From NCBI GenBank assembly GCA_946480825.1, contig CAMLLG010000021.1:1-57983 (forward strand): a stretch of DNA of 57,983 nt. The letters run 5' to 3'. The position numbers and the translations under genes were made by a program. Source of the stretch: an uncultured Lysobacteraceae bacterium. Lineage in GTDB: Bacteria > Pseudomonadota > Gammaproteobacteria > Xanthomonadales > Xanthomonadaceae. Numbering within the stretch: position 1 is the first letter of the stretch; every line of letters starts with the position of its first letter. Shown one piece after another: positions 1 to 57,983 of this stretch. Below the pieces are notes generated by a model. It was not told the origin of the DNA, searched no databases, and saw only the letters and a program-made list of their open reading frames with translations.

Positions 1-322
1 CGATCAGCGGATAGCGGTACGAAAACGGCTGCGCCATCAGCACCAGCGCTTCGTAACAGGCGCTGTCGCCGTGCGGGTGATATTTGCCGATCACGTCGCC
101 GACGGTGCGCGCCGATTTCTTCGGCTTGGCGCCCGCGTTGAGTCCCAGCTCGCTCATCGCGTAAACGATCCGGCGCTGCACCGGCTTCAGCCCGTCGCCG
201 AGGAAGGGCAGGGCGCGGTCCAGGACCACGTACATCGAATAGTCGAGATAGGCGCGTTCGGCGTATTCGCGCAGCGGAATCTGTTCGAAACCGTGGAAGG
301 CGGGGCGGAGCGTGTCGGGCAT
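1..322 (-). CDS. parC: DNA topoisomerase IV subunit A, N-terminal part (cut by window edge)
   Basis: This is the first 107 residues of a type IIA topoisomerase A subunit, which with ParE decatenates replicated chromosomes. The reading is ParC rather than GyrA: it has [19 protein letters not shown], then [19 protein letters not shown] and [19 protein letters not shown]. The quinolone-resistance positions (Ser87 and Glu91 here, matching E. coli S80 and E84) carry the sensitive residues. Translation starts at the ATG complementary to 320-322. The catalytic tyrosine lies beyond the window. The gene is divergent from the LacI-type regulator, with 234 bases between them in which I see no other gene. 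Confidence 0.95.
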
Positions 323-556
323 CGTGGCGTCCGTCGAATCGAGGCGCGAATCTTACCAGTTGGCTGCCTGATCATCGGCGCGGAATGCAGCATTGCGGCG
401 CTCCGCGCTCGCATCCGGACCTGCGATGGAGTAATTTCCGCGGATGGCCGTTCGACCGATCTCCGCCCCCCTTCCGGCCCGTCGACTGCAGGCGATCCGA
501 AGCGGGTCCGGCGGCGACGGTCCGTGGCCCGGTGTTGGCCGCACCGGAGCGTGCGC

Positions 557-1582
557 ATGAGCGCATCCGAAGCGGGCAAGGGCGGCAAGCGCGGCGCGGC
601 CATGGGCGAGAGCGGCCCGACGATGGCCGATCTCGCCGAGATCGCCGGCGTTTCCGCGATCACGATTTCGCGCGCGCTGCGCGACAGTCCGCTGGTGAAT
701 CCCGAGACACGCGCGCGGATCCGCGAGATCGCGAATCGCCAGGGCTATGCCTTCAACGTCAGCGCGCGCAATCTGCGCCTGCGCCGCAGCATGACCGTGG
801 CGGTGGTGGTGGAAATGACGCCCAGTCCCGAGCGCCAGATGTCCGGCGCGTACCCGCTCGATCTGCTCGGCGGCATCACCCAGGAATTGACCTCGCACGG
901 CTACAGCGTGCTGCTGACCTCGTTGCAGTCGGTGGCGCCGCCCGCGGTGCTGGCGGCGGACGGCGTGATCCTGCTCGGCCAGGGCGCGCATGAAGATGCG
1001 ATGCGTCAGGTGCAGGCCTGGGGGCGACCGCTGGCGGTGTGGGGCGCGGTGAGCCGCCACGACTCGCAGGTGGTGGTGGGCAGCGACAACCGCGCCGGTG
1101 GCGCGCAGGTGGCGGAGCGTTTCATCGCGCTCGGCCGTCGCCGGCCGGCGTTCCTCGGCGATCCGGCGCACGGCGAATTCGCCGAACGCCATGAGGGTTT
1201 CGCCGGTGCGCTGTCGCGCGCGGGCATCGTGGCGACGATGGCGACCGTATCCGCGTTCACGGTCGCCGCCGGCGCCGATGCGACGCGCGCGCTGCTGGAC
1301 GCGCATCCCGAGATCGACGCGGTGTTCGCGGCCAGCGATCTGCTCGCGATCGGCGCGATCCGCGCGCTCGGCGAGCTCGGTCGCCCCGTGCCCGAGGCGG
1401 TGTCGGTGGCGGGTTTCGACGACACCCTGCTGGGCGCGACCTATGTGCCGGCGTTGACCTCGGTGCATCAGGATTTCGTCGAGGCCGGCGTCCTGCTCGC
1501 GCGCAAGGTGCGCGCGCTGATCGATGGCGAGTCCGCGGAATCCGAGATGTTGCCCGCCCGTCTGGTGGTCCGCGCGACCTGA
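557..1582 (+). CDS. LacI-family transcriptional regulator
   Basis: A 341-residue regulator of normal LacI length. Near the N-terminus is the helix-turn-helix MADLAEIAGVSAITISRAL followed by the hinge region, and then a periplasmic-binding-protein-like sugar-sensing domain ending in the usual GFDD...TSVHQD block. I chose the ATG at 557; the ATG at 602 is a possible later start (326 residues). Reading further upstream in the same frame would give an unusually long N-terminus with no family resemblance. It lies just before a sugar phosphorylase fusion whose promoter carries a palindrome, so it most likely represses that gene until a disaccharide inducer binds. The sugar is not determinable from sequence alone. 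Confidence 0.9.
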   Translation: MSASEAGKGGKRGAAMGESGPTMADLAEIAGVSAITISRALRDSPLVNPETRARIREIANRQGYAFNVSARNLRLRRSMTVAVVVEMTPSPERQMSGAYPLDLLGGITQELTSHGYSVLLTSLQSVAPPAVLAADGVILLGQGAHEDAMRQVQAWGRPLAVWGAVSRHDSQVVVGSDNRAGGAQVAERFIALGRRRPAFLGDPAHGEFAERHEGFAGALSRAGIVATMATVSAFTVAAGADATRALLDAHPEIDAVFAASDLLAIGAIRALGELGRPVPEAVSVAGFDDTLLGATYVPALTSVHQDFVEAGVLLARKVRALIDGESAESEMLPARLVVRAT

Positions 1583-1744
1583 GCCGGCACGCTCCACGCA
1601 CGGGGCTGTTGCGTCGCAACATTTTCGTACTCCCCGGCTGACCCGGTCGCAATCCCGGCCACGGCCCGAAATCGCGTGAAAACAAGCTTTTTCCTGCCGA
1701 ATATCCGGCGGGGCGGATGCCCTTCGCAATCATCTCGGCGTTCG

Positions 1745-1786
1745 ATGTTATCGATACCTTGACATCGATAACATGAGGTGCATACC
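1745..1786 (+). promoter_or_regulatory. Promoter with LacI-type operator over the -35 box
   Basis: A perfect 11-base inverted repeat, ATGTTATCGAT (1745-1755) and ATCGATAACAT (1764-1774), is separated by 8 bases. A consensus -35 TTGACA (1759-1764) lies in the spacer and runs into the right arm. A weak -10 (CATACC, 1781-1786) follows at 16 bases. A repressor bound here would block RNA polymerase directly. The adjacent LacI-type gene is the obvious candidate, by inference. Transcription would begin near 1793, about 36 bases before the phosphorylase start at 1829. Confidence 0.75.
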
Positions 1787-1828
1787 GTTGCGCCGCCCAT
1801 GTGGGCCGAGCCGAAGAGCAGGATTGGC

Positions 1829-4800
1829 GTGAACGAGCCGCAACCCGGACAGGCGACGAGGATCGAGGACGCGGACCGTCGGGACGGTCCGTGGCGCCTG
1901 CGTCGCGAGGGCTTCGATCCGGCCCGCGCGGCGCACGAGCAGACCCTCTTCGCGCTGTCGAACGGCTCGCTCGGCGTCCGCGGCGGTTTCGAGGAAACGG
2001 TCGATGCGGGCGACGGTACGTTTCTCGCGGCCGTCCATGCGCGGTCGCCGATCCATTACCACGAGCGTCTGTCGGGCTTCGCCCGCAACAGCGATACCCG
2101 CGTGCCGGTGGCGGAAGGCAAGGGCATCACGGTGTTCGTCGACGGCGAACGCCTCGATCCCGACGAAGCGAGCGTTCTGGAGTGCGTACGCGAACTGGAT
2201 CTCCGCGATGGCCTGCTGTCGCGCCGCATGCGCGTGCGCAGCGCGCGCGGCGCCGCGTTCGAGATCCGCGCCGAGCGCATCGTTCCGCTGGGCTGGCCCG
2301 ATCTGCTGGCGATCCGTTTCACGCTGCGCGCCATCGATCGCGACGCCGAGGTGACGCTGGTGTCGTCGCTGACCAGCGCGCGTGCGGCGCACTCGCAGGG
2401 CGACGATCCGCGCATCGGCGCCGGCAACGCCGAACGTCTGCACTGTCGCGCGGCGCAGGTCGATGGCGACACCGGATGGATCCACGAAGTCGGGCGCGGC
2501 GACGATCTGCAGGTGATCGCCGCGCAGCGGCATCGGCCGGGCGCGGGACTTCTGGCGCAGGGCCACGAAAGCGGCGAGGACCGCGTCGCGCAGCGTTTCG
2601 TCGCATCGATGCGAGCCGGCGAAGAGATCGTGCTCGAGAAATTCGTCGCCTATGCGAGCGGCGCGCGCGCGGAGGACCTGCGCGACGCGGCCGCGGCGAC
2701 GCTGCAGCGCGCCTGCAGGGAAGGCGTCGACGGCATCGCCGCGATCCAGGCGGCGGCGATGGCGGCCTTCTGGATGGATGCCGATGTGTCCGTTCCCGGC
2801 GATCCGGAGATCGAGCGCGCGCTGCGCTTCAATCTGTTCCACCTGTTCCAGTCCGCCGGTCGCAACGGGATCGACGGCACCGCCGCGAAGGGCATGACCG
2901 GCGAAGGATACGAAGGCCATTGTTTCTGGGACACCGAAGCGTTCGTGCTGCCGGCGATGGCGTTTATCGCGCCCGACGTCGCACGCGCGATGCTGATGTT
3001 CCGCCATCGCACGCTGGACGCGGCGCGCGCGCATGCGCGCGAAATGAACCACCCGCAGGGCGCGCTGTACCCGTGGCGCACGATTGCCGGCGACGAATGC
3101 TCGGCGCATTACCCCAGCGGATCGGCCGCGTATCACATCAACACCGCGGTGGCCCATGCGATCGGGCTGTATCTGGACGCCACCGACGACGCGGGTTTCC
3201 TGCTCGAAGCCGGCGCCGAAATCCTGTTCGAGACCGCGCGCATCTGGCCGCAGGTCGGCCATTTCAATCCGCGGCGGGGCGGTGCGTTCTGCATCCATGA
3301 AGTCACCGGCCCGGACGAATACACTGCGATGGTCGACAACAACCATTACACCAACCGCATGGCGCGCCAGCATCTGCGTTGGGCGGTCGCGGTCCGTGAA
3401 CGGTTGCGTCGCGAAGCGCCGGAAGCGATGGCGACGCTCGCGTCGCGCATCGCGCTGGACGACGCCGAGGTCGCGCTGTGGTCGCGCGCCGCGGACGCCA
3501 TGTATCTGGGGTACGACGCGCGCGCGGGCGTGTTCGCGCAGGACGACGGGTTTCTCGACAAGCCGCGCTGGCGGTTTCCGCCCAAGCCGGGCGGGCATCG
3601 GCCATTGCTGCTCGATTACCATCCGTTGACGCTGTATCGGCACCAGATCTGCAAACAGGCCGATGTGGCGATGGCGCTGGTGCTGGCAGGCGACGATGTC
3701 GACATCGCCTGCAAAAAACGTTGCTTCGATTATTACGAAGCGGTCACTACCCACGATTCCACGCTGTCCGCATCGGTGCACGCCATTCTCGCCGCGGACG
3801 TGGGCCATGCCGACAAGGCGCTGGCCTATTTCCTCGACACCCTGCGCGTGGATCTCGACGATCTGCACGGCAACACCGGCCACGGCGCGCACATGGCCGC
3901 GATGGCGGGCAGTTGGCTGGCGCTGGCGCAGGGATTCGCCGGACTGCGCGTCGAAGGCGGCACGCTGGCGTTCGCACCGGGCCTGCCGCCCGGCTGGAGC
4001 GGATACGGTTTCGGCCTGCGCTGGCGCGGCCGCCGCCTGCGGGTGGAGGTGACCGACGCGGGCGCGGTGTACCGACTGCTCGAAGGCGATCCGCTGATCA
4101 TCCGCCACGATGGCCAGGCCGTGACGTTGCCCTGCGACGCAGGCGAATCGCGTCCGCTGTGCGATCGCAGGGCCGCCGCACGCGCGACCTTCCCGCGCCG
4201 GTGCGAAGCGCTGATCTTCGATCTCGACGGCGTGCTGACCGACACCGCGGAAACCCACTATCGCGCCTGGCGCCGGCTCGCGGACGAGATCGGCGTGCCG
4301 TTCGAACGCGCCGACAACGAGCGGATGAAGGGCGTCGACCGGATGGCATCGCTCGACATCGTGCTGCAACGCGCGTCGCGCGATTACCCGCAGGCCGAGC
4401 GCGAGGCGCTCGCGGCGCGCAAGAACGATTACTACGTGCAGGACATCGCCGGTACGACGCCGGACCAACTGTTCGACGGCGTGCATGCGCTGCTCGCGGA
4501 GGCGCGCGCACGCGGGCTGAAGCTCGCGGTCGCGTCGGCCAGCCGCAACGCCGCGCTGCTGCTGCGGAAACTCGGCATCGCCGATGCGTTCGATCATGTC
4601 GTCGATGCGGCGCAGCTTTCCCGCGCCAAACCCGATCCCGAAATCTTCCTCGCGGCCGCACAGGCGCTCGGCGTCGCGCCGGCCGCGTGCATCGGCATCG
4701 AGGACTCGCTCGCGGGCATCGCCGCCATCCACGCGGCAGGCATGGCCGCGATCGGCGTCGGCGATGCCGCGGTGCTGTGCACGGCGGATGCGGTGGTCGC

Positions 4801-4843
4801 CGACATCGCAAGCCTGCGTCTTTCCGATCACGTCATCCCCTGA
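1829..4843 (+). CDS. Glycoside hydrolase family 65 phosphorylase fused to beta-phosphoglucomutase
   Basis: A 1004-residue two-enzyme fusion. Residues about 1-770 are a GH65 inverting disaccharide phosphorylase (maltose, trehalose, kojibiose or nigerose type). It has the CFWDTEAF motif, the general-acid site in GPDEY (Glu497) and the phosphate-site region around KQAD and HDSTLS. Residues about 792-1004 are a HAD-superfamily beta-phosphoglucomutase: IFDLDGVLTDTAETH with Asp798 and Asp800, SRAKPDP, and GIEDSLAGI. The first enzyme would split an alpha-glucoside with phosphate into glucose and beta-glucose 1-phosphate, and the second would turn that into glucose 6-phosphate. The GTG at 1829 is chosen because AGGA lies 5 bases before it; GTG 1778 or ATG 1799 would lack a ribosome site. 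The protein has no signal peptide and is cytoplasmic. Substrate specificity is not assignable. Confidence 0.9.
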   Translation: MNEPQPGQATRIEDADRRDGPWRLRREGFDPARAAHEQTLFALSNGSLGVRGGFEETVDAGDGTFLAAVHARSPIHYHERLSGFARNSDTRVPVAEGKGITVFVDGERLDPDEASVLECVRELDLRDGLLSRRMRVRSARGAAFEIRAERIVPLGWPDLLAIRFTLRAIDRDAEVTLVSSLTSARAAHSQGDDPRIGAGNAERLHCRAAQVDGDTGWIHEVGRGDDLQVIAAQRHRPGAGLLAQGHESGEDRVAQRFVASMRAGEEIVLEKFVAYASGARAEDLRDAAAATLQRACREGVDGIAAIQAAAMAAFWMDADVSVPGDPEIERALRFNLFHLFQSAGRNGIDGTAAKGMTGEGYEGHCFWDTEAFVLPAMAFIAPDVARAMLMFRHRTLDAARAHAREMNHPQGALYPWRTIAGDECSAHYPSGSAAYHINTAVAHAIGLYLDATDDAGFLLEAGAEILFETARIWPQVGHFNPRRGGAFCIHEVTGPDEYTAMVDNNHYTNRMARQHLRWAVAVRERLRREAPEAMATLASRIALDDAEVALWSRAADAMYLGYDARAGVFAQDDGFLDKPRWRFPPKPGGHRPLLLDYHPLTLYRHQICKQADVAMALVLAGDDVDIACKKRCFDYYEAVTTHDSTLSASVHAILAADVGHADKALAYFLDTLRVDLDDLHGNTGHGAHMAAMAGSWLALAQGFAGLRVEGGTLAFAPGLPPGWSGYGFGLRWRGRRLRVEVTDAGAVYRLLEGDPLIIRHDGQAVTLPCDAGESRPLCDRRAAARATFPRRCEALIFDLDGVLTDTAETHYRAWRRLADEIGVPFERADNERMKGVDRMASLDIVLQRASRDYPQAEREALAARKNDYYVQDIAGTTPDQLFDGVHALLAEARARGLKLAVASASRNAALLLRKLGIADAFDHVVDAAQLSRAKPDPEIFLAAAQALGVAPAACIGIEDSLAGIAAIHAAGMAAIGVGDAAVLCTADAVVADIASLRLSDHVIP

Positions 4844-4923
4844 GACACGCGGTCGCAGAAGCCGCGGTCTTCCGGCACGGGTCTTCCGATACAACCACAC
4901 ATCCATTTCGAGGAGGGAACACC

Positions 4924-7326
4924 ATGCGATACACGATTCCGATGCGCTACGCGCTGTCCTTGGCCATCGCGGCTGCGCTGTCGCCGGCGCTGGTCGCCGC
5001 GCAGGATACGGACGCCGCGCCCGCGACAGCGGACGAATCCGCGAACGAACTCGATGCGATCGTCGTCAGCGGCACCGCGAAATTCCGTGGCCTGAGCAAG
5101 CGCGACGCGAGTTTCTCCATCACCACGGCATCGCCGGAGCAGATCCAGGAGGTCGCGCCCACCAGCACCGCCGATCTGCTGAAGATCGTGCCGGGCGTGT
5201 GGGCGGAATCCAGCGGCGGCGGCACCGGCGCGAACGTGTTCGTGCGCGGCATGCCCTCGGAAGGCGATGCGCCGTTCTTCACCCTGCAGCTCGACGGTTC
5301 GCCGATCTATCCGCCGCCGACGCTGTCGTTCCTCGAGAACACGACGCTGTTCCGCATCGACGACACCATCGAACGGGTCGAAGCGCTGCGCGGCGGTCCC
5401 AGCCCGGTGTACTCCAACGGCCAGCCGGGCGTCACCGTCAACTTCATCCAGCGCAAGGGCGGCGACGAACACGACGGCAGCGTGCGCGTCACCCTCGGCA
5501 GCGATGCGCTGCGTCGCATCGACGTGTACGACGGCGGTCCGCTGGGCGGCGGCGACAGCGGCTGGTTCTACAGCGTCGGCGGCTTCTGGCGCGAGACCGA
5601 CGGCGTGCGCGACCCGGGCTTTCCGGCGGAAAAGGGCGGTCAACTGAGCGGCACGCTGACCCGGCGCTGGGACGACGGCGAATTCACCGTCTACGCGCGC
5701 CATACCAACGATCGCAACGTGTTCTACACCGGCATTCCACTGCTGTCGCGCAACGATGGCGACGACATCTCCGGATATCCGGGGATCGATCCGACCAGCG
5801 GCACGCTGATCGGCCCCGATTTCCGTCGCGTGACCCTGCCCACCGGCATCGCCGGACAGACCATGACCCGCGATCTGGCGGATGGGCGCGGCATCGACAT
5901 CACCGTGTTCGGCGCGGCGCTGGACTGGACCGTCGGCCGCTGGACGATCAGCGATCGATTCAACATCCTCAGCGGCGAGGCGCCGACCAACGGCCTGTTC
6001 ACCGGCGCGAACCCGGTGAGTCTGTCCGATTACATCGCCGACACCTACGGCACCACCGGCAGCGGACGGTTCGTCGACGGCGGCGCCGCGGTCGATCCGG
6101 ACCAGCAGGTGCTGACCGCGGGCTGGTGGGTGGTCGACAAGGACCTGAAGTCGTTGACCAACGATCTGCGCTTCAGCATCGATCTGAACGACAGCAACGC
6201 GCTGACGTTCGGCGTCTACCACGCGCGCTATTCCTCCGACGACCGCTGGTGGCTGGGCAACAACATGCTGCTGACCGCCGAAAACAACGCGCGCCGCGTC
6301 GATCTCACCCTGGCCGACGGCCGCGTCGCGACCCGCGAAGGCTTCGTCGGCACGTCGTTCTACAACATCTTAGGCGACTACGACGGCCGCAATACCGCGT
6401 TCTTCGTGACCGACGAATGGAAGGCCACCGATCGGCTGCGCCTCGATGCCGGTATCCGCCACGAGCGCCAGAGCGTGGACGGCACCGTGCGCGATCCGGT
6501 GTCGGTGGATCTCGACGGCAACCCGAACACGCTGTACGACAACACCACTTCGGTCGCCACCAATCCGCGCAGCATCGATCAGGACGACAGCGCGACGTCG
6601 TGGACGGTCGGCGCCAACTACCGCGTCAACGATGCGATGAGCCTGTTCGGCCGGGTGAATTCGGGCTTCAAGTTCCCGTCGTTCGACAACCTGCGCGATC
6701 GCGCCACCCAGACCCAGGAAATCGATCAGTACGAGGTCGGCCTGAAGGCGGCCGGCGCCACCTACGAGGTCTACGTCACCGCGTTCTACAACGATTTCGT
6801 CGGCCTGCCGTTCCAGGCGTTCGATCAGGCCGGCAACAACATCGTGGTGATCGGCGATTCGAAGGCGAAGGGCATCGAGTTCGAAGGCGCGGTCGGGCCG
6901 TTCGGCGGCTTCGACCTCGCCTGGAACGCGACCTGGCTGCGCGCCGATTACGGCCGCTTCGGCGATTTCAGCGGCAATCAGGTGGTGCGCCAGCCGAAGT
7001 TCCGCCTGCGGCTCACGCCCAGTTATCTGTGGACCACGGCCTGGGGCGACGTGAAGGCGTTCGCGACCTATACCCACGTCGGCGACCGTTATTCGGATCC
7101 CGCGAACGGCCAGGTCCTGCCCGCGTACGATACGTGGGACATCGGCGCCAGCGCGCGCGTCGGCGAGCACTGGGAGTTCACGCTCAACGGCCGCAACGTC
7201 ACCGACGAGATCGCGTTGACCGAAGGCAACGCGCGCGTGATCGGCAACGCCACCAGCGGCGGCGTGTTCATGGGCCGGCCGATCGAAGGTGCGTCGTACC
7301 AGGTGTCGGCCGTCTACCGTTGGTGA
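4924..7326 (+). CDS. TonB-dependent outer-membrane receptor
   Basis: An 800-residue receptor with an N-terminal signal peptide ending near ALVAAQ, a TonB-box-like DAIVVSG at residues 44-50, a plug domain (STADLLKIVPGVW, FVRGMP, RVEALRGGPSPVYSNGQPG) and a long beta-barrel ending in an aromatic residue (VSAVYRW). GGAGGG lies just before the ATG. It is 80 bases after the phosphorylase fusion and on the same strand, so it probably shares its transcript. By context it imports the oligosaccharide that the phosphorylase uses; TonB, ExbB and ExbD must be encoded elsewhere. Confidence 0.92.
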   Translation: MRYTIPMRYALSLAIAAALSPALVAAQDTDAAPATADESANELDAIVVSGTAKFRGLSKRDASFSITTASPEQIQEVAPTSTADLLKIVPGVWAESSGGGTGANVFVRGMPSEGDAPFFTLQLDGSPIYPPPTLSFLENTTLFRIDDTIERVEALRGGPSPVYSNGQPGVTVNFIQRKGGDEHDGSVRVTLGSDALRRIDVYDGGPLGGGDSGWFYSVGGFWRETDGVRDPGFPAEKGGQLSGTLTRRWDDGEFTVYARHTNDRNVFYTGIPLLSRNDGDDISGYPGIDPTSGTLIGPDFRRVTLPTGIAGQTMTRDLADGRGIDITVFGAALDWTVGRWTISDRFNILSGEAPTNGLFTGANPVSLSDYIADTYGTTGSGRFVDGGAAVDPDQQVLTAGWWVVDKDLKSLTNDLRFSIDLNDSNALTFGVYHARYSSDDRWWLGNNMLLTAENNARRVDLTLADGRVATREGFVGTSFYNILGDYDGRNTAFFVTDEWKATDRLRLDAGIRHERQSVDGTVRDPVSVDLDGNPNTLYDNTTSVATNPRSIDQDDSATSWTVGANYRVNDAMSLFGRVNSGFKFPSFDNLRDRATQTQEIDQYEVGLKAAGATYEVYVTAFYNDFVGLPFQAFDQAGNNIVVIGDSKAKGIEFEGAVGPFGGFDLAWNATWLRADYGRFGDFSGNQVVRQPKFRLRLTPSYLWTTAWGDVKAFATYTHVGDRYSDPANGQVLPAYDTWDIGASARVGEHWEFTLNGRNVTDEIALTEGNARVIGNATSGGVFMGRPIEGASYQVSAVYRW

Positions 7327-7355
7327 GTCGTCGAGGGTCCGCGGCCGATCCGCCT

Positions 7356-7379
7356 GCGGCGCTTCTCCGGAAGCGCCGC
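7356..7379. other. Intergenic hairpin between receptor and MFS gene
   Basis: GCGGCGCTTC and GAAGCGCCGC form a perfect 10-base stem with a TCCG tetraloop. No T-run follows, so it is not a clear intrinsic terminator. It may stabilise the upstream mRNA or lower expression of the inner-membrane transporter relative to the receptor. Confidence 0.6.
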
Positions 7380-7465
7380 ATCGGCGATACGCCGCGATGG
7401 CCTTCGCGTCCGACCGCAGACCTTTCGATCCCGCTCGCCACGAATTCACGACGAACGAAGCCGCC

Positions 7466-8755
7466 ATGAACGCAGTCGCCACGAACGGAACCGGCATGAC
7501 CCGAACACGCATGATCCTGGCGATGATCCTGACCTACGGGATCTTCGCCGTGCTGCTCAACAGCGTCGGCACGCTGATCCTGCAGAGCCAGATCAGCCTC
7601 GGCGCCAGCCGCGCAGAGGCCAGCGTGCTGGATGCCTACAAGGATCTTGCGATCGCGATCGTGTCGTTCCTGGTCGCGTCGTGGCTGCCGCGGTTCGGTT
7701 ACCGCAGGGCGATGATGACCGGCCTGCTGTTGGTCGCCATCGCCTGCGTGGGCATGCTGGCGATGAATGCGTTCTGGATGGTGAAACTGATGCTGGCCGC
7801 TTCCGGCGTCGCGTTCGCGCTGGTGAAGGTGTCGGTGTATGCGGCGGTGGGTCTGCTCACCGATGGGCGTCGCGCCCACGCCAGCCTGACCAGCACCATC
7901 GAAGGCTGGTTCATGGTCGGCGTGCTCGCCGGGCCATGGTTGTTCGGCGCCTTCATCCAGCGCCAACGCACGCCGGACGATCCGGTCTGGCTGCAGGTCT
8001 ATGCATGGCTCGCGGTGGCTTGCGTGGCGGCCATCGCGCTGCTCGCCACCGTGCGCATGGATGAAGCGCGCGCCCGCGACGGATCGGGATCGTTCGCGGC
8101 CTTCGTCGACATGCTGCGTCTGGCGCTGCGTCCGCTGGTCGCGGTGTTCGTGATCTCGGCGTTTCTCTACGTCCTGATCGAGCAGAGCATCGGCACCTGG
8201 CTGCCGACGTTCAATGCCGACATCCTGCATCTGTCCACCGCCACCAGCGTCGAAATGGCCAGCCTCTTCGCGGCGTTCACCGCGCTGGGCCGGTTGACGG
8301 CGGGGCAGGTGCTGCGACGGGTGCCCTGGCATCTGCTGCTGTCGGTCTGCGTGGTCTCTGCCGCGCTCGTGATGCTGCTGGTGCTGCCGCTCGCGACGGC
8401 CGCGTCCGCGCCGGTGGGCGAAGGCTGGCGACATGCGCCGCTCGCCGCATTCGCGTTGCCGGCGATCGGATTTTTCCTCGCGCCGATCTATCCGGCGATC
8501 AATTCGGTGGTGCTCAGCGCTCTGCCTGCGTCGCGTCATGCCGCGATGACCGGATTGATCGTGGTCTTCTCCGCGCTGGGCGGCAGCACCGGTTCCTACG
8601 TGACCGGCCAGGTCTTCGCGAGCACCGGCGGCGAAGCGGCGTTCCATCTCACGCTGCTGCCGATGGGACTGTTGCTGGCCGGCATCCTGTGGCTGCATCG
8701 ACTGTCCGGAACGCGCGATGAGCGTTCTTCCGGGGCCCGATCTTCAGACGGCTGA
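7466..8755 (+). CDS. MFS sugar transporter
   Basis: A 429-residue major-facilitator protein with about twelve hydrophobic segments, starting with MILAMILTYGIFAVLLNSV. Overall it resembles the FucP/sugar-proton symporter branch more than drug exporters. The loop after helix 2 carries PRFGYRRAMM, and the late helices contain FFLAPIYPAINSVVLS. The start is uncertain: ATG 7466 and ATG 7496 are both possible and neither has a strong ribosome site. Its place after the TonB receptor and phosphorylase makes it the likely inner-membrane carrier for the same sugar. Confidence 0.82.
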   Translation: MNAVATNGTGMTRTRMILAMILTYGIFAVLLNSVGTLILQSQISLGASRAEASVLDAYKDLAIAIVSFLVASWLPRFGYRRAMMTGLLLVAIACVGMLAMNAFWMVKLMLAASGVAFALVKVSVYAAVGLLTDGRRAHASLTSTIEGWFMVGVLAGPWLFGAFIQRQRTPDDPVWLQVYAWLAVACVAAIALLATVRMDEARARDGSGSFAAFVDMLRLALRPLVAVFVISAFLYVLIEQSIGTWLPTFNADILHLSTATSVEMASLFAAFTALGRLTAGQVLRRVPWHLLLSVCVVSAALVMLLVLPLATAASAPVGEGWRHAPLAAFALPAIGFFLAPIYPAINSVVLSALPASRHAAMTGLIVVFSALGGSTGSYVTGQVFASTGGEAAFHLTLLPMGLLLAGILWLHRLSGTRDERSSGARSSDG

Positions 8756-8764
8756 TTCTGCCAG

Positions 8765-8824
8765 GCCCGATCCCGCCAAGTCCGATCCTGCCAGGCTCGA
8801 TCCTGTCGAGCCCGGTCCTGCGAA
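8765..8824. repeat. Four tandem 15-base repeats
   Basis: Four imperfect 15-base units follow the MFS stop codon: GCCCGATCCCGCCAA, GTCCGATCCTGCCAG, GCTCGATCCTGTCGA and GCCCGGTCCTGCGAA. The 425-base gap between the MFS and haloperoxidase-like genes (8756-9180) shows no convincing gene. Open frames running through it on both strands have shadow-like composition. Confidence 0.7.
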
Positions 8825-8942
8825 CACCCGCCCGCCGCCGCGGCCGATCGCCGCGCGGCCGGAAGGCGTGGGAAGGCGTGTCCCGTCCGGTCCGGTTTCC
8901 GCGTTCCTGGCGGTGCTTCGGTTCGTTGCGACGCTCATCCCA

Positions 8943-8995
8943 TCGGAACATGTCATCGGAAACATTCCGTCGGAACATTCCGTCGGAGCATGCCG
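8943..8995. repeat. Four iteron-like 13-14 base repeats
   Basis: TCGGAACATGTCA, TCGGAAACATTCCG, TCGGAACATTCCG and TCGGAGCATGCCG lie head to tail. Three of the four are nearly palindromic themselves (CGGAA..TTCCG). They end 185 bases before the haloperoxidase-like gene. Regularly phased, near-palindromic direct repeats look like cooperative protein-binding sites, but I know of no regulator with this site. Confidence 0.6.
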
Positions 8996-9180
8996 TTGGA
9001 AAGGGCGCAGCGTCCGCGGCATGGGGGCCTTCGGCAGCGGGAACGCTTCGATCGAAGGCGATCCATCGCAGACATGGCGTGGAGGATGTCGCCGGGGAGT
9101 CATGCGTGAGGCGCAGGGGAGCGCCGATCGATGGCGGCGACAACTCCGCCCGATCATCACAACTCACGGGAAACATCGAA

Positions 9181-10611
9181 ATGAAACATGGAATCCGGAC
9201 CAAGCTCGCCTTCGCCTGTGCACTGCTCGTCGGCGCCGTCGGCGTCGCCCAGTCCGCCACTCTCGTCACCGACTGGAACGACCAGTCGCTGCAGGCCGTC
9301 CGCGCCACGCGGATGGCGCCGCCGATCTTCGCGCGCGCCAACGCGATCGTGAACACCGCGATGTACGACGCATGGGCCGCCTACGACCACAAGGCCAACG
9401 GGACCCAGCTCGGCGGCGAACTGCGCCGCCCCGCCAACGAGCGTACCGATGCCAACCGCCGCAAGGCGATCAGCTACGCCGCCTACCGCACGCTCGTCGA
9501 GCTGTTCCCGACCCGCAAATCGCAGTTCGACGCCGAGATGGCGCGTCTGGGCTACAACCCGAACGATTTCACCGGCGACCTGTCGACGCCGCAGGGTGTG
9601 GGCAACGTGGCCGCGGCCGCGGTGATCCAGTTCCGCCGCACCGATGGCTCCAATCAGCTCGGCGACATCAACGGCGGCGCGCCTTACAGCGATTACACCG
9701 GGTATGCGCCGGTCAACACCCCGAGCCGGATCATCGACCCCACGCGCTGGCAGCCGCTGTCGGTGCCCAACGGCAGCGGCGGTTTCAACACCCAGAACTT
9801 CCTCGCCCCGCACTGGGGCAACGTCAAGGGCTTCGGTCTGAGCCGTTACAACCAGTTCGCGGTGCCGGCGCCGGCGCGCCTGGGCTCGTTCGAATTCTGG
9901 CGCCAGTCGGTCGAGGTGATCGGTTACAGCGCCACGTTGAACGACCGCACCAAGACCATCGCCGAATGGTGGGCCGACGGTCCGGGCTCGGAAACGCCGC
10001 CGGGCACCTGGATCCTGTTCGCGAAACAGGTGTCCGATCGCAAGGGGCACACGCTGGGTCAGGATATCCGCATGCACTTCGCGTTGACCAACGCGATGTT
10101 CGATGCCGGCATCGCGGTGTGGGGCTACAAGCGTCAGTACGACTACGCGCGTCCGGTGACCACGATCCATCATCTTTTCAACAACCGGCCGATTCTGGCC
10201 TGGGGCGGCGAAGGGCAGGGCACGAAGCTGATCCAGGGGCAGCACTGGCGCCCGTATCAGGTCGCGACCTTCATCACGCCGCCGTTCTCCGAACACGTCT
10301 CCGGCCACAGCACCTTCAGTTCTTCCGCAGCGGAAGTGCTGAAACTCTTCACCGGCAGCGACGATTTCCCGAATGCGGTGGTGGTGCCCGCGGGCTTCTC
10401 GCAGGTCGAACCCGGCGTGGTGCCGGTGCGCGATCTCACGTTGTCCTGGCCGACGTTCTCGGCCGCGGCCGACGAAGCGGGCATCTCGCGGCTGTACGGC
10501 GGTATCCACTTCCGCAACGGCGATCTCGAAGGCCGCAAACTCGGCCGCAGGGTCGGCGCCCAGGCGTATGCGCTGAGCCGCGCGTACATCAACGGCACCG
10601 CAGGTCTCTGA
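9181..10611 (+). CDS. Exported vanadium-dependent haloperoxidase / PAP2-like protein
   Basis: A 476-residue protein with a signal peptide (basic start, hydrophobic stretch, cleavage near AQSA). The C-terminal half has the PAP2/vanadium-haloperoxidase core: EHVSGHSTFSSSAAEVL with the active-site His376, and GIHFRNGDLEGRKLGRRVG with His443. Upstream are conserved stretches found in secreted vanadate-haloperoxidase relatives, such as NTAMYDAWAAYD. The reaction could be halide oxidation or phosphoester hydrolysis; the sequence does not decide. It probably acts in the periplasm or outside the cell. A terminator follows immediately. It may be independent of the sugar locus. Confidence 0.85.
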   Translation: MKHGIRTKLAFACALLVGAVGVAQSATLVTDWNDQSLQAVRATRMAPPIFARANAIVNTAMYDAWAAYDHKANGTQLGGELRRPANERTDANRRKAISYAAYRTLVELFPTRKSQFDAEMARLGYNPNDFTGDLSTPQGVGNVAAAAVIQFRRTDGSNQLGDINGGAPYSDYTGYAPVNTPSRIIDPTRWQPLSVPNGSGGFNTQNFLAPHWGNVKGFGLSRYNQFAVPAPARLGSFEFWRQSVEVIGYSATLNDRTKTIAEWWADGPGSETPPGTWILFAKQVSDRKGHTLGQDIRMHFALTNAMFDAGIAVWGYKRQYDYARPVTTIHHLFNNRPILAWGGEGQGTKLIQGQHWRPYQVATFITPPFSEHVSGHSTFSSSAAEVLKLFTGSDDFPNAVVVPAGFSQVEPGVVPVRDLTLSWPTFSAAADEAGISRLYGGIHFRNGDLEGRKLGRRVGAQAYALSRAYINGTAGL

Positions 10612-10648
10612 GTCGTCGCGGGTCGCACGACCCGCAGCGATGCGACCG

Positions 10649-10683
10649 AAAGGGAGAGCCGCCTCGTGCGGCTCTTCCTTTTT
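10649..10683 (+). terminator. Intrinsic terminator after the haloperoxidase-like gene
   Basis: AGAGCCGC (10655-10662) pairs with GCGGCTCT (10668-10675) across a CTCGT loop. The stem extends through flanking G and A residues and is followed by TTCCTTTTT. It separates the sugar/peroxidase region from the flagellar-type array. The rest of the 355-base gap (10612-10966) holds the promoter and RNA structure listed next. Confidence 0.9.
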
Positions 10684-10811
10684 GGTCCGCTCGACCATCG
10701 CAACGACATCGAGCGGCGACCTGAACGACGCTGCCGCGCATCCCCCGCAGCCGAAACGGCGATCCACGCCACTGAAAGCGCCGGATCGCGGTCGTTTCGC
10801 GCGACCGACCC

Positions 10812-10838
10812 TAAACTTTTCCTTCAATCGCGAGACAA
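10812..10838 (+). promoter_or_regulatory. Candidate sigma28-like promoter for the TPR-led array
   Basis: TAAA (10812-10815), 15 bases, then CGAGACAA (10831-10838). This matches the sigma28 pattern TAAA-N15-GCCGATAA in the -35 and in the GA.AA part of the -10. The -35 flank CTTT also fits the longer TAAAGTTT form. The same layout recurs before the giant YD-repeat gene at 33081. The sigma factor at 32315 would be the expected reader. This is inference; no transcript data are available. Confidence 0.5.
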
Positions 10839-10844
10839 GCACTG

Positions 10845-10928
10845 TGCGGAGGCGGCACGAGGCATGCCGTATCCCCAGCGCCAACACGGCGACTCTCGTC
10901 TCCGGGAGTGCCTCGTGCCGCCTCTGCG
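10845..10928 (+). ncRNA. Structured 5' leader (possible three-way-junction RNA)
   Basis: A perfect 16-base inverted repeat, GAGGCGGCACGAGGCA (10849-10864) and TGCCTCGTGCCGCCTC (10909-10924), can extend outward with further pairs. It encloses two smaller hairpins: GCCGT/ACGGC (10866-10890) and ACTC/GAGT (10892-10909). Together these make a closed three-way junction. The predicted start of transcription from the sigma28-like site (about 10845) falls at the foot of the stem. No T-run follows, so it is not a simple terminator. It could be a regulatory leader, a small RNA, or a palindromic mobile repeat. Confidence 0.55.
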
Positions 10929-10966
10929 CTATGATGGCCCACCATACGGAAATTTCAGGATTCGGC

Positions 10967-11539
10967 ATGAATTTCGATAATCTGGACAACGAGGAGCTGT
11001 TGCGTCTGTCGCTGGAAGCGATCAACGGAGGTCGCGATTCGGAAGCGATCTCGATGCTCAAGCTGATGCTCTCGCGCGAGCCCGGCCATCTCTACGCCAC
11101 CTATCTGCTCGCCGCGCAGCACGCGCAGATCGGTCTGTTCGATCGCGCCGAATCCGGATTCCGCACGGTCGTGGCCCAGTCCCCGGATTTTTCCATCGCC
11201 CGCTTCCAGCTCGGTCAACTGCTGACGATGAAGGGCGCCGCCGACGAAGCGCGCGAGATCCTGTCGCCGCTGTTCGCCGGCAACGATTCCCTGTCCGCTT
11301 ACGCGCGCGGCATGTCGGCGCTCGCCGCCGGCGATGCCGAGACCGGCGTTCGCGAACTCGAGCAGGGCCTCGGCCTCGCGCAGGAAATTCCCGCGTTGAT
11401 GAGCGATATGCAGCGTCTGCGCGACAACCTGCTGCAGAACGCCGCGGTCGAGCCTTCGCCGATCGCCGCGCCCGAAACGTCGCCCGCGCCGGCCTATCTC
11501 GCAGGCTACGGTTACGGCCGTTCCGGCGACGCCGAGTGA
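10967..11539 (+). CDS. TPR-repeat protein at the head of the flagellar-type array
   Basis: A 190-residue, mostly helical protein with tetratricopeptide-like repeats (HLYATYLLAAQHAQIG, SPDFSIARFQLGQLLTMKG) and a Pro/Ala-rich tail. It has no signal peptide or membrane segment. The ATG at 10967 has AGGA 6 bases upstream, while the longer frame to 10640 runs through the leader RNA and terminator. TPR proteins beside type III systems often act as chaperones or scaffolds; a role here is inference from position. Its stop codon overlaps the next start. Confidence 0.8.
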   Translation: MNFDNLDNEELLRLSLEAINGGRDSEAISMLKLMLSREPGHLYATYLLAAQHAQIGLFDRAESGFRTVVAQSPDFSIARFQLGQLLTMKGAADEAREILSPLFAGNDSLSAYARGMSALAAGDAETGVRELEQGLGLAQEIPALMSDMQRLRDNLLQNAAVEPSPIAAPETSPAPAYLAGYGYGRSGDAE

Positions 11540-11922
11540 CGATCGATCGGCTCTCGGCGCTCTCCGCGCAGATCGCCGCGCTGCGTTCGGAGATGTCGCG
11601 CAAGAGCGGCGATGCACGGCGCAAACGCGATGCGGACGATGTCGACAATGCATCGCTTTCGGTGCAGGGCGCGAAACCCGATCCCGACGAGCTGCGCAGA
11701 CAGCTCGCCGAGCTCGTGCGCGGCGTCGATATCGACGATGCCGATGCGCTGGACCACGCGCGTTCGCGCGTCGTCAAGGCGGTGTTGCTGTGGGAATTCG
11801 GCCAGGACCTCCGCGAACACGCGGAGTGGCAACCGATGGTGGAAACGATCGCGGCCTCGCTGACGGCCGACGAGCGTTTTCGTAATGCTTTCAATCGGTT
11901 GATCGTCGATTTGCAGGTTTGA
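11536..11922 (+). CDS. Small helical protein of unknown function
   Basis: A 128-residue soluble protein beginning at GTG 11536, which overlaps the preceding stop (GTGA), so the two are translationally coupled. It has a charged coiled-coil-like N-terminus and a C-terminal helical stretch (VKAVLLWEFGQDLREH, then NAFNRLIVDLQV). I recognise no family. Tight coupling to the TPR gene and to the flagellar-type array suggests an accessory or chaperone partner. Confidence 0.7.
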   Translation: MTIDRLSALSAQIAALRSEMSRKSGDARRKRDADDVDNASLSVQGAKPDPDELRRQLAELVRGVDIDDADALDHARSRVVKAVLLWEFGQDLREHAEWQPMVETIAASLTADERFRNAFNRLIVDLQV

Positions 11923-11940
11923 CGTGAGCAAAGTGTGACG

Positions 11941-11969
11941 TTGACAGCGTTCCGGAAGACCGCTAGCGT
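11941..11969 (+). promoter_or_regulatory. Sigma70-type promoter before the second TPR gene
   Basis: A perfect -35 TTGACA (11941-11946) is followed 17 bases later by a poor -10, TAGCGT (11964-11969). It sits in the 188-base gap before the TPR-fliQ operon and gives that operon a promoter separate from the upstream sigma28-like site. Confidence 0.55.
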
Positions 11970-12053
11970 ATGTCCACGCGATGCGGTTGATGCTTCATCA
12001 GGAGTCGGTCGATACAGGGGATGTTCCTTCGCGTAGGAGCAAAAAGACCTGAC

Positions 12054-12097
12054 AGGCTTTCATGGGGATGAAAGCCTCCGGGGTGACACCACACGGA
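12054..12097 (+). promoter_or_regulatory. Leader with two adjacent hairpins
   Basis: AGGCTTTCAT and ATGAAAGCCT form a perfect 10-base stem with a GGGG loop (12054-12077). A second hairpin closes with TCCG/CGGA (12077-12097) around GTG/CAC. The structures lie between the promoter at 11941 and the TPR start at 12111, next to the GGAGA ribosome site (12095-12099). They could control translation. I could not match them to a known riboswitch. Confidence 0.5.
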
Positions 12098-12110
12098 GAC
12101 ACATCACCTG

Positions 12111-13259
12111 ATGGCCACGCATCAAGGGCGGGCTGCGCGTTTACGGGAGTTTTTCGCGCAGGATCCACTGAATCAAGACATCGCCTGCGATCTGGCCGAC
12201 GCGCTTTCCGCGTCCGGCGAGATCGAAGAGGCGAAAAAAATCCTGGAATCCTTCACCGATACCGCGACCGCGTCGCCGGGCGTGCGTTTCCGCCTCGCGC
12301 GCTGCCAGCTCGCGACCGGCGCCTACGATCTCGCCGTCGCCGGCTATGCCGCATTGATCGCGGAAGGCCACGACGCCGTCGCCGTGCGTCACGATCTCGC
12401 GTTCGCGCAGTTGTGTCTGCAACAACCGCAGGCGGCGATGGCGACCATCGAATCCGCGCTCGAAACGTTCGGTCCTTCGCCCGAATTGCTGATCCTGAAG
12501 TCGCGCGTCGACGCGATGCTCGGCGATTACGCGCAGGCCGCGGCCGATGCCGACGCCGCGCTCGCGATGCGCCCCGACGACGTGCAGGCGATGGGCGTGA
12601 AAGCGCTGGCGCTGCTGGACGGCGGCGAACTGGAAACCGCGGCGCAGGCCGCGCGCGACGCGCTCGAACGCGATCCGCAGCAGCATGAAGCCCTGCTGGT
12701 CGCATCCACGCTGTGTCTGTGGCAGCAGGATCTCGATCCGGCGCAGACGCTGTTCGAACGCGCGCTGGCGCGTCATCCGAACTCCGGCCGCGCACTGTCC
12801 GGTTACGGTCAGTTGCTGATGTTGCGCAACGATCTGCCGCAGGCGGGCGAGGTGCTCGAACATGCGGTGGTCGCGATGCCCGATCACATCGGCACCTGGC
12901 ACGCGCTGGCATGGAATCAGCTGCTTCGCGGCGATCGCGAAGGCGCGGAAAACAGTTACCGCAAGGCCTACGATGTCGATCGCAATTTCGGCGACACCCA
13001 TGGCGGCCTCGCGCTCGTCGCGGTGCTGCGTGGCGATCTCGACGAGGCCGAACTGTCGGTGAGGCGCGCGTTGCGTCTCGATCCCGACGCAGTGACCGCG
13101 CGCTACGCACAGGCGCTGATCATGGAGGCGCGTGGGGACGCGCAGGGTTCCGAAGCCGCGATCGCAAAACTCCTTCCCGACCACGGCGCGTTCGCCGCGC
13201 TGCCGGTCCGGGAATTCGCACAACGACTGAAGAGCACGCTCACAGCCGGTTCGCGCTGA
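12111..13259 (+). CDS. TPR-repeat protein preceding fliQ
   Basis: A 382-residue soluble protein made almost entirely of tetratricopeptide repeats, for example YRKAYDVDRNFGDTHGGLA and SVRRALRLDPDAVTARYAQ. It has no signal peptide or membrane segment. ATG 12111 has GGAGA about 11 bases upstream. It ends 11 bases before fliQ and so probably leads the operon of export-gate genes. Like the 190-residue TPR protein upstream, it may be a cytoplasmic chaperone, sorting or scaffold component; this is inferred from context only. Confidence 0.82.
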   Translation: MATHQGRAARLREFFAQDPLNQDIACDLADALSASGEIEEAKKILESFTDTATASPGVRFRLARCQLATGAYDLAVAGYAALIAEGHDAVAVRHDLAFAQLCLQQPQAAMATIESALETFGPSPELLILKSRVDAMLGDYAQAAADADAALAMRPDDVQAMGVKALALLDGGELETAAQAARDALERDPQQHEALLVASTLCLWQQDLDPAQTLFERALARHPNSGRALSGYGQLLMLRNDLPQAGEVLEHAVVAMPDHIGTWHALAWNQLLRGDREGAENSYRKAYDVDRNFGDTHGGLALVAVLRGDLDEAELSVRRALRLDPDAVTARYAQALIMEARGDAQGSEAAIAKLLPDHGAFAALPVREFAQRLKSTLTAGSR

Positions 13260-13270
13260 GCGGGGGTTCC

Positions 13271-13534
13271 ATGGATTCCGATCTCGCCATCCGTCTGCTG
13301 ACGGACATGCTGCTGTCGGCCGCGAAAATGTCGGCCCCGATCCTGCTGGCCACGCTGGTGGTCGGTCTGATCATTTCGATCATCCAGGTTGCGACACAGA
13401 TCCAGGAAATGACCTTGACGTTCGTTCCGAAGCTGATGGTCGTTCTGGTGGTGTGTCTGGGTCTCGGCAGCTGGATGTTGTCGGTCGCCATGGAGTTGTC
13501 CATCCGTTTGTTCGAGCTGGCGGGGACGCTCTGA
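13271..13534 (+). CDS. fliQ: Flagellar-type export gate protein FliQ
   Basis: An 87-residue protein with the two hydrophobic helices of the FliQ/SctS family (ILLATLVVGLIISIIQVATQ, then LMVVLVVCLGLGSWML). It forms the export gate with FliP and FliR in the inner membrane. Length is normal. ATG 13271 follows GGGGG. Two bases separate it from fliR. The canonical neighbour fliP is displaced to the far end of the array at 31472. Confidence 0.93.
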   Translation: MDSDLAIRLLTDMLLSAAKMSAPILLATLVVGLIISIIQVATQIQEMTLTFVPKLMVVLVVCLGLGSWMLSVAMELSIRLFELAGTL

Positions 13535-13536
13535 CC

Positions 13537-14331
13537 GTGGACCGGATCGAAGACATGGCCGCACTGCTCGCACTGGCGTTCCTGCGCTACGTGCCGGCGG
13601 TGGTGCTGCCGGGTTTCTCGCCGCTGCGCTGGGCGCCGGCGCTGGTGCGCATCGTGTTCGCGATGGCCCTGGCGTGGTTGACCGTGCTGGCGATGCCCGA
13701 TGCGCCCGCGTCCGGTGCCGCTTCGTCCGGAATGTTTTCGTTGCGGGCGAGCGGCGCGGCGGGCTGGGTCACGGCGGCGCTCGGCGAACTCGCGATCGGC
13801 ATGGTCTTCGGCCTGGTGGTGATGATTCCGCAGGCGGCGCTGCACACGTCCGGCTGGTTGATCGACATCCAGGCCGGCCTCGGCGCGGCCACGCTGTTCA
13901 ATCCCGGCGGGCAGGGCGATCCGCAGTCGCTGCTCGGCACCGCGCTGATGCTGCTCGGCACGGTGATGTTCTTCACCCTCGACATGCATCTGGAGTTGTA
14001 CCGCGGCCTCGTCGCCAGCACTCAGGTGTTGCCGATCGGCGGGCTGGGCATGCGTCCGAGCGCCGAAGGCTTTTTCGGCCTGATCGGCAGCAGTTTCCTG
14101 CTCGGGCTGATGGTCGCGCTGCCGGTGCTGCTCGGCCTGTTCGCGATCGACGTCGGCGTTGCCTACGCCACGCGTTCGATGCCGCAGGCCAACGTGTTCT
14201 TCCTCGCGCTGCCGTTGAAGGTATTGGCCGCGATCCTGTTGCTGGTGGTGTCGCTGCGCTACGCGCCGGCGCTGATGCTGCGCCTCTACCAGGACGCGTT
14301 TTCGCGCGTCCCCGCGATGCTGGGAGGCTGA
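13537..14331 (+). CDS. fliR: Flagellar-type export gate protein FliR
   Basis: A 264-residue membrane protein of the FliR/SctT family, normal in length, with the expected run of helices and the mid-protein block ASTQVLPIGGLG. GTG 13537 lies directly after the fliQ stop; ATG 13555 is an alternative. It completes the FliP-FliQ-FliR gate and passes straight into flhB. Confidence 0.93.
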   Translation: MDRIEDMAALLALAFLRYVPAVVLPGFSPLRWAPALVRIVFAMALAWLTVLAMPDAPASGAASSGMFSLRASGAAGWVTAALGELAIGMVFGLVVMIPQAALHTSGWLIDIQAGLGAATLFNPGGQGDPQSLLGTALMLLGTVMFFTLDMHLELYRGLVASTQVLPIGGLGMRPSAEGFFGLIGSSFLLGLMVALPVLLGLFAIDVGVAYATRSMPQANVFFLALPLKVLAAILLLVVSLRYAPALMLRLYQDAFSRVPAMLGG

Positions 14332-14333
14332 CC

Positions 14334-15404
14334 GTGTCGCAGGGCGATCAGGACAAGACCGAAGAGCCGACTCCCTTTCGCCTCGAAGAGGCGCGCAAGC
14401 GCGGCGAAGTCGCGAAGAGCATCGAAGTCTCCGGCATCGTGGTGATGATCATCTTCGCCGCCATCGTCGGCCTGACCGGTACGGGCGTGGCGCTGGCGCT
14501 CGCCAATGCGACCCGGCGCATGATCGCGGTCTCGGGCGACGTGAAGTCGCTGGACGGCGCCTTCGTGGGCTGGATGTCGAATACCTATGCGCCGGTCTGG
14601 CAGGCGCTCGCGCCGCTGGTGCTCGGGCTGCTGGTCGCCGCGGTGCTCGGGCATCTGGTGCAGACCGGCCCGATGCTGACCACGCATCCGCTGAAGCCCG
14701 ACTTCAAACGCATGAATCCGATGCAGACCCTCAAGCGCGTGTTCTCGATGCGCACGCTGTGGGAACTCGGCAAGCTCACGGTCAAGTTCGCGCTGCTCGG
14801 CGCGATCTGCTGGCTCATGATCACCCGCGCGGCCGCGCTGGCCGAGTCGGTGGCGATGTCGCTGCCGCAGCGCGCCGGTTCGCTGCTGCTCGGCGCGTTC
14901 GTGAAGGCTTCGGTCTACACGCTGCTGGCGCTCGCGCTGGTCGCCGCGGTGGACATGCTGTTCACGCGTCGCGAGTTCATGAAGAAGATGCGCATGAGCC
15001 GTCGCGAGCTGAAGGACGAGGTCAAGCGCCGCGACGGCGACCCGGCGGTGAAATCCAAGCAGAAGCAGCAGCTGCGCGAATTGCTGAAGAAGACCCGCGC
15101 GCTGTCCAAGGTGCCGTCGGCCGACGTGATCATCACCAATCCCACGCACGTCGCGGTCGCGTTGCGCTACCGGCCCGGCGAGACCCTCGCGCCGGTGATC
15201 CTGGCCAAGGGCGCCGGCGTGCTGAGCGCGCGCATCCGCGCGATCGCGGCGCGCCACCGGGTGCCGATCGTGCGCTCGCCGAAGCTCGCGCGGCTGCTGT
15301 ATCGGGAATGCGAGATCGACGGCATGGTGCCGGCCGATCAATACACGGCGCTCGCGCCGATCTATCGTGAAATCTGGGCGTCGAAGCGGGAGATGGGCGG
15401 ATGA
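14334..15404 (+). CDS. flhB: Export switch protein FlhB
   Basis: A 356-residue protein that starts with the typical EEPTPFRLEEARKRGEVAKS stretch, has four transmembrane helices, and a cytoplasmic domain with the self-cleavage motif NPTH at residues 269-272. The intact motif means the substrate-specificity switch (rod/hook to later substrates) could still operate. GTG 14334 sits 2 bases after the fliR stop, and the stop overlaps the flhA start. Confidence 0.95.
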   Translation: MSQGDQDKTEEPTPFRLEEARKRGEVAKSIEVSGIVVMIIFAAIVGLTGTGVALALANATRRMIAVSGDVKSLDGAFVGWMSNTYAPVWQALAPLVLGLLVAAVLGHLVQTGPMLTTHPLKPDFKRMNPMQTLKRVFSMRTLWELGKLTVKFALLGAICWLMITRAAALAESVAMSLPQRAGSLLLGAFVKASVYTLLALALVAAVDMLFTRREFMKKMRMSRRELKDEVKRRDGDPAVKSKQKQQLRELLKKTRALSKVPSADVIITNPTHVAVALRYRPGETLAPVILAKGAGVLSARIRAIAARHRVPIVRSPKLARLLYRECEIDGMVPADQYTALAPIYREIWASKREMGG

Positions 15405-17467
15405 AGCAGTTGTTCCTGCAATTGTGGACCGGCAAACGCGACATGCTGCTGATCGCGCTGGTCATCGGCGTGCTGGCGGTGCTGTTCGTGCCGATCCCGG
15501 CGCCGCTCCTCGACTTTCTGCTGGTGGCCAACATCAGCATGGCGCTGCTGATCCTGCTGGTGACGTTCTTCACCGAAACGCCGCTGAAGTTCTCCACCTT
15601 CCCGACCATCCTGCTGCTGGTCACGCTGTTCCGGCTGGCGCTGAACGTCTCCGCGACGCGGTTGATCCTGGAAGGCGCGGACGCCGGCCGGGTGATCAAC
15701 GCCATCGGCGAATTCGTGGTCGGCGGAAATTACATCGTCGGCGCGGTGGTCTTCCTGATCCTGGTGGTCGTGCAGTACGTGGTGGTGACCAGCGGCGCGC
15801 AGCGCGTGGCCGAAGTCGCCGCGCGCTTCACCCTCGACAGCATGCCCGGCAAGCAGATGAGCATCGACGCCGACATGAACATGGGGCTGATCGACGAGCA
15901 CGAGGCGCGCCGCCGCCGCGCGCTGATCGAAAAGGAAGCCAATTTCTACGGCGCGATGGACGGCGCGACCAAGTTCGTGAAGGGCGACGCCATCGCCGGC
16001 ATCATCATCATTCTCGTCAACATCGTCGGCGGCCTCGCGATCGGCATCGCCCAGCTCGGCCTGCCGTGGGGCGAAGCGGTGCAGCGTTTCACCCTGCTGA
16101 CGATCGGCGACGGCATCGTCACCCAGATTCCTTCGCTGGTGATCGCGGTCGCGACCGGCGTGATCATCACCCGCGCCGCCGCCGATGCGCAGCTCGGCGC
16201 GGAGATCCCGCGTCAGGTACTGGCGAACCCGAAGGCGCTGATCATCGTCGGCCTCGCGCTGTTCCTGGTGATGCTGCTGCCCGGGTTCCCGAAGGTGCCG
16301 GTGATCGTGGTCCTGTTCGTGCTCGGTGCGCTGGTCTGGATGAGCATGCGCGCGGCGCGCACCGCCGAGCAGACCGAAGACGAGACCGACGGCGAAGCCA
16401 CGCCGGCGCAGCAGAAAGCGGGCGACGAGATCCAGCAGTGGATGCGCATCGAACCGCTGGAAGTGCGCTACGGCGCCGAACTGGCGCCGATGTTCGCCGG
16501 CGAGGACAGCGACTTCCAGCAGCGCGTCGCCACCCTGCGCAAGCAGATCGCCCAGGATCTCGGTTTCCTGATGCCGAAGCTCAGCGCCGCCGCGCGCAGC
16601 GAATTGCCGGCGAACGGTTACGAAATCCATTTCCACGGCAATCGCGTGGGCGGCGGCGAGCTGATGCTCGATCATTTGCTGGCGATCAATCCCGGCGGCA
16701 ACCGGCAGAAGCTGGAAGGCCCGGACACCCGCGACCCCGCCTACGGCCTGCCCGCGCAGTGGATCGCGAAGACGCTGCGACAGACCGCGCGCACCGCCGG
16801 CTACACCATCGTCGATCCCGACACCGTGCTGATGACCCATCTGGGCGAAGTGGTGAAGCGCCAGTCCGCGGATCTGCTGACGCGTGCGAGCGTCGAACGC
16901 ATGCTGCAGCGCGTGCGCGAACAGCACGCCTCGCTGATCGACGAGCTGGTGCCCGGGGTGATGAGCTATTCCGACATCCAGAAAGTGCTGCAGCTGCTGC
17001 TGCGCGAGCAGGTGAGCATCCGCAATCTCGAAGCCATCCTCGAAACCCTGGTCGACGCCGGCAAGACCGTGAAGGGCGCCGACGATCTGGCGGATCGGGT
17101 GCGCGAACGCCTCGGTGCCTCGATCTGCCAGGGCCTGCGCGACAGCAACGGCGACCTGCAGGTGTTGACCCTGGCGCCGGAGTTCGAGCGAGCGTTGCTC
17201 GCCAATCTGCGCCCGGGCGAACAGCGCGCGGCGCCCTTCAGCGAGATGTCGCAGCTGGACGCCTTCATGAAGAACATCACCCGCCAGGTCGAAGCGATGA
17301 TGGGCCGCAACCTGCCGCCGGTGGTGCTGTGCCCGTCGCCGGTGCGCCGTTCGCTGCGCGGCCTGCTGCATCGTTCGATGCCTTACGTGACCGTGATCGG
17401 CATGAACGAAATTCCGACCAATCTCCCGGTGCGTTCGTTTGCCGCCATCCACGCCGCCGCTGCCTGA
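15401..17467 (+). CDS. flhA: Export apparatus protein FlhA
   Basis: A 688-residue protein of full FlhA/SctV length. The N-terminal half is membrane-embedded and contains the family signature RFTLDSMPGKQMSIDAD. The C-terminal half (from about residue 330) is the cytoplasmic ring domain that docks chaperone-substrate complexes. ATG 15401 overlaps the flhB stop (ATGA). No sign of decay is visible, which argues that export is under selection. Confidence 0.95.
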   Translation: MKQLFLQLWTGKRDMLLIALVIGVLAVLFVPIPAPLLDFLLVANISMALLILLVTFFTETPLKFSTFPTILLLVTLFRLALNVSATRLILEGADAGRVINAIGEFVVGGNYIVGAVVFLILVVVQYVVVTSGAQRVAEVAARFTLDSMPGKQMSIDADMNMGLIDEHEARRRRALIEKEANFYGAMDGATKFVKGDAIAGIIIILVNIVGGLAIGIAQLGLPWGEAVQRFTLLTIGDGIVTQIPSLVIAVATGVIITRAAADAQLGAEIPRQVLANPKALIIVGLALFLVMLLPGFPKVPVIVVLFVLGALVWMSMRAARTAEQTEDETDGEATPAQQKAGDEIQQWMRIEPLEVRYGAELAPMFAGEDSDFQQRVATLRKQIAQDLGFLMPKLSAAARSELPANGYEIHFHGNRVGGGELMLDHLLAINPGGNRQKLEGPDTRDPAYGLPAQWIAKTLRQTARTAGYTIVDPDTVLMTHLGEVVKRQSADLLTRASVERMLQRVREQHASLIDELVPGVMSYSDIQKVLQLLLREQVSIRNLEAILETLVDAGKTVKGADDLADRVRERLGASICQGLRDSNGDLQVLTLAPEFERALLANLRPGEQRAAPFSEMSQLDAFMKNITRQVEAMMGRNLPPVVLCPSPVRRSLRGLLHRSMPYVTVIGMNEIPTNLPVRSFAAIHAAAA

Positions 17468-17477
17468 GGATCCGTTC

Positions 17478-18173
17478 ATGACCGATACCCTGCAAGCCAT
17501 CGCCCGCAGTCTCAGCAACGACGTGCAGACGCTGTCGACGATCAGCCACAACGTCGCCAACATGCATACGCCGGGTTACCGCGGCGTGCGCGCGATTCCC
17601 GAGTTCAATCCCGAGGTCGGTGCGGGCATCGGCGCAGGCATGGGCATGTCCACCGCGATCGACCAGCGCGACGGCGTGCTGGCGCAGACCGGCAGCGATC
17701 TCGACATCGCGCTGCGCGGCCCGGGCTTCTTCGTGGTCGAGCGCGACGGCAGGCACCTGCTGTCGCGCGCGGGTGCGTTCCGCACCGATGCCGACGGCCG
17801 TCTGGTCACCGCCAGCGGCGATGTCGTGGTCGGTTATTCCGGCGCGCTGCAGATGCCGACGGGCAAGGTCCGCTTCGAGCGCGACGGTCAGGTCTTCGTC
17901 GCCGATCAGGCGGTCGGACAACTGCAGATCGTCGCCGTCGCCGATGCGTCGCGGCTGCAGCCGGCCGGCGACGGCGCCTACGCCTACGACGGCGATCTGG
18001 TCGAATGGAAGGGCGGGGTGGTCCAGGGCGCGGTCGAACGCGCGAACGTCGATGCCGCCGAAGAGACCGTGCGCCTGATGGAAACGACGCGCCACGCCGA
18101 ATCGGTGCAGCGCGCGATTTCCATCTACGACAAGGCGATGGACACCGGCATCAACCAGATCGGCGGCAACTGA
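17478..18173 (+). CDS. flgF: Flagellar proximal-rod protein FlgF
   Basis: A 231-residue rod protein with the N-terminal rod/hook signature TISHNVANMHTPGYRG and a C-terminal helix (ETVRLMETTRHAESVQRA). It comes before flgG as in canonical clusters and is normal in length for FlgF. GAGGA lies 8 bases before ATG 17478. It would be exported by the type III apparatus to form the rod through the periplasm. Confidence 0.88.
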   Translation: MTDTLQAIARSLSNDVQTLSTISHNVANMHTPGYRGVRAIPEFNPEVGAGIGAGMGMSTAIDQRDGVLAQTGSDLDIALRGPGFFVVERDGRHLLSRAGAFRTDADGRLVTASGDVVVGYSGALQMPTGKVRFERDGQVFVADQAVGQLQIVAVADASRLQPAGDGAYAYDGDLVEWKGGVVQGAVERANVDAAEETVRLMETTRHAESVQRAISIYDKAMDTGINQIGGN

Positions 18174-18319
18174 CGAGGGGAATCGAGCCGCGCGCTGATC
18201 CTCGCATGGCCCGCAAACCGCTTCAGAACACGAAAGCGCTTCATCGAAACGCCAGCTTCATCGACACGACACCCACCGCGACAACTCCGCGATTACGACT
18301 TCCGTACAGGGACACCAGC

Positions 18320-19084
18320 ATGATCGACGCACTCTATATCTCGGCCAGCGGCCTGCGCAGCGAGCAGAAACAGATCGACGTGATCTCCAACAACGTCGCC
18401 AACATGCATACGCCCGGATTCAAGCGCAGCCGGGTGAATTTCGTCGAAGTGGCGACCGCGGGCGTGGCCGCCGGCGTCGGCGCGCCGCCCGACGCCAGCG
18501 GCAACGGCACCCGCATCTTCTCGACCTCGACCATGTTCGAGGCCGGCAATCTGCGCGCCACCCAGAACCCGCTGGATCTCGCGATCCAGGGCAGCGGTTT
18601 CTTCGAATTCGAGGCCGAGAACGGCCAGCTCGTCTACAGCCGCGACGGCCAGTTCCGGATCGACGCCGAAGGCCAACTGGTGAACGTGCAGGGCCTGCGC
18701 CTCGCGCGTCCGATCCAGATGCCCGCCGATGCCGAGAACGTGCGCATCGCGGCCAACGGCGAAATCACCGCGATCCTGTCGGGCTCCGCCGAGCGTCAGG
18801 TCATCGGCCAGATCGAGCTGACCGCGTTCGCCGCGCAGGACGCGATGGAGGTGATGGGCGACAACCGCTTCGGCGCCACCGACGCCGCGGGCGCGCCGTC
18901 CTACGGTCGTCCGGGCGAGACCGGCTTCGGCACCGTGCAGCAGGGCTACGTCGAGATGGCGAACGTCGAGATGGTCGAGGAAATGACCGCGCTCGTCCTC
19001 GCCCAGCGCGCCTATCAGCTCAACGCGCGCGTGTTGCAGGCGTCCGACCAGATTCTCGAAACCATCAACAATCTCCGCCGCTGA
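18320..19084 (+). CDS. flgG: Flagellar distal-rod protein FlgG
   Basis: A 254-residue rod protein, close to the usual 260. The N-terminal signature is QIDVISNNVANMHTPGFKR, the middle has NPLDLAIQGSGFF, and the C-terminal helix is VEEMTALVLAQRAYQLNAR. AGGGA precedes the ATG. The 146-base gap after flgF shows no gene and no clear promoter. Confidence 0.93.
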   Translation: MIDALYISASGLRSEQKQIDVISNNVANMHTPGFKRSRVNFVEVATAGVAAGVGAPPDASGNGTRIFSTSTMFEAGNLRATQNPLDLAIQGSGFFEFEAENGQLVYSRDGQFRIDAEGQLVNVQGLRLARPIQMPADAENVRIAANGEITAILSGSAERQVIGQIELTAFAAQDAMEVMGDNRFGATDAAGAPSYGRPGETGFGTVQQGYVEMANVEMVEEMTALVLAQRAYQLNARVLQASDQILETINNLRR

Positions 19085-19125
19085 TTTCACCACTAGTTCC
19101 GTCACCGACTCACGAACCCGATCGC

Positions 19126-19824
19126 ATGTCCGTTCTCCTCGCCCTCGCCATGGCCGCCGCGCTCGCTTCGCCTTCTCCGGCGGCGCAGACGCTCCCGGCC
19201 GCGGACATCCAGCGCGAAGTCGAAACCGTGCTCGCGCAGCGTCTGCGCGACGCCGGCAGCAGCGCGCGGATCGTCGCGATCGCCGGCGTGCGCGATCAGT
19301 CGCTGCCGGGCGGACGCGCGAAGGCGGAAGTCGGCACGATTCCCGGGCGCTGGCCGCGCGCGCGCGCAGGCGTGCCGGTGCGGCTGACGGTCGACGGGCG
19401 CGCGGTGCGCACGCTGACGGCGTGGGTCGAGACGACCGATGTCCGCCGCGTGCTGACCTACGCCGAAGCCGGCAAGCCCAGGACGGCCGGCGACGCGCTG
19501 CGTCTCGTGGCGGGAGACGTGGACATGACATGTTGCGACGGCGCGCCCGTCGCGGACGGCGTTGCGCTGCGCGGGCAGCGCCTGCGTCGCGCGGTGCGCG
19601 CCGGCGCGCCGGTGCTGCCGTCCGATTTCGAACCCATGCCCGATGTGGCCGAACGCCAGCAGGTGACGATCGAAGTGGTGCGCGGCCCGGTGCGGCTCAC
19701 CACGGTCGGCACCGCGCTCGCGGACGGGCGCATCGGCCAGATCATCGCGGTGCGTCCCGACGCATCGGACAGCGCGGTCCTCGCGCGGGTCACCGACAAA
19801 AAGAAGGTAAGTCTCGATGAATAG
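19126..19824 (+). CDS. flgA: P-ring assembly chaperone FlgA
   Basis: A 232-residue protein with a short signal peptide (ending near SPSPAAQ) and a C-terminal SAF domain (GAPVLPSDFEPMPDV, then GQIIAVR) typical of FlgA. It helps FlgI assemble the periplasmic P ring. It overlaps flgH by 8 bases. Canonical clusters usually place flgA elsewhere; here it is inside the run flgF-flgG-flgA-flgH-flgI. Confidence 0.88.
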   Translation: MSVLLALAMAAALASPSPAAQTLPAADIQREVETVLAQRLRDAGSSARIVAIAGVRDQSLPGGRAKAEVGTIPGRWPRARAGVPVRLTVDGRAVRTLTAWVETTDVRRVLTYAEAGKPRTAGDALRLVAGDVDMTCCDGAPVADGVALRGQRLRRAVRAGAPVLPSDFEPMPDVAERQQVTIEVVRGPVRLTTVGTALADGRIGQIIAVRPDASDSAVLARVTDKKKVSLDE

Positions 19825-20458
19825 ATCCTCGATCCGCCGCTCGATCGAGAGCGGACGTCCACAGCGGCGCGCCTGCACGGCGATGGCCATCGTGTTCCTC
19901 GCCGTCGCGTCGCATGCGGCCGCGGGCGAAGCCGACGGTCAGCGCGAAAGCCTGATCGATCCGGGCCGCTATCGCGCCCTGGCCGCAGACCATCGCGCCT
20001 ATCGCGTCGGCGATATCGTCACCATCCAGGTGCTCGAAGCCACGCGCGCGAAATCGCAGGCGGCCACCGAAGCCGGCAGCGAACTCGACCTCGGCGTCGG
20101 TTTCAGTTCGCCGTCGACCAGCTACGACGCCAGCCTCGGCCTGAACGGCGGCAACGCCTCCGGCGCGCAGACCACGCGCGTCGGCGAACTGCGGACTCAG
20201 GTGTCGGCGCAAGTCATCGCGATCGAGCCCAACGGCAATCTGCGCATCGAAGGCGAGCAGTCGCTGATCGTCAACGGCGAGCGCCAGAAGATCCGGATCA
20301 CCGGCATGGTGCGCCCCGAGGACATCAGCGCCGCCAACACGGTCTGGTCGAACCGCATCGCCAATGCCGATCTCGAACTGCTCGGCGTCGGCGTGGTCAG
20401 CGAATCGCAGCGCCAGAGCGTCCTCTATCGCGTATTCAAATGGCTGAGGTTGATGTGA
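19817..20458 (+). CDS. flgH: L-ring protein FlgH lacking a lipobox
   Basis: A 213-residue FlgH, which forms the outer-membrane ring around the distal rod. Family features include SLIDPGRYRALAADHRAYRVGDIVTIQVLE and the C-terminal NTVWSNRIANADLELLGVG region, given here as two separate motifs. Unusually, its signal peptide region (AIVFLAVASHAAAGEADG) has no cysteine at the cleavage site, whereas FlgH is normally a lipoprotein. The only nearby cysteine comes before the hydrophobic stretch. The stop overlaps the flgI start. Confidence 0.88.
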   Translation: MNRSSIRRSIESGRPQRRACTAMAIVFLAVASHAAAGEADGQRESLIDPGRYRALAADHRAYRVGDIVTIQVLEATRAKSQAATEAGSELDLGVGFSSPSTSYDASLGLNGGNASGAQTTRVGELRTQVSAQVIAIEPNGNLRIEGEQSLIVNGERQKIRITGMVRPEDISAANTVWSNRIANADLELLGVGVVSESQRQSVLYRVFKWLRLM

Positions 20459-21603
20459 TGCGTCCGTTCGCGCTGCTCTCCACCGTGATGCTTCCGTCCG
20501 TCGTGCTCGCCGCGCTGCTCGCGGTGTCCGCCGCCGCGCCGGCCGCCGCCGCCGAAGTCAGGATCAAGGACATCGCCCGCATCGCCGGCGTGCGCGAGAA
20601 CGCGCTCACCGGTTACGGCCTGGTGTTCGGTCTGTCGGGCTCCGGCGATTCCATCCGCAATCGCGCCACCGTGCAGTCGGTGGCGAACACGCTGCGCAAC
20701 TTCGGCGTGAACGTCAGCGAAGCCGACATCGCCAGCCGCAACGTCGCCGCGGTGATCGTGACCGCGAAGTTGCCGGCGTTCGCCGAGCCCGGCCAGGAGC
20801 TCGACGTGCAGGTCGCGTCGTCCGGCGATGCGCGCAGCCTCAACGGCGGCACCCTGATGCTGACGCCGCTGATGGGCCCCGACGGCCGGCTGTACGCGAC
20901 CGCGCAGGGCGCGATCTCGGTCGGCGGCTATCAGTTCGAGGGCATCACCGCGTCGACCCAGAAGAACCATCCGACCGTCGGCTGGATTCCGTCGGGCGCC
21001 ACCGTCGAACAGTCGTCGCCGCTGCGCGTCGCCGGCGACGGCCGCACGCTCAGCGTGCTGTTGAACGAGGCCGACTTCACCAACGCCAACCGCATCGCCG
21101 CGTCGATCCGCGGTGCGATGCCCGGCGTGGTGGTGCGCGCCGAACACGCGGGCAAGGTCGTGGTCGACTACGGCCGCGTGCCCGACAGCGTGGTCGCCGA
21201 GATCGCGCGTCTGGAAAACCTCACCATCCAGCAGCAGCGCCGCGCGCGCGTGGTGGTGAACGAACGCACCGGCACGATCGTGGCCGGCGGCGATGTGCGC
21301 CTGGGCGCGGTCAGCATTTCGCACGGCAATCTCAACGTCGAGATCCGCACCGATTACACGGTGTCGCAGCCCGGCGGTCTGCTGGTGCGGCCGGGCAGCG
21401 GCGTGGCCTCGGTGGTGGTGCCGCGCACGACCCTGCGCACCGCCGAAGCCGACGCGCCGCTGGTGAGCATTCCCGAAGGCGCGACCGTCGCCGATCTGGT
21501 GGCCTCGCTGCGCGCGGTGCGATTGACCACCCGCGACGTGATCGCGGTCCTGCAATCGATCAAGGCCGCCGGCGCGCTCGACGGCGAACTGATGATCCAG
21601 TGA
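20458..21603 (+). CDS. flgI: P-ring protein FlgI
   Basis: A 381-residue FlgI with a Sec signal peptide ending near APAAAAE and the family stretches VRIKDIARIAGVRENAL, YGLVFGLSGSGDS and AVSISHGNLNV. I chose ATG 20458, which overlaps the flgH stop (TGATG) and has GAGG upstream; ATG 20440 would add six residues. Together with FlgH it makes the bushing through the outer envelope, so the machine is predicted to span the whole envelope. Confidence 0.94.
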   Translation: MRPFALLSTVMLPSVVLAALLAVSAAAPAAAAEVRIKDIARIAGVRENALTGYGLVFGLSGSGDSIRNRATVQSVANTLRNFGVNVSEADIASRNVAAVIVTAKLPAFAEPGQELDVQVASSGDARSLNGGTLMLTPLMGPDGRLYATAQGAISVGGYQFEGITASTQKNHPTVGWIPSGATVEQSSPLRVAGDGRTLSVLLNEADFTNANRIAASIRGAMPGVVVRAEHAGKVVVDYGRVPDSVVAEIARLENLTIQQQRRARVVVNERTGTIVAGGDVRLGAVSISHGNLNVEIRTDYTVSQPGGLLVRPGSGVASVVVPRTTLRTAEADAPLVSIPEGATVADLVASLRAVRLTTRDVIAVLQSIKAAGALDGELMIQ

Positions 21604-21661
21604 TGAAACATATCGCCATGAACGATCGAGCGATCAACGATCCAACGACGAGGGGAATGGA

Positions 21662-22033
21662 ATGAGTGTCGAAAACACGATCGATGCCGTGCGCCTGGCG
21701 CTGGGCATGCACGAGGCCCACGCGCGCGTGGCGGGGATGAACGTCGCCCGCGCCGGCAAGCCCGACGCGACCGCGCTGAAGGTGGATTTCGCCGCCATCG
21801 AGGCCGCGCTCCGCGAAGTGGCGAACACCGGCGACGAAGCGGCGGCGACCCGGCTGCTGCAGGCGGCCGCGCGCGAACTGCAGGGTAGCCAGCCGGAAAC
21901 CACGCTCGATCCGATCCGGCTCGACGAACAGATGGGCCTCATCGCCACCGCGGGCGTCGAGTACCAGGCCCTGACCGAAGCGCTCAGCCGCCAATTCGGC
22001 CTGATGCGCATCGCCATCGCCGGGAGGGTCTGA
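21662..22033 (+). CDS. flgB: Flagellar proximal-rod protein FlgB (short, divergent)
   Basis: A 123-residue protein preceding flgC. The C-terminal block LDEQMGLIATAGVEYQAL and LSRQFGLMRIAI matches the FlgB pattern, and KVDFAAIEAAL matches its central part. The N-terminal NVANxxTPGY motif of rod proteins is reduced to AGMNVARAGKPD. GAGGGG precedes ATG 21662. Divergence suggests relaxed constraint or a specialised rod base. Confidence 0.75.
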   Translation: MSVENTIDAVRLALGMHEAHARVAGMNVARAGKPDATALKVDFAAIEAALREVANTGDEAAATRLLQAAARELQGSQPETTLDPIRLDEQMGLIATAGVEYQALTEALSRQFGLMRIAIAGRV

Positions 22034-22035
22034 CG

Positions 22036-22449
22036 ATGCCCGTCGATTCCGTACTCGAAGCCTCGCGCAACGCCATGAATTACGAGCGTCTGCGCATGGA
22101 TGCCGCCAGCCGCAACATCGCCGGCGCCAACGTGCCGGTCGCGCCCGGCCAGAACGCGATGCGCTGGCGCGTGGACGGCGCCGCGGGCGCGGACTTCGCC
22201 GATGCGCTCGGCGCTGCGCCCGCGTCCGCTTCGCCGATGCTGGGCGAAACCGAAGTCGCGGTGCGCGAGGTCTACGACCCCGGCCATCCGATGGCCGGCA
22301 CCGACGGCATGGTCCGCTACCCGTCGGTCGACATGGTCCAGGAAATGACCACGCTGATGACCGCCAGCCGCGGCTACGAAGCCAACGTCCGTTCCTTCAA
22401 CTTCCTGCGCAACATGCTGCTGCGCGCCATCGAAATCGGAGCCAAGTGA
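22036..22449 (+). CDS. flgC: Flagellar proximal-rod protein FlgC
   Basis: A 137-residue FlgC of normal length with YERLRMDAASRNIAGANVP near the start, the conserved VYDPGHPMA and the C-terminal YPSVDMVQEMTTLMTASRG. It begins 2 bases after flgB and its stop overlaps the fliE start. Confidence 0.9.
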   Translation: MPVDSVLEASRNAMNYERLRMDAASRNIAGANVPVAPGQNAMRWRVDGAAGADFADALGAAPASASPMLGETEVAVREVYDPGHPMAGTDGMVRYPSVDMVQEMTTLMTASRGYEANVRSFNFLRNMLLRAIEIGAK

Positions 22450-22790
22450 TGTCCATCGAAGCGATTTCCGCCACCGGCGTGACCCCGTTCGCGGCCGATG
22501 TCGCCGCCGCCGACCGCGCGTCCGCCGCGCAGTTCTCCGGCGCGCAGCTGTCCGGTCCGCAGGCGACCGGTCTCGACTTCGCGTCGATGATCGGCGATGG
22601 CCTCAGCCGCGTCGACGAAAGTCTGCGCGCGGCCGACGGCAAGATCCGCGGCCTCGCCGCCGGCGAGAACATCCCGCTGCACGACGTGATGATCACGATG
22701 GAACGCGCGCGCATGGATCTGATGCTGGTCGTCGAGGTCCGCAATCGCCTGGTGGAGGCCTACCAGGAACTGACCCGCATGCAGCTCTGA
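22449..22790 (+). CDS. fliE: MS-ring/rod adaptor FliE
   Basis: A 113-residue FliE with the C-terminal family block PLHDVMITMERARMDLMLV followed by VRNRLVEAYQELTRMQ. It joins the MS ring to the rod and is the first exported component. ATG 22449 overlaps the flgC stop (TGATG). The order flgBC-fliE-fliF is canonical. Confidence 0.92.
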   Translation: MSIEAISATGVTPFAADVAAADRASAAQFSGAQLSGPQATGLDFASMIGDGLSRVDESLRAADGKIRGLAAGENIPLHDVMITMERARMDLMLVVEVRNRLVEAYQELTRMQL

Positions 22791-22857
22791 TCTTCCACGC
22801 CGAATCCTCAGCGCCAACGCCCGCCATCTCCAATAGTCCATCTCCAGGGACGCCGAA

Positions 22858-24252
22858 ATGAATCCCCTCAAGTTCTACAACGCCCTCGAACGCGGTGCCC
22901 GCATCGGTTTCGCGGTCGGCGCATTCGTCATCGTCCTGATCACCGCGGGCATGCTGTGGTGGCTGCTGTCGCCGCGCGAACAGCTGATGTTCGGCGGACT
23001 GAAGGAAACCGACGCCGCCGAGATAGTGGAGGCGCTCGACGAATGGAAGGTGCCGCACACCATCGTCGACGGCGGCGCCGGCATCGCCGTACCCGAAGAA
23101 GTGATGTACGAAACGCGGATGCGGCTGGTGTCCGCGGGCATCCCGCGCGGCGGCAACGTCGGCTTCGAACTGTTCGACGATTCCGATTTCGGCGTCACCG
23201 AGTTCGCCCAGCGCGTGAACTATCAGCGCGCGCTGCAGGGCGAGATCGAACGCACCATCGCCGCGCTGCCCGCGGTCGAATCGGCGCGCGTGCATCTGAC
23301 CATCCGTCGCCCCGGTCTGTTCGTGGGCGAGCAGGAAGCCTCGAAGGCGTCGGTAGCGGTCGCGCTGCGCGCCGGCGAAACCCTGTCGCGCCAGCAGTTG
23401 CGCGGCATCCGCAGCCTCGTCGCCGCCGCGGTGGAAGGGCTGAGCATGCAGCAGGTCACCGTGCTCGATTCCAGCGGCGCGCTGCTCGCCGGCAGCGCGG
23501 GTTCGGCATCGAACGGGCAGGGGATGGAAGCGCAGGACGACAGCGAATCGCAGGTCGAACTGCGGATCCAGTCGCGCATTTCCGAACTGCTCGGGCAGGT
23601 GCTCGAAGACGGCGAGTATCGCGTGTCGGTCGATGTCGAACTCGACTTCGATGCCGTGCGCCAGGTCAACGAGCGTCCGCTCGGCGACGATACGGTGATC
23701 GCGCGCAAGCGCGTCAATTCGCTGGCCGACCAGCGCGACGACAGTGCGCGCAGCAGCAACGAGGACGTGGAATACCTGCACGGCACGGTGCGCGAGGAGA
23801 TCTCGCGCGCGCCGGGCAAGATCCAGCGCATGTCGGTCGCGGTGATCCTGCCGACCTCGCTGGGCGAGGGCGACGTGACCCGGATCGAATCGCTGATCGC
23901 GGCCGCGGCCGGCATCGACGAGATGCGCGGCGACCGTCTGGAAGTGTCGCGTCTCGGCCGCGGCGAAGCGTTCTCGCAGCGCCGCGATGCGGTCGACGAC
24001 TCGTCGGCGACGGGCGAAGCCGCACCGGTAAGGATCGGTTTCGACGCGGCCGCGCTGCCGGCGCTGCCCAAGATCCTGTTCTTCATCGTGCTGGGCCTGT
24101 TGCTCGGCGTGATCGTCGCGTTCGCGATCCAGAAGAAGCCCGCGGCGCTCAGCCCGACCGAACGCGAAGCGGTGCTGGGCAAGATGCGTGCGTGGTTGGC
24201 CGAAGGGAACTTGTCCGAAGGCGGCTCGACCGAACGGAGCGCGCCGCGGTGA
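22858..24252 (+). CDS. fliF: MS-ring protein FliF (short)
   Basis: A 464-residue FliF with a transmembrane helix at about residues 16-37, the ring-building motifs (VNYQRALQGEIERTI, SARVHLTIRRPGLF), and a second helix at about 404-424. Typical FliF is about 550 residues; the shortfall is mostly in the periplasmic beta-collar region. About 40 cytoplasmic residues follow the last helix, where FliG normally binds. AGGGA precedes ATG 22858. Its stop overlaps the GTG of the mini-FliG. Confidence 0.92.
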   Translation: MNPLKFYNALERGARIGFAVGAFVIVLITAGMLWWLLSPREQLMFGGLKETDAAEIVEALDEWKVPHTIVDGGAGIAVPEEVMYETRMRLVSAGIPRGGNVGFELFDDSDFGVTEFAQRVNYQRALQGEIERTIAALPAVESARVHLTIRRPGLFVGEQEASKASVAVALRAGETLSRQQLRGIRSLVAAAVEGLSMQQVTVLDSSGALLAGSAGSASNGQGMEAQDDSESQVELRIQSRISELLGQVLEDGEYRVSVDVELDFDAVRQVNERPLGDDTVIARKRVNSLADQRDDSARSSNEDVEYLHGTVREEISRAPGKIQRMSVAVILPTSLGEGDVTRIESLIAAAAGIDEMRGDRLEVSRLGRGEAFSQRRDAVDDSSATGEAAPVRIGFDAAALPALPKILFFIVLGLLLGVIVAFAIQKKPAALSPTEREAVLGKMRAWLAEGNLSEGGSTERSAPR

Positions 24253-24713
24253 CGCCGACCACGACTACCGCCACGACTTTGGGTCAGCGCAAGACCGCGC
24301 TGATGATGATGACGCTGCGCAGCAGCGATCGTCGCCAGTTGCTGTCGCGGCTGCCGCGCGCCGCGGCCGATCCCCTGCGCCGGCTGATCGCCGAACTCGA
24401 AGCGATGCCCTGGCCTGTCGCCGAACTGGCGGACGAGCTGCTGGCCGAAGAAGTTCGTGGACTGACCGCGCGCACGTCGCTCGAACTCGACCAGATCGTC
24501 GCGCTGTCGCGGCGACTGCCGCCGGTGTGGTTCGCGCGTGCGCTCGCGGCGTGGCCGGGCATCGACCGCAATTTCTGCATTTCCCTGCTCGATCCGGCGC
24601 TGGCGCTCGAAGTGAGGCAGGAGCTGGTGCGGATGGGCACGCTGTCGCCGAAGCTCGCCGATGCGATCAAGGCCGAGGTCGTGGCCATGCTGTCGTCGCA
24701 GGAGGCCGCCTGA
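24249..24713 (+). CDS. Truncated FliG-like protein (mini-FliG)
   Basis: A 154-residue protein in the exact place of fliG in the order fliE-fliF-fliG-fliH. Its start (GQRKTALMMMTLRSSDRRQ) resembles the FliG N-terminal domain, which docks on FliF. Its end (LALEVRQELVRMGTLSPKL) resembles the last armadillo-like FliG helices. At 154 residues against about 330 it lacks the middle region and most of the stator-facing domain. GTG 24249 overlaps the fliF stop, and its own stop overlaps fliH. A type III SctK-like accessory is an alternative identity. Without a full torque domain, motility is unlikely. Confidence 0.55.
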   Translation: MTPTTTTATTLGQRKTALMMMTLRSSDRRQLLSRLPRAAADPLRRLIAELEAMPWPVAELADELLAEEVRGLTARTSLELDQIVALSRRLPPVWFARALAAWPGIDRNFCISLLDPALALEVRQELVRMGTLSPKLADAIKAEVVAMLSSQEAA

Positions 24714-25444
24714 TGTCGGACAGCAAGCCGATGTCCGGCGGCATCGAACGCGTCGCCGCGGATGCGCGCATCGTCGGTCTGGGCGATCTGTTCAAGCCGC
24801 GCGAGCCGGTCGTGGTGGCCGAGCAGGCGCCGCCGCCGCCGGATCCGCGCGTGCTGCTGGAGCAGGAGCGCGCGCGCGTGCTCGACGCCGCGCGCAAGGA
24901 TGGCCATGCCGCTGGCCTGCGCGACGCCGAGAAGGAGATCGAAGCGCGCGCCAGCGCCGCGGAGCGCGAGTGGCGCACCAAATTCGAGAAGGAGACCGCG
25001 CGTCTGGCCGAGACCACGCGCCGGCTCGAAGCGCTGATCGCGGCGTTGCCCGATGCGGTCGCCGAAGTCGAGCGACAGGTCGAGACGCTGACCGTCGAAG
25101 CGACGTTCGCCGCGACCCTGCGGGTCGTCGCCGAAGCGGCGCGCGACGAAGCGATGGTGCTCGATTTCTGCCGCGAGGCCCTGGCCGAATATCCCCTGCG
25201 TCCGGTGCGGTTGCGCGTGCATCCGGAACTGGTCGCCGCGGTCGCGGCCACGCTCGCGTCCGACGACATCCGGATCGAGGGCGATCCGCGCCTCGCGCCC
25301 GGCCAGTGCCGGATCGAAAGCGAAAAGGGCCTGTACGACATCAGTCTCGCGCATCGTCTCGACGCGCTGAAGGCGCAACTGCTGGCCAGCCTCGACGATG
25401 AGGCTGGCGGCGATGCGCGTCCCGCGCGGGAGCCGCGCGCGTGA
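24713..25444 (+). CDS. fliH: ATPase regulator FliH
   Basis: A 243-residue FliH/SctL-type protein with a Pro-rich N-terminus, a long charged helix (from about residue 60 to 120) and a C-terminal domain with PVRLRVHPELVAAV and GQCRIESEKGLYDISL. It holds the FliI ATPase at the C-ring. ATG 24713 overlaps the previous stop, and its stop overlaps the fliI GTG. Confidence 0.88.
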   Translation: MSDSKPMSGGIERVAADARIVGLGDLFKPREPVVVAEQAPPPPDPRVLLEQERARVLDAARKDGHAAGLRDAEKEIEARASAAEREWRTKFEKETARLAETTRRLEALIAALPDAVAEVERQVETLTVEATFAATLRVVAEAARDEAMVLDFCREALAEYPLRPVRLRVHPELVAAVAATLASDDIRIEGDPRLAPGQCRIESEKGLYDISLAHRLDALKAQLLASLDDEAGGDARPAREPRA

Positions 25445-26784
25445 ATCGTTTCCGGGACCGTCTCCTCGCCAATCTCCGTCAGCTGCCGGTCGGCCGCCAG
25501 CTCGGACGCATCGTGTCGTACAACGGCCTGGTGATCGAGGCGATCGGCCCGGAAGCGCGGCTCGGCGAACTGTGCGAGATCGAGTCCGAACACGAGCCGG
25601 GCATCCGTTGCATGGCCGAAGTGGTCGGTTTCCGCCAGGAACGCACGCTGTTGATGCCGTACGGCCATCTCGCCGGCATTTCCACCGCCAGCATCATCAA
25701 GGCCACCGGCCGGCCGATGACCGTGCCGGTGGGCGATGCGCTGCTCGGTCGCGTCGTCGATGCTTTCAGCCGTCCGCTCGACGACGAAGGTCCGCTGCGG
25801 CTGGACGACGCCTATCCGCTGTATCGCGAACCGATCAATCCGATGGCGCGCGCGCCGATCGAACAGGTGCTCGAAACCGGCGTGCGCGCGATCGACGGCC
25901 TGCTGACGCTCGGCGTCGGCCAGCGCGTCGGCATCATGGCCGGCAGCGGCGTGGGCAAGAGCACGCTGCTCGGCATGCTCGCGCGCCAGGTGGTGGCCGA
26001 CGTGACCGTGCTCGCGCTGGTCGGCGAACGCGGCCGCGAAGTCGGCGACTTCATCGACAACGCGCTCGGCCCGGAAGGCCTGAAGCGTTCGGTGGTGGTC
26101 GTGGCCACCTCCGACGAGCCCGCGCTGGTGCGCGCGCACGCCGCGCACGCCGCGCACGCGATGGCCGAATACTTCCGCGACCAGGGCAAATCGGTGCTGC
26201 TGATCGTCGACTCGATGACGCGCTTCGCGATGGCGCAGCGCGAGATCGGCCTTGCCATCGGCGAGCCGCCGACGTTCCGCGGCTACACGCCTTCGGTCTT
26301 CAGCAAACTGCCGACCCTGCTCGAACGCTGCGGCCGGCTGCGCAGCGGCGGCGCCATTTCCGGCGTCTACAGCGTGCTGGTGGAAGGCGACGACATGAAC
26401 GAACCGGTCACCGACCACATGCGCGCGATTCTCGACGGACACATCGTGCTCGATCGCGATCTCGCATCGCGCGGGCATCATCCGTCGATCGACGTGCTGC
26501 ACAGCGCCAGCCGCCTCATGAACCATGTCGCCGGCGAGACCGAGCAGGCCATCGCGCGCGACGTGAAGAAACAGATGGCGGTGTATGCGGCGTCGCGCGA
26601 CCTGATCGAGCTCGGCGCGCACCAGCGCGGCGTCAACGCGGCGCTCGATGCCGCCATCGACGTCAAGGCGCCGCTGGACAAGGTGCTGCAGCAGACGCCG
26701 AAGCAATTCTCGGCGCGCGAGGAAACGCTGCGGCAGTTCGCCGCGGCATTGAACGCCACGCCGAAGCCGGGCGGTGCCGCATGA
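25441..26784 (+). CDS. fliI: Flagellar-type export ATPase FliI
   Basis: A 447-residue F1-beta-like ATPase of full length. The Walker A loop GSGVGKST lies at residues 168-175, and LALVGERGREVGDFI and VLLIVDSMTRFAMAQREI (Walker B) follow. Both nucleotide motifs are intact, so the protein is probably active. It energises unfolding and release of substrates from chaperones. GTG 25441 overlaps the fliH stop. Confidence 0.95.
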   Translation: MNRFRDRLLANLRQLPVGRQLGRIVSYNGLVIEAIGPEARLGELCEIESEHEPGIRCMAEVVGFRQERTLLMPYGHLAGISTASIIKATGRPMTVPVGDALLGRVVDAFSRPLDDEGPLRLDDAYPLYREPINPMARAPIEQVLETGVRAIDGLLTLGVGQRVGIMAGSGVGKSTLLGMLARQVVADVTVLALVGERGREVGDFIDNALGPEGLKRSVVVVATSDEPALVRAHAAHAAHAMAEYFRDQGKSVLLIVDSMTRFAMAQREIGLAIGEPPTFRGYTPSVFSKLPTLLERCGRLRSGGAISGVYSVLVEGDDMNEPVTDHMRAILDGHIVLDRDLASRGHHPSIDVLHSASRLMNHVAGETEQAIARDVKKQMAVYAASRDLIELGAHQRGVNAALDAAIDVKAPLDKVLQQTPKQFSAREETLRQFAAALNATPKPGGAA

Positions 26785-27236
26785 GCGCGAAACAGTCGAC
26801 CGCGATCCGCACCCTCGTGCGCTGGCGCGAGTTCCAGGAAGCGCTGGCCGAGCGCGAATGCCAGCAGGCGTCGGCGCGCGTGCTGGAAGCGCAGTCCGCG
26901 GTCGACGAGGCGCAGTCCGTGGCCTCGGCCCTCCAGGCGCGTCGCGACGAACTGGTCGGCGCGCAGGCGCTCGATCTCGCGCTGCTGCAGGCCGTCGACG
27001 AATTCGAGCAGCGCGCCGCCGAGGTCGTGCGCGCGCGCGCCGATGCGCTCGACGAGGCCAGCCGCGTTCGCGACGCGGCGCTGTCGGAACATCTGCAGGC
27101 GCGTGCGCACAGCCGCGTCGCCGGGACCCGCTGCGACCGCGTGGTCCTGCAGGAAAACGATCTCGAAGAAAAACGTCTGTTCGACCGGATGGCTTCGCTC
27201 ATCGCGGTCGGCGCCATGGAGAGCCGTCATGATTGA
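26781..27236 (+). CDS. fliJ: FliJ-like coiled-coil export protein
   Basis: A 151-residue, nearly all-helical coiled-coil protein directly after fliI (ATGA overlap), with the length and charge pattern of FliJ/SctO, the stalk of the ATPase ring. Sequence identity in this family is always weak, so the call rests mainly on position and shape. It overlaps the next gene by 8 bases. Confidence 0.78.
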   Translation: MSAKQSTAIRTLVRWREFQEALAERECQQASARVLEAQSAVDEAQSVASALQARRDELVGAQALDLALLQAVDEFEQRAAEVVRARADALDEASRVRDAALSEHLQARAHSRVAGTRCDRVVLQENDLEEKRLFDRMASLIAVGAMESRHD

Positions 27237-28248
27237 TCGCTTGCATCAAACGCCACCGCCGCTGCCGCCGCGGCCGGCCGCGCAGGAATCGCAGTCCGGC
27301 GTGCCGTCGTTCCTGGAATGGGCGCTGTCGAATCCGGGCCCGGATTCGGGGGCGAACCCGCAGCCCGCTGGCCATCCCGATCCGGATGGGCAAGGCGCCG
27401 GAATCGCGCTGTCCGCGCATGCGATGTCTGCGCATGCGACGTCCGCCGTGCCGGGCGCGATCGATCCCGCGCTGACGCTGCTGCCGCCGAATCTGCCCGG
27501 CGATGCGATGCGCGCCCATCCGACCGTTGTGGATCCGACCTTCGTTGATCCGACGCTGGCCGATCCGCGCATGCCGCTGCCTGTGCCGGGCGTGCCCGCG
27601 CCGCCCGCGTCCGATCCGTCCGCGCTCGTCCCCGGCGATCCGTCCATCGCGGTGTCCGCAGTCGTCGATCCGCAGGATCTCGCGACGCAGACGCTGCAGG
27701 TGCATCTCCGGAAACCGCAGGGCGAACGTGAAGTCGTCTCGTTGCCCTGGCGGCTCGCGGCCGGCGGTCGACTCGATCAGAGCCTGCGGGTTCCCGGCAT
27801 GGTCGCGCCGCCCGGCATGGCGTCGTCGTCGGCGCCCGTTGGCGGCGCGTCGTCGGCGACTCCCGGCATGGCGGTCTTCGATGCGCTCGGTCGCGTGCAG
27901 ACCCCGGGCCTGTCGCACGGTGCGCGCGCGCCCGCCGAAGGCGCGTTGCTGCCCGGCATGATGCGCATCGCGGCGCGCGCGGGCGATGCGTCCGCCGCCG
28001 CGACGCTCGGCGCCGCGTCCGCGCCGGTCGTGTCCGAATGGCTGTCGCGCTGGATGAAGTGGATCGAACGCGACGGCCACGATCCGGTGGTGTTGCTGCG
28101 CGATTACCGCATGGACGGCGACGAGACCCGTCGCGTCGTCGACACCCTGCGCGCATTCGCGCGCGAACACGGCGTGGTGCTCGATCGCGTCGTCTTCAAC
28201 GGCCACGAGTTCTGGCGCAACCGGAACTCCGACAGTACCCGGGAGTAA
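27229..28248 (+). CDS. FliK-position protein (possible hook-length regulator)
   Basis: A 339-residue protein rich in Pro, Ala and Asp through residue 260, with DPT/DPR-style repeats (VVDPTFVDPTLADPRMP). A short folded C-terminal domain of about 80 residues contains VVLLRDYRMDGDETRRVVD and VLDRVVFNGHEFWR. A disordered N-terminus, compact C-terminus, and the place between fliJ and flgD match FliK, the exported ruler that triggers the FlhB switch. The usual FliK C-terminal motifs are not obvious, so the assignment is positional. Confidence 0.55.
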   Translation: MIDRLHQTPPPLPPRPAAQESQSGVPSFLEWALSNPGPDSGANPQPAGHPDPDGQGAGIALSAHAMSAHATSAVPGAIDPALTLLPPNLPGDAMRAHPTVVDPTFVDPTLADPRMPLPVPGVPAPPASDPSALVPGDPSIAVSAVVDPQDLATQTLQVHLRKPQGEREVVSLPWRLAAGGRLDQSLRVPGMVAPPGMASSSAPVGGASSATPGMAVFDALGRVQTPGLSHGARAPAEGALLPGMMRIAARAGDASAAATLGAASAPVVSEWLSRWMKWIERDGHDPVVLLRDYRMDGDETRRVVDTLRAFAREHGVVLDRVVFNGHEFWRNRNSDSTRE

Positions 28249-28252
28249 ACGC

Positions 28253-28666
28253 ATGCCAGTCGATGCCATCGGCGGTGTCCTCAATGCCCAGGACACCAAC
28301 ACCACCCAGAACAACAGCATCAATCAGGAGGACTTCATCCGTCTGTTCCTGACCCAGCTGCAGTTCCAGGACCCGCTGGAACCCGTGGACAACCGCGAGT
28401 TCCTCGCCCAGCTCGCGCAGTTCACCTCGCTGGAGCAATCGCGCCAGACCAGCCAGAACACCACCGATCTGCTGTCGATGAACGCGACCACGCAGGCGGT
28501 GGGACTGCTCAATCGCCAGGTCGAAGTCAGCGGCCTGGCGACCGCTTTCACCGGCACGGTCACCGCCGTGCGCTTCACCTCCGACGGCGCACAGCTCACC
28601 GTGGCCAACGGCACCGATGTGCGGACGGCGATCCGTCTGTCCCAAGTCACGCTCGTCAGACCCTGA
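28253..28666 (+). CDS. flgD: Hook-cap protein FlgD (minimal)
   Basis: A 137-residue FlgD with the family core FLTQLQFQDPLEPVDNREF and LAQLAQFTSLEQ. Typical FlgD is over 200 residues; the Ig-like and Tudor-like C-terminal domains are mostly missing here, leaving a minimal cap. GGGAG precedes ATG 28253. It is followed 19 bases later by flgE. Confidence 0.88.
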   Translation: MPVDAIGGVLNAQDTNTTQNNSINQEDFIRLFLTQLQFQDPLEPVDNREFLAQLAQFTSLEQSRQTSQNTTDLLSMNATTQAVGLLNRQVEVSGLATAFTGTVTAVRFTSDGAQLTVANGTDVRTAIRLSQVTLVRP

Positions 28667-28685
28667 ACACCTCGAGGAGACACTC

Positions 28686-29858
28686 ATGTTCCAAGCCCTT
28701 TTCAACAGCCTTTCCGGTCTCTTCAGTTTTTCGAGGAGCCTGAACACGGTCAGCAACAACGTCGCCAACATGAACACGCCCGGTTTCCGCGGCAGCGATT
28801 CGTTCTTCTCGAACATCGGCGGCGGTCGCGGCACCCGGATCTCGGGCGAAGGCCTGCGCACGCAGTCGGGCGACATCCGCCAGACCGGCAACACCACCGA
28901 TCTCGCGATCGAAGGCGACGGCTATTTCATCCTCAGCGATCTGGCGGGCAACCTGCATTATTCGCGCGCCGGCCAGTTCCGTTTCGATCAGGACGGGTTC
29001 CTCGTCGATTCGGTCAACGGCTACCGCGTGATGGCCTACGACCAGACCGGCAATCTCGCGCCGATCGATTTCGACAACTATCGTTCGATCCCGGCCGTGG
29101 CCACCACCGACGTGCGCATCAGCGGCAACATCGCCGCGGTCGCCGCCGGCAGCCCGGTGCAGACCAGCACCGTCAACAACATCCGCGTGTTCGACGCGCA
29201 GGGCGGCTCGCACACGCTCACCGCCACCTTCACCAGCAACTCCGCGGTCACCGCCGGCAGCTTCCTGGTGCGGATCACCAACGAGGCCGGCACCCAGATC
29301 GGCACCGGCGAAGTGCGTTTCGATGCGGGCGGCACCCTGGTCGCCGGCTTCAACACCGTCGCCATCGCGCTTCCGGTCGCCGGCGGCACCCAGGCGATCA
29401 CCATGAACTTCGGCACGCCCGGCGCGCTCGACGGCATGACCTCGCTCAGCGGCCTGGCCAGCAACCTGACCTCGCGCGTGGTCGACGGCCACGGTGTGCT
29501 CGGCGCCACCGAGATCAAGTTCAACGAGCGCGGCATCCTCGAACTGATCTACTCGGCTTCGGAACGCCGCGAAGGCCCGCAGATCGCGCTGGCGACCTTC
29601 CCGAACGAAGCGTCGCTCAGCCTCGATGGCGGCCGCCTGATTTCCGGCGCCACCATTTCCGACGTCAACTACGGCCGTCCGACCCAGAGCGGTTTCGGCC
29701 GCATCGCCGGCGGCAGTCTGGAAATGTCGAACGTCGATCTGACCCAGGAGTTCGCGGACATGATCATCATCCAGCGCGGCTACCAGGCCAGCTCGCGCGT
29801 GATGAGCGTCAGCAACGAAATGCTCGAACAGCTCTACAACAGCACCCGGGGCGGCTGA
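28686..29858 (+). CDS. flgE: Hook protein FlgE
   Basis: A 390-residue hook protein of normal length. The N-terminal signature SRSLNTVSNNVANMNTPGF and the C-terminal QEFADMIIIQRGYQASSRV are both present, with a Thr/Val-rich middle domain. A strong GAGGAGA lies before ATG 28686. It shows the machine can build an extracellular hook, even though no flagellin or junction protein is seen. Its stop overlaps the FliM-like start. Confidence 0.92.
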   Translation: MFQALFNSLSGLFSFSRSLNTVSNNVANMNTPGFRGSDSFFSNIGGGRGTRISGEGLRTQSGDIRQTGNTTDLAIEGDGYFILSDLAGNLHYSRAGQFRFDQDGFLVDSVNGYRVMAYDQTGNLAPIDFDNYRSIPAVATTDVRISGNIAAVAAGSPVQTSTVNNIRVFDAQGGSHTLTATFTSNSAVTAGSFLVRITNEAGTQIGTGEVRFDAGGTLVAGFNTVAIALPVAGGTQAITMNFGTPGALDGMTSLSGLASNLTSRVVDGHGVLGATEIKFNERGILELIYSASERREGPQIALATFPNEASLSLDGGRLISGATISDVNYGRPTQSGFGRIAGGSLEMSNVDLTQEFADMIIIQRGYQASSRVMSVSNEMLEQLYNSTRGG

Positions 29859-30637
29859 TGAGCGTCACGCCCTTCCGCTGGCAGAGCGCTTCGCGCATGG
29901 AGGCCCTGCGCGCGCTGGCGCTCGAACGCACCGAGCGCTGGATCGGGCAGTGGGCCGCGGCCGGTCAGCGGCCGACGGTCGAGGTCGAACTGCTGACCGC
30001 GCAGCGCTCCGAGATCGCCGCCGCCGACGTGCGCTGGTACGCGCTCGGCGACGCTGGCGGCACGCTGAGCCTGCGCGTCGCCGGTGCGACCTTCGAGCAT
30101 CTCGGCTGCAGGCTGGCGGGGCTCGCCGTCGCCGACAGTTCCGGCTTGGCGGCGGGCATCGGCCAACGCGCGCTGACCGACCTCGCTCGCGGATGCTTCA
30201 CGGCGAACGCACCCGCCGCGTTGACCGCGGTCGCGGGTGTGCCCGCCAACGCCGACATCGGTGCGCGCTTCGGCGCCATCGGCGTGCAGGTCTCGGTCGG
30301 CACGATCCGCTTCGAATTGCATTTCGACTCGGCCCTGTGCGCGACGCTGGTGCCGGTGCGGATGCCTGCGGGCGAGACCCTGGTCGCGCGTCGCGACGCG
30401 GTGAAGACGATCGACGCCACCTTCGACGCGGTGCTCGATCTGGGCACCACGCCGCTCGCCGAATCGCTGAGCTTCCAGCCCGGCGAAATCATCAAGACCG
30501 CCATTCCGCTCGGCGCGGGCCTGCGTCTCGTGTCCGGCGACGGCGGCGAGATCCTCAGCGGCACCCTGGTGGCGGAAGACGGCCACCGCGCGCTCAAAGT
30601 CGTGAAATCCCATCTCCAGAGGAGTCCGCAGAAATGA
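29858..30637 (+). CDS. FliM/SctQ-like C-ring protein
   Basis: A 259-residue protein whose C-terminus is a SpoA-type domain (AVLDLGTTPLAESLSF, then PGEIIKTAIPLGAGLRL). It sits just before fliN. Classical FliM is about 330 residues and begins with a CheY-binding EIDxLL motif and a GGxG-containing middle domain. Neither is visible here, and the protein looks more like the SctQ of injectisomes. The missing CheY site fits a machine that does not switch rotation. ATG 29858 overlaps the flgE stop. Confidence 0.7.
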   Translation: MSVTPFRWQSASRMEALRALALERTERWIGQWAAAGQRPTVEVELLTAQRSEIAAADVRWYALGDAGGTLSLRVAGATFEHLGCRLAGLAVADSSGLAAGIGQRALTDLARGCFTANAPAALTAVAGVPANADIGARFGAIGVQVSVGTIRFELHFDSALCATLVPVRMPAGETLVARRDAVKTIDATFDAVLDLGTTPLAESLSFQPGEIIKTAIPLGAGLRLVSGDGGEILSGTLVAEDGHRALKVVKSHLQRSPQK

Positions 30638-30936
30638 AAAGCAATCTCGCGAAAGATCCGGCGTTCGACGCCGATGTCGACACCGCTTCGCGCACCGCCG
30701 CGCTCAGTCGCGACATCGGCCTGATCGGCCATGTACAGGTGGCGATGACGGCGCAGGTCGGCACCGTGACGATGTCGGTCGAGCGCCTGTTCTCGCTCGC
30801 CGCCGGCGACGTGGTGAAGATGAACGAACTGCTCGAAGCCCCGCTGACGCTGATGCTCGACGGCAAGCCCGTGGCGCGCGGCGAACTGCTGGCGGTCGAC
30901 GATCACTTCGGCGTCCGCATCATCGAAGTGGCCTGA
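30634..30936 (+). CDS. fliN: C-ring protein FliN
   Basis: A 100-residue protein that is essentially one SpoA domain (VQVAMTAQVGTVTMSVERL, VVKMNELLEAPLTLMLDGK and a C-terminal FGVRIIEV). It forms the base of the sorting platform or C-ring and binds FliH. ATG 30634 overlaps the previous stop. The length is normal for short FliN proteins. Confidence 0.9.
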   Translation: MKSNLAKDPAFDADVDTASRTAALSRDIGLIGHVQVAMTAQVGTVTMSVERLFSLAAGDVVKMNELLEAPLTLMLDGKPVARGELLAVDDHFGVRIIEVA

Positions 30937-31518
30937 ATGCAGGCGACCGCCTCCGCGCCGGCCGCCTCCGCGCAGGCCACTCCCGAGACAGCGGCGACGA
31001 CGCCATCGGCAGCGGCCGCGACCGAGCAGGCCGCACCGGTGCAGGCAGCGCCAGCGCAGGCAACAGAGGTGCCGGCGAAGACGCGCGCCGAGACCATGCA
31101 GCAGCCGATTCCGTACCGCGAGGACGGTGGCGGTCTCGCCGCCGATGCCGGCGGCGCGGTGTTCGCCGCGATCCTGCTGCTGTCGCTGATGGTGGTCGCG
31201 CTGCAGTTCGCGCGCAGGCGCGGCCTGCTCGATCGCTGGATCGTGGCCACGCCCGCACGCACCGCCGGACGTCCGCAGATGCAGGTCGAACAGGCGCTGC
31301 GCGTCGGCGCGAAGACGATGGTCTATCGCATCCGCGACGGCGAACAGCGCTACCTGCTGGTCGAATCGACCGCGCAGACCACGCTGGTTCCGGTCGCGCC
31401 GCTTCCGACCACGCTTGTCCCGCCGCCTCAGCTCGACACGCCCCACCTTTCCGCCGAAGAGATCGACAACGATGTTGCAGCGACACCCGACGACCATGCG
31501 CGACACGACGACCGCTGA
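30937..31518 (+). CDS. fliO: Export apparatus assembly protein FliO
   Basis: A 193-residue protein with a low-complexity Ala/Pro/Thr N-terminus, one transmembrane helix (FAAILLLSLMVVALQFARR), and a small cytoplasmic FliO domain (VEQALRVGAKTMVYRIRDG). It assists assembly of the FliP ring. ATG 30937 directly follows the fliN stop. It overlaps the fliP start by about 47 bases. Confidence 0.82.
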   Translation: MQATASAPAASAQATPETAATTPSAAAATEQAAPVQAAPAQATEVPAKTRAETMQQPIPYREDGGGLAADAGGAVFAAILLLSLMVVALQFARRRGLLDRWIVATPARTAGRPQMQVEQALRVGAKTMVYRIRDGEQRYLLVESTAQTTLVPVAPLPTTLVPPPQLDTPHLSAEEIDNDVAATPDDHARHDDR

Positions 31519-32293
31519 CGCTTCGCCCGCCGCACGGCCCGCGAGCTCCGCGCGCACCGCGCTGCGCCGCATCGGCATGATCGCGATGGGCTGCCTGCTC
31601 GGCGTCGCCGGCGCGGCCATCGCCGCCGATCCGGTCGATACCGTCGGCAATGTTCTCCGGCAGGACTATTCGCCGGTGCTGCGCAATTTCGTCGCGCTGT
31701 CGCTGCTGTCGCTGATTCCGGTGATGTTGATCGGGATGACCGCGTTCACCCGGATCGTGATCGTGCTGTCGCTGCTGCGCCATGCGCTCGGCCTGCCGCA
31801 GACGCCGCCGAACAGCGTGATCGTCACCCTGTCGATCTGTCTGACCTATTTCACGATGGCGCCGGTGATCGACGAGGTGAACAAGGTCGCCATCGCCCCC
31901 TACATGGCCGAACAGATCGACACCCGCGAAGCGCTGGATCGCGGCGCGGTGCCGATGCGCCAGTTCATGATCCGGCAGACCCGCGAGTCGGATCTGCGCG
32001 CGGTGCTGGAGATGGCGCGCGCGCCCGCGCCGAAGACGATGGACGACATCGCCATGCGTCATCTCGCGCCGGCCTTCCTGCTCAGCGAGCTGAAGACCGC
32101 GTTCCAGATCGGGTTCGTGATCTTCCTGCCGTTCCTGATGATCGATCTTGTCGTCGGCGCGGTGCTGATGTCGCTCGGCATGATCATGGTGCCTCCGGCG
32201 ACGATCAGCCTGCCGCTGAAGATCCTGCTGTTCGTGCTGATCGACGGATGGGTCCTGGTGTCCAGGGCGCTGTTGAGCAGTTACTGGACCTGA
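31472..32293 (+). CDS. fliP: Flagellar-type export gate protein FliP
   Basis: A 273-residue FliP with a cleavable signal (MIAMGCLLGVAGAAIAAD), the early helix LVALS-type region, FTRIVIVLSLLRHALGLPQ, and the C-terminal LLFVLIDGWVLVSRALL. ATG 31472 has a GA-rich site upstream; ATG 31496 (265 residues) is possible. FliP is the last structural gene, while fliQ and fliR are at the front of the array, so the usual fliPQR run is split by about 17 kb. Confidence 0.93.
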   Translation: MLQRHPTTMRDTTTADASPAARPASSARTALRRIGMIAMGCLLGVAGAAIAADPVDTVGNVLRQDYSPVLRNFVALSLLSLIPVMLIGMTAFTRIVIVLSLLRHALGLPQTPPNSVIVTLSICLTYFTMAPVIDEVNKVAIAPYMAEQIDTREALDRGAVPMRQFMIRQTRESDLRAVLEMARAPAPKTMDDIAMRHLAPAFLLSELKTAFQIGFVIFLPFLMIDLVVGAVLMSLGMIMVPPATISLPLKILLFVLIDGWVLVSRALLSSYWT

Positions 32294-32314
32294 GAACGGG
32301 CTCCGGGACGCAGC

Positions 32315-32995
32315 ATGTCGCAGGGGATCGAGCCCGTCGCCGAAACGGAGCTCTGGCAGCAGTACCGCCGGAGCGCCGACATCGCGGTGCGCGATCGTCT
32401 GTTCCATCTGTACATGCCGTGGGCGGCGGCGGTCGGCCGCAACGTCTATCGCCGCGTTTCCGTCTACAGCCTCGACTGCAACGATTTCGTCCAGAACGCC
32501 GAACTCGGCATGCTCGACGCGATGACCCGCTTCGACCCGGAGCGCGGGGTCGATTTCCGCGCCTTCGCCAAGCCCCGGGTGCGCGGCGCCGTCTTCAACG
32601 GCCTGCGCGCGCTGCTGCGCGAGCGCGGCGTCTCCACCGACGATGCGCGATACGCCGAACGGCTGTCGCATCTGCATCGCGGCGACGACGACCCTTTCGA
32701 TGGCGTCGTCGACGCCATCATCGGGCTGGGCATCGGCTACCTGCTCGACCACGCCGCCGGCGAGCGCGGCGACGACGCCTACGCCTACGTCAAGCGCAGC
32801 CAGATCGATTCGCGGCTGTCGGCCGCGGTCAATCGCCTGCCCGAGCGCCTGCGCCGGATCGTCGTCGCCCATTACTTCGAGCACATCCCGTTCACCGCGA
32901 TCGCACAGGACATGCAGTTGACGAAGGGGCGCGTGTCGCAATTGCATCACGAGGCGTTGACGCGTCTGCGCCATGCGTTGCGCGAACTGCGCTGA
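32315..32995 (+). CDS. fliA: FliA-type (sigma28) RNA polymerase sigma factor
   Basis: A 226-residue sigma factor. Region 2 is DCNDFVQNAELGMLDAMTR, FDPERGVDFRAFAKPRVRG. Region 4 is LPERLRRIVVAHYFEHIPF followed by the helix-turn-helix around LTKGRVSQLHHEA. GGGA precedes ATG 32315. It closes the flagellar-type array 21 bases after fliP. No FlgM anti-sigma is seen in the window. Candidate targets are the two TAAA-N15 promoters at 10812 and 33081. Confidence 0.9.
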   Translation: MSQGIEPVAETELWQQYRRSADIAVRDRLFHLYMPWAAAVGRNVYRRVSVYSLDCNDFVQNAELGMLDAMTRFDPERGVDFRAFAKPRVRGAVFNGLRALLRERGVSTDDARYAERLSHLHRGDDDPFDGVVDAIIGLGIGYLLDHAAGERGDDAYAYVKRSQIDSRLSAAVNRLPERLRRIVVAHYFEHIPFTAIAQDMQLTKGRVSQLHHEALTRLRHALRELR

Positions 32996-33000
32996 CCCGC

Positions 33001-33023
33001 ATCGATAGTTTTGCCCTATCGAT
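33001..33023. other. Inverted repeat after the sigma gene
   Basis: ATCGATAG and CTATCGAT form a perfect 8-base inverted repeat around TTTTGCC, 5 bases after the sigma-factor stop codon. No T-run follows. It could be a weak terminator hairpin or an operator. It shares the ATCGATA half-site with the palindrome at 1745, which may be chance. Confidence 0.45.
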
Positions 33024-33080
33024 TCGACGCGTCATCGCACGACAGGTCGCGTGCGTGCGCGCAGCGATCGTTTTTGACTC

Positions 33081-33107
33081 TAAACATGCGCCTCGCATGC
33101 GGGATCA
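33081..33107 (+). promoter_or_regulatory. Candidate sigma28-like promoter of the giant YD-repeat gene
   Basis: TAAA (33081-33084), 15 bases, then CGGGATCA (33100-33107). The -10 keeps the GAT.A of the sigma28 -10 (GCCGATAA), and the whole site aligns with that at 10812 as TAAAC-N13-GCGRGAYMAG. The spacer contains a 6-base palindrome (CATGCG/CGCATG). It lies 85 bases after the sigma gene and 57 bases before the YD-repeat start codon. Confidence 0.5.
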
Positions 33108-33164
33108 GTAGGTCCTGTCAGGGCGTGCCACGCCCATCACCATCTTCAGATCAAAGGGTTTCCC

Positions 33165-36100
33165 ATGGTTGCTGTGTTCACCGGTACCGGTCTCGGCGTC
33201 TTCAACTCCTCCGTGACCCAGTTGGGAGGCGCTTCGGGCGGTGCCGGCGGTGTCGGACAGAGCGGCGAACGCCAGTACGTGAATCTGGCGACCGGCAATC
33301 TGGTGCTGCAGGACATCGACGAGTCGATCCTGACCCGTGGTCTGCCGATCGGCTTCGTGCGGACCTACAACAGCCGCGGCCTGGTGACCGAGAGCGGCCG
33401 TCAGGTGCAGATCGGACAGGACGGCTGGCTCAACATCTTCGAGCGTCGTATTTCCAATCTCACCGGCACCCTGAATCAGCCCGGCAGCACGGTGACGCGG
33501 ACGCTCGCCGACGGCAGCGAAGTGGTCTTCTCCTGGGATGGTGATCGCAACGGCTACGTGTCGACGGTCGGCGACGGCACCCACGATCTGATCGTGGCGG
33601 ATGCGACCGGCACCACCTGGACCTGGTACGACGGCACGACCATGGACCGCGAGGTCTACGATGCCACCGGCAGCAACGGCGGTCGCTTGGCATCGATCTT
33701 CAAGGCCAGCAGCGGCGCGAGCTATCACCTGAATTACAACGCCGGCAGCGGACGCCTGTTCAGCGTCGTGTCCGGCCTGGATGCCGGTGCCGACGGCCTG
33801 TTTTTCGCCTACGACAACGATGGACGTCTCTCCGGCGTGATCACGCGCGAAAACGGCATCGTCCGCGGCCAGGTCTGGTACGCCTACGACATCGTCGGTC
33901 GCCTCGTTTCGGTGACCACCGATCTGACCCCGGGCGGCGGTGGCGTCGATCTCGATGTCGTGAACCATGTCGCGACGATGACGGCGCAGGCGGGCGACGA
34001 TGCCTGGAGCACGGCATCGATCGACGCGAACGACGGCAAGCTGTTCCGCACGACGTACCAGTACGCGTCGGAATCCGCCTCGGATCTGCGCATCGCGTCG
34101 ATCCTGCACAGCGACGGCACCCTGGTGAGTTTCGATTACGACGGGTCCGGGCGCGTGATCCGGTCCACGGTGGGCGATACGAACGGCAACGATGCCGACG
34201 GCTTCGGCCGGACGACGTTCTACGCGTACGGCGACGAAACCACCGGGCCCAAATCCGTGACCCTGACCGACCCGGCCGATCGCGCCTGGGTGTATCGCTT
34301 CGACGCGGCGACGAACGCGCTGCTCGAAATCGTGTCGCCGCAGGTGGACGGCCTGTCCGATGTCACCAGCTACAGCTACGACACCGCCGGCAACGTGGTC
34401 CAGGTCAAGGTCGAGCGCGGTGCGACGCTGCTGTCCAGGATCGATTCGGAGTTCGACACCCAGGGCAATCTGACCCGGCAGTGGGACCTGCTCGGCAATC
34501 GGATCGAACGCACCTATCTCGGCTATACCGGCGTCGTCACCTCCGAAACCCGATACGCCGCGGTGGATGCCGACGGCGCGGCGTCGGCGCAGAATCCTTC
34601 GATCGCCACCGCGCTCACCACGCGCTATGTCCATCAGGGCGTGAAACTGCGGTTCGTCGTCGATGCGGAAGGCGGCGTCACCGAATATCTCTACGGCGAC
34701 GGCACCGCCGCCAAGGGCGGGGCCGGAGCGAACGGCCAGGTCATCGCGATGCGCCGTTTCGTCGGTCCGGCCTCCGAAGCCGCCTACGGCGTCGGCAATC
34801 TATATCCCGGTGATCTGATCAGCCTCGGCCAGATGAACACCTGGGTCGTCGGCAAGGAGGCGATGGCGGAGCGGACCGACTATCTCTACGACGCGATGGG
34901 CCGGCTGCAGGAAACGCGCGCGTACGCGCAGGTCGCGCAGACGGCGGGCGCAGGCGTCGCTGTCGGCGACGGCGTGCTGGACGCCGCGACCGACATCACC
35001 CGTTTCAGCTACGACACGCAGGGCCTGCTGCGCCAGCAGATCACCCAGCGCGGCAGCGGCCGCACGTTGGGCGGCTCGGCGGCGAACGAGAGCGAAGTCG
35101 TCGATTACCACTACGACGGCATGGGCCGGTTGTTGACCGTGCTGCAGCGCGATCATGGCACGACGGCGATGCCGGACGCGCGCGTCGATGCCGCAGGTTA
35201 TGCGGCCTGGGTCGCCGCGAACGATTCGACCACGGTGCTGACGACCTACGTCTACACCGATTCGGGCAACACCCTCAAGGTCGTGTCCGACACCGGCATG
35301 ACCCGCACCGAGGTGCGCAACGCCAACGGCCAGGTCGTCGCGGTCACCGAGGCGAATGCGCCGAGCAGCCCGAGCGTCACCCGCACCACGCAATTCCATT
35401 ACGACGTGGCCGGCCGCCTGATCGCCGACGAGGACGCGAGCGGCGGTCGCCGCTTCTATCTGTACGACGAGAAGGGCCGCCTGAAGGCGACGATCGACGC
35501 GACCGGCGCGGTGATGGAGACGCTCTACGACGGCATGGACCGTGCGATCGAGACCCGCCGTTACGCCAACCGGGTGACGCCGCAGGCGAACTGGTGGACC
35601 TCGGCGCCGCCGACGGTGCTGTGGCGCAGCGATGCGGGCACGCCGCCGTCGGGCGCGCTGGTGGTGACGGTGGATGCCACGCGCGACCAGGTGACGCAGT
35701 CGACCTACGATGGCGCGGGTCGTCTGGCGACCGCGACGGCGCTCGGCGCGAACGACGCGCAGACGCTGCGCACGACCTACGGCTACGACGGCGCGGGCCG
35801 GCTGATCCAGACCACGGTGAGCGACGGTGCGGGCACGGCGTCGACCGCGCGCACCACGCGCTACCTCTACGACAAGGCCGGTCGGCAGACCGGCGTGATC
35901 GATCCGGAAGGCCATCTCCTCGAATCCGAATACGATCTCGCCGGCAGGGTGGTGAAAGTCGTCCGTTACGGCGTTCCGGCGGTGGTGGTCTACGGGCAGC
36001 ACATCACGATCGACGATGTCCGGCCCGCCACGGGCAACGACCTGATCACGCGCTATCTCTACGACGGCCGCGGCAATCAGATCGCCGCACTGGATGCCGA

Positions 36101-39100
36101 AGGTTATCTGACCGAGTTCGTCTACGACGAAGCCGGCCATCAGCGCGCGACCAGACAGTACGCCGTCAAACCCGCGGACATCGCCGGCAACGACTGGTTG
36201 ACCGTATTGCGCGGCGGCACGCGCGCGCTGGATGTTCTCAGGAGCTACGCCACCGCAGGCCTGCCGCCGGGCACCGGCTATCGCCTCACCCAGCGCAGCT
36301 TCAACGCGCTGGGCCAGGTGGCGGTCGAGGTGAATCACGAAGGCACGGTGACGCACTACAGCTACGACGAGGCCGGCCGACTGGTGAAGACCAGCACCGG
36401 CAATGCCGGCGAACAGATCCGCGACGGCCACCTGCGCTACGACGTGTTCGGCAATCTCACCGGCGAACTGGCGGGCGAGGGTGCGGCGCTGCTGCTGCCG
36501 ACGATGACGCAGTCGCAGATCGACGCGCTGTACGCGCAGTACGGTGTGCGCCACGCTTACGACCTCGTCGGCCGCCGCACCGAGAGCATCGACGCGGCCG
36601 GCAACAAGACCTGGTATTTCCACGACGGCAACGGCCGCCAGACCTTCGTGGTTCGCGGCACGCACGACAGCGCGAACCTGCAGAACGCACGCGGCGAAGT
36701 CACCGAGACGCGCTACGACGCGTTCGGCCAGGTGATCGACAGCATCGCCTACACCGGCGCGATCACGATCGCGGTACCGGGCGATCGCGAGAGCGTGAAG
36801 GCCACGCTGGCGACCCTGGCGTTCGCCGCCGCGAGCGACAGCCGCACCCAGCTCGCCTACGACCGCCGCGGCCTGCTGACCCAGCGCATCGACGCCGAGG
36901 GCTATCGCACGAGCTACGCCTACAACGCGTTCGGTGAGCAGACCACGCGGCAGGACTGGGCACTCGTCGACGGCACACCCGGCAACAGCGTGCGGCTGAC
37001 CACGGACACGCTGTACGACAAGCGCGGACAGGCGTTGTCGACGACGCAGACCGGCGGCACGCTGACGCGCACGACGCTGGCGAGCTACGACGCCTTCGGG
37101 CGCGCGGTGACCCTGACCGACGCGCGCGGCGTGGTGCGGACGTTGAGCTACGACCGCCTCGGTCGACAGGTCGGGCAGTCGATCGATCTGGGCGGCGGCC
37201 GCATCGAAGCGGTGGCCACGACCTACGACGCCTACAGCCGGGTGACGACGCAGACCGATGCGCTGGGCCGCGCGACCACGTACGCCTACAGCGACACCGC
37301 GCGCGCGATGACGGTGACCACGCCGGAGGGCGTGACGGTCACCACGGTGCACGACCGCTTCGGGCAGACGGTCGAAGTGCGCCAGCCGCTGCCGGACGGC
37401 ACGATGGCCACGACGGCGACGGCGTACGACCGCAACGGCGACGTGGTGACCGTGACCGATGCGCTGGGCAACACCGCGACGAACGCCTACGACGCGCGCG
37501 GCCTGCTGACGCTGAGCACCGATGCCAGTGGCCGTCAGGTGGAGTACCGCTACGACGCGGTTGGCCGTGTGCTGCAGCGGATCGAAGACCCGGGTGCGGG
37601 CAAACTGAACCTCACGACGAGCTACGCCTACGACGGCCAGGGCCGCCAGGTGCGGGTGACCGACGCCACGGGTCGCACGACGACGATGGCCTACGACCGT
37701 CGCGGCCAATTGATCGAGACGGTGCGCGACCCGAGCGGATTGGCGCTGAAGACGATATACACGTGGGACCGCGACGGCCGCCAGCTGACGGTGACCGAAG
37801 GCGCGAGCACGGCGAACGCGACGACGGTGGCCTACGGCTACGACGCGCTGGGCCGGCGGACGACGGAGACGTCGGCGCCCGGGACGCTGAACCTGACGAC
37901 GACGTACGCGTACGACGCGAACGACAACCTGACGACGAAGACCGACGCCAGCGGCCGGGTGACGCGCTACGCGTACGACGCGGCGAACCGGCTGCGTTAC
38001 GTGGTCGACGGCACGGGCGGCGTGATCGAAACGGTCTACGACGTCGCGGGCCGGGCGACGCTGGTGCGCACGTATGCGAAACCCGCGAACCTCACCGGCC
38101 TGTCGCTGGCGCCGACGGAAGCGGAACTGTCGACGCTGGTGACGAATCAGACGTTGCAGTCCGCGAACGATGAAGCCCACTATCGCGTTTACGACAAGGA
38201 TGGCCGCCAGCGGTACGTCATCGACAATCGCGGCAGCGTTTCCGAGACGGTCTACGATGCCGCCGGCCGCACGATCGCCGTGCGTCGTCATTCGGTGCTC
38301 GTTCCGCTGCGCGGCGATTACACCGCCTCGCAGGTGGCGCAGGCCCTGCTCGATGCGAAGACGCCGACCTGGCAGACCGCGTTCGACACGCTGTCCACCG
38401 CCGGTCTGGACACCGCGCAGGTCGGTGCCTACGGCAACGGTCTGGTCTGGCAGAACGGCCGTCTGGTGTTCACGCCTTCCAACCACACCATCGGCTATGT
38501 GCCGTCGATCGGCAGCACCCAGGCGCATGCGCTGTCGGCCGGCGTGGTCTATCGCGGCGAGGTGACCACGGGCGCCGATCTGGCCAATACCTTCCTGTAT
38601 TTCTCGGTCCAGAACGAAACCACCAACGTGCCGACCGCCACGCTGCGGCGCGCGGCGGCGTACTTCGGCAACGGCACGCTGTACAAGGTGGAAAGCGCCG
38701 CGAACGGCGACAACATCAACACCGCGATCGGCACGTTGGCCACCGACACGACCTACGTCGTCGAGGCCGATGTCCACGAAGGCAAGATCGAATACTTCGT
38801 GTACGTGAAGGGCGCTGCGCGCGATTCCGGTTTCCGCTTCGAAGTCGCCGCCAGCGGCGACGAATGGGGCACGCCGGCGCGGCTGCAGGTCTACAGCTAC
38901 GTCGCTCCAGGCCTCAACGGCAATGCGCTGTACCTCGACAATCTGTCGGAGACCGTGACCGCCACCGCGCAGGACACCTATCGCTACGACGCGATGGGCC
39001 GGCTGGTCGCGAAGATCGATGCGCTCGGCCATGCCGAGACCTACACCTACGACGCCGCGGGCCGTCGCCTGTCGTCGACGGATGCGAGCGGTCGCACCGT

Positions 39101-42100
39101 GCGCGCCGTGTACGACGCTGCCGGCCGTCAGGTCTACACCATCGATGCCGGTGGCGGTGTCACCCGGACGTGGTACGACGCCGCGGGCCGCACCACCGCG
39201 GTGCGCAGCTTCGTTCTGCCGATCGCGACCGCAGGTCTCGACGACGACACGACGGTCGCGCAGATCGAGGCGCTGGACGTCGAGTCCGCCGCGGATCAGG
39301 TGCAATACGCCGCCTATGACGGCGCCGGCCGTGCGCGCTATCAGTGGAATTCGCTCGGCGAGATCGCCGAGATCGCCTACGACGAGGCCGGCCGCGCGAC
39401 GATGAGCCGGCGCTATGCCGCCGCCGCGAACATCGCCGGATTCGGCGCATCGCCGACGGTCGGCGATCTCGAAAGCGCGATCGGCAACCAGTCGCTGCGC
39501 AACGATGCGCTCGATCAGACGACCTATACCCTCCACGACGCCGCGGGTCGCGCCGTGGCGATGGTGGATGGCGCCGGCGGCGTGATCCGGCGCAGTTACG
39601 ACGGCGCGGGCAGACTGCTGCACGAAGTGCGTCATGCGGCCGCATCGCCGCTGGCGGCGACGCTGCGCGACGATCTCGCCGAGGGTTCCGCGACGGTCGG
39701 CGATCTCGGCATCATCGCGTCGGCAGCGGATGAAGCGATCCGTCATGTCTACGACGCATCGGGTCGTCTGACCTTCAGCGTCGACGGCACGGGCGCCTAT
39801 GTCCGCCGCTGGTACGACGCGGTGGGCCGCCAGACCGCGCAGGTGCGGTTCGCCGCGCCGATGAGTCTCGCGGGCCTCGGCGATGCCTCGACCGTCGCCG
39901 AGCTCGATCTGCGGATGACGTGGCCGGCCGACAACGAGATCGCCTACACGATCTACGACGCTTCCGGGCAGGCGAGCCATACGCTGCAGCTCACGTCGCC
40001 GACGAGCGCGACGCTGAAGACCGCGCGCTACGACGGTGCCGGCCGTCTGCTGCTGGAGCGCGCGTTCACCGCGTCGATGGCCTTCACCGAGGCCTTGGCC
40101 GACAAACTCGTCCAGGGCATCGCGACCGAAGCGGATTTCGCCGCCTTCATCGACGCGAACGCCGGCACGGCGCAGTCGCAGCGCCACGTTTACGACGCCG
40201 CCGGTCGCGAGGTCTATGCGATCGACGCGATCGGCGCCGTCAGCCGCACGTGGTACGACGCCACTGGCCGTGCGACGGCGATGCGCCGGTTCGCGACGAC
40301 GATCCCCGTCGCCGGTCTGAGCGATGCCACGACGGTGGCGCAGGTCGAGGCTCTCGATGCCGAGTCCGCGGTGGATGAGGTGGAATACCGGAGTCACGAC
40401 GCCGCTGGCCGTATTCGTTATCGGTTGCAGGCCAGCGGTGCCGACAGCGCCATCGTGCAGCGGACGGACTACGATGGTGCGGGTCGCGTCGTGGCGACCC
40501 GCGCGTATGCGGAAATGCTTTCGTTGAGCGTCGCGTTGAGAGACGGATTGCGTGCGGGCAACGCGGCCGAAACCGACTTCGCGACCTTCGCGGCGGCGAA
40601 CGAGAGCACCGCGCGGGTGCAGTCGGCGGTGTACGACGCCGCCGGTCGCGCGCGCTACACGCTGGCGCGCAACTTCGGCACATGGACGGTGGGCGAGCGC
40701 CAATACGACGGCGTCGGCCGGGTGTCGGCCGAGATCCGCTACGGCGTGACCATCGCGCACGCGCCGGGCGACGGCGAATGGCAGGTGGCCGCGGCCATGA
40801 ACGCGGCGCTGAGCAGCGATCCGGCGGTGCGCGCGACGCAGACGCGGACCACGCGTTATCTCTACGACGCCGCGAGTCGCCAGCGCTTCGTGCTGGATGC
40901 GCTGTCCGCGGTCAGCGAGCAGCGTTACGATGCCCTCGGCCGGGTGCTGGAAACGCGCAGCTACGGCAACACGCTGGCGAACGGCACCGCGATCGACACC
41001 GCATCGGTATCGACCTGGGCTCAGGGCCAGAGTCTTTCCGATGTGCGCAGGGTGGCGAACGTCTACGACGCTGCCGGTCGGCTGTCGTCGCGCAGCGATG
41101 CGCTCGGCAACGCCGAAACCTTCACCTACGACGGCGCCGGGCGGATGCTCACCCGCACCGATCGCGCGGGTGCGGTGTGGACGTATCAGTACGATGCGTC
41201 CGGTCGTCGCGTCTCCGAACTGGGCCCGCCGGTGCGGGTCACCACCTTCGGCCTGACCGGAAACGAGCAGACGACGCTGCGTTCGATCCGCACGCGCATG
41301 GAATACGATGCGCTCGGCAATCTCACCCGCCGCATCGAGGATGCGGACACGGCCGGCGCGCGCACCACCGACCATGTCTACGACAGCCGCGGCCAGCAGA
41401 TCCGCACGATCCTGCCGGATGCCGGCACCTTGAACGCGGGCAGCGGGTCGATCGTCGCCAGCGGTGTGCGGCCCACCATCGAAGTGACCTACGACGCGCT
41501 CGGCCGCGCCGTGGTCCAGAAAGACGAGAACGACCAGTACAGCTACAAGATCTACGATGCGCTGGGCCGGGTCGCCTACGAGATCGACCAGGAACGCTAC
41601 GTCACCACCTACGGCTACAACGCCTACGGCGAGCAGACCGCGCTGGTGCGGCATGCGAACCGGCTGCAGACGACCGCCGCCGCCTTCGTCGGCGCGGGCT
41701 GGCAGGCCGGGCAGGCGATCTCGCTGGCGCAGATGCAGGCGACCGGCAGTGTCGTGGCCGACGGTCAGGCCGACCGCGCGATCGCCACGCTCTACAACGC
41801 GCTGGGCCAGAAAACGCTGGTGCAGATGTCGTCGGTGACGTATTACAAGGGCAGCGGTGCGGCCGAACAGGGCACGCCGATCACCACGTTCCAGTACAAC
41901 GTCTTCGGCGACGTGGTGCGCGAGAACGTGCTGCTCGAAGGCACGATGGATCCGCAAAACGGCAATCCGATCTGGGCCAGCACCTGGCGCTGGTACGATG
42001 CCATGGGCCGCAACACGATCACGGTCGATGCGCAGGGCCATGTCACCTCGATGACCTACAACGCCACCGGCGAGGTGGTGAAAACCGTCGAGCACGCGCG

Positions 42101-45100
42101 CGCGATCGCGACCGGCCATCTGGATGCCGGCGCGCCGGCGTTGCCCGCGGCGGGCGATGCCGTCATCGGCTTCGATCGCGAAACCCGCGTCGCCTACGAC
42201 GCCCTCGGCCGCAAGAGCAGCGAGACCGTGGTCCGTCAGTTCCAGCGCACCGACGGCAGCAGCGGCCAGCGCGACGTCGTCACCACCTACGGCTACGACG
42301 CCGAGGACCGGGTGACCTCGGTCGCGGGCGAAACCGGCACCACGACCACCACCTACGGCCTCGACGGCCGCATGCTCGGCGTACGCGAACAGGCGCGCGA
42401 TGCGGTCACGCTGGCGAGCCAGGGCGCGGTCGAGGCGGCGGTGTCGAACACGCTGTCCTCGGCGGCGCTGTACGAAGCGCGTTCGCCCTACACCGAGATG
42501 CACTACGATGCGTTCGGCGCGGTGGTGATGACGCGCCGCTACGCGAACGGCATGGTCGGCGAGATGCCGGCGGTCGCCAGCGGACAGGATCAGCTGTCGC
42601 ATACGCTGTACGACGGCCGCGGCCGCGCGGTGTGGGAACGCGATGCCGAAGGCCATGTGACCCTCCGCGAGTACGACGCGGCGGGTCGACTCGTCGTCGC
42701 GAGCACGACTCTCAGCGGCAACGACGGCCGCAGCGCCGACGTGCGCGCGGTCGTGACCTACGACTACATCGGGCGCCAGACCTCGATGCGCACCGAGCGC
42801 ACGCAGCGCCTCAATGGCACGATCCAGTCGGTCTCCGACGACACCCAGGAAAGCGTGGTCTACAACGCGTTCGGCGAGATCGTCGCGAAAACCCACGCCG
42901 GCATCGCCGGCACGCTGAGCTACGTCTACGACGCCGCGGGCCGACTGGTGGCGGACAACGCCACCGGCGCGATGCGGTACTACGGTTACAACCTCGCCGG
43001 GCATCAGGTGCGCGAGTCGCACAAGGTCCGGCTGAGCGCGGGCAGCGATGCGATCGATGCGGTCACCCGCACCCAGACCGACAGACTCGGGCGCGCGATC
43101 GCGGTGACGGTGCCCTCGCACGGCACCGATCCGGCGCAGACCAGTCTGATCCGCCAGCAGTTCGACCGCTGGGGCAATGTGCTGACGGTGATCGACGGCC
43201 GCGGTTATCAGACCGATTACCAGTACAACCAGGACAACCAGGCGGTGCGCGAAACCCGGCCACTGGTGTGGGTGGTGGCGGAGAACGGCGCCGGCAGCTG
43301 GCAGCGCCCGGTCAACCAGTGGTACTACGACGCGTTGGGTCGGCTCGTCGGCACCCGCGACGCCAACGGCAATCTGCGCACGATGGCCTACGACGCGGTC
43401 GGTCGCAACGTGTCATCGACCGATGCGCTCGGCAATGTCACCCGCTTCGCCTACGATCTGTTCGGCAATCAGGTGATGACCCAGGACGCGCTGGGCACCA
43501 TCGCGTTCAAGGCATTCGATCGCAGCAATCGCGTCGTCGCCATCGGCGATTATCTGGCCGACGGCAACGCGCGTTCGCGCGAGATTCTCCAGTCCTATGT
43601 GCTGAATGAAGCGGGCGACCGCCTGCAGACGACCGACCGCATGGGCCGCACCCAGCGCTACGACTACGACAGTCAGCAGCGGATGATCCGAAGCCAGACC
43701 GCGTCGGACATGGTCATGGAATACGCCTACGATGCCGCGGGCCGCAAGGTGTCGGAGACGAGCGAGCTCAGCACCGGCACCGTGGCCGACCGCGACGGCG
43801 GCCATGCGACGCTGAATGCCCTGAGCTGGAAGTACGATGTCTTCGGCCGCATCGTCGATCACAACCTGTTGAGCGGCCGCGACTACGACTACGTCTACGA
43901 CACCGAGTCCGGCCAGCTGATGCGCGAGAGCATCGCGGGCGGCTCGGGTCTGCTGAACGCGACCGGCGCGCACAAGGCCTACACCTACTTCGTCAACGGC
44001 CGGGTCCACACGGTCAGCGAGTACGTCGACAGCATGACCGGCACGCCCGGCACCGTGGCGATCTCGACGCATACGTACCGGTACGATGCCGCCGGCAATC
44101 GCATCCACGAGGAAACCAGGACTAGGGACGGTCAGGACATGCCGGTGCATACCGTCACCCGGACCACCTACGACAGCAACAATCGCGTGCAGCGGGTCGT
44201 CCAGGACGACCTCAACGACGTCGGTGCGATCACCAAGCGCGTCTTCGACCTGCAGTACGACTACGACGCCAACGGCAATCGTCGCCGCGTGCTGACCCAG
44301 TCCGGTTACGGCCCGAACGTCACCGGCATCACCCTGATCAACGCCGATCCGACCCTGGTGTCGACCGTCGCCGATCGCGGCGTGAAGAAGGGTCAGGTCA
44401 ACCAGTTCCGGCTGCTGTTCAGCGACGTGTTCCGCGATGCCGAGAACGATGCGCTCACGCTCACCATCGCCCGCGGCGACGGCAGCGCGCTGCCGTCGTG
44501 GCTGCAGGCGAGCCGCGATCCGCAGACCGGCGAGATCGTGTTCACCTCGACCGCGGCCGCGAACGCGCAGGACGAAGACATCGTCGTGCGCCTCACCGCT
44601 TCGGAAACCGGCAATGCCGCCAAGGTCGCCACCACCACCTTCACGGTGCGGCTGCGCGACAACAACGCACCGACACTGATCTCCGGCACGACGATCGCAT
44701 TCGAAGCGGTCGTGGGCCAGCCCTTCGGTCGCGATCTGACCGCGGCCGATCTGTTCCGCGAAATCGACGCCAACGATGCGCTGTCGCTCAGCGTCGTCGG
44801 TACGAACTGGCCGGCATGGTTGAGCGCCGATACCCAGGCGCCGGGCTCGCTGCGGCTCAGCGGCACGCCCACCGCGGTCGGCACCTACAGCTTCACCGTG
44901 CGCGCCACCGATCAGAGCGGCGTGTCGGTCGACAAGACCGTCACGATCGCGAATGTCGTCAATCACGCGCCGATCGTGCCGGCCGCGCCCGCGCCGGTGG
45001 TCGCCAAGGTCGGCAAGAGCTTCAGCTGGCTGCGTCCGCTGTCGCAGGTTTTCACCGATCTCGACGGCGATGCGCTGCAGGTGACCGCGACCGGCCTGCC

Positions 45101-48100
45101 GGCATGGCTGAGCTTCCAGTCGGTGACCGAGGGCGCCTCGCCCGAACTGCGCATCCAGGGCATGGTGCCGCCGACCGAATTGGATGCCGTCGTCTACACC
45201 GTGGTGCTGAAGGCGACCGACAAGTACGGCGCCACCGCCACCACCGCGCTGCAGATCACCACCGACGGCAATCTCGCGCCGGTGCCGCACCAGACCACGC
45301 TCGTGCTGCCGTCGCTGCGCATCAACGACACGCTCAATTACACGGTGCCGATCTCGAGCCTGTTCGCCGATCCCGATGGCGACGCGATGACGCTGTACGC
45401 CGAACCGCCGGCATTCTCGCCGCTGTTCAGCTGGCTGCGGTTCGACATGGACCAGGCGGCCGGCACGATCCGGATCCACGGCCAGCCGCTGTCGCCGCTG
45501 ACCGTCGGCACCCTGCCGTTCAAACTGAAGGCGGTGGATGCCAACGGCGCGGTGGGCGAAATCAACGTCACCATCAGCGTGGCTGCCGATACCGCGCCCG
45601 TTCGCAATACTGCGGTCGCGCTCGACGATGCGACGCTGAGCATCGGCCGCAGTTTCAGCTACACGCTGCCCGCGAATCTGTTCACGGATGCCGATGGCGA
45701 TGCGTTGACGCTCAGCATCGCGGGCGTGAAACAGGGACAAGAGCAGATCGAAATCGATGACGGCGTGTTCGAATGGGTGGATGTCGTGCTCGACGACCCG
45801 CTGCCGGCCTGGATCACCTACAACGCCGCGACGCGCACCTTCTCGGGCACGGTGCCGGCCAATGAAACGGTACGCAGTCTGATCGTCCGGGTCGGCGCGA
45901 CCGATTCCCGCGGATTGAGCAATGCGGCGAACATCTCTTGGGTGGGCAACGCAGGCGTCGGCAGCGATACCGATTTCAGATTCAACCTGCAGCCCTGGAC
46001 CAACAGCGCGCCGCAATACACGCCCAACAAACTCGGCGGGCAGACGCTGGTGCACGGCGGCGCGGTGGATCTGCCGCTGCCTGCGGACAGCTTCGTCGAA
46101 CCCGACGGCGAGGCCTTGACCTACAGCGCGCAGGTGCAGATCGGCGGCAACTGGGTCGACATCGGCCAGATCGGCCTGGCGATCAACGCCACCACCGGGC
46201 GCATCACCGGCACCGCGGTCAATCTGGTCGGCACGACCATCAACGCGCGCATCGTCGCCACCGATCCGCAGGGTGCGACCGGCACCGGCACGTTCGCGTT
46301 CACGATCACCAATACGGCGCCGACGGTCGCGACGATTCCAGCGCAGCAGGTCGGCCGCAACGCGAGCTGGAGTTTCGCGCTGTCGTCGTACTTCGGCGAC
46401 GTCAACGCCGACGCGTTGACCTACAGCGCGACCGGTCTGCCCGCGGGCCTGACGTTGAACACCGCGACCGGTGCGATCACCGGCCAGGCCACGGCGGCGC
46501 TGGGCAGCTACACGGTGAACGTGAGCGCCAGCGATGGCCGCGGCGGCAGCGCGTCGACGAGCTTCAACGTACAGATCGTCAACAGCGCGCCGGTCGCGCC
46601 GAGCGTGTCGAACCAGACGGCGACGGCGGGCACGGCGTGGAGCTGGCAGGCGCCGGCCTTCACGGACCCCAACGGCGACCCGCTGACCTACAGCGCGACC
46701 GGGCTGCCCGGGTGGATGAGTTTCAACGCGAGCACGCGCACGTTCAGCGGCAATGCCGCGGCGGTGGGCAGCTGGGCGATCACGTTCACCGCGACCGATC
46801 CGTCGAGCGTGAGCACCAGCGTGGGTTTCACGGTGACCACGCCGAACGTGGCGCCGACGGCGACGACCATTCCGGCGCAGTCGGTGGGCCGTAACGCGGC
46901 GTGGAGCTTCGGCACGTCGGGCTATTTCGCGGACGTGAACGGCGATGCGCTCGGCTACAGCGCGAGCGGCCTGCCGGCCGGCCTGTCGATCAACAGCGCC
47001 ACAGGCGTCATCAGCGGCACCGCGACGGTGCTGGGCAGCCATACGGTGACGGTGACGGTGGCCGACGGCCGCGGCGGTACGGCGAACGCGGTGTTCACGC
47101 TGGCGGTGACCAACAGCGCGCCGGTGTCCGCGATCGCGCTGCCGAACCGCAGCGCGCAGGTGGGCGGTGCGGTGTCGTGGTCGATGACGGCGAACAGCTT
47201 CACCGATGCGAACGGCGACACGCTGGCGTATGCGCTGTGGGTGGAGATTCCGGCGCACACGCGTCTGGTGTGGAACCCGATGGTGGGCGAGAACGGCGAG
47301 TGGGTGGAGCAGAACGTCGCCGCGCAGTGGGTGGCGGGTTCGAACGCGGGCCTGAGCATCGCCGCGAACGGCACGATCAGCGGCAACCTCGGCGCGCTGA
47401 GCGCGAACGGGCAGACGTTCTACAACTACCGCAGCAAGGTGATCGCGAACGATCCTGCGGGCGCGACGGCCGAAGCGATCTTCAACGTCAGCGCGAACGT
47501 CGCACCGACCGCGCCGTCGGTGACTGCGCCGCTGGCGAAGCAGAACCTGCCCTACAGCCTGACGCTGCCGGTGTTCACCGATGCCAACGGCGACACGCTG
47601 AGCTACAGCGCGAGCAACCTGCCGGCGGGCCTGAGCTTCAACGCGGCGACGCGCACGATCAGCGGCACGCCGACGGGTTCGGGCGCATCGACGGTGACCT
47701 ACAGCGCGAACGACGGCATGGGCGGCACCGCCAGCATGACGTTCACCCTGACGGTGGAAGCGAACACGGCGCCGGTGGCGCCGAGCGTGGGCACGCAGTC
47801 CGGCGCGACCGGTGCGGCGGTGTACGTGACGCTGCCGGCGTTCACGGACGCGAACTACGACACGCTGACCTACAGCGTGGGCAACCTGCCGACCGGTCTG
47901 AGCTTCAACGCCTTGACGCGGGTGATCAGCGGCACGCCGACGGCGGTGGGCAGCTGGACGGTGAGCTACGGCGCGAACGACGGCCGCGGCGGGACGGCGA
48001 GCACGACGTTCGCATTCGCGATCTCGGCGCCGGTGTCGAACCAGCCGCCGACGGTGGCCAACCCGATCCCCGACCAGTACACGCTGGCGGGCGAGTACTA

Positions 48101-51100
48101 CAGCTACGCGTTCCCGACCAACACGTTCCTGGACCCGGAAGGCGCGACGCTGAGCTACACGGCGACGAAATCGGACGGCAGCGCGCTGCCGACGTGGCTG
48201 AGCTTCAACGCGTCGACGCGGACGTTCAGCGGCACGCCGACCGGCACGGCGATGATGCAGAGCTGGACGATCCGGGTGACGGCGACGGACAACCAGGGCC
48301 AGTCGGTGTTCGACGACTTCGTGCTGGTGAAGGACATCGTCGAAGGCAATCAGTCGATCGGCGGTGGCGAGGAGACCCAGGGTGGCAGCGGCGGCGAAGA
48401 GACGCAGGACAGTGGCGGCTACACCTACGAGATGGGCACGGGCGAGGAGTCGGGCACGATGTCGTCGTCGTCGTCGACCGCGGTGCCGGTGCAGGTGCAG
48501 GAGCGCTGGTTCACCTACGACGCGGAGAACCGGCTGAAGATCGTGAACGGCCAGCTGGTGGGCACGGCGGGCGACGCGAACGCGCGGATCGAGCTGCGTC
48601 CGGACTCGCTGGAAGAGGTGCCGCAAGGCACGCAGAAGGAAGTGAGCGATTCCTACGGCCTGATCTACGACGCGATCGGCCGCGAGACCGGCCGCTACCA
48701 GCGCACGACGGTGAACGGCGCGGTGCAGGATCAGGTGGCGTTCGTCGGTTACGACCAGCGCGGGAACCGGATCTACGAGACCTACGCGCAGGCGGTGGGC
48801 GGCGAGAGCAAGGGCATCTATCGGCTCAACAAGTACGACGACGCGAACCAGTTGACCGAGACGCGGCGGTACTTCGAGCTGGGCACGATCCGTCAGCTGT
48901 GGGTGGCGCCGATCGACCGCTATGGCGGCGACCAGCCGCCGCCGCCGAACAGCGAGGACTGGGTGCCGGAAGACGTGAACGTCGGCGGCTGGCTGATGCA
49001 GGCCGAAGAGTACGCGTACGACATCGACGGCCGGATGCGCTGGCAGGCGACGTACGGCCGCGAGACGAACTTCCGGTACTACCTGGGCGCGGGCGGCGTC
49101 GGCGACCAGTACAACAACGCGGATCTGCTGCAGTTCACCAGTCGCGTGGACTACACGCTGGCGGACAACACCGCGAACGTGGACGACAACGCCTCGGCGT
49201 ACGACCTGGGCGGGCGACTGCTGAGCTACCGCTACAGCAGCACGGGCGCGGGCGCGGCGGGCGGCTACACGCACACCTTCACGATGACCTACGAAGGCTG
49301 GGAGAGTTGGCAGGAGCGGAAGGTCGAAGGCGTCAGCAGCCACGCCGACTACAAGTCGACGACGAACACGATCAGCCTGGACATCTACGGCCGGATCACG
49401 CAGCAGAGCGAGCACACCAACACGGACCAGGCGGGCGTGTTCGACAAGATCCGCGCATACGCCTACAACGGCGACGGCGCGGTGCTGAACCGTCGCGACG
49501 GCTACTGGGACGGCTACTTCCGCCAGGCGACGAAGCCTGCGAGCAACGGCGACCCGATCCCGCAGAACTACCGGTTCGTGCACGCGGCGGGCCAGCAGGT
49601 GGCGGAACTGGAAGCGGGCGGCGAAGTGCGGGTCACGCCGCAGCAGCAGCGGTTCTACGGCGACTTCGGCATCAACCCGCAGAAGAACCAGCTGAGCAAG
49701 GTGAACGGCACCGCAGGCGCAGGCGTGTACAGCGCCGGCGGCTCGATGGTGACGGTACTCGAAGGCGAGACGCTGCAGAACCTGGCGCAGCGGATCTACG
49801 GCAACGCCAGCCTGTGGTACGTGCTGGCCGACGCGAACGGCTACAGCGACCCGACCGCCCCGCTGACCGCAGGCACGCGCCTGAACGCCCCGAGCGTGAG
49901 CGTGAGCAAGAACGACGCGAACACGTTCCGGCCGTACAACCCGAATGAAGCGATCGGCAGTACGACGCCGAGTTTGCCGTATATCCCGCCGGTGAAGGGG
50001 GCAGGGTGCGATGTTGTGACGATGATCTTGATCGTCATCGTCATCGTCGTCGTCAGTGTGCTCACATACGGTGCAGCGTCGAGTGCAATGACTGGGGCAG
50101 CAACGACAGCACTCGGCACAAGCGCGTCAGTCAGCACCGGTCTCGCAACGGCGACGGCCACGGCAGCCACGGCTACTGCAGCGGCTGGAGTGACGACATC
50201 GCTGACTTTTGCCGGGGGAATGTTAGCCGGCGCGGCCGCGGGTGCTGCTGGCGCGCTGGCGGGACAAGCTCTTGGTAGTGCGCTTGGTGTAAGTAGTTTT
50301 AGTTGGCGCAACGTTGCGGCGGGTGCCATTACCGGCGCAATTACAGGTGGCCTCAACACGATTGGTAGTGTTGCAACCGCGAGCGGCGGTGTCGGCGGTG
50401 GCGTCAGCGGCGCGATCGCCAATGGCAACTACGGTCTGGCCGCGGCATTGGCGGTGGGCAACGCCGGCGCCGGTTACGTCGGTCAGAAGCTCGCCGGTCT
50501 CAAGCCTGCTTTCAGCTGGAAGAGTATTGCGGCTAATGCGTTGACGTCAGTCGTGTCGGCGGGCATCAGCAAGGCAGTCGGTCTGGCACCGAGCAAGCCA
50601 TTCGAGGGCGCTGGCAGCTTCGGTGCAGACTTTGCGAATGAGGCGATCGAAGGCGTAGTGGGGCTACACACCAGAAGAGCCTTCGGGTTCGATGACAAGG
50701 TGGATTATGGGAGCATTGCGGCGAATGCGTTGGGCACCGCTGCTGGGAATGGGCTGGCACGAGGAATTCAGAGCGCAGCAAGGGATCGAGCGGTGAAATC
50801 GCTGATGGAGCAATTCCAGCGTCGCTTTGTCGAAGACGGTCAGGAACTCATGGCGGATCTTGGCGCCGAGTTGAACCAGTACTGGGCAGATAGGGCGGCC
50901 CGCATCGGCAGCATCGAACTTGAACCCGGTGAAGTCGTTTTGAACGAGGATCTGGCACAAAACGGTGGGCAAAGGGTCCGCTCTGTTTCAATCGGCATCG
51001 GTGCAATCGATACTTCCGAATCGGATACCCATGGGGCAGCGCCGCAGGCTGGCAGGTCAGTCGAGACATGGGAGCAAGCCGCATTCGCCTATTGGGATAA

Positions 51101-52799
51101 GCATAATGCGAAGTATCCTGGGGTGTGGTCCGAGTTAATCGATCGTCCTTCCCAAGGATTGACGGAATCGCAATACAAGATCTGGAGCTATACGACCTTC
51201 CAGGATGCACACGCAAAATTGGAGTCGCACAGCGACTATGCTTTGGCGCCGACGTCCAGTCTCCAGCCCGATCTTGATACACCGGAAAGCCCGGCGGACG
51301 AGCTTTTGATCAACCTTCGCGGTTTCATGGCATCCATACGTGAGGGCGCGAATGAGCAGATTCTGAATGCGGACAATGGCGTTTCGGCGGCGCTGTGGTC
51401 GTTGGACTACGCCATTGTCAGTGTTGCGGATTCTATAGTGGGTGGTTTTCTCGACACGGGTCGCATCTTCACGAACAAGAATGTCAGGTTGCAGACCTAT
51501 GAAGGTCTCAAGTATGCGGCGAGTCATCCGCTTGATACGGCCGGGCGCGCATGGGACGCATGGAGCCAAATGTCGCTTGAGGATCGGGCACGACATGGCG
51601 GCGGTGCCATCGTCGGGCTGCCGACCCTTGCTTCCAAGGTTGGCGCGGTATCCAAGCTCGCACCCTCAGCGAATGCCTTTAAGGGCATTCGCGCTGCCGA
51701 GCGTTGGGGGGCGGACGTGCCGACCGATGGTGCAGTTCGCGCTGTCGACAATGTTTCTGTTGTTGATGACGTTGCAATAGCGTCCGGCCATGCTGATGCG
51801 ATCGGTGCGAATGGTGCGTCGGTGACAAGCAGGGCGCAGGCGAAATTGGAGGATGTGGCTGAGTTGAATGTCCGCAATGCCGGCGCTGTCGAGATGCGAA
51901 AAGCCGCCGATCCTGGTGGCTGCTTCGTGCGCGGGACGCTTGTGCATACCGAGCGCGGTTTGATTCCGATCGAGCAGGTGCAGATTGGCGATATGGTCTG
52001 GTCGCAGCCGGAAGAAAGCGGCGAGCGGGCCTTCCGTCCGGTGGTCCGCTTGCTGCGATTCCAAGACAAGGCGATCTGGAAGATCGCGTTCGGCCGGTCA
52101 GGCGCAGAGCATGAGAACGTGTTTGCGACCCCGAACCACCCGTTCTGGGTCAAGGGCGTCGGCTGGACTCGCGCGGATCTGCTGCAGCCCGGCATGATCG
52201 TGGAGCTGTTGGACGGCGAAGACGCGTTCGTGTCAGAGTGCCGAGACACGGGCGTCCTGCAGGATGTTTTCAATTTTGAGGTGCAGGACTTCCACACCTA
52301 CTACGTAAGCGGTATCGGTATTTGGGTACACAATGCGAATTGCGGTGAGGATGCGTTGGGTGATGCCCGCAATAGATCGCTTGCTGATCGCCTAGAGCGA
52401 ATTGCGGCACGAACCCCAGAAGAAATTGCGAATAGATCTCGTGTTGCATCGCTTATTCATAAGGCTCGTGCTAAGGGAGACCCTGGTGTGCCGAAACTAA
52501 TCAGCAAGCTTGAGCGGAATGGAGTGAGGGTTAAAGACACTAATCACTATGTTGGTAATCCAGCACGAGAAGTTGATATAGAAACTGCAGGTGGGGTGAT
52601 AGTCCAAGTCAAGAAGCTATCTAGTGCAAATAAAATAATCGATCAAATGAAAGATACGGTGATAGCAACAGGTCAGCCTGTGGTGGGTTTCGTGCTAAAG
52701 CAGCATCGGAGAGCAAACACAATCGTTCAACAAGCATCGCGGCACTTTCCGGTAACAAACCGATTAGATATTTTGTTGAATTGGCTTAGGGGTGAATGA
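33165..52799 (+). CDS. Giant YD/RHS-repeat polymorphic toxin with HINT and nuclease tip
   Basis: One open frame of 6544 residues. Order: a Gly/Ser-rich start without signal peptide or PAAR domain; a DUF6531-like region (QYVNLATGNLVLQDID, about 37-75); YD repeats (about 220-3715) with a jelly-roll-like insert (about 1750-1930); cadherin/Ig-like repeats (about 3720-5060); a Gly/Glu/Gln linker; a second YD block (about 5110-5490); LysM (about 5526-5580); a hydrophobic glycine-zipper region (about 5613-5820); a HINT autoprotease (Cys6253 to Asn6390); and a 154-residue tip. In this family YD repeats form a hollow shell that holds a toxin, and HINT cuts it free. AAAGGG precedes ATG 33165. A probable immunity gene follows. 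The secretion route is unknown; the neighbouring export machine is a candidate. Confidence 0.92.
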   Translation: MVAVFTGTGLGVFNSSVTQLGGASGGAGGVGQSGERQYVNLATGNLVLQDIDESILTRGLPIGFVRTYNSRGLVTESGRQVQIGQDGWLNIFERRISNLTGTLNQPGSTVTRTLADGSEVVFSWDGDRNGYVSTVGDGTHDLIVADATGTTWTWYDGTTMDREVYDATGSNGGRLASIFKASSGASYHLNYNAGSGRLFSVVSGLDAGADGLFFAYDNDGRLSGVITRENGIVRGQVWYAYDIVGRLVSVTTDLTPGGGGVDLDVVNHVATMTAQAGDDAWSTASIDANDGKLFRTTYQYASESASDLRIASILHSDGTLVSFDYDGSGRVIRSTVGDTNGNDADGFGRTTFYAYGDETTGPKSVTLTDPADRAWVYRFDAATNALLEIVSPQVDGLSDVTSYSYDTAGNVVQVKVERGATLLSRIDSEFDTQGNLTRQWDLLGNRIERTYLGYTGVVTSETRYAAVDADGAASAQNPSIATALTTRYVHQGVKLRFVVDAEGGVTEYLYGDGTAAKGGAGANGQVIAMRRFVGPASEAAYGVGNLYPGDLISLGQMNTWVVGKEAMAERTDYLYDAMGRLQETRAYAQVAQTAGAGVAVGDGVLDAATDITRFSYDTQGLLRQQITQRGSGRTLGGSAANESEVVDYHYDGMGRLLTVLQRDHGTTAMPDARVDAAGYAAWVAANDSTTVLTTYVYTDSGNTLKVVSDTGMTRTEVRNANGQVVAVTEANAPSSPSVTRTTQFHYDVAGRLIADEDASGGRRFYLYDEKGRLKATIDATGAVMETLYDGMDRAIETRRYANRVTPQANWWTSAPPTVLWRSDAGTPPSGALVVTVDATRDQVTQSTYDGAGRLATATALGANDAQTLRTTYGYDGAGRLIQTTVSDGAGTASTARTTRYLYDKAGRQTGVIDPEGHLLESEYDLAGRVVKVVRYGVPAVVVYGQHITIDDVRPATGNDLITRYLYDGRGNQIAALDAEGYLTEFVYDEAGHQRATRQYAVKPADIAGNDWLTVLRGGTRALDVLRSYATAGLPPGTGYRLTQRSFNALGQVAVEVNHEGTVTHYSYDEAGRLVKTSTGNAGEQIRDGHLRYDVFGNLTGELAGEGAALLLPTMTQSQIDALYAQYGVRHAYDLVGRRTESIDAAGNKTWYFHDGNGRQTFVVRGTHDSANLQNARGEVTETRYDAFGQVIDSIAYTGAITIAVPGDRESVKATLATLAFAAASDSRTQLAYDRRGLLTQRIDAEGYRTSYAYNAFGEQTTRQDWALVDGTPGNSVRLTTDTLYDKRGQALSTTQTGGTLTRTTLASYDAFGRAVTLTDARGVVRTLSYDRLGRQVGQSIDLGGGRIEAVATTYDAYSRVTTQTDALGRATTYAYSDTARAMTVTTPEGVTVTTVHDRFGQTVEVRQPLPDGTMATTATAYDRNGDVVTVTDALGNTATNAYDARGLLTLSTDASGRQVEYRYDAVGRVLQRIEDPGAGKLNLTTSYAYDGQGRQVRVTDATGRTTTMAYDRRGQLIETVRDPSGLALKTIYTWDRDGRQLTVTEGASTANATTVAYGYDALGRRTTETSAPGTLNLTTTYAYDANDNLTTKTDASGRVTRYAYDAANRLRYVVDGTGGVIETVYDVAGRATLVRTYAKPANLTGLSLAPTEAELSTLVTNQTLQSANDEAHYRVYDKDGRQRYVIDNRGSVSETVYDAAGRTIAVRRHSVLVPLRGDYTASQVAQALLDAKTPTWQTAFDTLSTAGLDTAQVGAYGNGLVWQNGRLVFTPSNHTIGYVPSIGSTQAHALSAGVVYRGEVTTGADLANTFLYFSVQNETTNVPTATLRRAAAYFGNGTLYKVESAANGDNINTAIGTLATDTTYVVEADVHEGKIEYFVYVKGAARDSGFRFEVAASGDEWGTPARLQVYSYVAPGLNGNALYLDNLSETVTATAQDTYRYDAMGRLVAKIDALGHAETYTYDAAGRRLSSTDASGRTVRAVYDAAGRQVYTIDAGGGVTRTWYDAAGRTTAVRSFVLPIATAGLDDDTTVAQIEALDVESAADQVQYAAYDGAGRARYQWNSLGEIAEIAYDEAGRATMSRRYAAAANIAGFGASPTVGDLESAIGNQSLRNDALDQTTYTLHDAAGRAVAMVDGAGGVIRRSYDGAGRLLHEVRHAAASPLAATLRDDLAEGSATVGDLGIIASAADEAIRHVYDASGRLTFSVDGTGAYVRRWYDAVGRQTAQVRFAAPMSLAGLGDASTVAELDLRMTWPADNEIAYTIYDASGQASHTLQLTSPTSATLKTARYDGAGRLLLERAFTASMAFTEALADKLVQGIATEADFAAFIDANAGTAQSQRHVYDAAGREVYAIDAIGAVSRTWYDATGRATAMRRFATTIPVAGLSDATTVAQVEALDAESAVDEVEYRSHDAAGRIRYRLQASGADSAIVQRTDYDGAGRVVATRAYAEMLSLSVALRDGLRAGNAAETDFATFAAANESTARVQSAVYDAAGRARYTLARNFGTWTVGERQYDGVGRVSAEIRYGVTIAHAPGDGEWQVAAAMNAALSSDPAVRATQTRTTRYLYDAASRQRFVLDALSAVSEQRYDALGRVLETRSYGNTLANGTAIDTASVSTWAQGQSLSDVRRVANVYDAAGRLSSRSDALGNAETFTYDGAGRMLTRTDRAGAVWTYQYDASGRRVSELGPPVRVTTFGLTGNEQTTLRSIRTRMEYDALGNLTRRIEDADTAGARTTDHVYDSRGQQIRTILPDAGTLNAGSGSIVASGVRPTIEVTYDALGRAVVQKDENDQYSYKIYDALGRVAYEIDQERYVTTYGYNAYGEQTALVRHANRLQTTAAAFVGAGWQAGQAISLAQMQATGSVVADGQADRAIATLYNALGQKTLVQMSSVTYYKGSGAAEQGTPITTFQYNVFGDVVRENVLLEGTMDPQNGNPIWASTWRWYDAMGRNTITVDAQGHVTSMTYNATGEVVKTVEHARAIATGHLDAGAPALPAAGDAVIGFDRETRVAYDALGRKSSETVVRQFQRTDGSSGQRDVVTTYGYDAEDRVTSVAGETGTTTTTYGLDGRMLGVREQARDAVTLASQGAVEAAVSNTLSSAALYEARSPYTEMHYDAFGAVVMTRRYANGMVGEMPAVASGQDQLSHTLYDGRGRAVWERDAEGHVTLREYDAAGRLVVASTTLSGNDGRSADVRAVVTYDYIGRQTSMRTERTQRLNGTIQSVSDDTQESVVYNAFGEIVAKTHAGIAGTLSYVYDAAGRLVADNATGAMRYYGYNLAGHQVRESHKVRLSAGSDAIDAVTRTQTDRLGRAIAVTVPSHGTDPAQTSLIRQQFDRWGNVLTVIDGRGYQTDYQYNQDNQAVRETRPLVWVVAENGAGSWQRPVNQWYYDALGRLVGTRDANGNLRTMAYDAVGRNVSSTDALGNVTRFAYDLFGNQVMTQDALGTIAFKAFDRSNRVVAIGDYLADGNARSREILQSYVLNEAGDRLQTTDRMGRTQRYDYDSQQRMIRSQTASDMVMEYAYDAAGRKVSETSELSTGTVADRDGGHATLNALSWKYDVFGRIVDHNLLSGRDYDYVYDTESGQLMRESIAGGSGLLNATGAHKAYTYFVNGRVHTVSEYVDSMTGTPGTVAISTHTYRYDAAGNRIHEETRTRDGQDMPVHTVTRTTYDSNNRVQRVVQDDLNDVGAITKRVFDLQYDYDANGNRRRVLTQSGYGPNVTGITLINADPTLVSTVADRGVKKGQVNQFRLLFSDVFRDAENDALTLTIARGDGSALPSWLQASRDPQTGEIVFTSTAAANAQDEDIVVRLTASETGNAAKVATTTFTVRLRDNNAPTLISGTTIAFEAVVGQPFGRDLTAADLFREIDANDALSLSVVGTNWPAWLSADTQAPGSLRLSGTPTAVGTYSFTVRATDQSGVSVDKTVTIANVVNHAPIVPAAPAPVVAKVGKSFSWLRPLSQVFTDLDGDALQVTATGLPAWLSFQSVTEGASPELRIQGMVPPTELDAVVYTVVLKATDKYGATATTALQITTDGNLAPVPHQTTLVLPSLRINDTLNYTVPISSLFADPDGDAMTLYAEPPAFSPLFSWLRFDMDQAAGTIRIHGQPLSPLTVGTLPFKLKAVDANGAVGEINVTISVAADTAPVRNTAVALDDATLSIGRSFSYTLPANLFTDADGDALTLSIAGVKQGQEQIEIDDGVFEWVDVVLDDPLPAWITYNAATRTFSGTVPANETVRSLIVRVGATDSRGLSNAANISWVGNAGVGSDTDFRFNLQPWTNSAPQYTPNKLGGQTLVHGGAVDLPLPADSFVEPDGEALTYSAQVQIGGNWVDIGQIGLAINATTGRITGTAVNLVGTTINARIVATDPQGATGTGTFAFTITNTAPTVATIPAQQVGRNASWSFALSSYFGDVNADALTYSATGLPAGLTLNTATGAITGQATAALGSYTVNVSASDGRGGSASTSFNVQIVNSAPVAPSVSNQTATAGTAWSWQAPAFTDPNGDPLTYSATGLPGWMSFNASTRTFSGNAAAVGSWAITFTATDPSSVSTSVGFTVTTPNVAPTATTIPAQSVGRNAAWSFGTSGYFADVNGDALGYSASGLPAGLSINSATGVISGTATVLGSHTVTVTVADGRGGTANAVFTLAVTNSAPVSAIALPNRSAQVGGAVSWSMTANSFTDANGDTLAYALWVEIPAHTRLVWNPMVGENGEWVEQNVAAQWVAGSNAGLSIAANGTISGNLGALSANGQTFYNYRSKVIANDPAGATAEAIFNVSANVAPTAPSVTAPLAKQNLPYSLTLPVFTDANGDTLSYSASNLPAGLSFNAATRTISGTPTGSGASTVTYSANDGMGGTASMTFTLTVEANTAPVAPSVGTQSGATGAAVYVTLPAFTDANYDTLTYSVGNLPTGLSFNALTRVISGTPTAVGSWTVSYGANDGRGGTASTTFAFAISAPVSNQPPTVANPIPDQYTLAGEYYSYAFPTNTFLDPEGATLSYTATKSDGSALPTWLSFNASTRTFSGTPTGTAMMQSWTIRVTATDNQGQSVFDDFVLVKDIVEGNQSIGGGEETQGGSGGEETQDSGGYTYEMGTGEESGTMSSSSSTAVPVQVQERWFTYDAENRLKIVNGQLVGTAGDANARIELRPDSLEEVPQGTQKEVSDSYGLIYDAIGRETGRYQRTTVNGAVQDQVAFVGYDQRGNRIYETYAQAVGGESKGIYRLNKYDDANQLTETRRYFELGTIRQLWVAPIDRYGGDQPPPPNSEDWVPEDVNVGGWLMQAEEYAYDIDGRMRWQATYGRETNFRYYLGAGGVGDQYNNADLLQFTSRVDYTLADNTANVDDNASAYDLGGRLLSYRYSSTGAGAAGGYTHTFTMTYEGWESWQERKVEGVSSHADYKSTTNTISLDIYGRITQQSEHTNTDQAGVFDKIRAYAYNGDGAVLNRRDGYWDGYFRQATKPASNGDPIPQNYRFVHAAGQQVAELEAGGEVRVTPQQQRFYGDFGINPQKNQLSKVNGTAGAGVYSAGGSMVTVLEGETLQNLAQRIYGNASLWYVLADANGYSDPTAPLTAGTRLNAPSVSVSKNDANTFRPYNPNEAIGSTTPSLPYIPPVKGAGCDVVTMILIVIVIVVVSVLTYGAASSAMTGAATTALGTSASVSTGLATATATAATATAAAGVTTSLTFAGGMLAGAAAGAAGALAGQALGSALGVSSFSWRNVAAGAITGAITGGLNTIGSVATASGGVGGGVSGAIANGNYGLAAALAVGNAGAGYVGQKLAGLKPAFSWKSIAANALTSVVSAGISKAVGLAPSKPFEGAGSFGADFANEAIEGVVGLHTRRAFGFDDKVDYGSIAANALGTAAGNGLARGIQSAARDRAVKSLMEQFQRRFVEDGQELMADLGAELNQYWADRAARIGSIELEPGEVVLNEDLAQNGGQRVRSVSIGIGAIDTSESDTHGAAPQAGRSVETWEQAAFAYWDKHNAKYPGVWSELIDRPSQGLTESQYKIWSYTTFQDAHAKLESHSDYALAPTSSLQPDLDTPESPADELLINLRGFMASIREGANEQILNADNGVSAALWSLDYAIVSVADSIVGGFLDTGRIFTNKNVRLQTYEGLKYAASHPLDTAGRAWDAWSQMSLEDRARHGGGAIVGLPTLASKVGAVSKLAPSANAFKGIRAAERWGADVPTDGAVRAVDNVSVVDDVAIASGHADAIGANGASVTSRAQAKLEDVAELNVRNAGAVEMRKAADPGGCFVRGTLVHTERGLIPIEQVQIGDMVWSQPEESGERAFRPVVRLLRFQDKAIWKIAFGRSGAEHENVFATPNHPFWVKGVGWTRADLLQPGMIVELLDGEDAFVSECRDTGVLQDVFNFEVQDFHTYYVSGIGIWVHNANCGEDALGDARNRSLADRLERIAARTPEEIANRSRVASLIHKARAKGDPGVPKLISKLERNGVRVKDTNHYVGNPAREVDIETAGGVIVQVKKLSSANKIIDQMKDTVIATGQPVVGFVLKQHRRANTIVQQASRHFPVTNRLDILLNWLRGE
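38090..40750 (+). repeat. Eight long-form YD repeats with an extra conserved insert
   Basis: Within the giant protein (residues about 1640-2530), the usual 20-residue YD unit is expanded to about 70 residues. Each carries an extra acidic segment such as TTVAQIEALDVESAADQVQ, TTVAQVEALDAESAVDEVE or PTVGDLESAIGNQSLRND. I count eight such segments, beginning near 38090, 39220, 39430, 39650, 39860, 40070, 40300 and 40510. The lectin-like insert at about 38420-38960 lies inside this block. Confidence 0.75.
44330..48340 (+). repeat. Cadherin/Ig-like (He_PIG, CADG) repeat block in the giant protein
   Basis: Residues about 3722-5060 consist of tandem domains of about 90 residues with recurring motifs: FTDANGDTLSYSASNLPAG, LSFNAATRTISGTPTG, and SNQTATAGTAWSW. 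This is the putative-Ig (He_PIG) / dystroglycan-type cadherin pattern. The later copies (about 46380-48340) are highly alike in DNA and heavy in ACG/GCG codons, suggesting recent duplication. Such domains usually mediate adhesion or act as spacers, and their place inside a YD protein splits the shell into two blocks. Confidence 0.82.
51921..52799 (+). other. HINT autoprotease and PD-(D/E)XK-like nuclease tip
   Basis: The HINT domain begins at Cys6253 (GGCFVRGTLVHTERG), has the TPNHPFWVKG histidine block, and ends at VHN (Asn6390). Cleavage there would free 154 residues. That tip has EVDIETAGGVIVQVKK: Asp6471, Glu6473, then Gln6481-x-Lys6483. This is the D...(E/Q)xK arrangement of restriction-endonuclease-fold toxins, so DNase activity is likely by inference. 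From about 52340 the DNA becomes clearly AT-richer than the gene body, as expected of an exchanged tip. Confidence 0.75.
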
Positions 52800-52800
52800 A

Positions 52801-53298
52801 ATGGCAGCGAAAGAATTTACAATATACGTTCCAAAATCGTTCCGTACTGAAACGATTACTGATGAAATTGCAAGGCAACTTTCCCTTGCGGTCGACGAGC
52901 TGCCTGAAAGTCTTGGGCTTTCGTACCAATTTTCTGCCCAGAAAAGCGAGGGAAAGTCATACATGCGTGTTGAGTTCGCAGAAGATCAGCTGCATGTAAT
53001 CAATGAGATAAGCAAATGGGAGCGTCCCTCTGCTGCTTTTAAGGAAATGCTCCTGAATTGTCGATCTAGTATTACGATCTATTATCGAGACTTAAATCTT
53101 GCGAAAAATGCTGTCGCTGTCATTGCCGAGTTGATGGGAAATGATGCGTCAAGTTGTATCGTCGATAATGGTGAAGGATGTCTTCTGAGGCTCGAATCGA
53201 TTATTGAGATAATGCGCCAAGACTCGAATTGGACTTGGGAAAAGACGGAATTTCCAGAATTTCCAGGTGTGGCTAGTTCTGAGTGGTCGGATTCATGA
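52801..53298 (+). CDS. Probable immunity protein for the nuclease tip
   Basis: A 165-residue acidic soluble protein whose start lies directly after the toxin stop. ATG 52801 follows AGGGG (52788-52792); GTG 52792 would overlap the toxin stop. I recognise no family; the sequence contains EFTIYVPKSFRTETITDEI near the start and a C-terminus rich in Glu, Trp and Ser. Its AT-rich composition matches the toxin tip, and its place is that of a cognate immunity gene in RHS loci. Function is inferred from position only. Confidence 0.7.
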   Translation: MAAKEFTIYVPKSFRTETITDEIARQLSLAVDELPESLGLSYQFSAQKSEGKSYMRVEFAEDQLHVINEISKWERPSAAFKEMLLNCRSSITIYYRDLNLAKNAVAVIAELMGNDASSCIVDNGEGCLLRLESIIEIMRQDSNWTWEKTEFPEFPGVASSEWSDS

Positions 53299-53337
53299 AA
53301 TGTGGTGCTCGCTGTCGGTGTGGTGTCGACGGGACAG

Positions 53338-53455
53338 GGACACCCACTTTCTTCTAGCCGCTGAAAAAGCACCCCCAACGCCCGGTACTGCTGGGCGTTG
53401 TCGTTTGAGCGCGTGAGCGCGAGAAAACTTGGGACAAGAAAACTTGGACACCCAC
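53338..53455 (-). repeat. Two GTGGGTGTCC repeats and a hairpin (RAYT-associated REP region)
   Basis: GGACACCCAC occurs at 53338-53347 and again at 53446-53455, that is GTGGGTGTCC on the minus strand. Between them CAACGCCC/GGGCGTTG (53376-53400) forms a hairpin, and AAAACTTGG is repeated. The third copy (54634) is in the opposite orientation on the far side of the transposase. This 303-base gap (53299-53601) shows no gene. Confidence 0.7.
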
Positions 53456-53601
53456 TGTTTGTGTTCAGTATTACCGTCCACATCTGAATTTCATGGGTCA
53501 TCCGGCTATCTTTCCCGGTCTCTTGGCGTTTGAAGAAGCATTTGTAAACAGCCACCCGCGCGCCATTCTCCCCGGCAGGCCATGTTTTCCCTCGCGAGTG
53601 C

Positions 53602-54558
53602 TCACGCCAGCGTCAAGGCAAGCCGAACTCCTTTGAGCCATCGCTGCCCCATCTGCTTGGCCAATGCGATGAGATCCTGTGCCGAGCCGACAGCGCGATG
53701 CCAGCCGCTGCCGAACGCGGCGACGCGGGTGGTCCAGCGTTTCGGGTCGCGATCGATGGTGGCTAGGATCGCAGGTGCGTGCATCGGAATACGCCCGCGT
53801 TTTCCTGGGACCAGCTGACGGCCGGTCCAATCGAGGAGTTGCAGGTACTCGGCGGTCGTGAGGTCGACAGCCGGTCGCAAGCTGCCGGCCGCCGGTCTGA
53901 GTCGCGAGGTCAGCACCATTGGGTCCGATCTCGCCTCGACGATTCGTTTCGAGACGCTCGTGTGTGCGGAGCTGTCCAAGTGATCCGTCATGCCTGCCCG
54001 GATCGGATTCAGGTCGACGTAGGCCATGGCGGCGAGGATCGCACGGTCGTCGCACAAGGCTTGGCATTTGTAGCGGCCTTCCCAGAATCGTCCCTTGCAC
54101 CCGTCTTCGCGATTCGCCCTTCGCGCGATCGGTTCGACGAGGCAACGCATGAGCCAGGAAAGGCTGCCAAGACGCTGGCGCAGGATGCGGATTCTGTCCG
54201 GGTCGGCAAGCAGGCGTTGGCGTTTGCTTTCGATGGCGTCGTCGCTATCCTCGCGAGGTGGAAACAAGCGCACCCAGCGCGCTGCGACTTCGTCGTCATG
54301 CCATGTTGTCGCTTTGTGTGGGTCGATGCGCAAAACCAGGTGCAGATGATTGCTCATGACTGCGTAGGCGTCGATGGCGACAGCGAAGCATTCGGCTAGG
54401 AGCTGGATGCGGGCTTCGACCCACGCCTTTCTGTGTTCGAAGGATTGCCCGGTGTAGCGATCGATACCGCAGAGGAACGCTCGCCGAACGCAGCGCTGGA
54501 CGCAATGGAATGCGCCGGGCGTATCGGGAGGTGCAATGAGAGAGCGTGGTCGGGTCAT
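53602..54558 (-). CDS. REP-associated tyrosine transposase (RAYT, IS200-like Y1 family)
   Basis: A 318-residue Y1/HUH transposase. The metal-binding histidines are in SNHLHLVLR (71-73), the catalytic tyrosine is Tyr180 in AMAYVDLNPIRAG, and GRFWEGRYKCQALCD is the usual intervening motif. ATG complementary to 54556-54558 is preferred over a TTG at 54585. It stands alone, flanked by inverted GTGGGTGTCC repeats, as is typical of domesticated RAYTs that spread REP sequences. It separates the working immunity gene from an older toxin-immunity remnant. Confidence 0.92.
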   Translation of the reverse strand: MTRPRSLIAPPDTPGAFHCVQRCVRRAFLCGIDRYTGQSFEHRKAWVEARIQLLAECFAVAIDAYAVMSNHLHLVLRIDPHKATTWHDDEVAARWVRLFPPREDSDDAIESKRQRLLADPDRIRILRQRLGSLSWLMRCLVEPIARRANREDGCKGRFWEGRYKCQALCDDRAILAAMAYVDLNPIRAGMTDHLDSSAHTSVSKRIVEARSDPMVLTSRLRPAAGSLRPAVDLTTAEYLQLLDWTGRQLVPGKRGRIPMHAPAILATIDRDPKRWTTRVAAFGSGWHRAVGSAQDLIALAKQMGQRWLKGVRLALTLA

Positions 54559-54633
54559 GACGCCAGTGTCGCGGGCGTCAGGCAATCGGGCTACCGGTTA
54601 TTCGCCTGCTGGCTTGTCGGGAAAATCTGATTT

Positions 54634-54643
54634 GTGGGTGTCC
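54634..54643 (+). repeat. GTGGGTGTCC repeat on the far side of the RAYT
   Basis: GTGGGTGTCC in the opposite orientation to the two copies at 53338 and 53446. Together they bracket the RAYT gene, and this copy may mark the edge of the inserted segment, because the toxin remnant resumes immediately after it. Confidence 0.65.
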
Positions 54644-54677
54644 TAGATTTTTTAGATTTTCGCTCTGAAATCGCTAA

Positions 54678-54782
54678 GGTAGCGGAGGAATCATTGACCA
54701 ATTCAGGAGAAGGTATCCTGAAATAAAGGTTGAAGTGTATTCGAGGCCAGACGCTCCATTGGAGCCGTGGAGAAAGAGATGA
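54678..54782 (+). pseudogene. Displaced toxin C-terminal remnant
   Basis: A short open segment encodes IDQFRRRYPEIKVEV followed by a tail ending in LEPWRKR, and stops at 54780-54782. The stop overlaps the next ATG (ATGA), the coupling expected of a toxin tip and its immunity gene. A second frame (54634-54726) continues the sense upstream (EIAKVAEESLTN), suggesting a frameshift near 54700. The FxxxYPxIxVxV pattern recalls the last strand and helix of deaminase-type toxin tips, but the piece is too short to be sure. Composition is AT-rich. Confidence 0.4.
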
Positions 54783-55174
54783 ATTTGATCGACTACCTCA
54801 AAAGAAGTGCTGAAATATCTGATTATGCCGATCTCAATTGTGAGAAATCGCGAGATCTCGTTAGCAGGGGTGCCCAAGAAAGATTTATTGCAGACGACTT
54901 GTTGGACACTCTTTACGATTACTGTTGGATTGTCGAGTTCGATAATCTGAATATATACAGATACATCAGTGCGATATGTTGTATGTGGAATGTGATGAGA
55001 ATTTTTGGGAATGATGTGAAGTTTGAGGATCAAGATTATCTTCAGCCAATATTTTTGAACGTGGATAAATATTCCTTGCGTGATGTTTCAGAGGTTTTGG
55101 AGCCATGGTCAGTTGATATGTTCAATCATCATCACGACGAGGTAATTAAGTTTTTGAGCGTGGCATCTGCTTAG
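54779..55174 (+). CDS. Orphan immunity-like protein
   Basis: A 131-residue acidic soluble protein in AT-rich DNA (MNLIDYLKRSAEISDYADL at the start, CMWNVMRIFGNDVKF in the middle). ATG 54779 has GGAGA upstream and overlaps the stop of the toxin remnant. I do not recognise the family. In RHS loci, displaced old tips are often kept with their immunity genes, which protects against siblings using the old toxin; that is the best reading here. Confidence 0.6.
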   Translation: MNLIDYLKRSAEISDYADLNCEKSRDLVSRGAQERFIADDLLDTLYDYCWIVEFDNLNIYRYISAICCMWNVMRIFGNDVKFEDQDYLQPIFLNVDKYSLRDVSEVLEPWSVDMFNHHHDEVIKFLSVASA

Positions 55175-55553
55175 GTGTGGCGTCCGCTGTCCGCGAAGCC
55201 CAGTCCTGAGCTTCGCGACGATCGAATTTCGGCTTTCGAGCGACCGGTTTTGATCGTATCCGCGCCTGAGAAAGGTTTTTCAATGTCGGTTCTGGCGAAA
55301 TTTCGCCAAGAATCGACGGTGTTTGAAGTCGAGGCGTCAAGATTTGCGGACATTGCCTGTCCGGTGTGGCGTCCGTTGTCCGCGAAGCCCAATCCTGAGC
55401 TTCGCGACGATCGAATTTCGGCTTTCGAGTGACTGGTTTTGATCGTATCCGCGTCTGAGAAATGCGTTTCAGCGTCGGTTCTGGCGAAATTTTCGCCAAG
55501 AATCGGCGTGTGTTTGAAGTCGAGGCGTCAGGGTTCGCGGACAGTACCTGTCC
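55174..55553. repeat. Tandem 189-base direct repeat (two copies)
   Basis: Copy 1 (55174-55362) and copy 2 (55363-55553) are nearly identical, each starting GGTGTGGCGTCC and ending CCTGTCC. The first begins on the last base of the orphan immunity stop codon. Open frames cross both copies on both strands, but both show shadow-like composition and no family, so I treat the 413-base gap 55175-55587 as non-coding. It may be a dispersed Lysobacter repeat or IS debris. Confidence 0.75.
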
Positions 55554-55587
55554 AGTCGCTTGCGCCTCGTTTTCGTTCGTACGACGG

Positions 55588-56472
55588 TTATCGTCGTCGC
55601 GGTCGTTTTGGTTTCGCCTTGCGCTTTTCGATGATGTCCCAGGCTTCAACCGGCGTATGCCCGCTGAGCGACTGATGCGGTCGGCGCTGGTTTTAGGTTT
55701 CTCGCAGCAGATCGAGCGTCGCCTGAAGTTCGGCTTCGTTCCTGATGTCGAACGCTCGCAGCAGTTGCTTGAAGGTCGACCAAACGCGTTCGATGCGGCC
55801 GTTCATCCATGGGCATTGCAGTGCGATGCGCTGATGTTTGATGCCGAGCCAGCGCAGGGCGAAGGCGAAGACCCAGGAAGTGAAGATTGCTTCGTTGTCG
55901 GTCCGGATCTTCTTCGGTTTGCCGTAGTGTTCGATGGCATCCAGCAGCAGGCGCAGGATGTCGATCGAAGATCTGTCACGCAAGGTTTTTAGCGTCAGCA
56001 CGCGGCGGCTGCCATGGTCGATGATGCCGAAGATCATGCGCGTGGTGTTGCGGGACTCCTGATGCCCGCTCAGGTCGATGCCCCAGGTGGTGAGTATCGG
56101 GCATGCGGTGTCGATATCATGCGCGTAGCGGTGTGGCTGTGCGAGATTCATCCGATAGTCGCGCAGAACGTTGGAAACGTAGGTCTTGCCGACACTGACG
56201 CCGGTATCGTCGTGGTAGGTGCGATTGAATAGATTGGCCAGTGCTCGGCAGCGGCATTGCGGCGAGCGTTTGGCGAGTTCGATGAGAGTTGCGGGTACCC
56301 AGCCCGGCTTGGCGTTCTTGCGCCGTCGAGGCTGCGGTTCGGCAGGCGGTTGTGGTTTGGGCTGCGGATAGAAGTGCTTCGGGACAGGCGGGGTGGGTTT
56401 GCGGGAACCGGCCTGCAGCCAGAGTGTGATGGCCAGCAGGATCGCGAGGATGGAGAGGGTCGAAAGGTGCAT
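55588..56472 (-). pseudogene. DDE (rve/integrase-core) transposase with premature stop
   Basis: An integrase-core protein with WGIDLSGHQESRNTTRMIFG, RTDNEAIFTS and CPWMNGRIERVWSTFK, covering the D, D and E of the catalytic triad. A TAA at 55693-55695 interrupts the frame; the same frame continues with NQRRPHQSLSGHTPVEAW and a basic tail to a second stop at 55588-55590. A Tyr codon (TAT/TAC) there would restore the family's usual YNxxRPHQSL. The ATG at 56472 begins an odd hydrophobic segment (MHLSTLSILAILLAITLWL) before a Pro-rich linker. A GTG start at 56565 is possible. Confidence 0.8.
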
Positions 56473-56499
56473 CCACTTCAATCCATGATTGAAGTGGAT
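56471..56499. repeat. 13-base perfect palindrome over the transposase start
   Basis: ATCCACTTCAATC and GATTGAAGTGGAT are separated by CAT. The left arm contains the transposase ATG on the minus strand (56472). In mRNA the hairpin would bury the start codon and limit translation; it could also be a transposase binding site or element end. Confidence 0.6.
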
Positions 56500-56613
56500 T
56501 GTTGAGAATTCCGTATCGTTCCTCTCGATACGGCGCAGCATTTGTTGCTGCAACGGAGCCTGCACGTTCCCGGTCTGCCTGCGGATATGCCTCGCATCGA
56601 AACCGCAGGCAAT

Positions 56614-56641
56614 AAAAAACCCCGCGTCTGCGGGGTTTTTT
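56614..56641 (-). terminator. Intrinsic terminator downstream of tRNA-Leu
   Basis: CCCCGC (56620-56625) and GCGGGG (56630-56635) form a stem around GTCT, with A6 on one side and a T-run on the other. It works in either direction and would end both the minus-strand tRNA transcript and anything coming from the left. Confidence 0.9.
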
Positions 56642-56647
56642 TCGATC

Positions 56648-56732
<85 letters not shown>

Positions 56733-56871
56733 TCAGGGCGCGTATGTTGCGATGCGGCGTCGGGGAAGTCAATGCCCGGATGCGATTCCGGCGGCCGGGC
56801 CGCGGGCTGCCGATGATCGATGGCCGGAGGGCTGGATTCCGGGGGCTTGACAAGGCGTATACTCGTCGCCG

Positions 56872-57983
56872 ATGTCAAAACCCACCAAGAAGAATTCCGG
56901 CCCTCGCGCCACGCGCGCCGTTCATGGCGCATCCCCGAAATCCACCTCCCGCACCGACGCCGGCAAGTCCACGTCGAGCAAGCCGGGCAAGGTCTCCAGG
57001 AAAGCTGCCGCGAAGCCTGCGGGCGCATCCGCGAAGCCGGCGAAGTCCCGAAAAGCGGCGCCCTGGTTGCCCGATACCTACCTCGGTCCACCGATGGCGA
57101 AGTCGCGAGCTCCGGCGCCTGCACACGGCGCGGTCGCCGACCCGTTCGCCGAGCGCGAAGCCGCGCGATACGCCGATCCGATCCCGAGCCGCGAGGCGAT
57201 CCTGCAGCTGCTGGGACGCAGCGAGGGGCCGATGTCGGCCGAGATCCTCTGGCAGCATCTGGATCTCGATACCCCCGAGCGCCGCGACGCGCTGGGCAAG
57301 CGACTGGCGGCGATGCTTCGCGACGGCCAACTGCTGCAGAACCGTCGCGGCGGTTATCTGCCTGCGGCCCAGCTCGATCTGATCGCCGGCACCGTCATCG
57401 CCAATCCCGACGGCTTCGGTTTCCTGCGGCCCGACAGCGGGCCCGGCGACGACCTGTTCCTGCCGCCGCTGGAAATGCGCAAGGTGCTGCACGGCGATCG
57501 GGTGATGGCGAACGTCACCGGCGTGGACCGTCGCGGTCGTCGCGAAGGCAGCATCGTCGAAGTGCTGGAGCGCCGTCTCAATCGGCTGATCGGCCGCTTC
57601 ACGCTCGAGGCCGGCATCAGCTACGTGCAGCCCGACGACGCCCGCATCCAGCGCAACGTGCAGATTCCCGCGGATGCGCGGATGGACGCGCGCAACGGCC
57701 AGCTCGTGGTCTGCGAGATCGTGCATGCGCCGGACGCTTACCGCCCGCCGATCGGCCGCGTGCTCGCGGTGCTCGGCGACAAGCTGACGCCGTCGCTGGT
57801 GGTGGAGGCCGCGATTCACGGCCACGATCTGCCGCACGAGTTCCCGCCGACCGTGATCGCCGAGGCCACCGCGGTGCCGCTGCAGGTGACCGAGGCCGAC
57901 ATCGCCGGTCGCGTCGATCTGCGCACGTTGCCGCTGGTCACCATCGACGGCGAGGACGCCAAGGATTTCGACGACGCGGTCTG
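56872..57983 (+). CDS. rnr: Ribonuclease R, N-terminal part (cut by window edge)
   Basis: The first 370 residues of RNase R, a 3'-5' exoribonuclease for structured RNA. Residues 1-70 are a Lys/Ser/Ala-rich extension. A winged-helix region follows (SREAILQLLGRSEGPMSAE), then cold-shock domains (GFGFLRPDSGPGDDLFLPP), and the start of the catalytic RNB domain with TIDGEDAKDFDDAV, which carries metal-binding aspartates. ATG 56872 lies 8 bases after a TATACT -10-like box (56858-56863), so the promoter is very close or the start may lie later. No stop occurs before the window ends. Confidence 0.94.
   Translation, partial: MSKPTKKNSGPRATRAVHGASPKSTSRTDAGKSTSSKPGKVSRKAAAKPAGASAKPAKSRKAAPWLPDTYLGPPMAKSRAPAPAHGAVADPFAEREAARYADPIPSREAILQLLGRSEGPMSAEILWQHLDLDTPERRDALGKRLAAMLRDGQLLQNRRGGYLPAAQLDLIAGTVIANPDGFGFLRPDSGPGDDLFLPPLEMRKVLHGDRVMANVTGVDRRGRREGSIVEVLERRLNRLIGRFTLEAGISYVQPDDARIQRNVQIPADARMDARNGQLVVCEIVHAPDAYRPPIGRVLAVLGDKLTPSLVVEAAIHGHDLPHEFPPTVIAEATAVPLQVTEADIAGRVDLRTLPLVTIDGEDAKDFDDAV

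Follow-up and report, generated by a model that had tools for sequence, protein, structure and literature searches.

We describe a gene array that probably represents a distinct lineage of gammaproteobacterial flagellar type III systems, one without filament, stator or torque domain that would export giant RHS polymorphic toxins. Somewhat more cautiously, we favor the view that this lineage arose by a second, independent conversion of a flagellum to secretion, parallel to that of the injectisome, which kept rod, rings and hook, is equipped with a sigma factor and promoter of its own, occurs beside true flagella in numerous gammaproteobacteria, and may be specialized in RHS toxins of 3,000–8,000 residues with a common N-terminal export signature. 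The computed support comes from gene content, the FlhA lineage, purifying selection, the lack of FliG_C, linkage to the giants, a promoter motif, and varying C-termini followed by a small ORF. The recurrent pairing of array and giant in many bacteria suggests that the stripped flagellum exports the giants rather than drives swimming.

Gene content of the array and its giant neighbor

In the window (the whole stretch of 57,983 nucleotides analyzed here), gene identities were assigned from Pfam and NCBIfam scans of the ORFs, which confirm that export gate, ATPase, MS ring, rod, P and L rings and hook are encoded in a single array of mostly overlapping or almost touching genes (Table 1). The rod, hook and P/L-ring genes (FlgB/C/E/F/G/H/I) lie beside those of the gate (FlhA, FlhB, FliP, FliQ, FliR), as is characteristic of flagellar type III systems, and the NPTH motif is present in the translation of FlhB. 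The first-pass annotation, which had recognized both this machine and the motif, placed the array at 10967..32995; the flagellar genes indeed fill 13271-32995 on the forward strand, whereas the three genes in 10964-13259 are non-flagellar (two for TPR proteins, with one for a small helical protein between them), and the unit continues past 32995 with a 6,544-aa RHS gene, whose end is overlapped by an immunity-like gene. This giant gene, directly downstream of the array, was missed in the first pass, which left the substrate open; it is now the candidate cargo. As for the small helical protein, hyp2, a role as chaperone or anti-sigma factor is a guess; a relationship to FlgM, based on reading of its N-terminus, was abandoned when family and fold comparisons gave no match.

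Table 1. Array, giant gene and associated sites in the window
Feature	Position	Strand	Basis or remark
Promoter-like site before TPRa	10809..10838	+	learned motif's best score in window
TPRa, short TPR protein	10964..11539	+	family scan
hyp2, small protein, predicted helical	11536..11922	+	no family or fold match
TPRb, TPR protein	12111..13259	+	weak LcrH/SycD-type similarity amid generic TPR matches
FliQ	13271..13534	+	family match
FliR	13534..14331	+	family match; frame open from 13453, start uncertain
FlhB	14334..15404	+	family match, NPTH
FlhA	15401..17467	+	family match, tree
FlgF	17478..18173	+	family match
FlgG	18320..19084	+	family match
FlgA	19126..19824	+	family match
FlgH, L ring	19817..20458	+	family match
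FlgI, P ring	20440..21603	+	family match
FlgB-like rod protein	21662..22033	+	weak, NCBIfam E 0.0025
FlgC	22036..22449	+	family match
FliE	22446..22790	+	family match
FliF, MS ring	22858..24252	+	family match
Mini-FliG, 154 aa, without torque domain	24249..24713	+	weak FliG_N E 0.0003, FliG_M E 0.03, no FliG_C
FliH	24713..25444	+	family match
FliI ATPase	25441..26784	+	family match
FliJ	26781..27236	+	position only, no family match
FliK	27229..28248	+	position only, no family match
FlgD, short	28253..28666	+	family match
FlgE, hook	28686..29858	+	family match
FliM, short, 259 aa	29858..30637	+	only FliMN_C matched, E 0.005
FliN	30637..30936	+	family match
FliO	30937..31518	+	weak, NCBIfam E 0.0009
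FliP	31475..32293	+	family match; frame open from 31415, start uncertain
FliA/WhiG-type sigma factor	32315..32995	+	TIGR02479 E 6e-26, below family cut-off
Promoter-like site before giant gene	33080..33105	+	1 match vs 0.03 expected in shuffles
Giant 6,544-aa RHS/Ig-like/LysM-like/HINT protein, candidate cargo	33165..52799	+	family scans
C-terminal toxin-like part after HINT	52305..52799	+	no known family; GC down to 0.43 in last 300 nt
Immunity-like gene, 168 aa, overlaps giant's stop	52792..53298	+	no known family

Motility genes, selection and the FlhA lineage

As had been claimed from the window, flagellin, cap and stator have no match among the array genes scanned, and the rotation parts are reduced (FliG without FliG_C, FliM with only FliMN_C). 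The same array is present in 30 of 67 FliP-based loci and was found in Pseudomonas, Alteromonadales, Kangiella, Moraxellaceae, Nevskiaceae and Xanthomonadaceae. Genome-wide absence of motility genes was assessed in array-bearing relatives of the window, where the search for fliC proposed in the first pass gave a divided result: Flagellin_N is absent in 17 of 44 array genomes and flagellin is present in the other 27. Among the genomes tested, FliD and FliG_C are confined to flagellin-bearing ones. FliG_C was found in 21 of 28 array genomes, with 23 occurrences in all, each on a contig other than that of the array FlhA; the 7 flagellin-less genomes of this set have none, and FliD_N has no match in them either. 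MotB_plug is present in all six flagellin-bearing array genomes tested and has no match in 16 of the 17 flagellin-less ones, the 17th (G293) giving a marginal hit (24.3 bits vs a cut-off of 24).

The likewise proposed dN/dS measurement, made between the window and locus L001, indicates purifying selection, with values of 0.02–0.23 in 14 of 16 usable comparisons (FliO, misaligned, was left out) and only FliJ (0.39) and FliK (0.49) above this range; with 0.05, FlgE of the hook ranks among the most constrained genes. Together, the dN/dS, FliG_C and MotB_plug patterns favor the original suggestion that the array would serve secretion without rotation.

The array FlhA proteins form one lineage, separate from the FlhA that belong to true flagella in these genomes: in a tree of array, flagellar and four other FlhA sequences, with injectisome FlhA not among the rows, the 34 array rows share one side of a branch (100/100), and the 23 flagellar and 4 other FlhA fall outside. 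A second locus with flagellin and stators, which the first-pass annotation regarded as contrary to secretion, does exist in the flagellin-bearing genomes; given that the array there lies apart from it and has an FlhA of its own, such a flagellar locus does not refute the secretion reading. On the basis of the FlhA tree, selection and occurrence beside true flagella, an origin as a relic of a Xanthomonas-type flagellum was set aside, and the array is not a Lysobacter relic.

It is quite unlikely, in our judgment, that the array is what remains of a lost flagellum whose gate proteins now serve twitching, with the giant a neighbor by chance or through common regulation. Such an origin would fit the loss of twitching in some gate mutants of Lysobacter enzymogenes (flhA, flhB, fliI and fliR in strain OH11, as reported in PMC7277350), which toxin export leaves unexplained and which we count against toxin export, as well as the missing giant N-terminus in 4 of 28 array genomes. 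It is at odds with the single FlhA lineage coexisting with true flagella (flagellin in 27/44 array genomes), with the purifying selection, with the retention of rings, rod and hook, which are dispensable for twitching, and with the co-occurrence of array and giant described below.

Giant RHS proteins as candidate cargo

The giants, open frames of 3,000–8,000 residues, co-occur closely with the array, are often linked to it, and share one N-terminal signature. The giant N-terminus has no K/R in its first 30 residues and no Sec-like signal, and residues 1–64 receive a low-confidence structure prediction, as if disordered. The N-terminal family is present in 40 of 44 array genomes, and in 24 of 28 (17 of the 21 that supplied no seed); the four without a match are G003, G017, G019 and G021, the last with only weak RHS matches. 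At a threshold of at least 140 bits, the class sample has it in 4/4 array genomes vs 0/365 others. Among 297 Xanthomonadaceae genomes, the ratio is 16/16 vs 1/281 (Fisher p 1e-25, uncorrected for kinship). In four of these 16 (G565, G597, G610, G673), the array-type FlgE scores 293–304 bits, compared with 486–561 in the other 12 and at most 215 for ordinary FlgE among those listed in the class sample; when the four are not taken as array genomes, the family result becomes 12/12 vs 5/285. The giant match of G459 begins at profile position 37.

Several observations count against export by the array, beginning with the four array genomes that have no N-terminal match. At 695 kDa, the chain would be a very large substrate for a type III system. 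G592 (2.2 Mb) carries a giant, with no FlgE of the array type reaching the threshold applied. Six class-sample genomes without array FlgE contain diverged N-terminal relatives (64–104 bits) whose matches start at profile position 4 or 5; five of these genomes lack FlhA and the sixth has it only in part, so that the N-terminal domain is not exclusive to the array machine. Eight further class-sample genomes have matches (50–76 bits) that leave out at least the first 15 positions, and they were not counted as carrying the signature. In 12 of the 24 giant-bearing genomes among the 28, many of them drafts, no giant lies on the contig of the array FlhA. The giant of G592, the diverged relatives in genomes without FlhA and the giants off the array contig would be expected if the giants used a different exit, which could be the true flagellum in genomes that have one, and co-occurred with the array through a shared regulon or life style. 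In flagellated hosts, the exporter could indeed be the true flagellum, which likewise weighs against the array. Nevertheless, we consider such a route very unlikely overall: a Sec-like signal is lacking at the giant N-terminus, the window ORFs scanned showed no other export genes next to the giant, and in the family sample 12 of 16 array genomes are without flagellin and hence have no ordinary flagellum through which the giants could leave.

The upstream regions hint at a possible link in regulation. The E. coli FliA consensus was matched by at most 5 of 200 shuffles in 3 of 22 giant upstream sequences, the rest being nearer chance (114/200 for the window); it performed mostly at chance level, and a motif was then learned from the giant upstream sequences themselves. 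This motif (TAAAC, about 15 nt, GGnAT) is common to giant genes and also precedes TPRa, the first gene of the window array; its EM score is 236 vs 63–79 in six shuffled sets. The site before the window's giant was found by pattern and was not selected in the motif-learning step.

In their sequences, the giants show the features of polymorphic toxins, namely an RHS/HINT body, an exchangeable C-terminus and an adjacent immunity-like gene. Their C-termini differ, with ADP-ribosyltransferase-like and nuclease parts in 2 of 10 other giants scanned; NCBIfam applied to those of the window and nine other giants gave a single named match, ADP-ribosyltransferase, below the cut-off. No family matched the window's C-terminal part or its immunity-like gene, which counts against the toxin reading. 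A small ORF lies at the stop of 11/11 complete giants and of the window's giant, three of 14 closed giant frames (L117, L118, L130) having been excluded as doubtful. In the controls, such an ORF was seen at 101 of 218 long-ORF stops from the array loci and at 355 of 8,000 random points; since the control frequency at long-ORF stops of these densely packed loci is 46%, the sign is moderate.

Alternatively, the giants could be cargo of the array and function as surface-anchored adhesins or as a hook-borne substitute for the filament, killing being secondary or absent. Their size, the RHS and Ig-like repeats, a LysM-like stretch and the strongly constrained hook gene are compatible with this role, which we regard as unlikely given the HINT domain, the varying C-termini, two of the ten scanned with toxin-like enzyme folds, and the small ORF at the stop.

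Comparison with known systems and a proposed mechanism

Toxin export by a flagellar system has already been reported for L. enzymogenes, whose flagellar export genes export heterologous flagellin (PMC7277350) and, according to PMC9927559, also secrete FlgD and antifungal toxins. Like the array, the system of OH11, a non-flagellated relative, has export genes without filament and stator. Its flagellar genes are said to form no operon, and flgB, fliE, fliG and fliM were called lost, by BLAST with X. oryzae queries (PMC7277350, PMC9927559), whereas in the window one compact array includes diverged FlgB, FliE, mini-FliG and FliM together with a sigma factor, and a giant RHS gene is linked to it. 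The array family also extends far beyond Lysobacter.

With the gammaproteobacterial swimming flagellum the array shares gate, ATPase, MS ring, rod, P/L rings, hook and a FliA-type sigma factor, and it differs in having no flagellin, cap, stator or FliG_C, in its short FlgD and FliM, and in the separate FlhA lineage. The proposed role, secretion instead of motility, is that of injectisome-type systems; in contrast to these, the array keeps rod, hook, FlgH and FlgI, and no secretin, needle or translocator was found among the array genes scanned. The giants resemble RHS polymorphic toxins, as described in passages of PMC3482391, in RHS repeats, HINT, variable C-terminus and small downstream gene, and differ in size, in their own N-terminal signature and in the tie to a flagellar array. 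These passages name T2, T3, T5, T6, T7, PVC and TcdB/TcaC routes, and they mention an RNase gene in Firmicutes flagellar operons and ask about flagellar delivery, the nearest earlier hint. The myxobacterial killing system, as summarized in its abstract, likewise involves an atypical type III-like machine in a predator of bacteria, together with Tad; no Tad genes were encountered in the window, and the full rod-ring-hook set is kept. In the literature searched, which did not extend to the CSBJ 2020 work on L. enzymogenes (Comput Struct Biotechnol J 18:3368), we found no wide array family, giant cargo or shared promoter of this kind and recognized no giant RHS cargo tied to a flagellar array.

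We propose that the FliA-type sigma factor of the array reads the promoters of the giants and of TPRa-hyp2, and that TPRa, TPRb and hyp2 could be chaperones or an anti-sigma switch. The N-terminal 60 or so residues of the giant would be the export signal, and FlhA, FlhB and FliI would thread the unfolded chain through rod, rings and hook. Outside the cell, the RHS part would fold and the HINT domain cut, after which the C-terminal toxin may act on neighboring cells, the producer being protected by the downstream protein. This scheme predicts that the medium of an flhA mutant would be free of giants, that the N-terminal signal of ~60 residues would be portable, and that a small regulon would be under the array sigma factor. 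If it is correct, orphan giant RHS proteins, which form a large class, would gain a delivery route, supposed flagellar relics of non-motile bacteria would be a working weapon, and the array would provide a clean case of conversion of a motility organelle to secretion with most of the shaft intact, which bears on the origin of the injectisome.

Organization of the flagellar locus

The window (57,983 bases, GC 66%) encodes, on the plus strand, FliQ, FliR, FlhB, FlhA, FlgF, FlgG, FlgA, FlgH, FlgI, FlgB, FlgC, FliE, FliF, a short FliG, FliH, FliI, FliJ, FliK, FlgD, FlgE, FliM, FliN, FliO and FliP, in this order, followed by a FliA/WhiG-type sigma factor as the last gene of the array. FlgB, FliG, FliM and FliO are assigned from weak matches, and FliJ and FliK from their position. 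The first-pass annotation, which described a full export gate-to-hook array in one run, is borne out in this respect; its end of the unit holds for the flagellar genes but leaves unmentioned the giant gene downstream, which encodes a protein of 6,544 residues (695 kDa) that combines RHS and Ig-like repeats with a weak LysM match, a PT-HINT domain and a C-terminus without a family. A 168-residue gene (GC 0.44) overlaps the stop of this giant.

Features of the window
Feature	Position	Strand	Remark
LacI-type regulator	71-1582		
Glycoside hydrolase family 65 fused to haloacid dehalogenase-like domain	1778-4843		
MFS transporter	7289-8755		
Vanadium-chloroperoxidase-like protein	8878-10611	+	VCPO second domain, DUF6851; directly upstream of TPR genes
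Promoter motif	10809-10838		best place in window, both strands searched; before TPRa
TPRa, hyp2, TPRb	10964-13259		three small genes upstream of array
Flagellar array	13271-32995	+	family matches, some weak, some by position
Giant gene	33165-52799	+	downstream of array
Mobile-element traces	53602-56732		downstream of giant
Y1 transposase, weak match	53602-54585	-	
Orphan ORF	54767-55174	+	low GC
rve integrase-core ORF	55693-56565	-	
tRNA	56651-56732	-	

Lineage, selection and motor components

A FliP scan of genome contigs yielded 67 loci, in 30 of which (L001-L028, L031, L063) tblastn with the window genes recovered the same array, to contig limits; in the remaining 37, gene order differs or too little is visible. 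The genes detected in the 30 loci are those for FlgI, FlgB, FlgC, FliE, FliF, FliH, FliI, FlgD, FlgE, FliN, FliP and the sigma factor, some being missed in some loci. By title, the hosts are Pseudomonas, Pseudoalteromonas, Rheinheimera, Catenovulum, Kangiella, Solimonas, Nevskia, Teredinibacter, Fluviicoccus, an Acinetobacter MAG and Lysobacter-type MAGs. Judged from these comparisons of sequence, the array is no peculiarity of Lysobacter and represents a lineage across Gammaproteobacteria. Two loci bear odd titles, a Rhizobium MAG (L007) and a Verrucomicrobia MAG (L020); given that L007 is assigned to the family of genome G002 and that the L020 FlhA clusters with Nevskia in the FlhA tree, these contigs are probably mis-binned and their arrays of the gammaproteobacterial lineage. 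Chromosome 2 of Catenovulum sediminis carries two arrays (L015, L021) with nearly identical FlhA, each with its own giant gene nearby. Glycosyltransferase-like genes, read by eye, adjoin the arrays in L006, L013, L021 and L027 and perhaps modify hook or cargo.

In an unrooted maximum likelihood tree of 61 FlhA sequences, with injectisomes left out, all 34 array FlhA, including that of the window, lie on one side of a branch with 100/100 support. The remaining 27 comprise 23 flagellar copies, two lateral-type FlhA (G006, G016) that cluster with these, and two long-branched Teredinibacter FlhA (G025:C14, G025:C1), additional to flagellar and array copies, that stand apart from the rest. The proposal that the array is kept by selection is upheld by dN/dS values of 0.02-0.14 for most listed genes between the window and L001 (FlgD, 0.02; FlgE, 0.05; FliN, 0.06; sigma factor, 0.09; FliI, 0.10; mini-FliG, 0.11; giant residues 1-240, 0.14), with higher values for FliJ (0.39) and FliK (0.49); low dN/dS across the array counts against decay.

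An open frame of 90-215 codons occupies the FliG position in all 27 examinable array loci, its identity as FliG being positional in most of them. Among public-data matches listed, 105 relatives of mini-FliG, the short FliG without the torque domain, are all 116-166 aa long, and none of the listed names is FliG. Of the 28 genomes behind the array loci, 21 match Flagellin_N and 21 match FliD_N, and FliG_C (the torque domain) is present in the same 21, as a single copy except for two copies in G006 and G016. In these 28 genomes FliG_C and the array FlhA never share a contig, in agreement with the earlier description of an array without filament genes and with reduced rotation parts. The seven flagellin-less genomes yielded no FliG_C match and have one FlhA each; the other 21 have at least two. 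Extended to whole genomes of relatives, the lack of fliC, fliD and mot genes held only in part: with 16 array genomes added from two samples, flagellin is present in 27 of 44 carriers and missing from 17, 16 of which gave no MotB_plug match, the 17th (G293) having a marginal one. Single absences are weak because several genomes are drafts.

Giant RHS proteins as candidate cargo

The window giant and eight giants adjoining other arrays align over a common N-terminal signature of ~240 residues. A profile search found this signature in 24 of 28 array genomes (17 of 21 when the seven that supplied profile seeds are set aside) and not in G003, G017, G019 and G021. Among 369 genomes sampled evenly across the class, four encode array-type FlgE (at least 379 bits, other FlgE among the matches listed scoring at most 215), and exactly these four, including G002, which is both sample centre and profile seed, reach at least 140 bits with the giant signature. 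Of the 297 genomes in the family sample, 16 encode array-type FlgE, four scoring an intermediate 293-304 bits; all 16, and in addition G592, have the giant, making 17 (Fisher's exact p 1e-25, or 9e-22 without G001, G002 and G007, kinship ignored). Overall, 40 of 44 array genomes have the giant N-terminus. The giant lies 6-22 kb from array FlhA in 14 tabulated same-contig cases and 4-53 kb from array FlgE in nine family-sample genomes. In Kangiella (L010, G010:C3), which lacks flagellin, two giants (open frames of 6,401 and 5,208 aa) flank the array.

Counting against the tie between giant and array are the signature-less array genomes and diverged N-terminal relatives outside arrays (64-104 bits), found in G128, with a partial FlhA, and in five genomes without FlhA. 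The latter (G120, G310, G032, G203, G336; loci L101, L103, L104, L105, L107) are small genomes encoding large proteins with the related signature, suggesting that these proteins may have a different delivery route or function.

The C-termini vary among the complete giants compared, and two of ten scanned match enzyme folds, a Scabin-like ADP-ribosyltransferase and a DNA/RNA non-specific endonuclease. An ORF of 90-250 codons starts near the stop of all 11 complete giants retained and of the window giant; given that the same test was positive at 101/218 other long-ORF stops in array loci and 355/8,000 random points, this sign is real but moderate. Varying C-termini, small ORF, HINT and RHS together amount to polymorphic-toxin anatomy, the same features being described for polymorphic toxins in the available part of PMC3482391. 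The toxin-like part of the window giant and the immunity-like protein encoded by the overlapping 168-residue gene have no family match.

Signals for type III export lie at the N-terminus and lack structure. In the giant, the prediction for residues 1-64 has pLDDT <50, with one short low-confidence helix at 13-18, and confident RHS-type strands start past residue 85; furthermore, residues 1-30 contain no K or R, unlike a Sec signal. These features agree with export by the array, short of proof.

Shared promoter motif and proposed role of the system

An expectation-maximisation search upstream of 28 giants identified the motif CCCTAAACTTTT, ~ten loose bases, cGGAATaA (score 236 vs 63-79 in six shuffled sets). 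A simple pattern of this type is present upstream of 10 of 29 giants (over 100 shuffled sets, mean 0.2 and maximum 2) and matches 28 of 5,850 stretches of background. The copy before the window giant ends 57 nt upstream of the ATG. With a FliA-type sigma factor encoded in the array, the simplest reading is that the giants and TPRa-hyp2-TPRb would form one regulon of this factor, perhaps with the array behind these genes; no strong site precedes the array itself in the other array loci scanned.

According to the available text of PMC7277350, Lysobacter enzymogenes OH11 exports X. oryzae flagellin dependent on flhB and fliI, and some gate mutants lose twitching; PMC9927559 adds, in the part available, that antifungal toxin secretion needs the flagellar export genes and that FlgD itself is secreted. 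The same text reports loss of fliC, fliD, flgK, flgL, flgB, fliE, fliG, fliM, motA and motB in 15 Lysobacter species, called by BLAST with X. oryzae genes. The window retains FliE, FlgB, mini-FliG and FliM, mostly diverged, so part of the reported loss may be a matter of search sensitivity. The accessible text of PMC8416617 describes Rhs genes of L. capsici AZ78 as signal-regulated, and the 2012 polymorphic-toxin survey, as available, mentions an RNase gene in Firmicutes flagellar operons and poses flagellar delivery as a question (PMC3482391).

Gene content, FlhA lineage, selection and co-occurrence, which like the promoter motif are computed results, favour the original reading of secretion rather than rotation; export is inferred, as are control by the sigma factor, toxicity and the chaperone roles. 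The array most likely works as a non-motile flagellar secretion system, one of a Gammaproteobacteria-wide lineage, whose cargo is most likely a family of giant RHS toxins.
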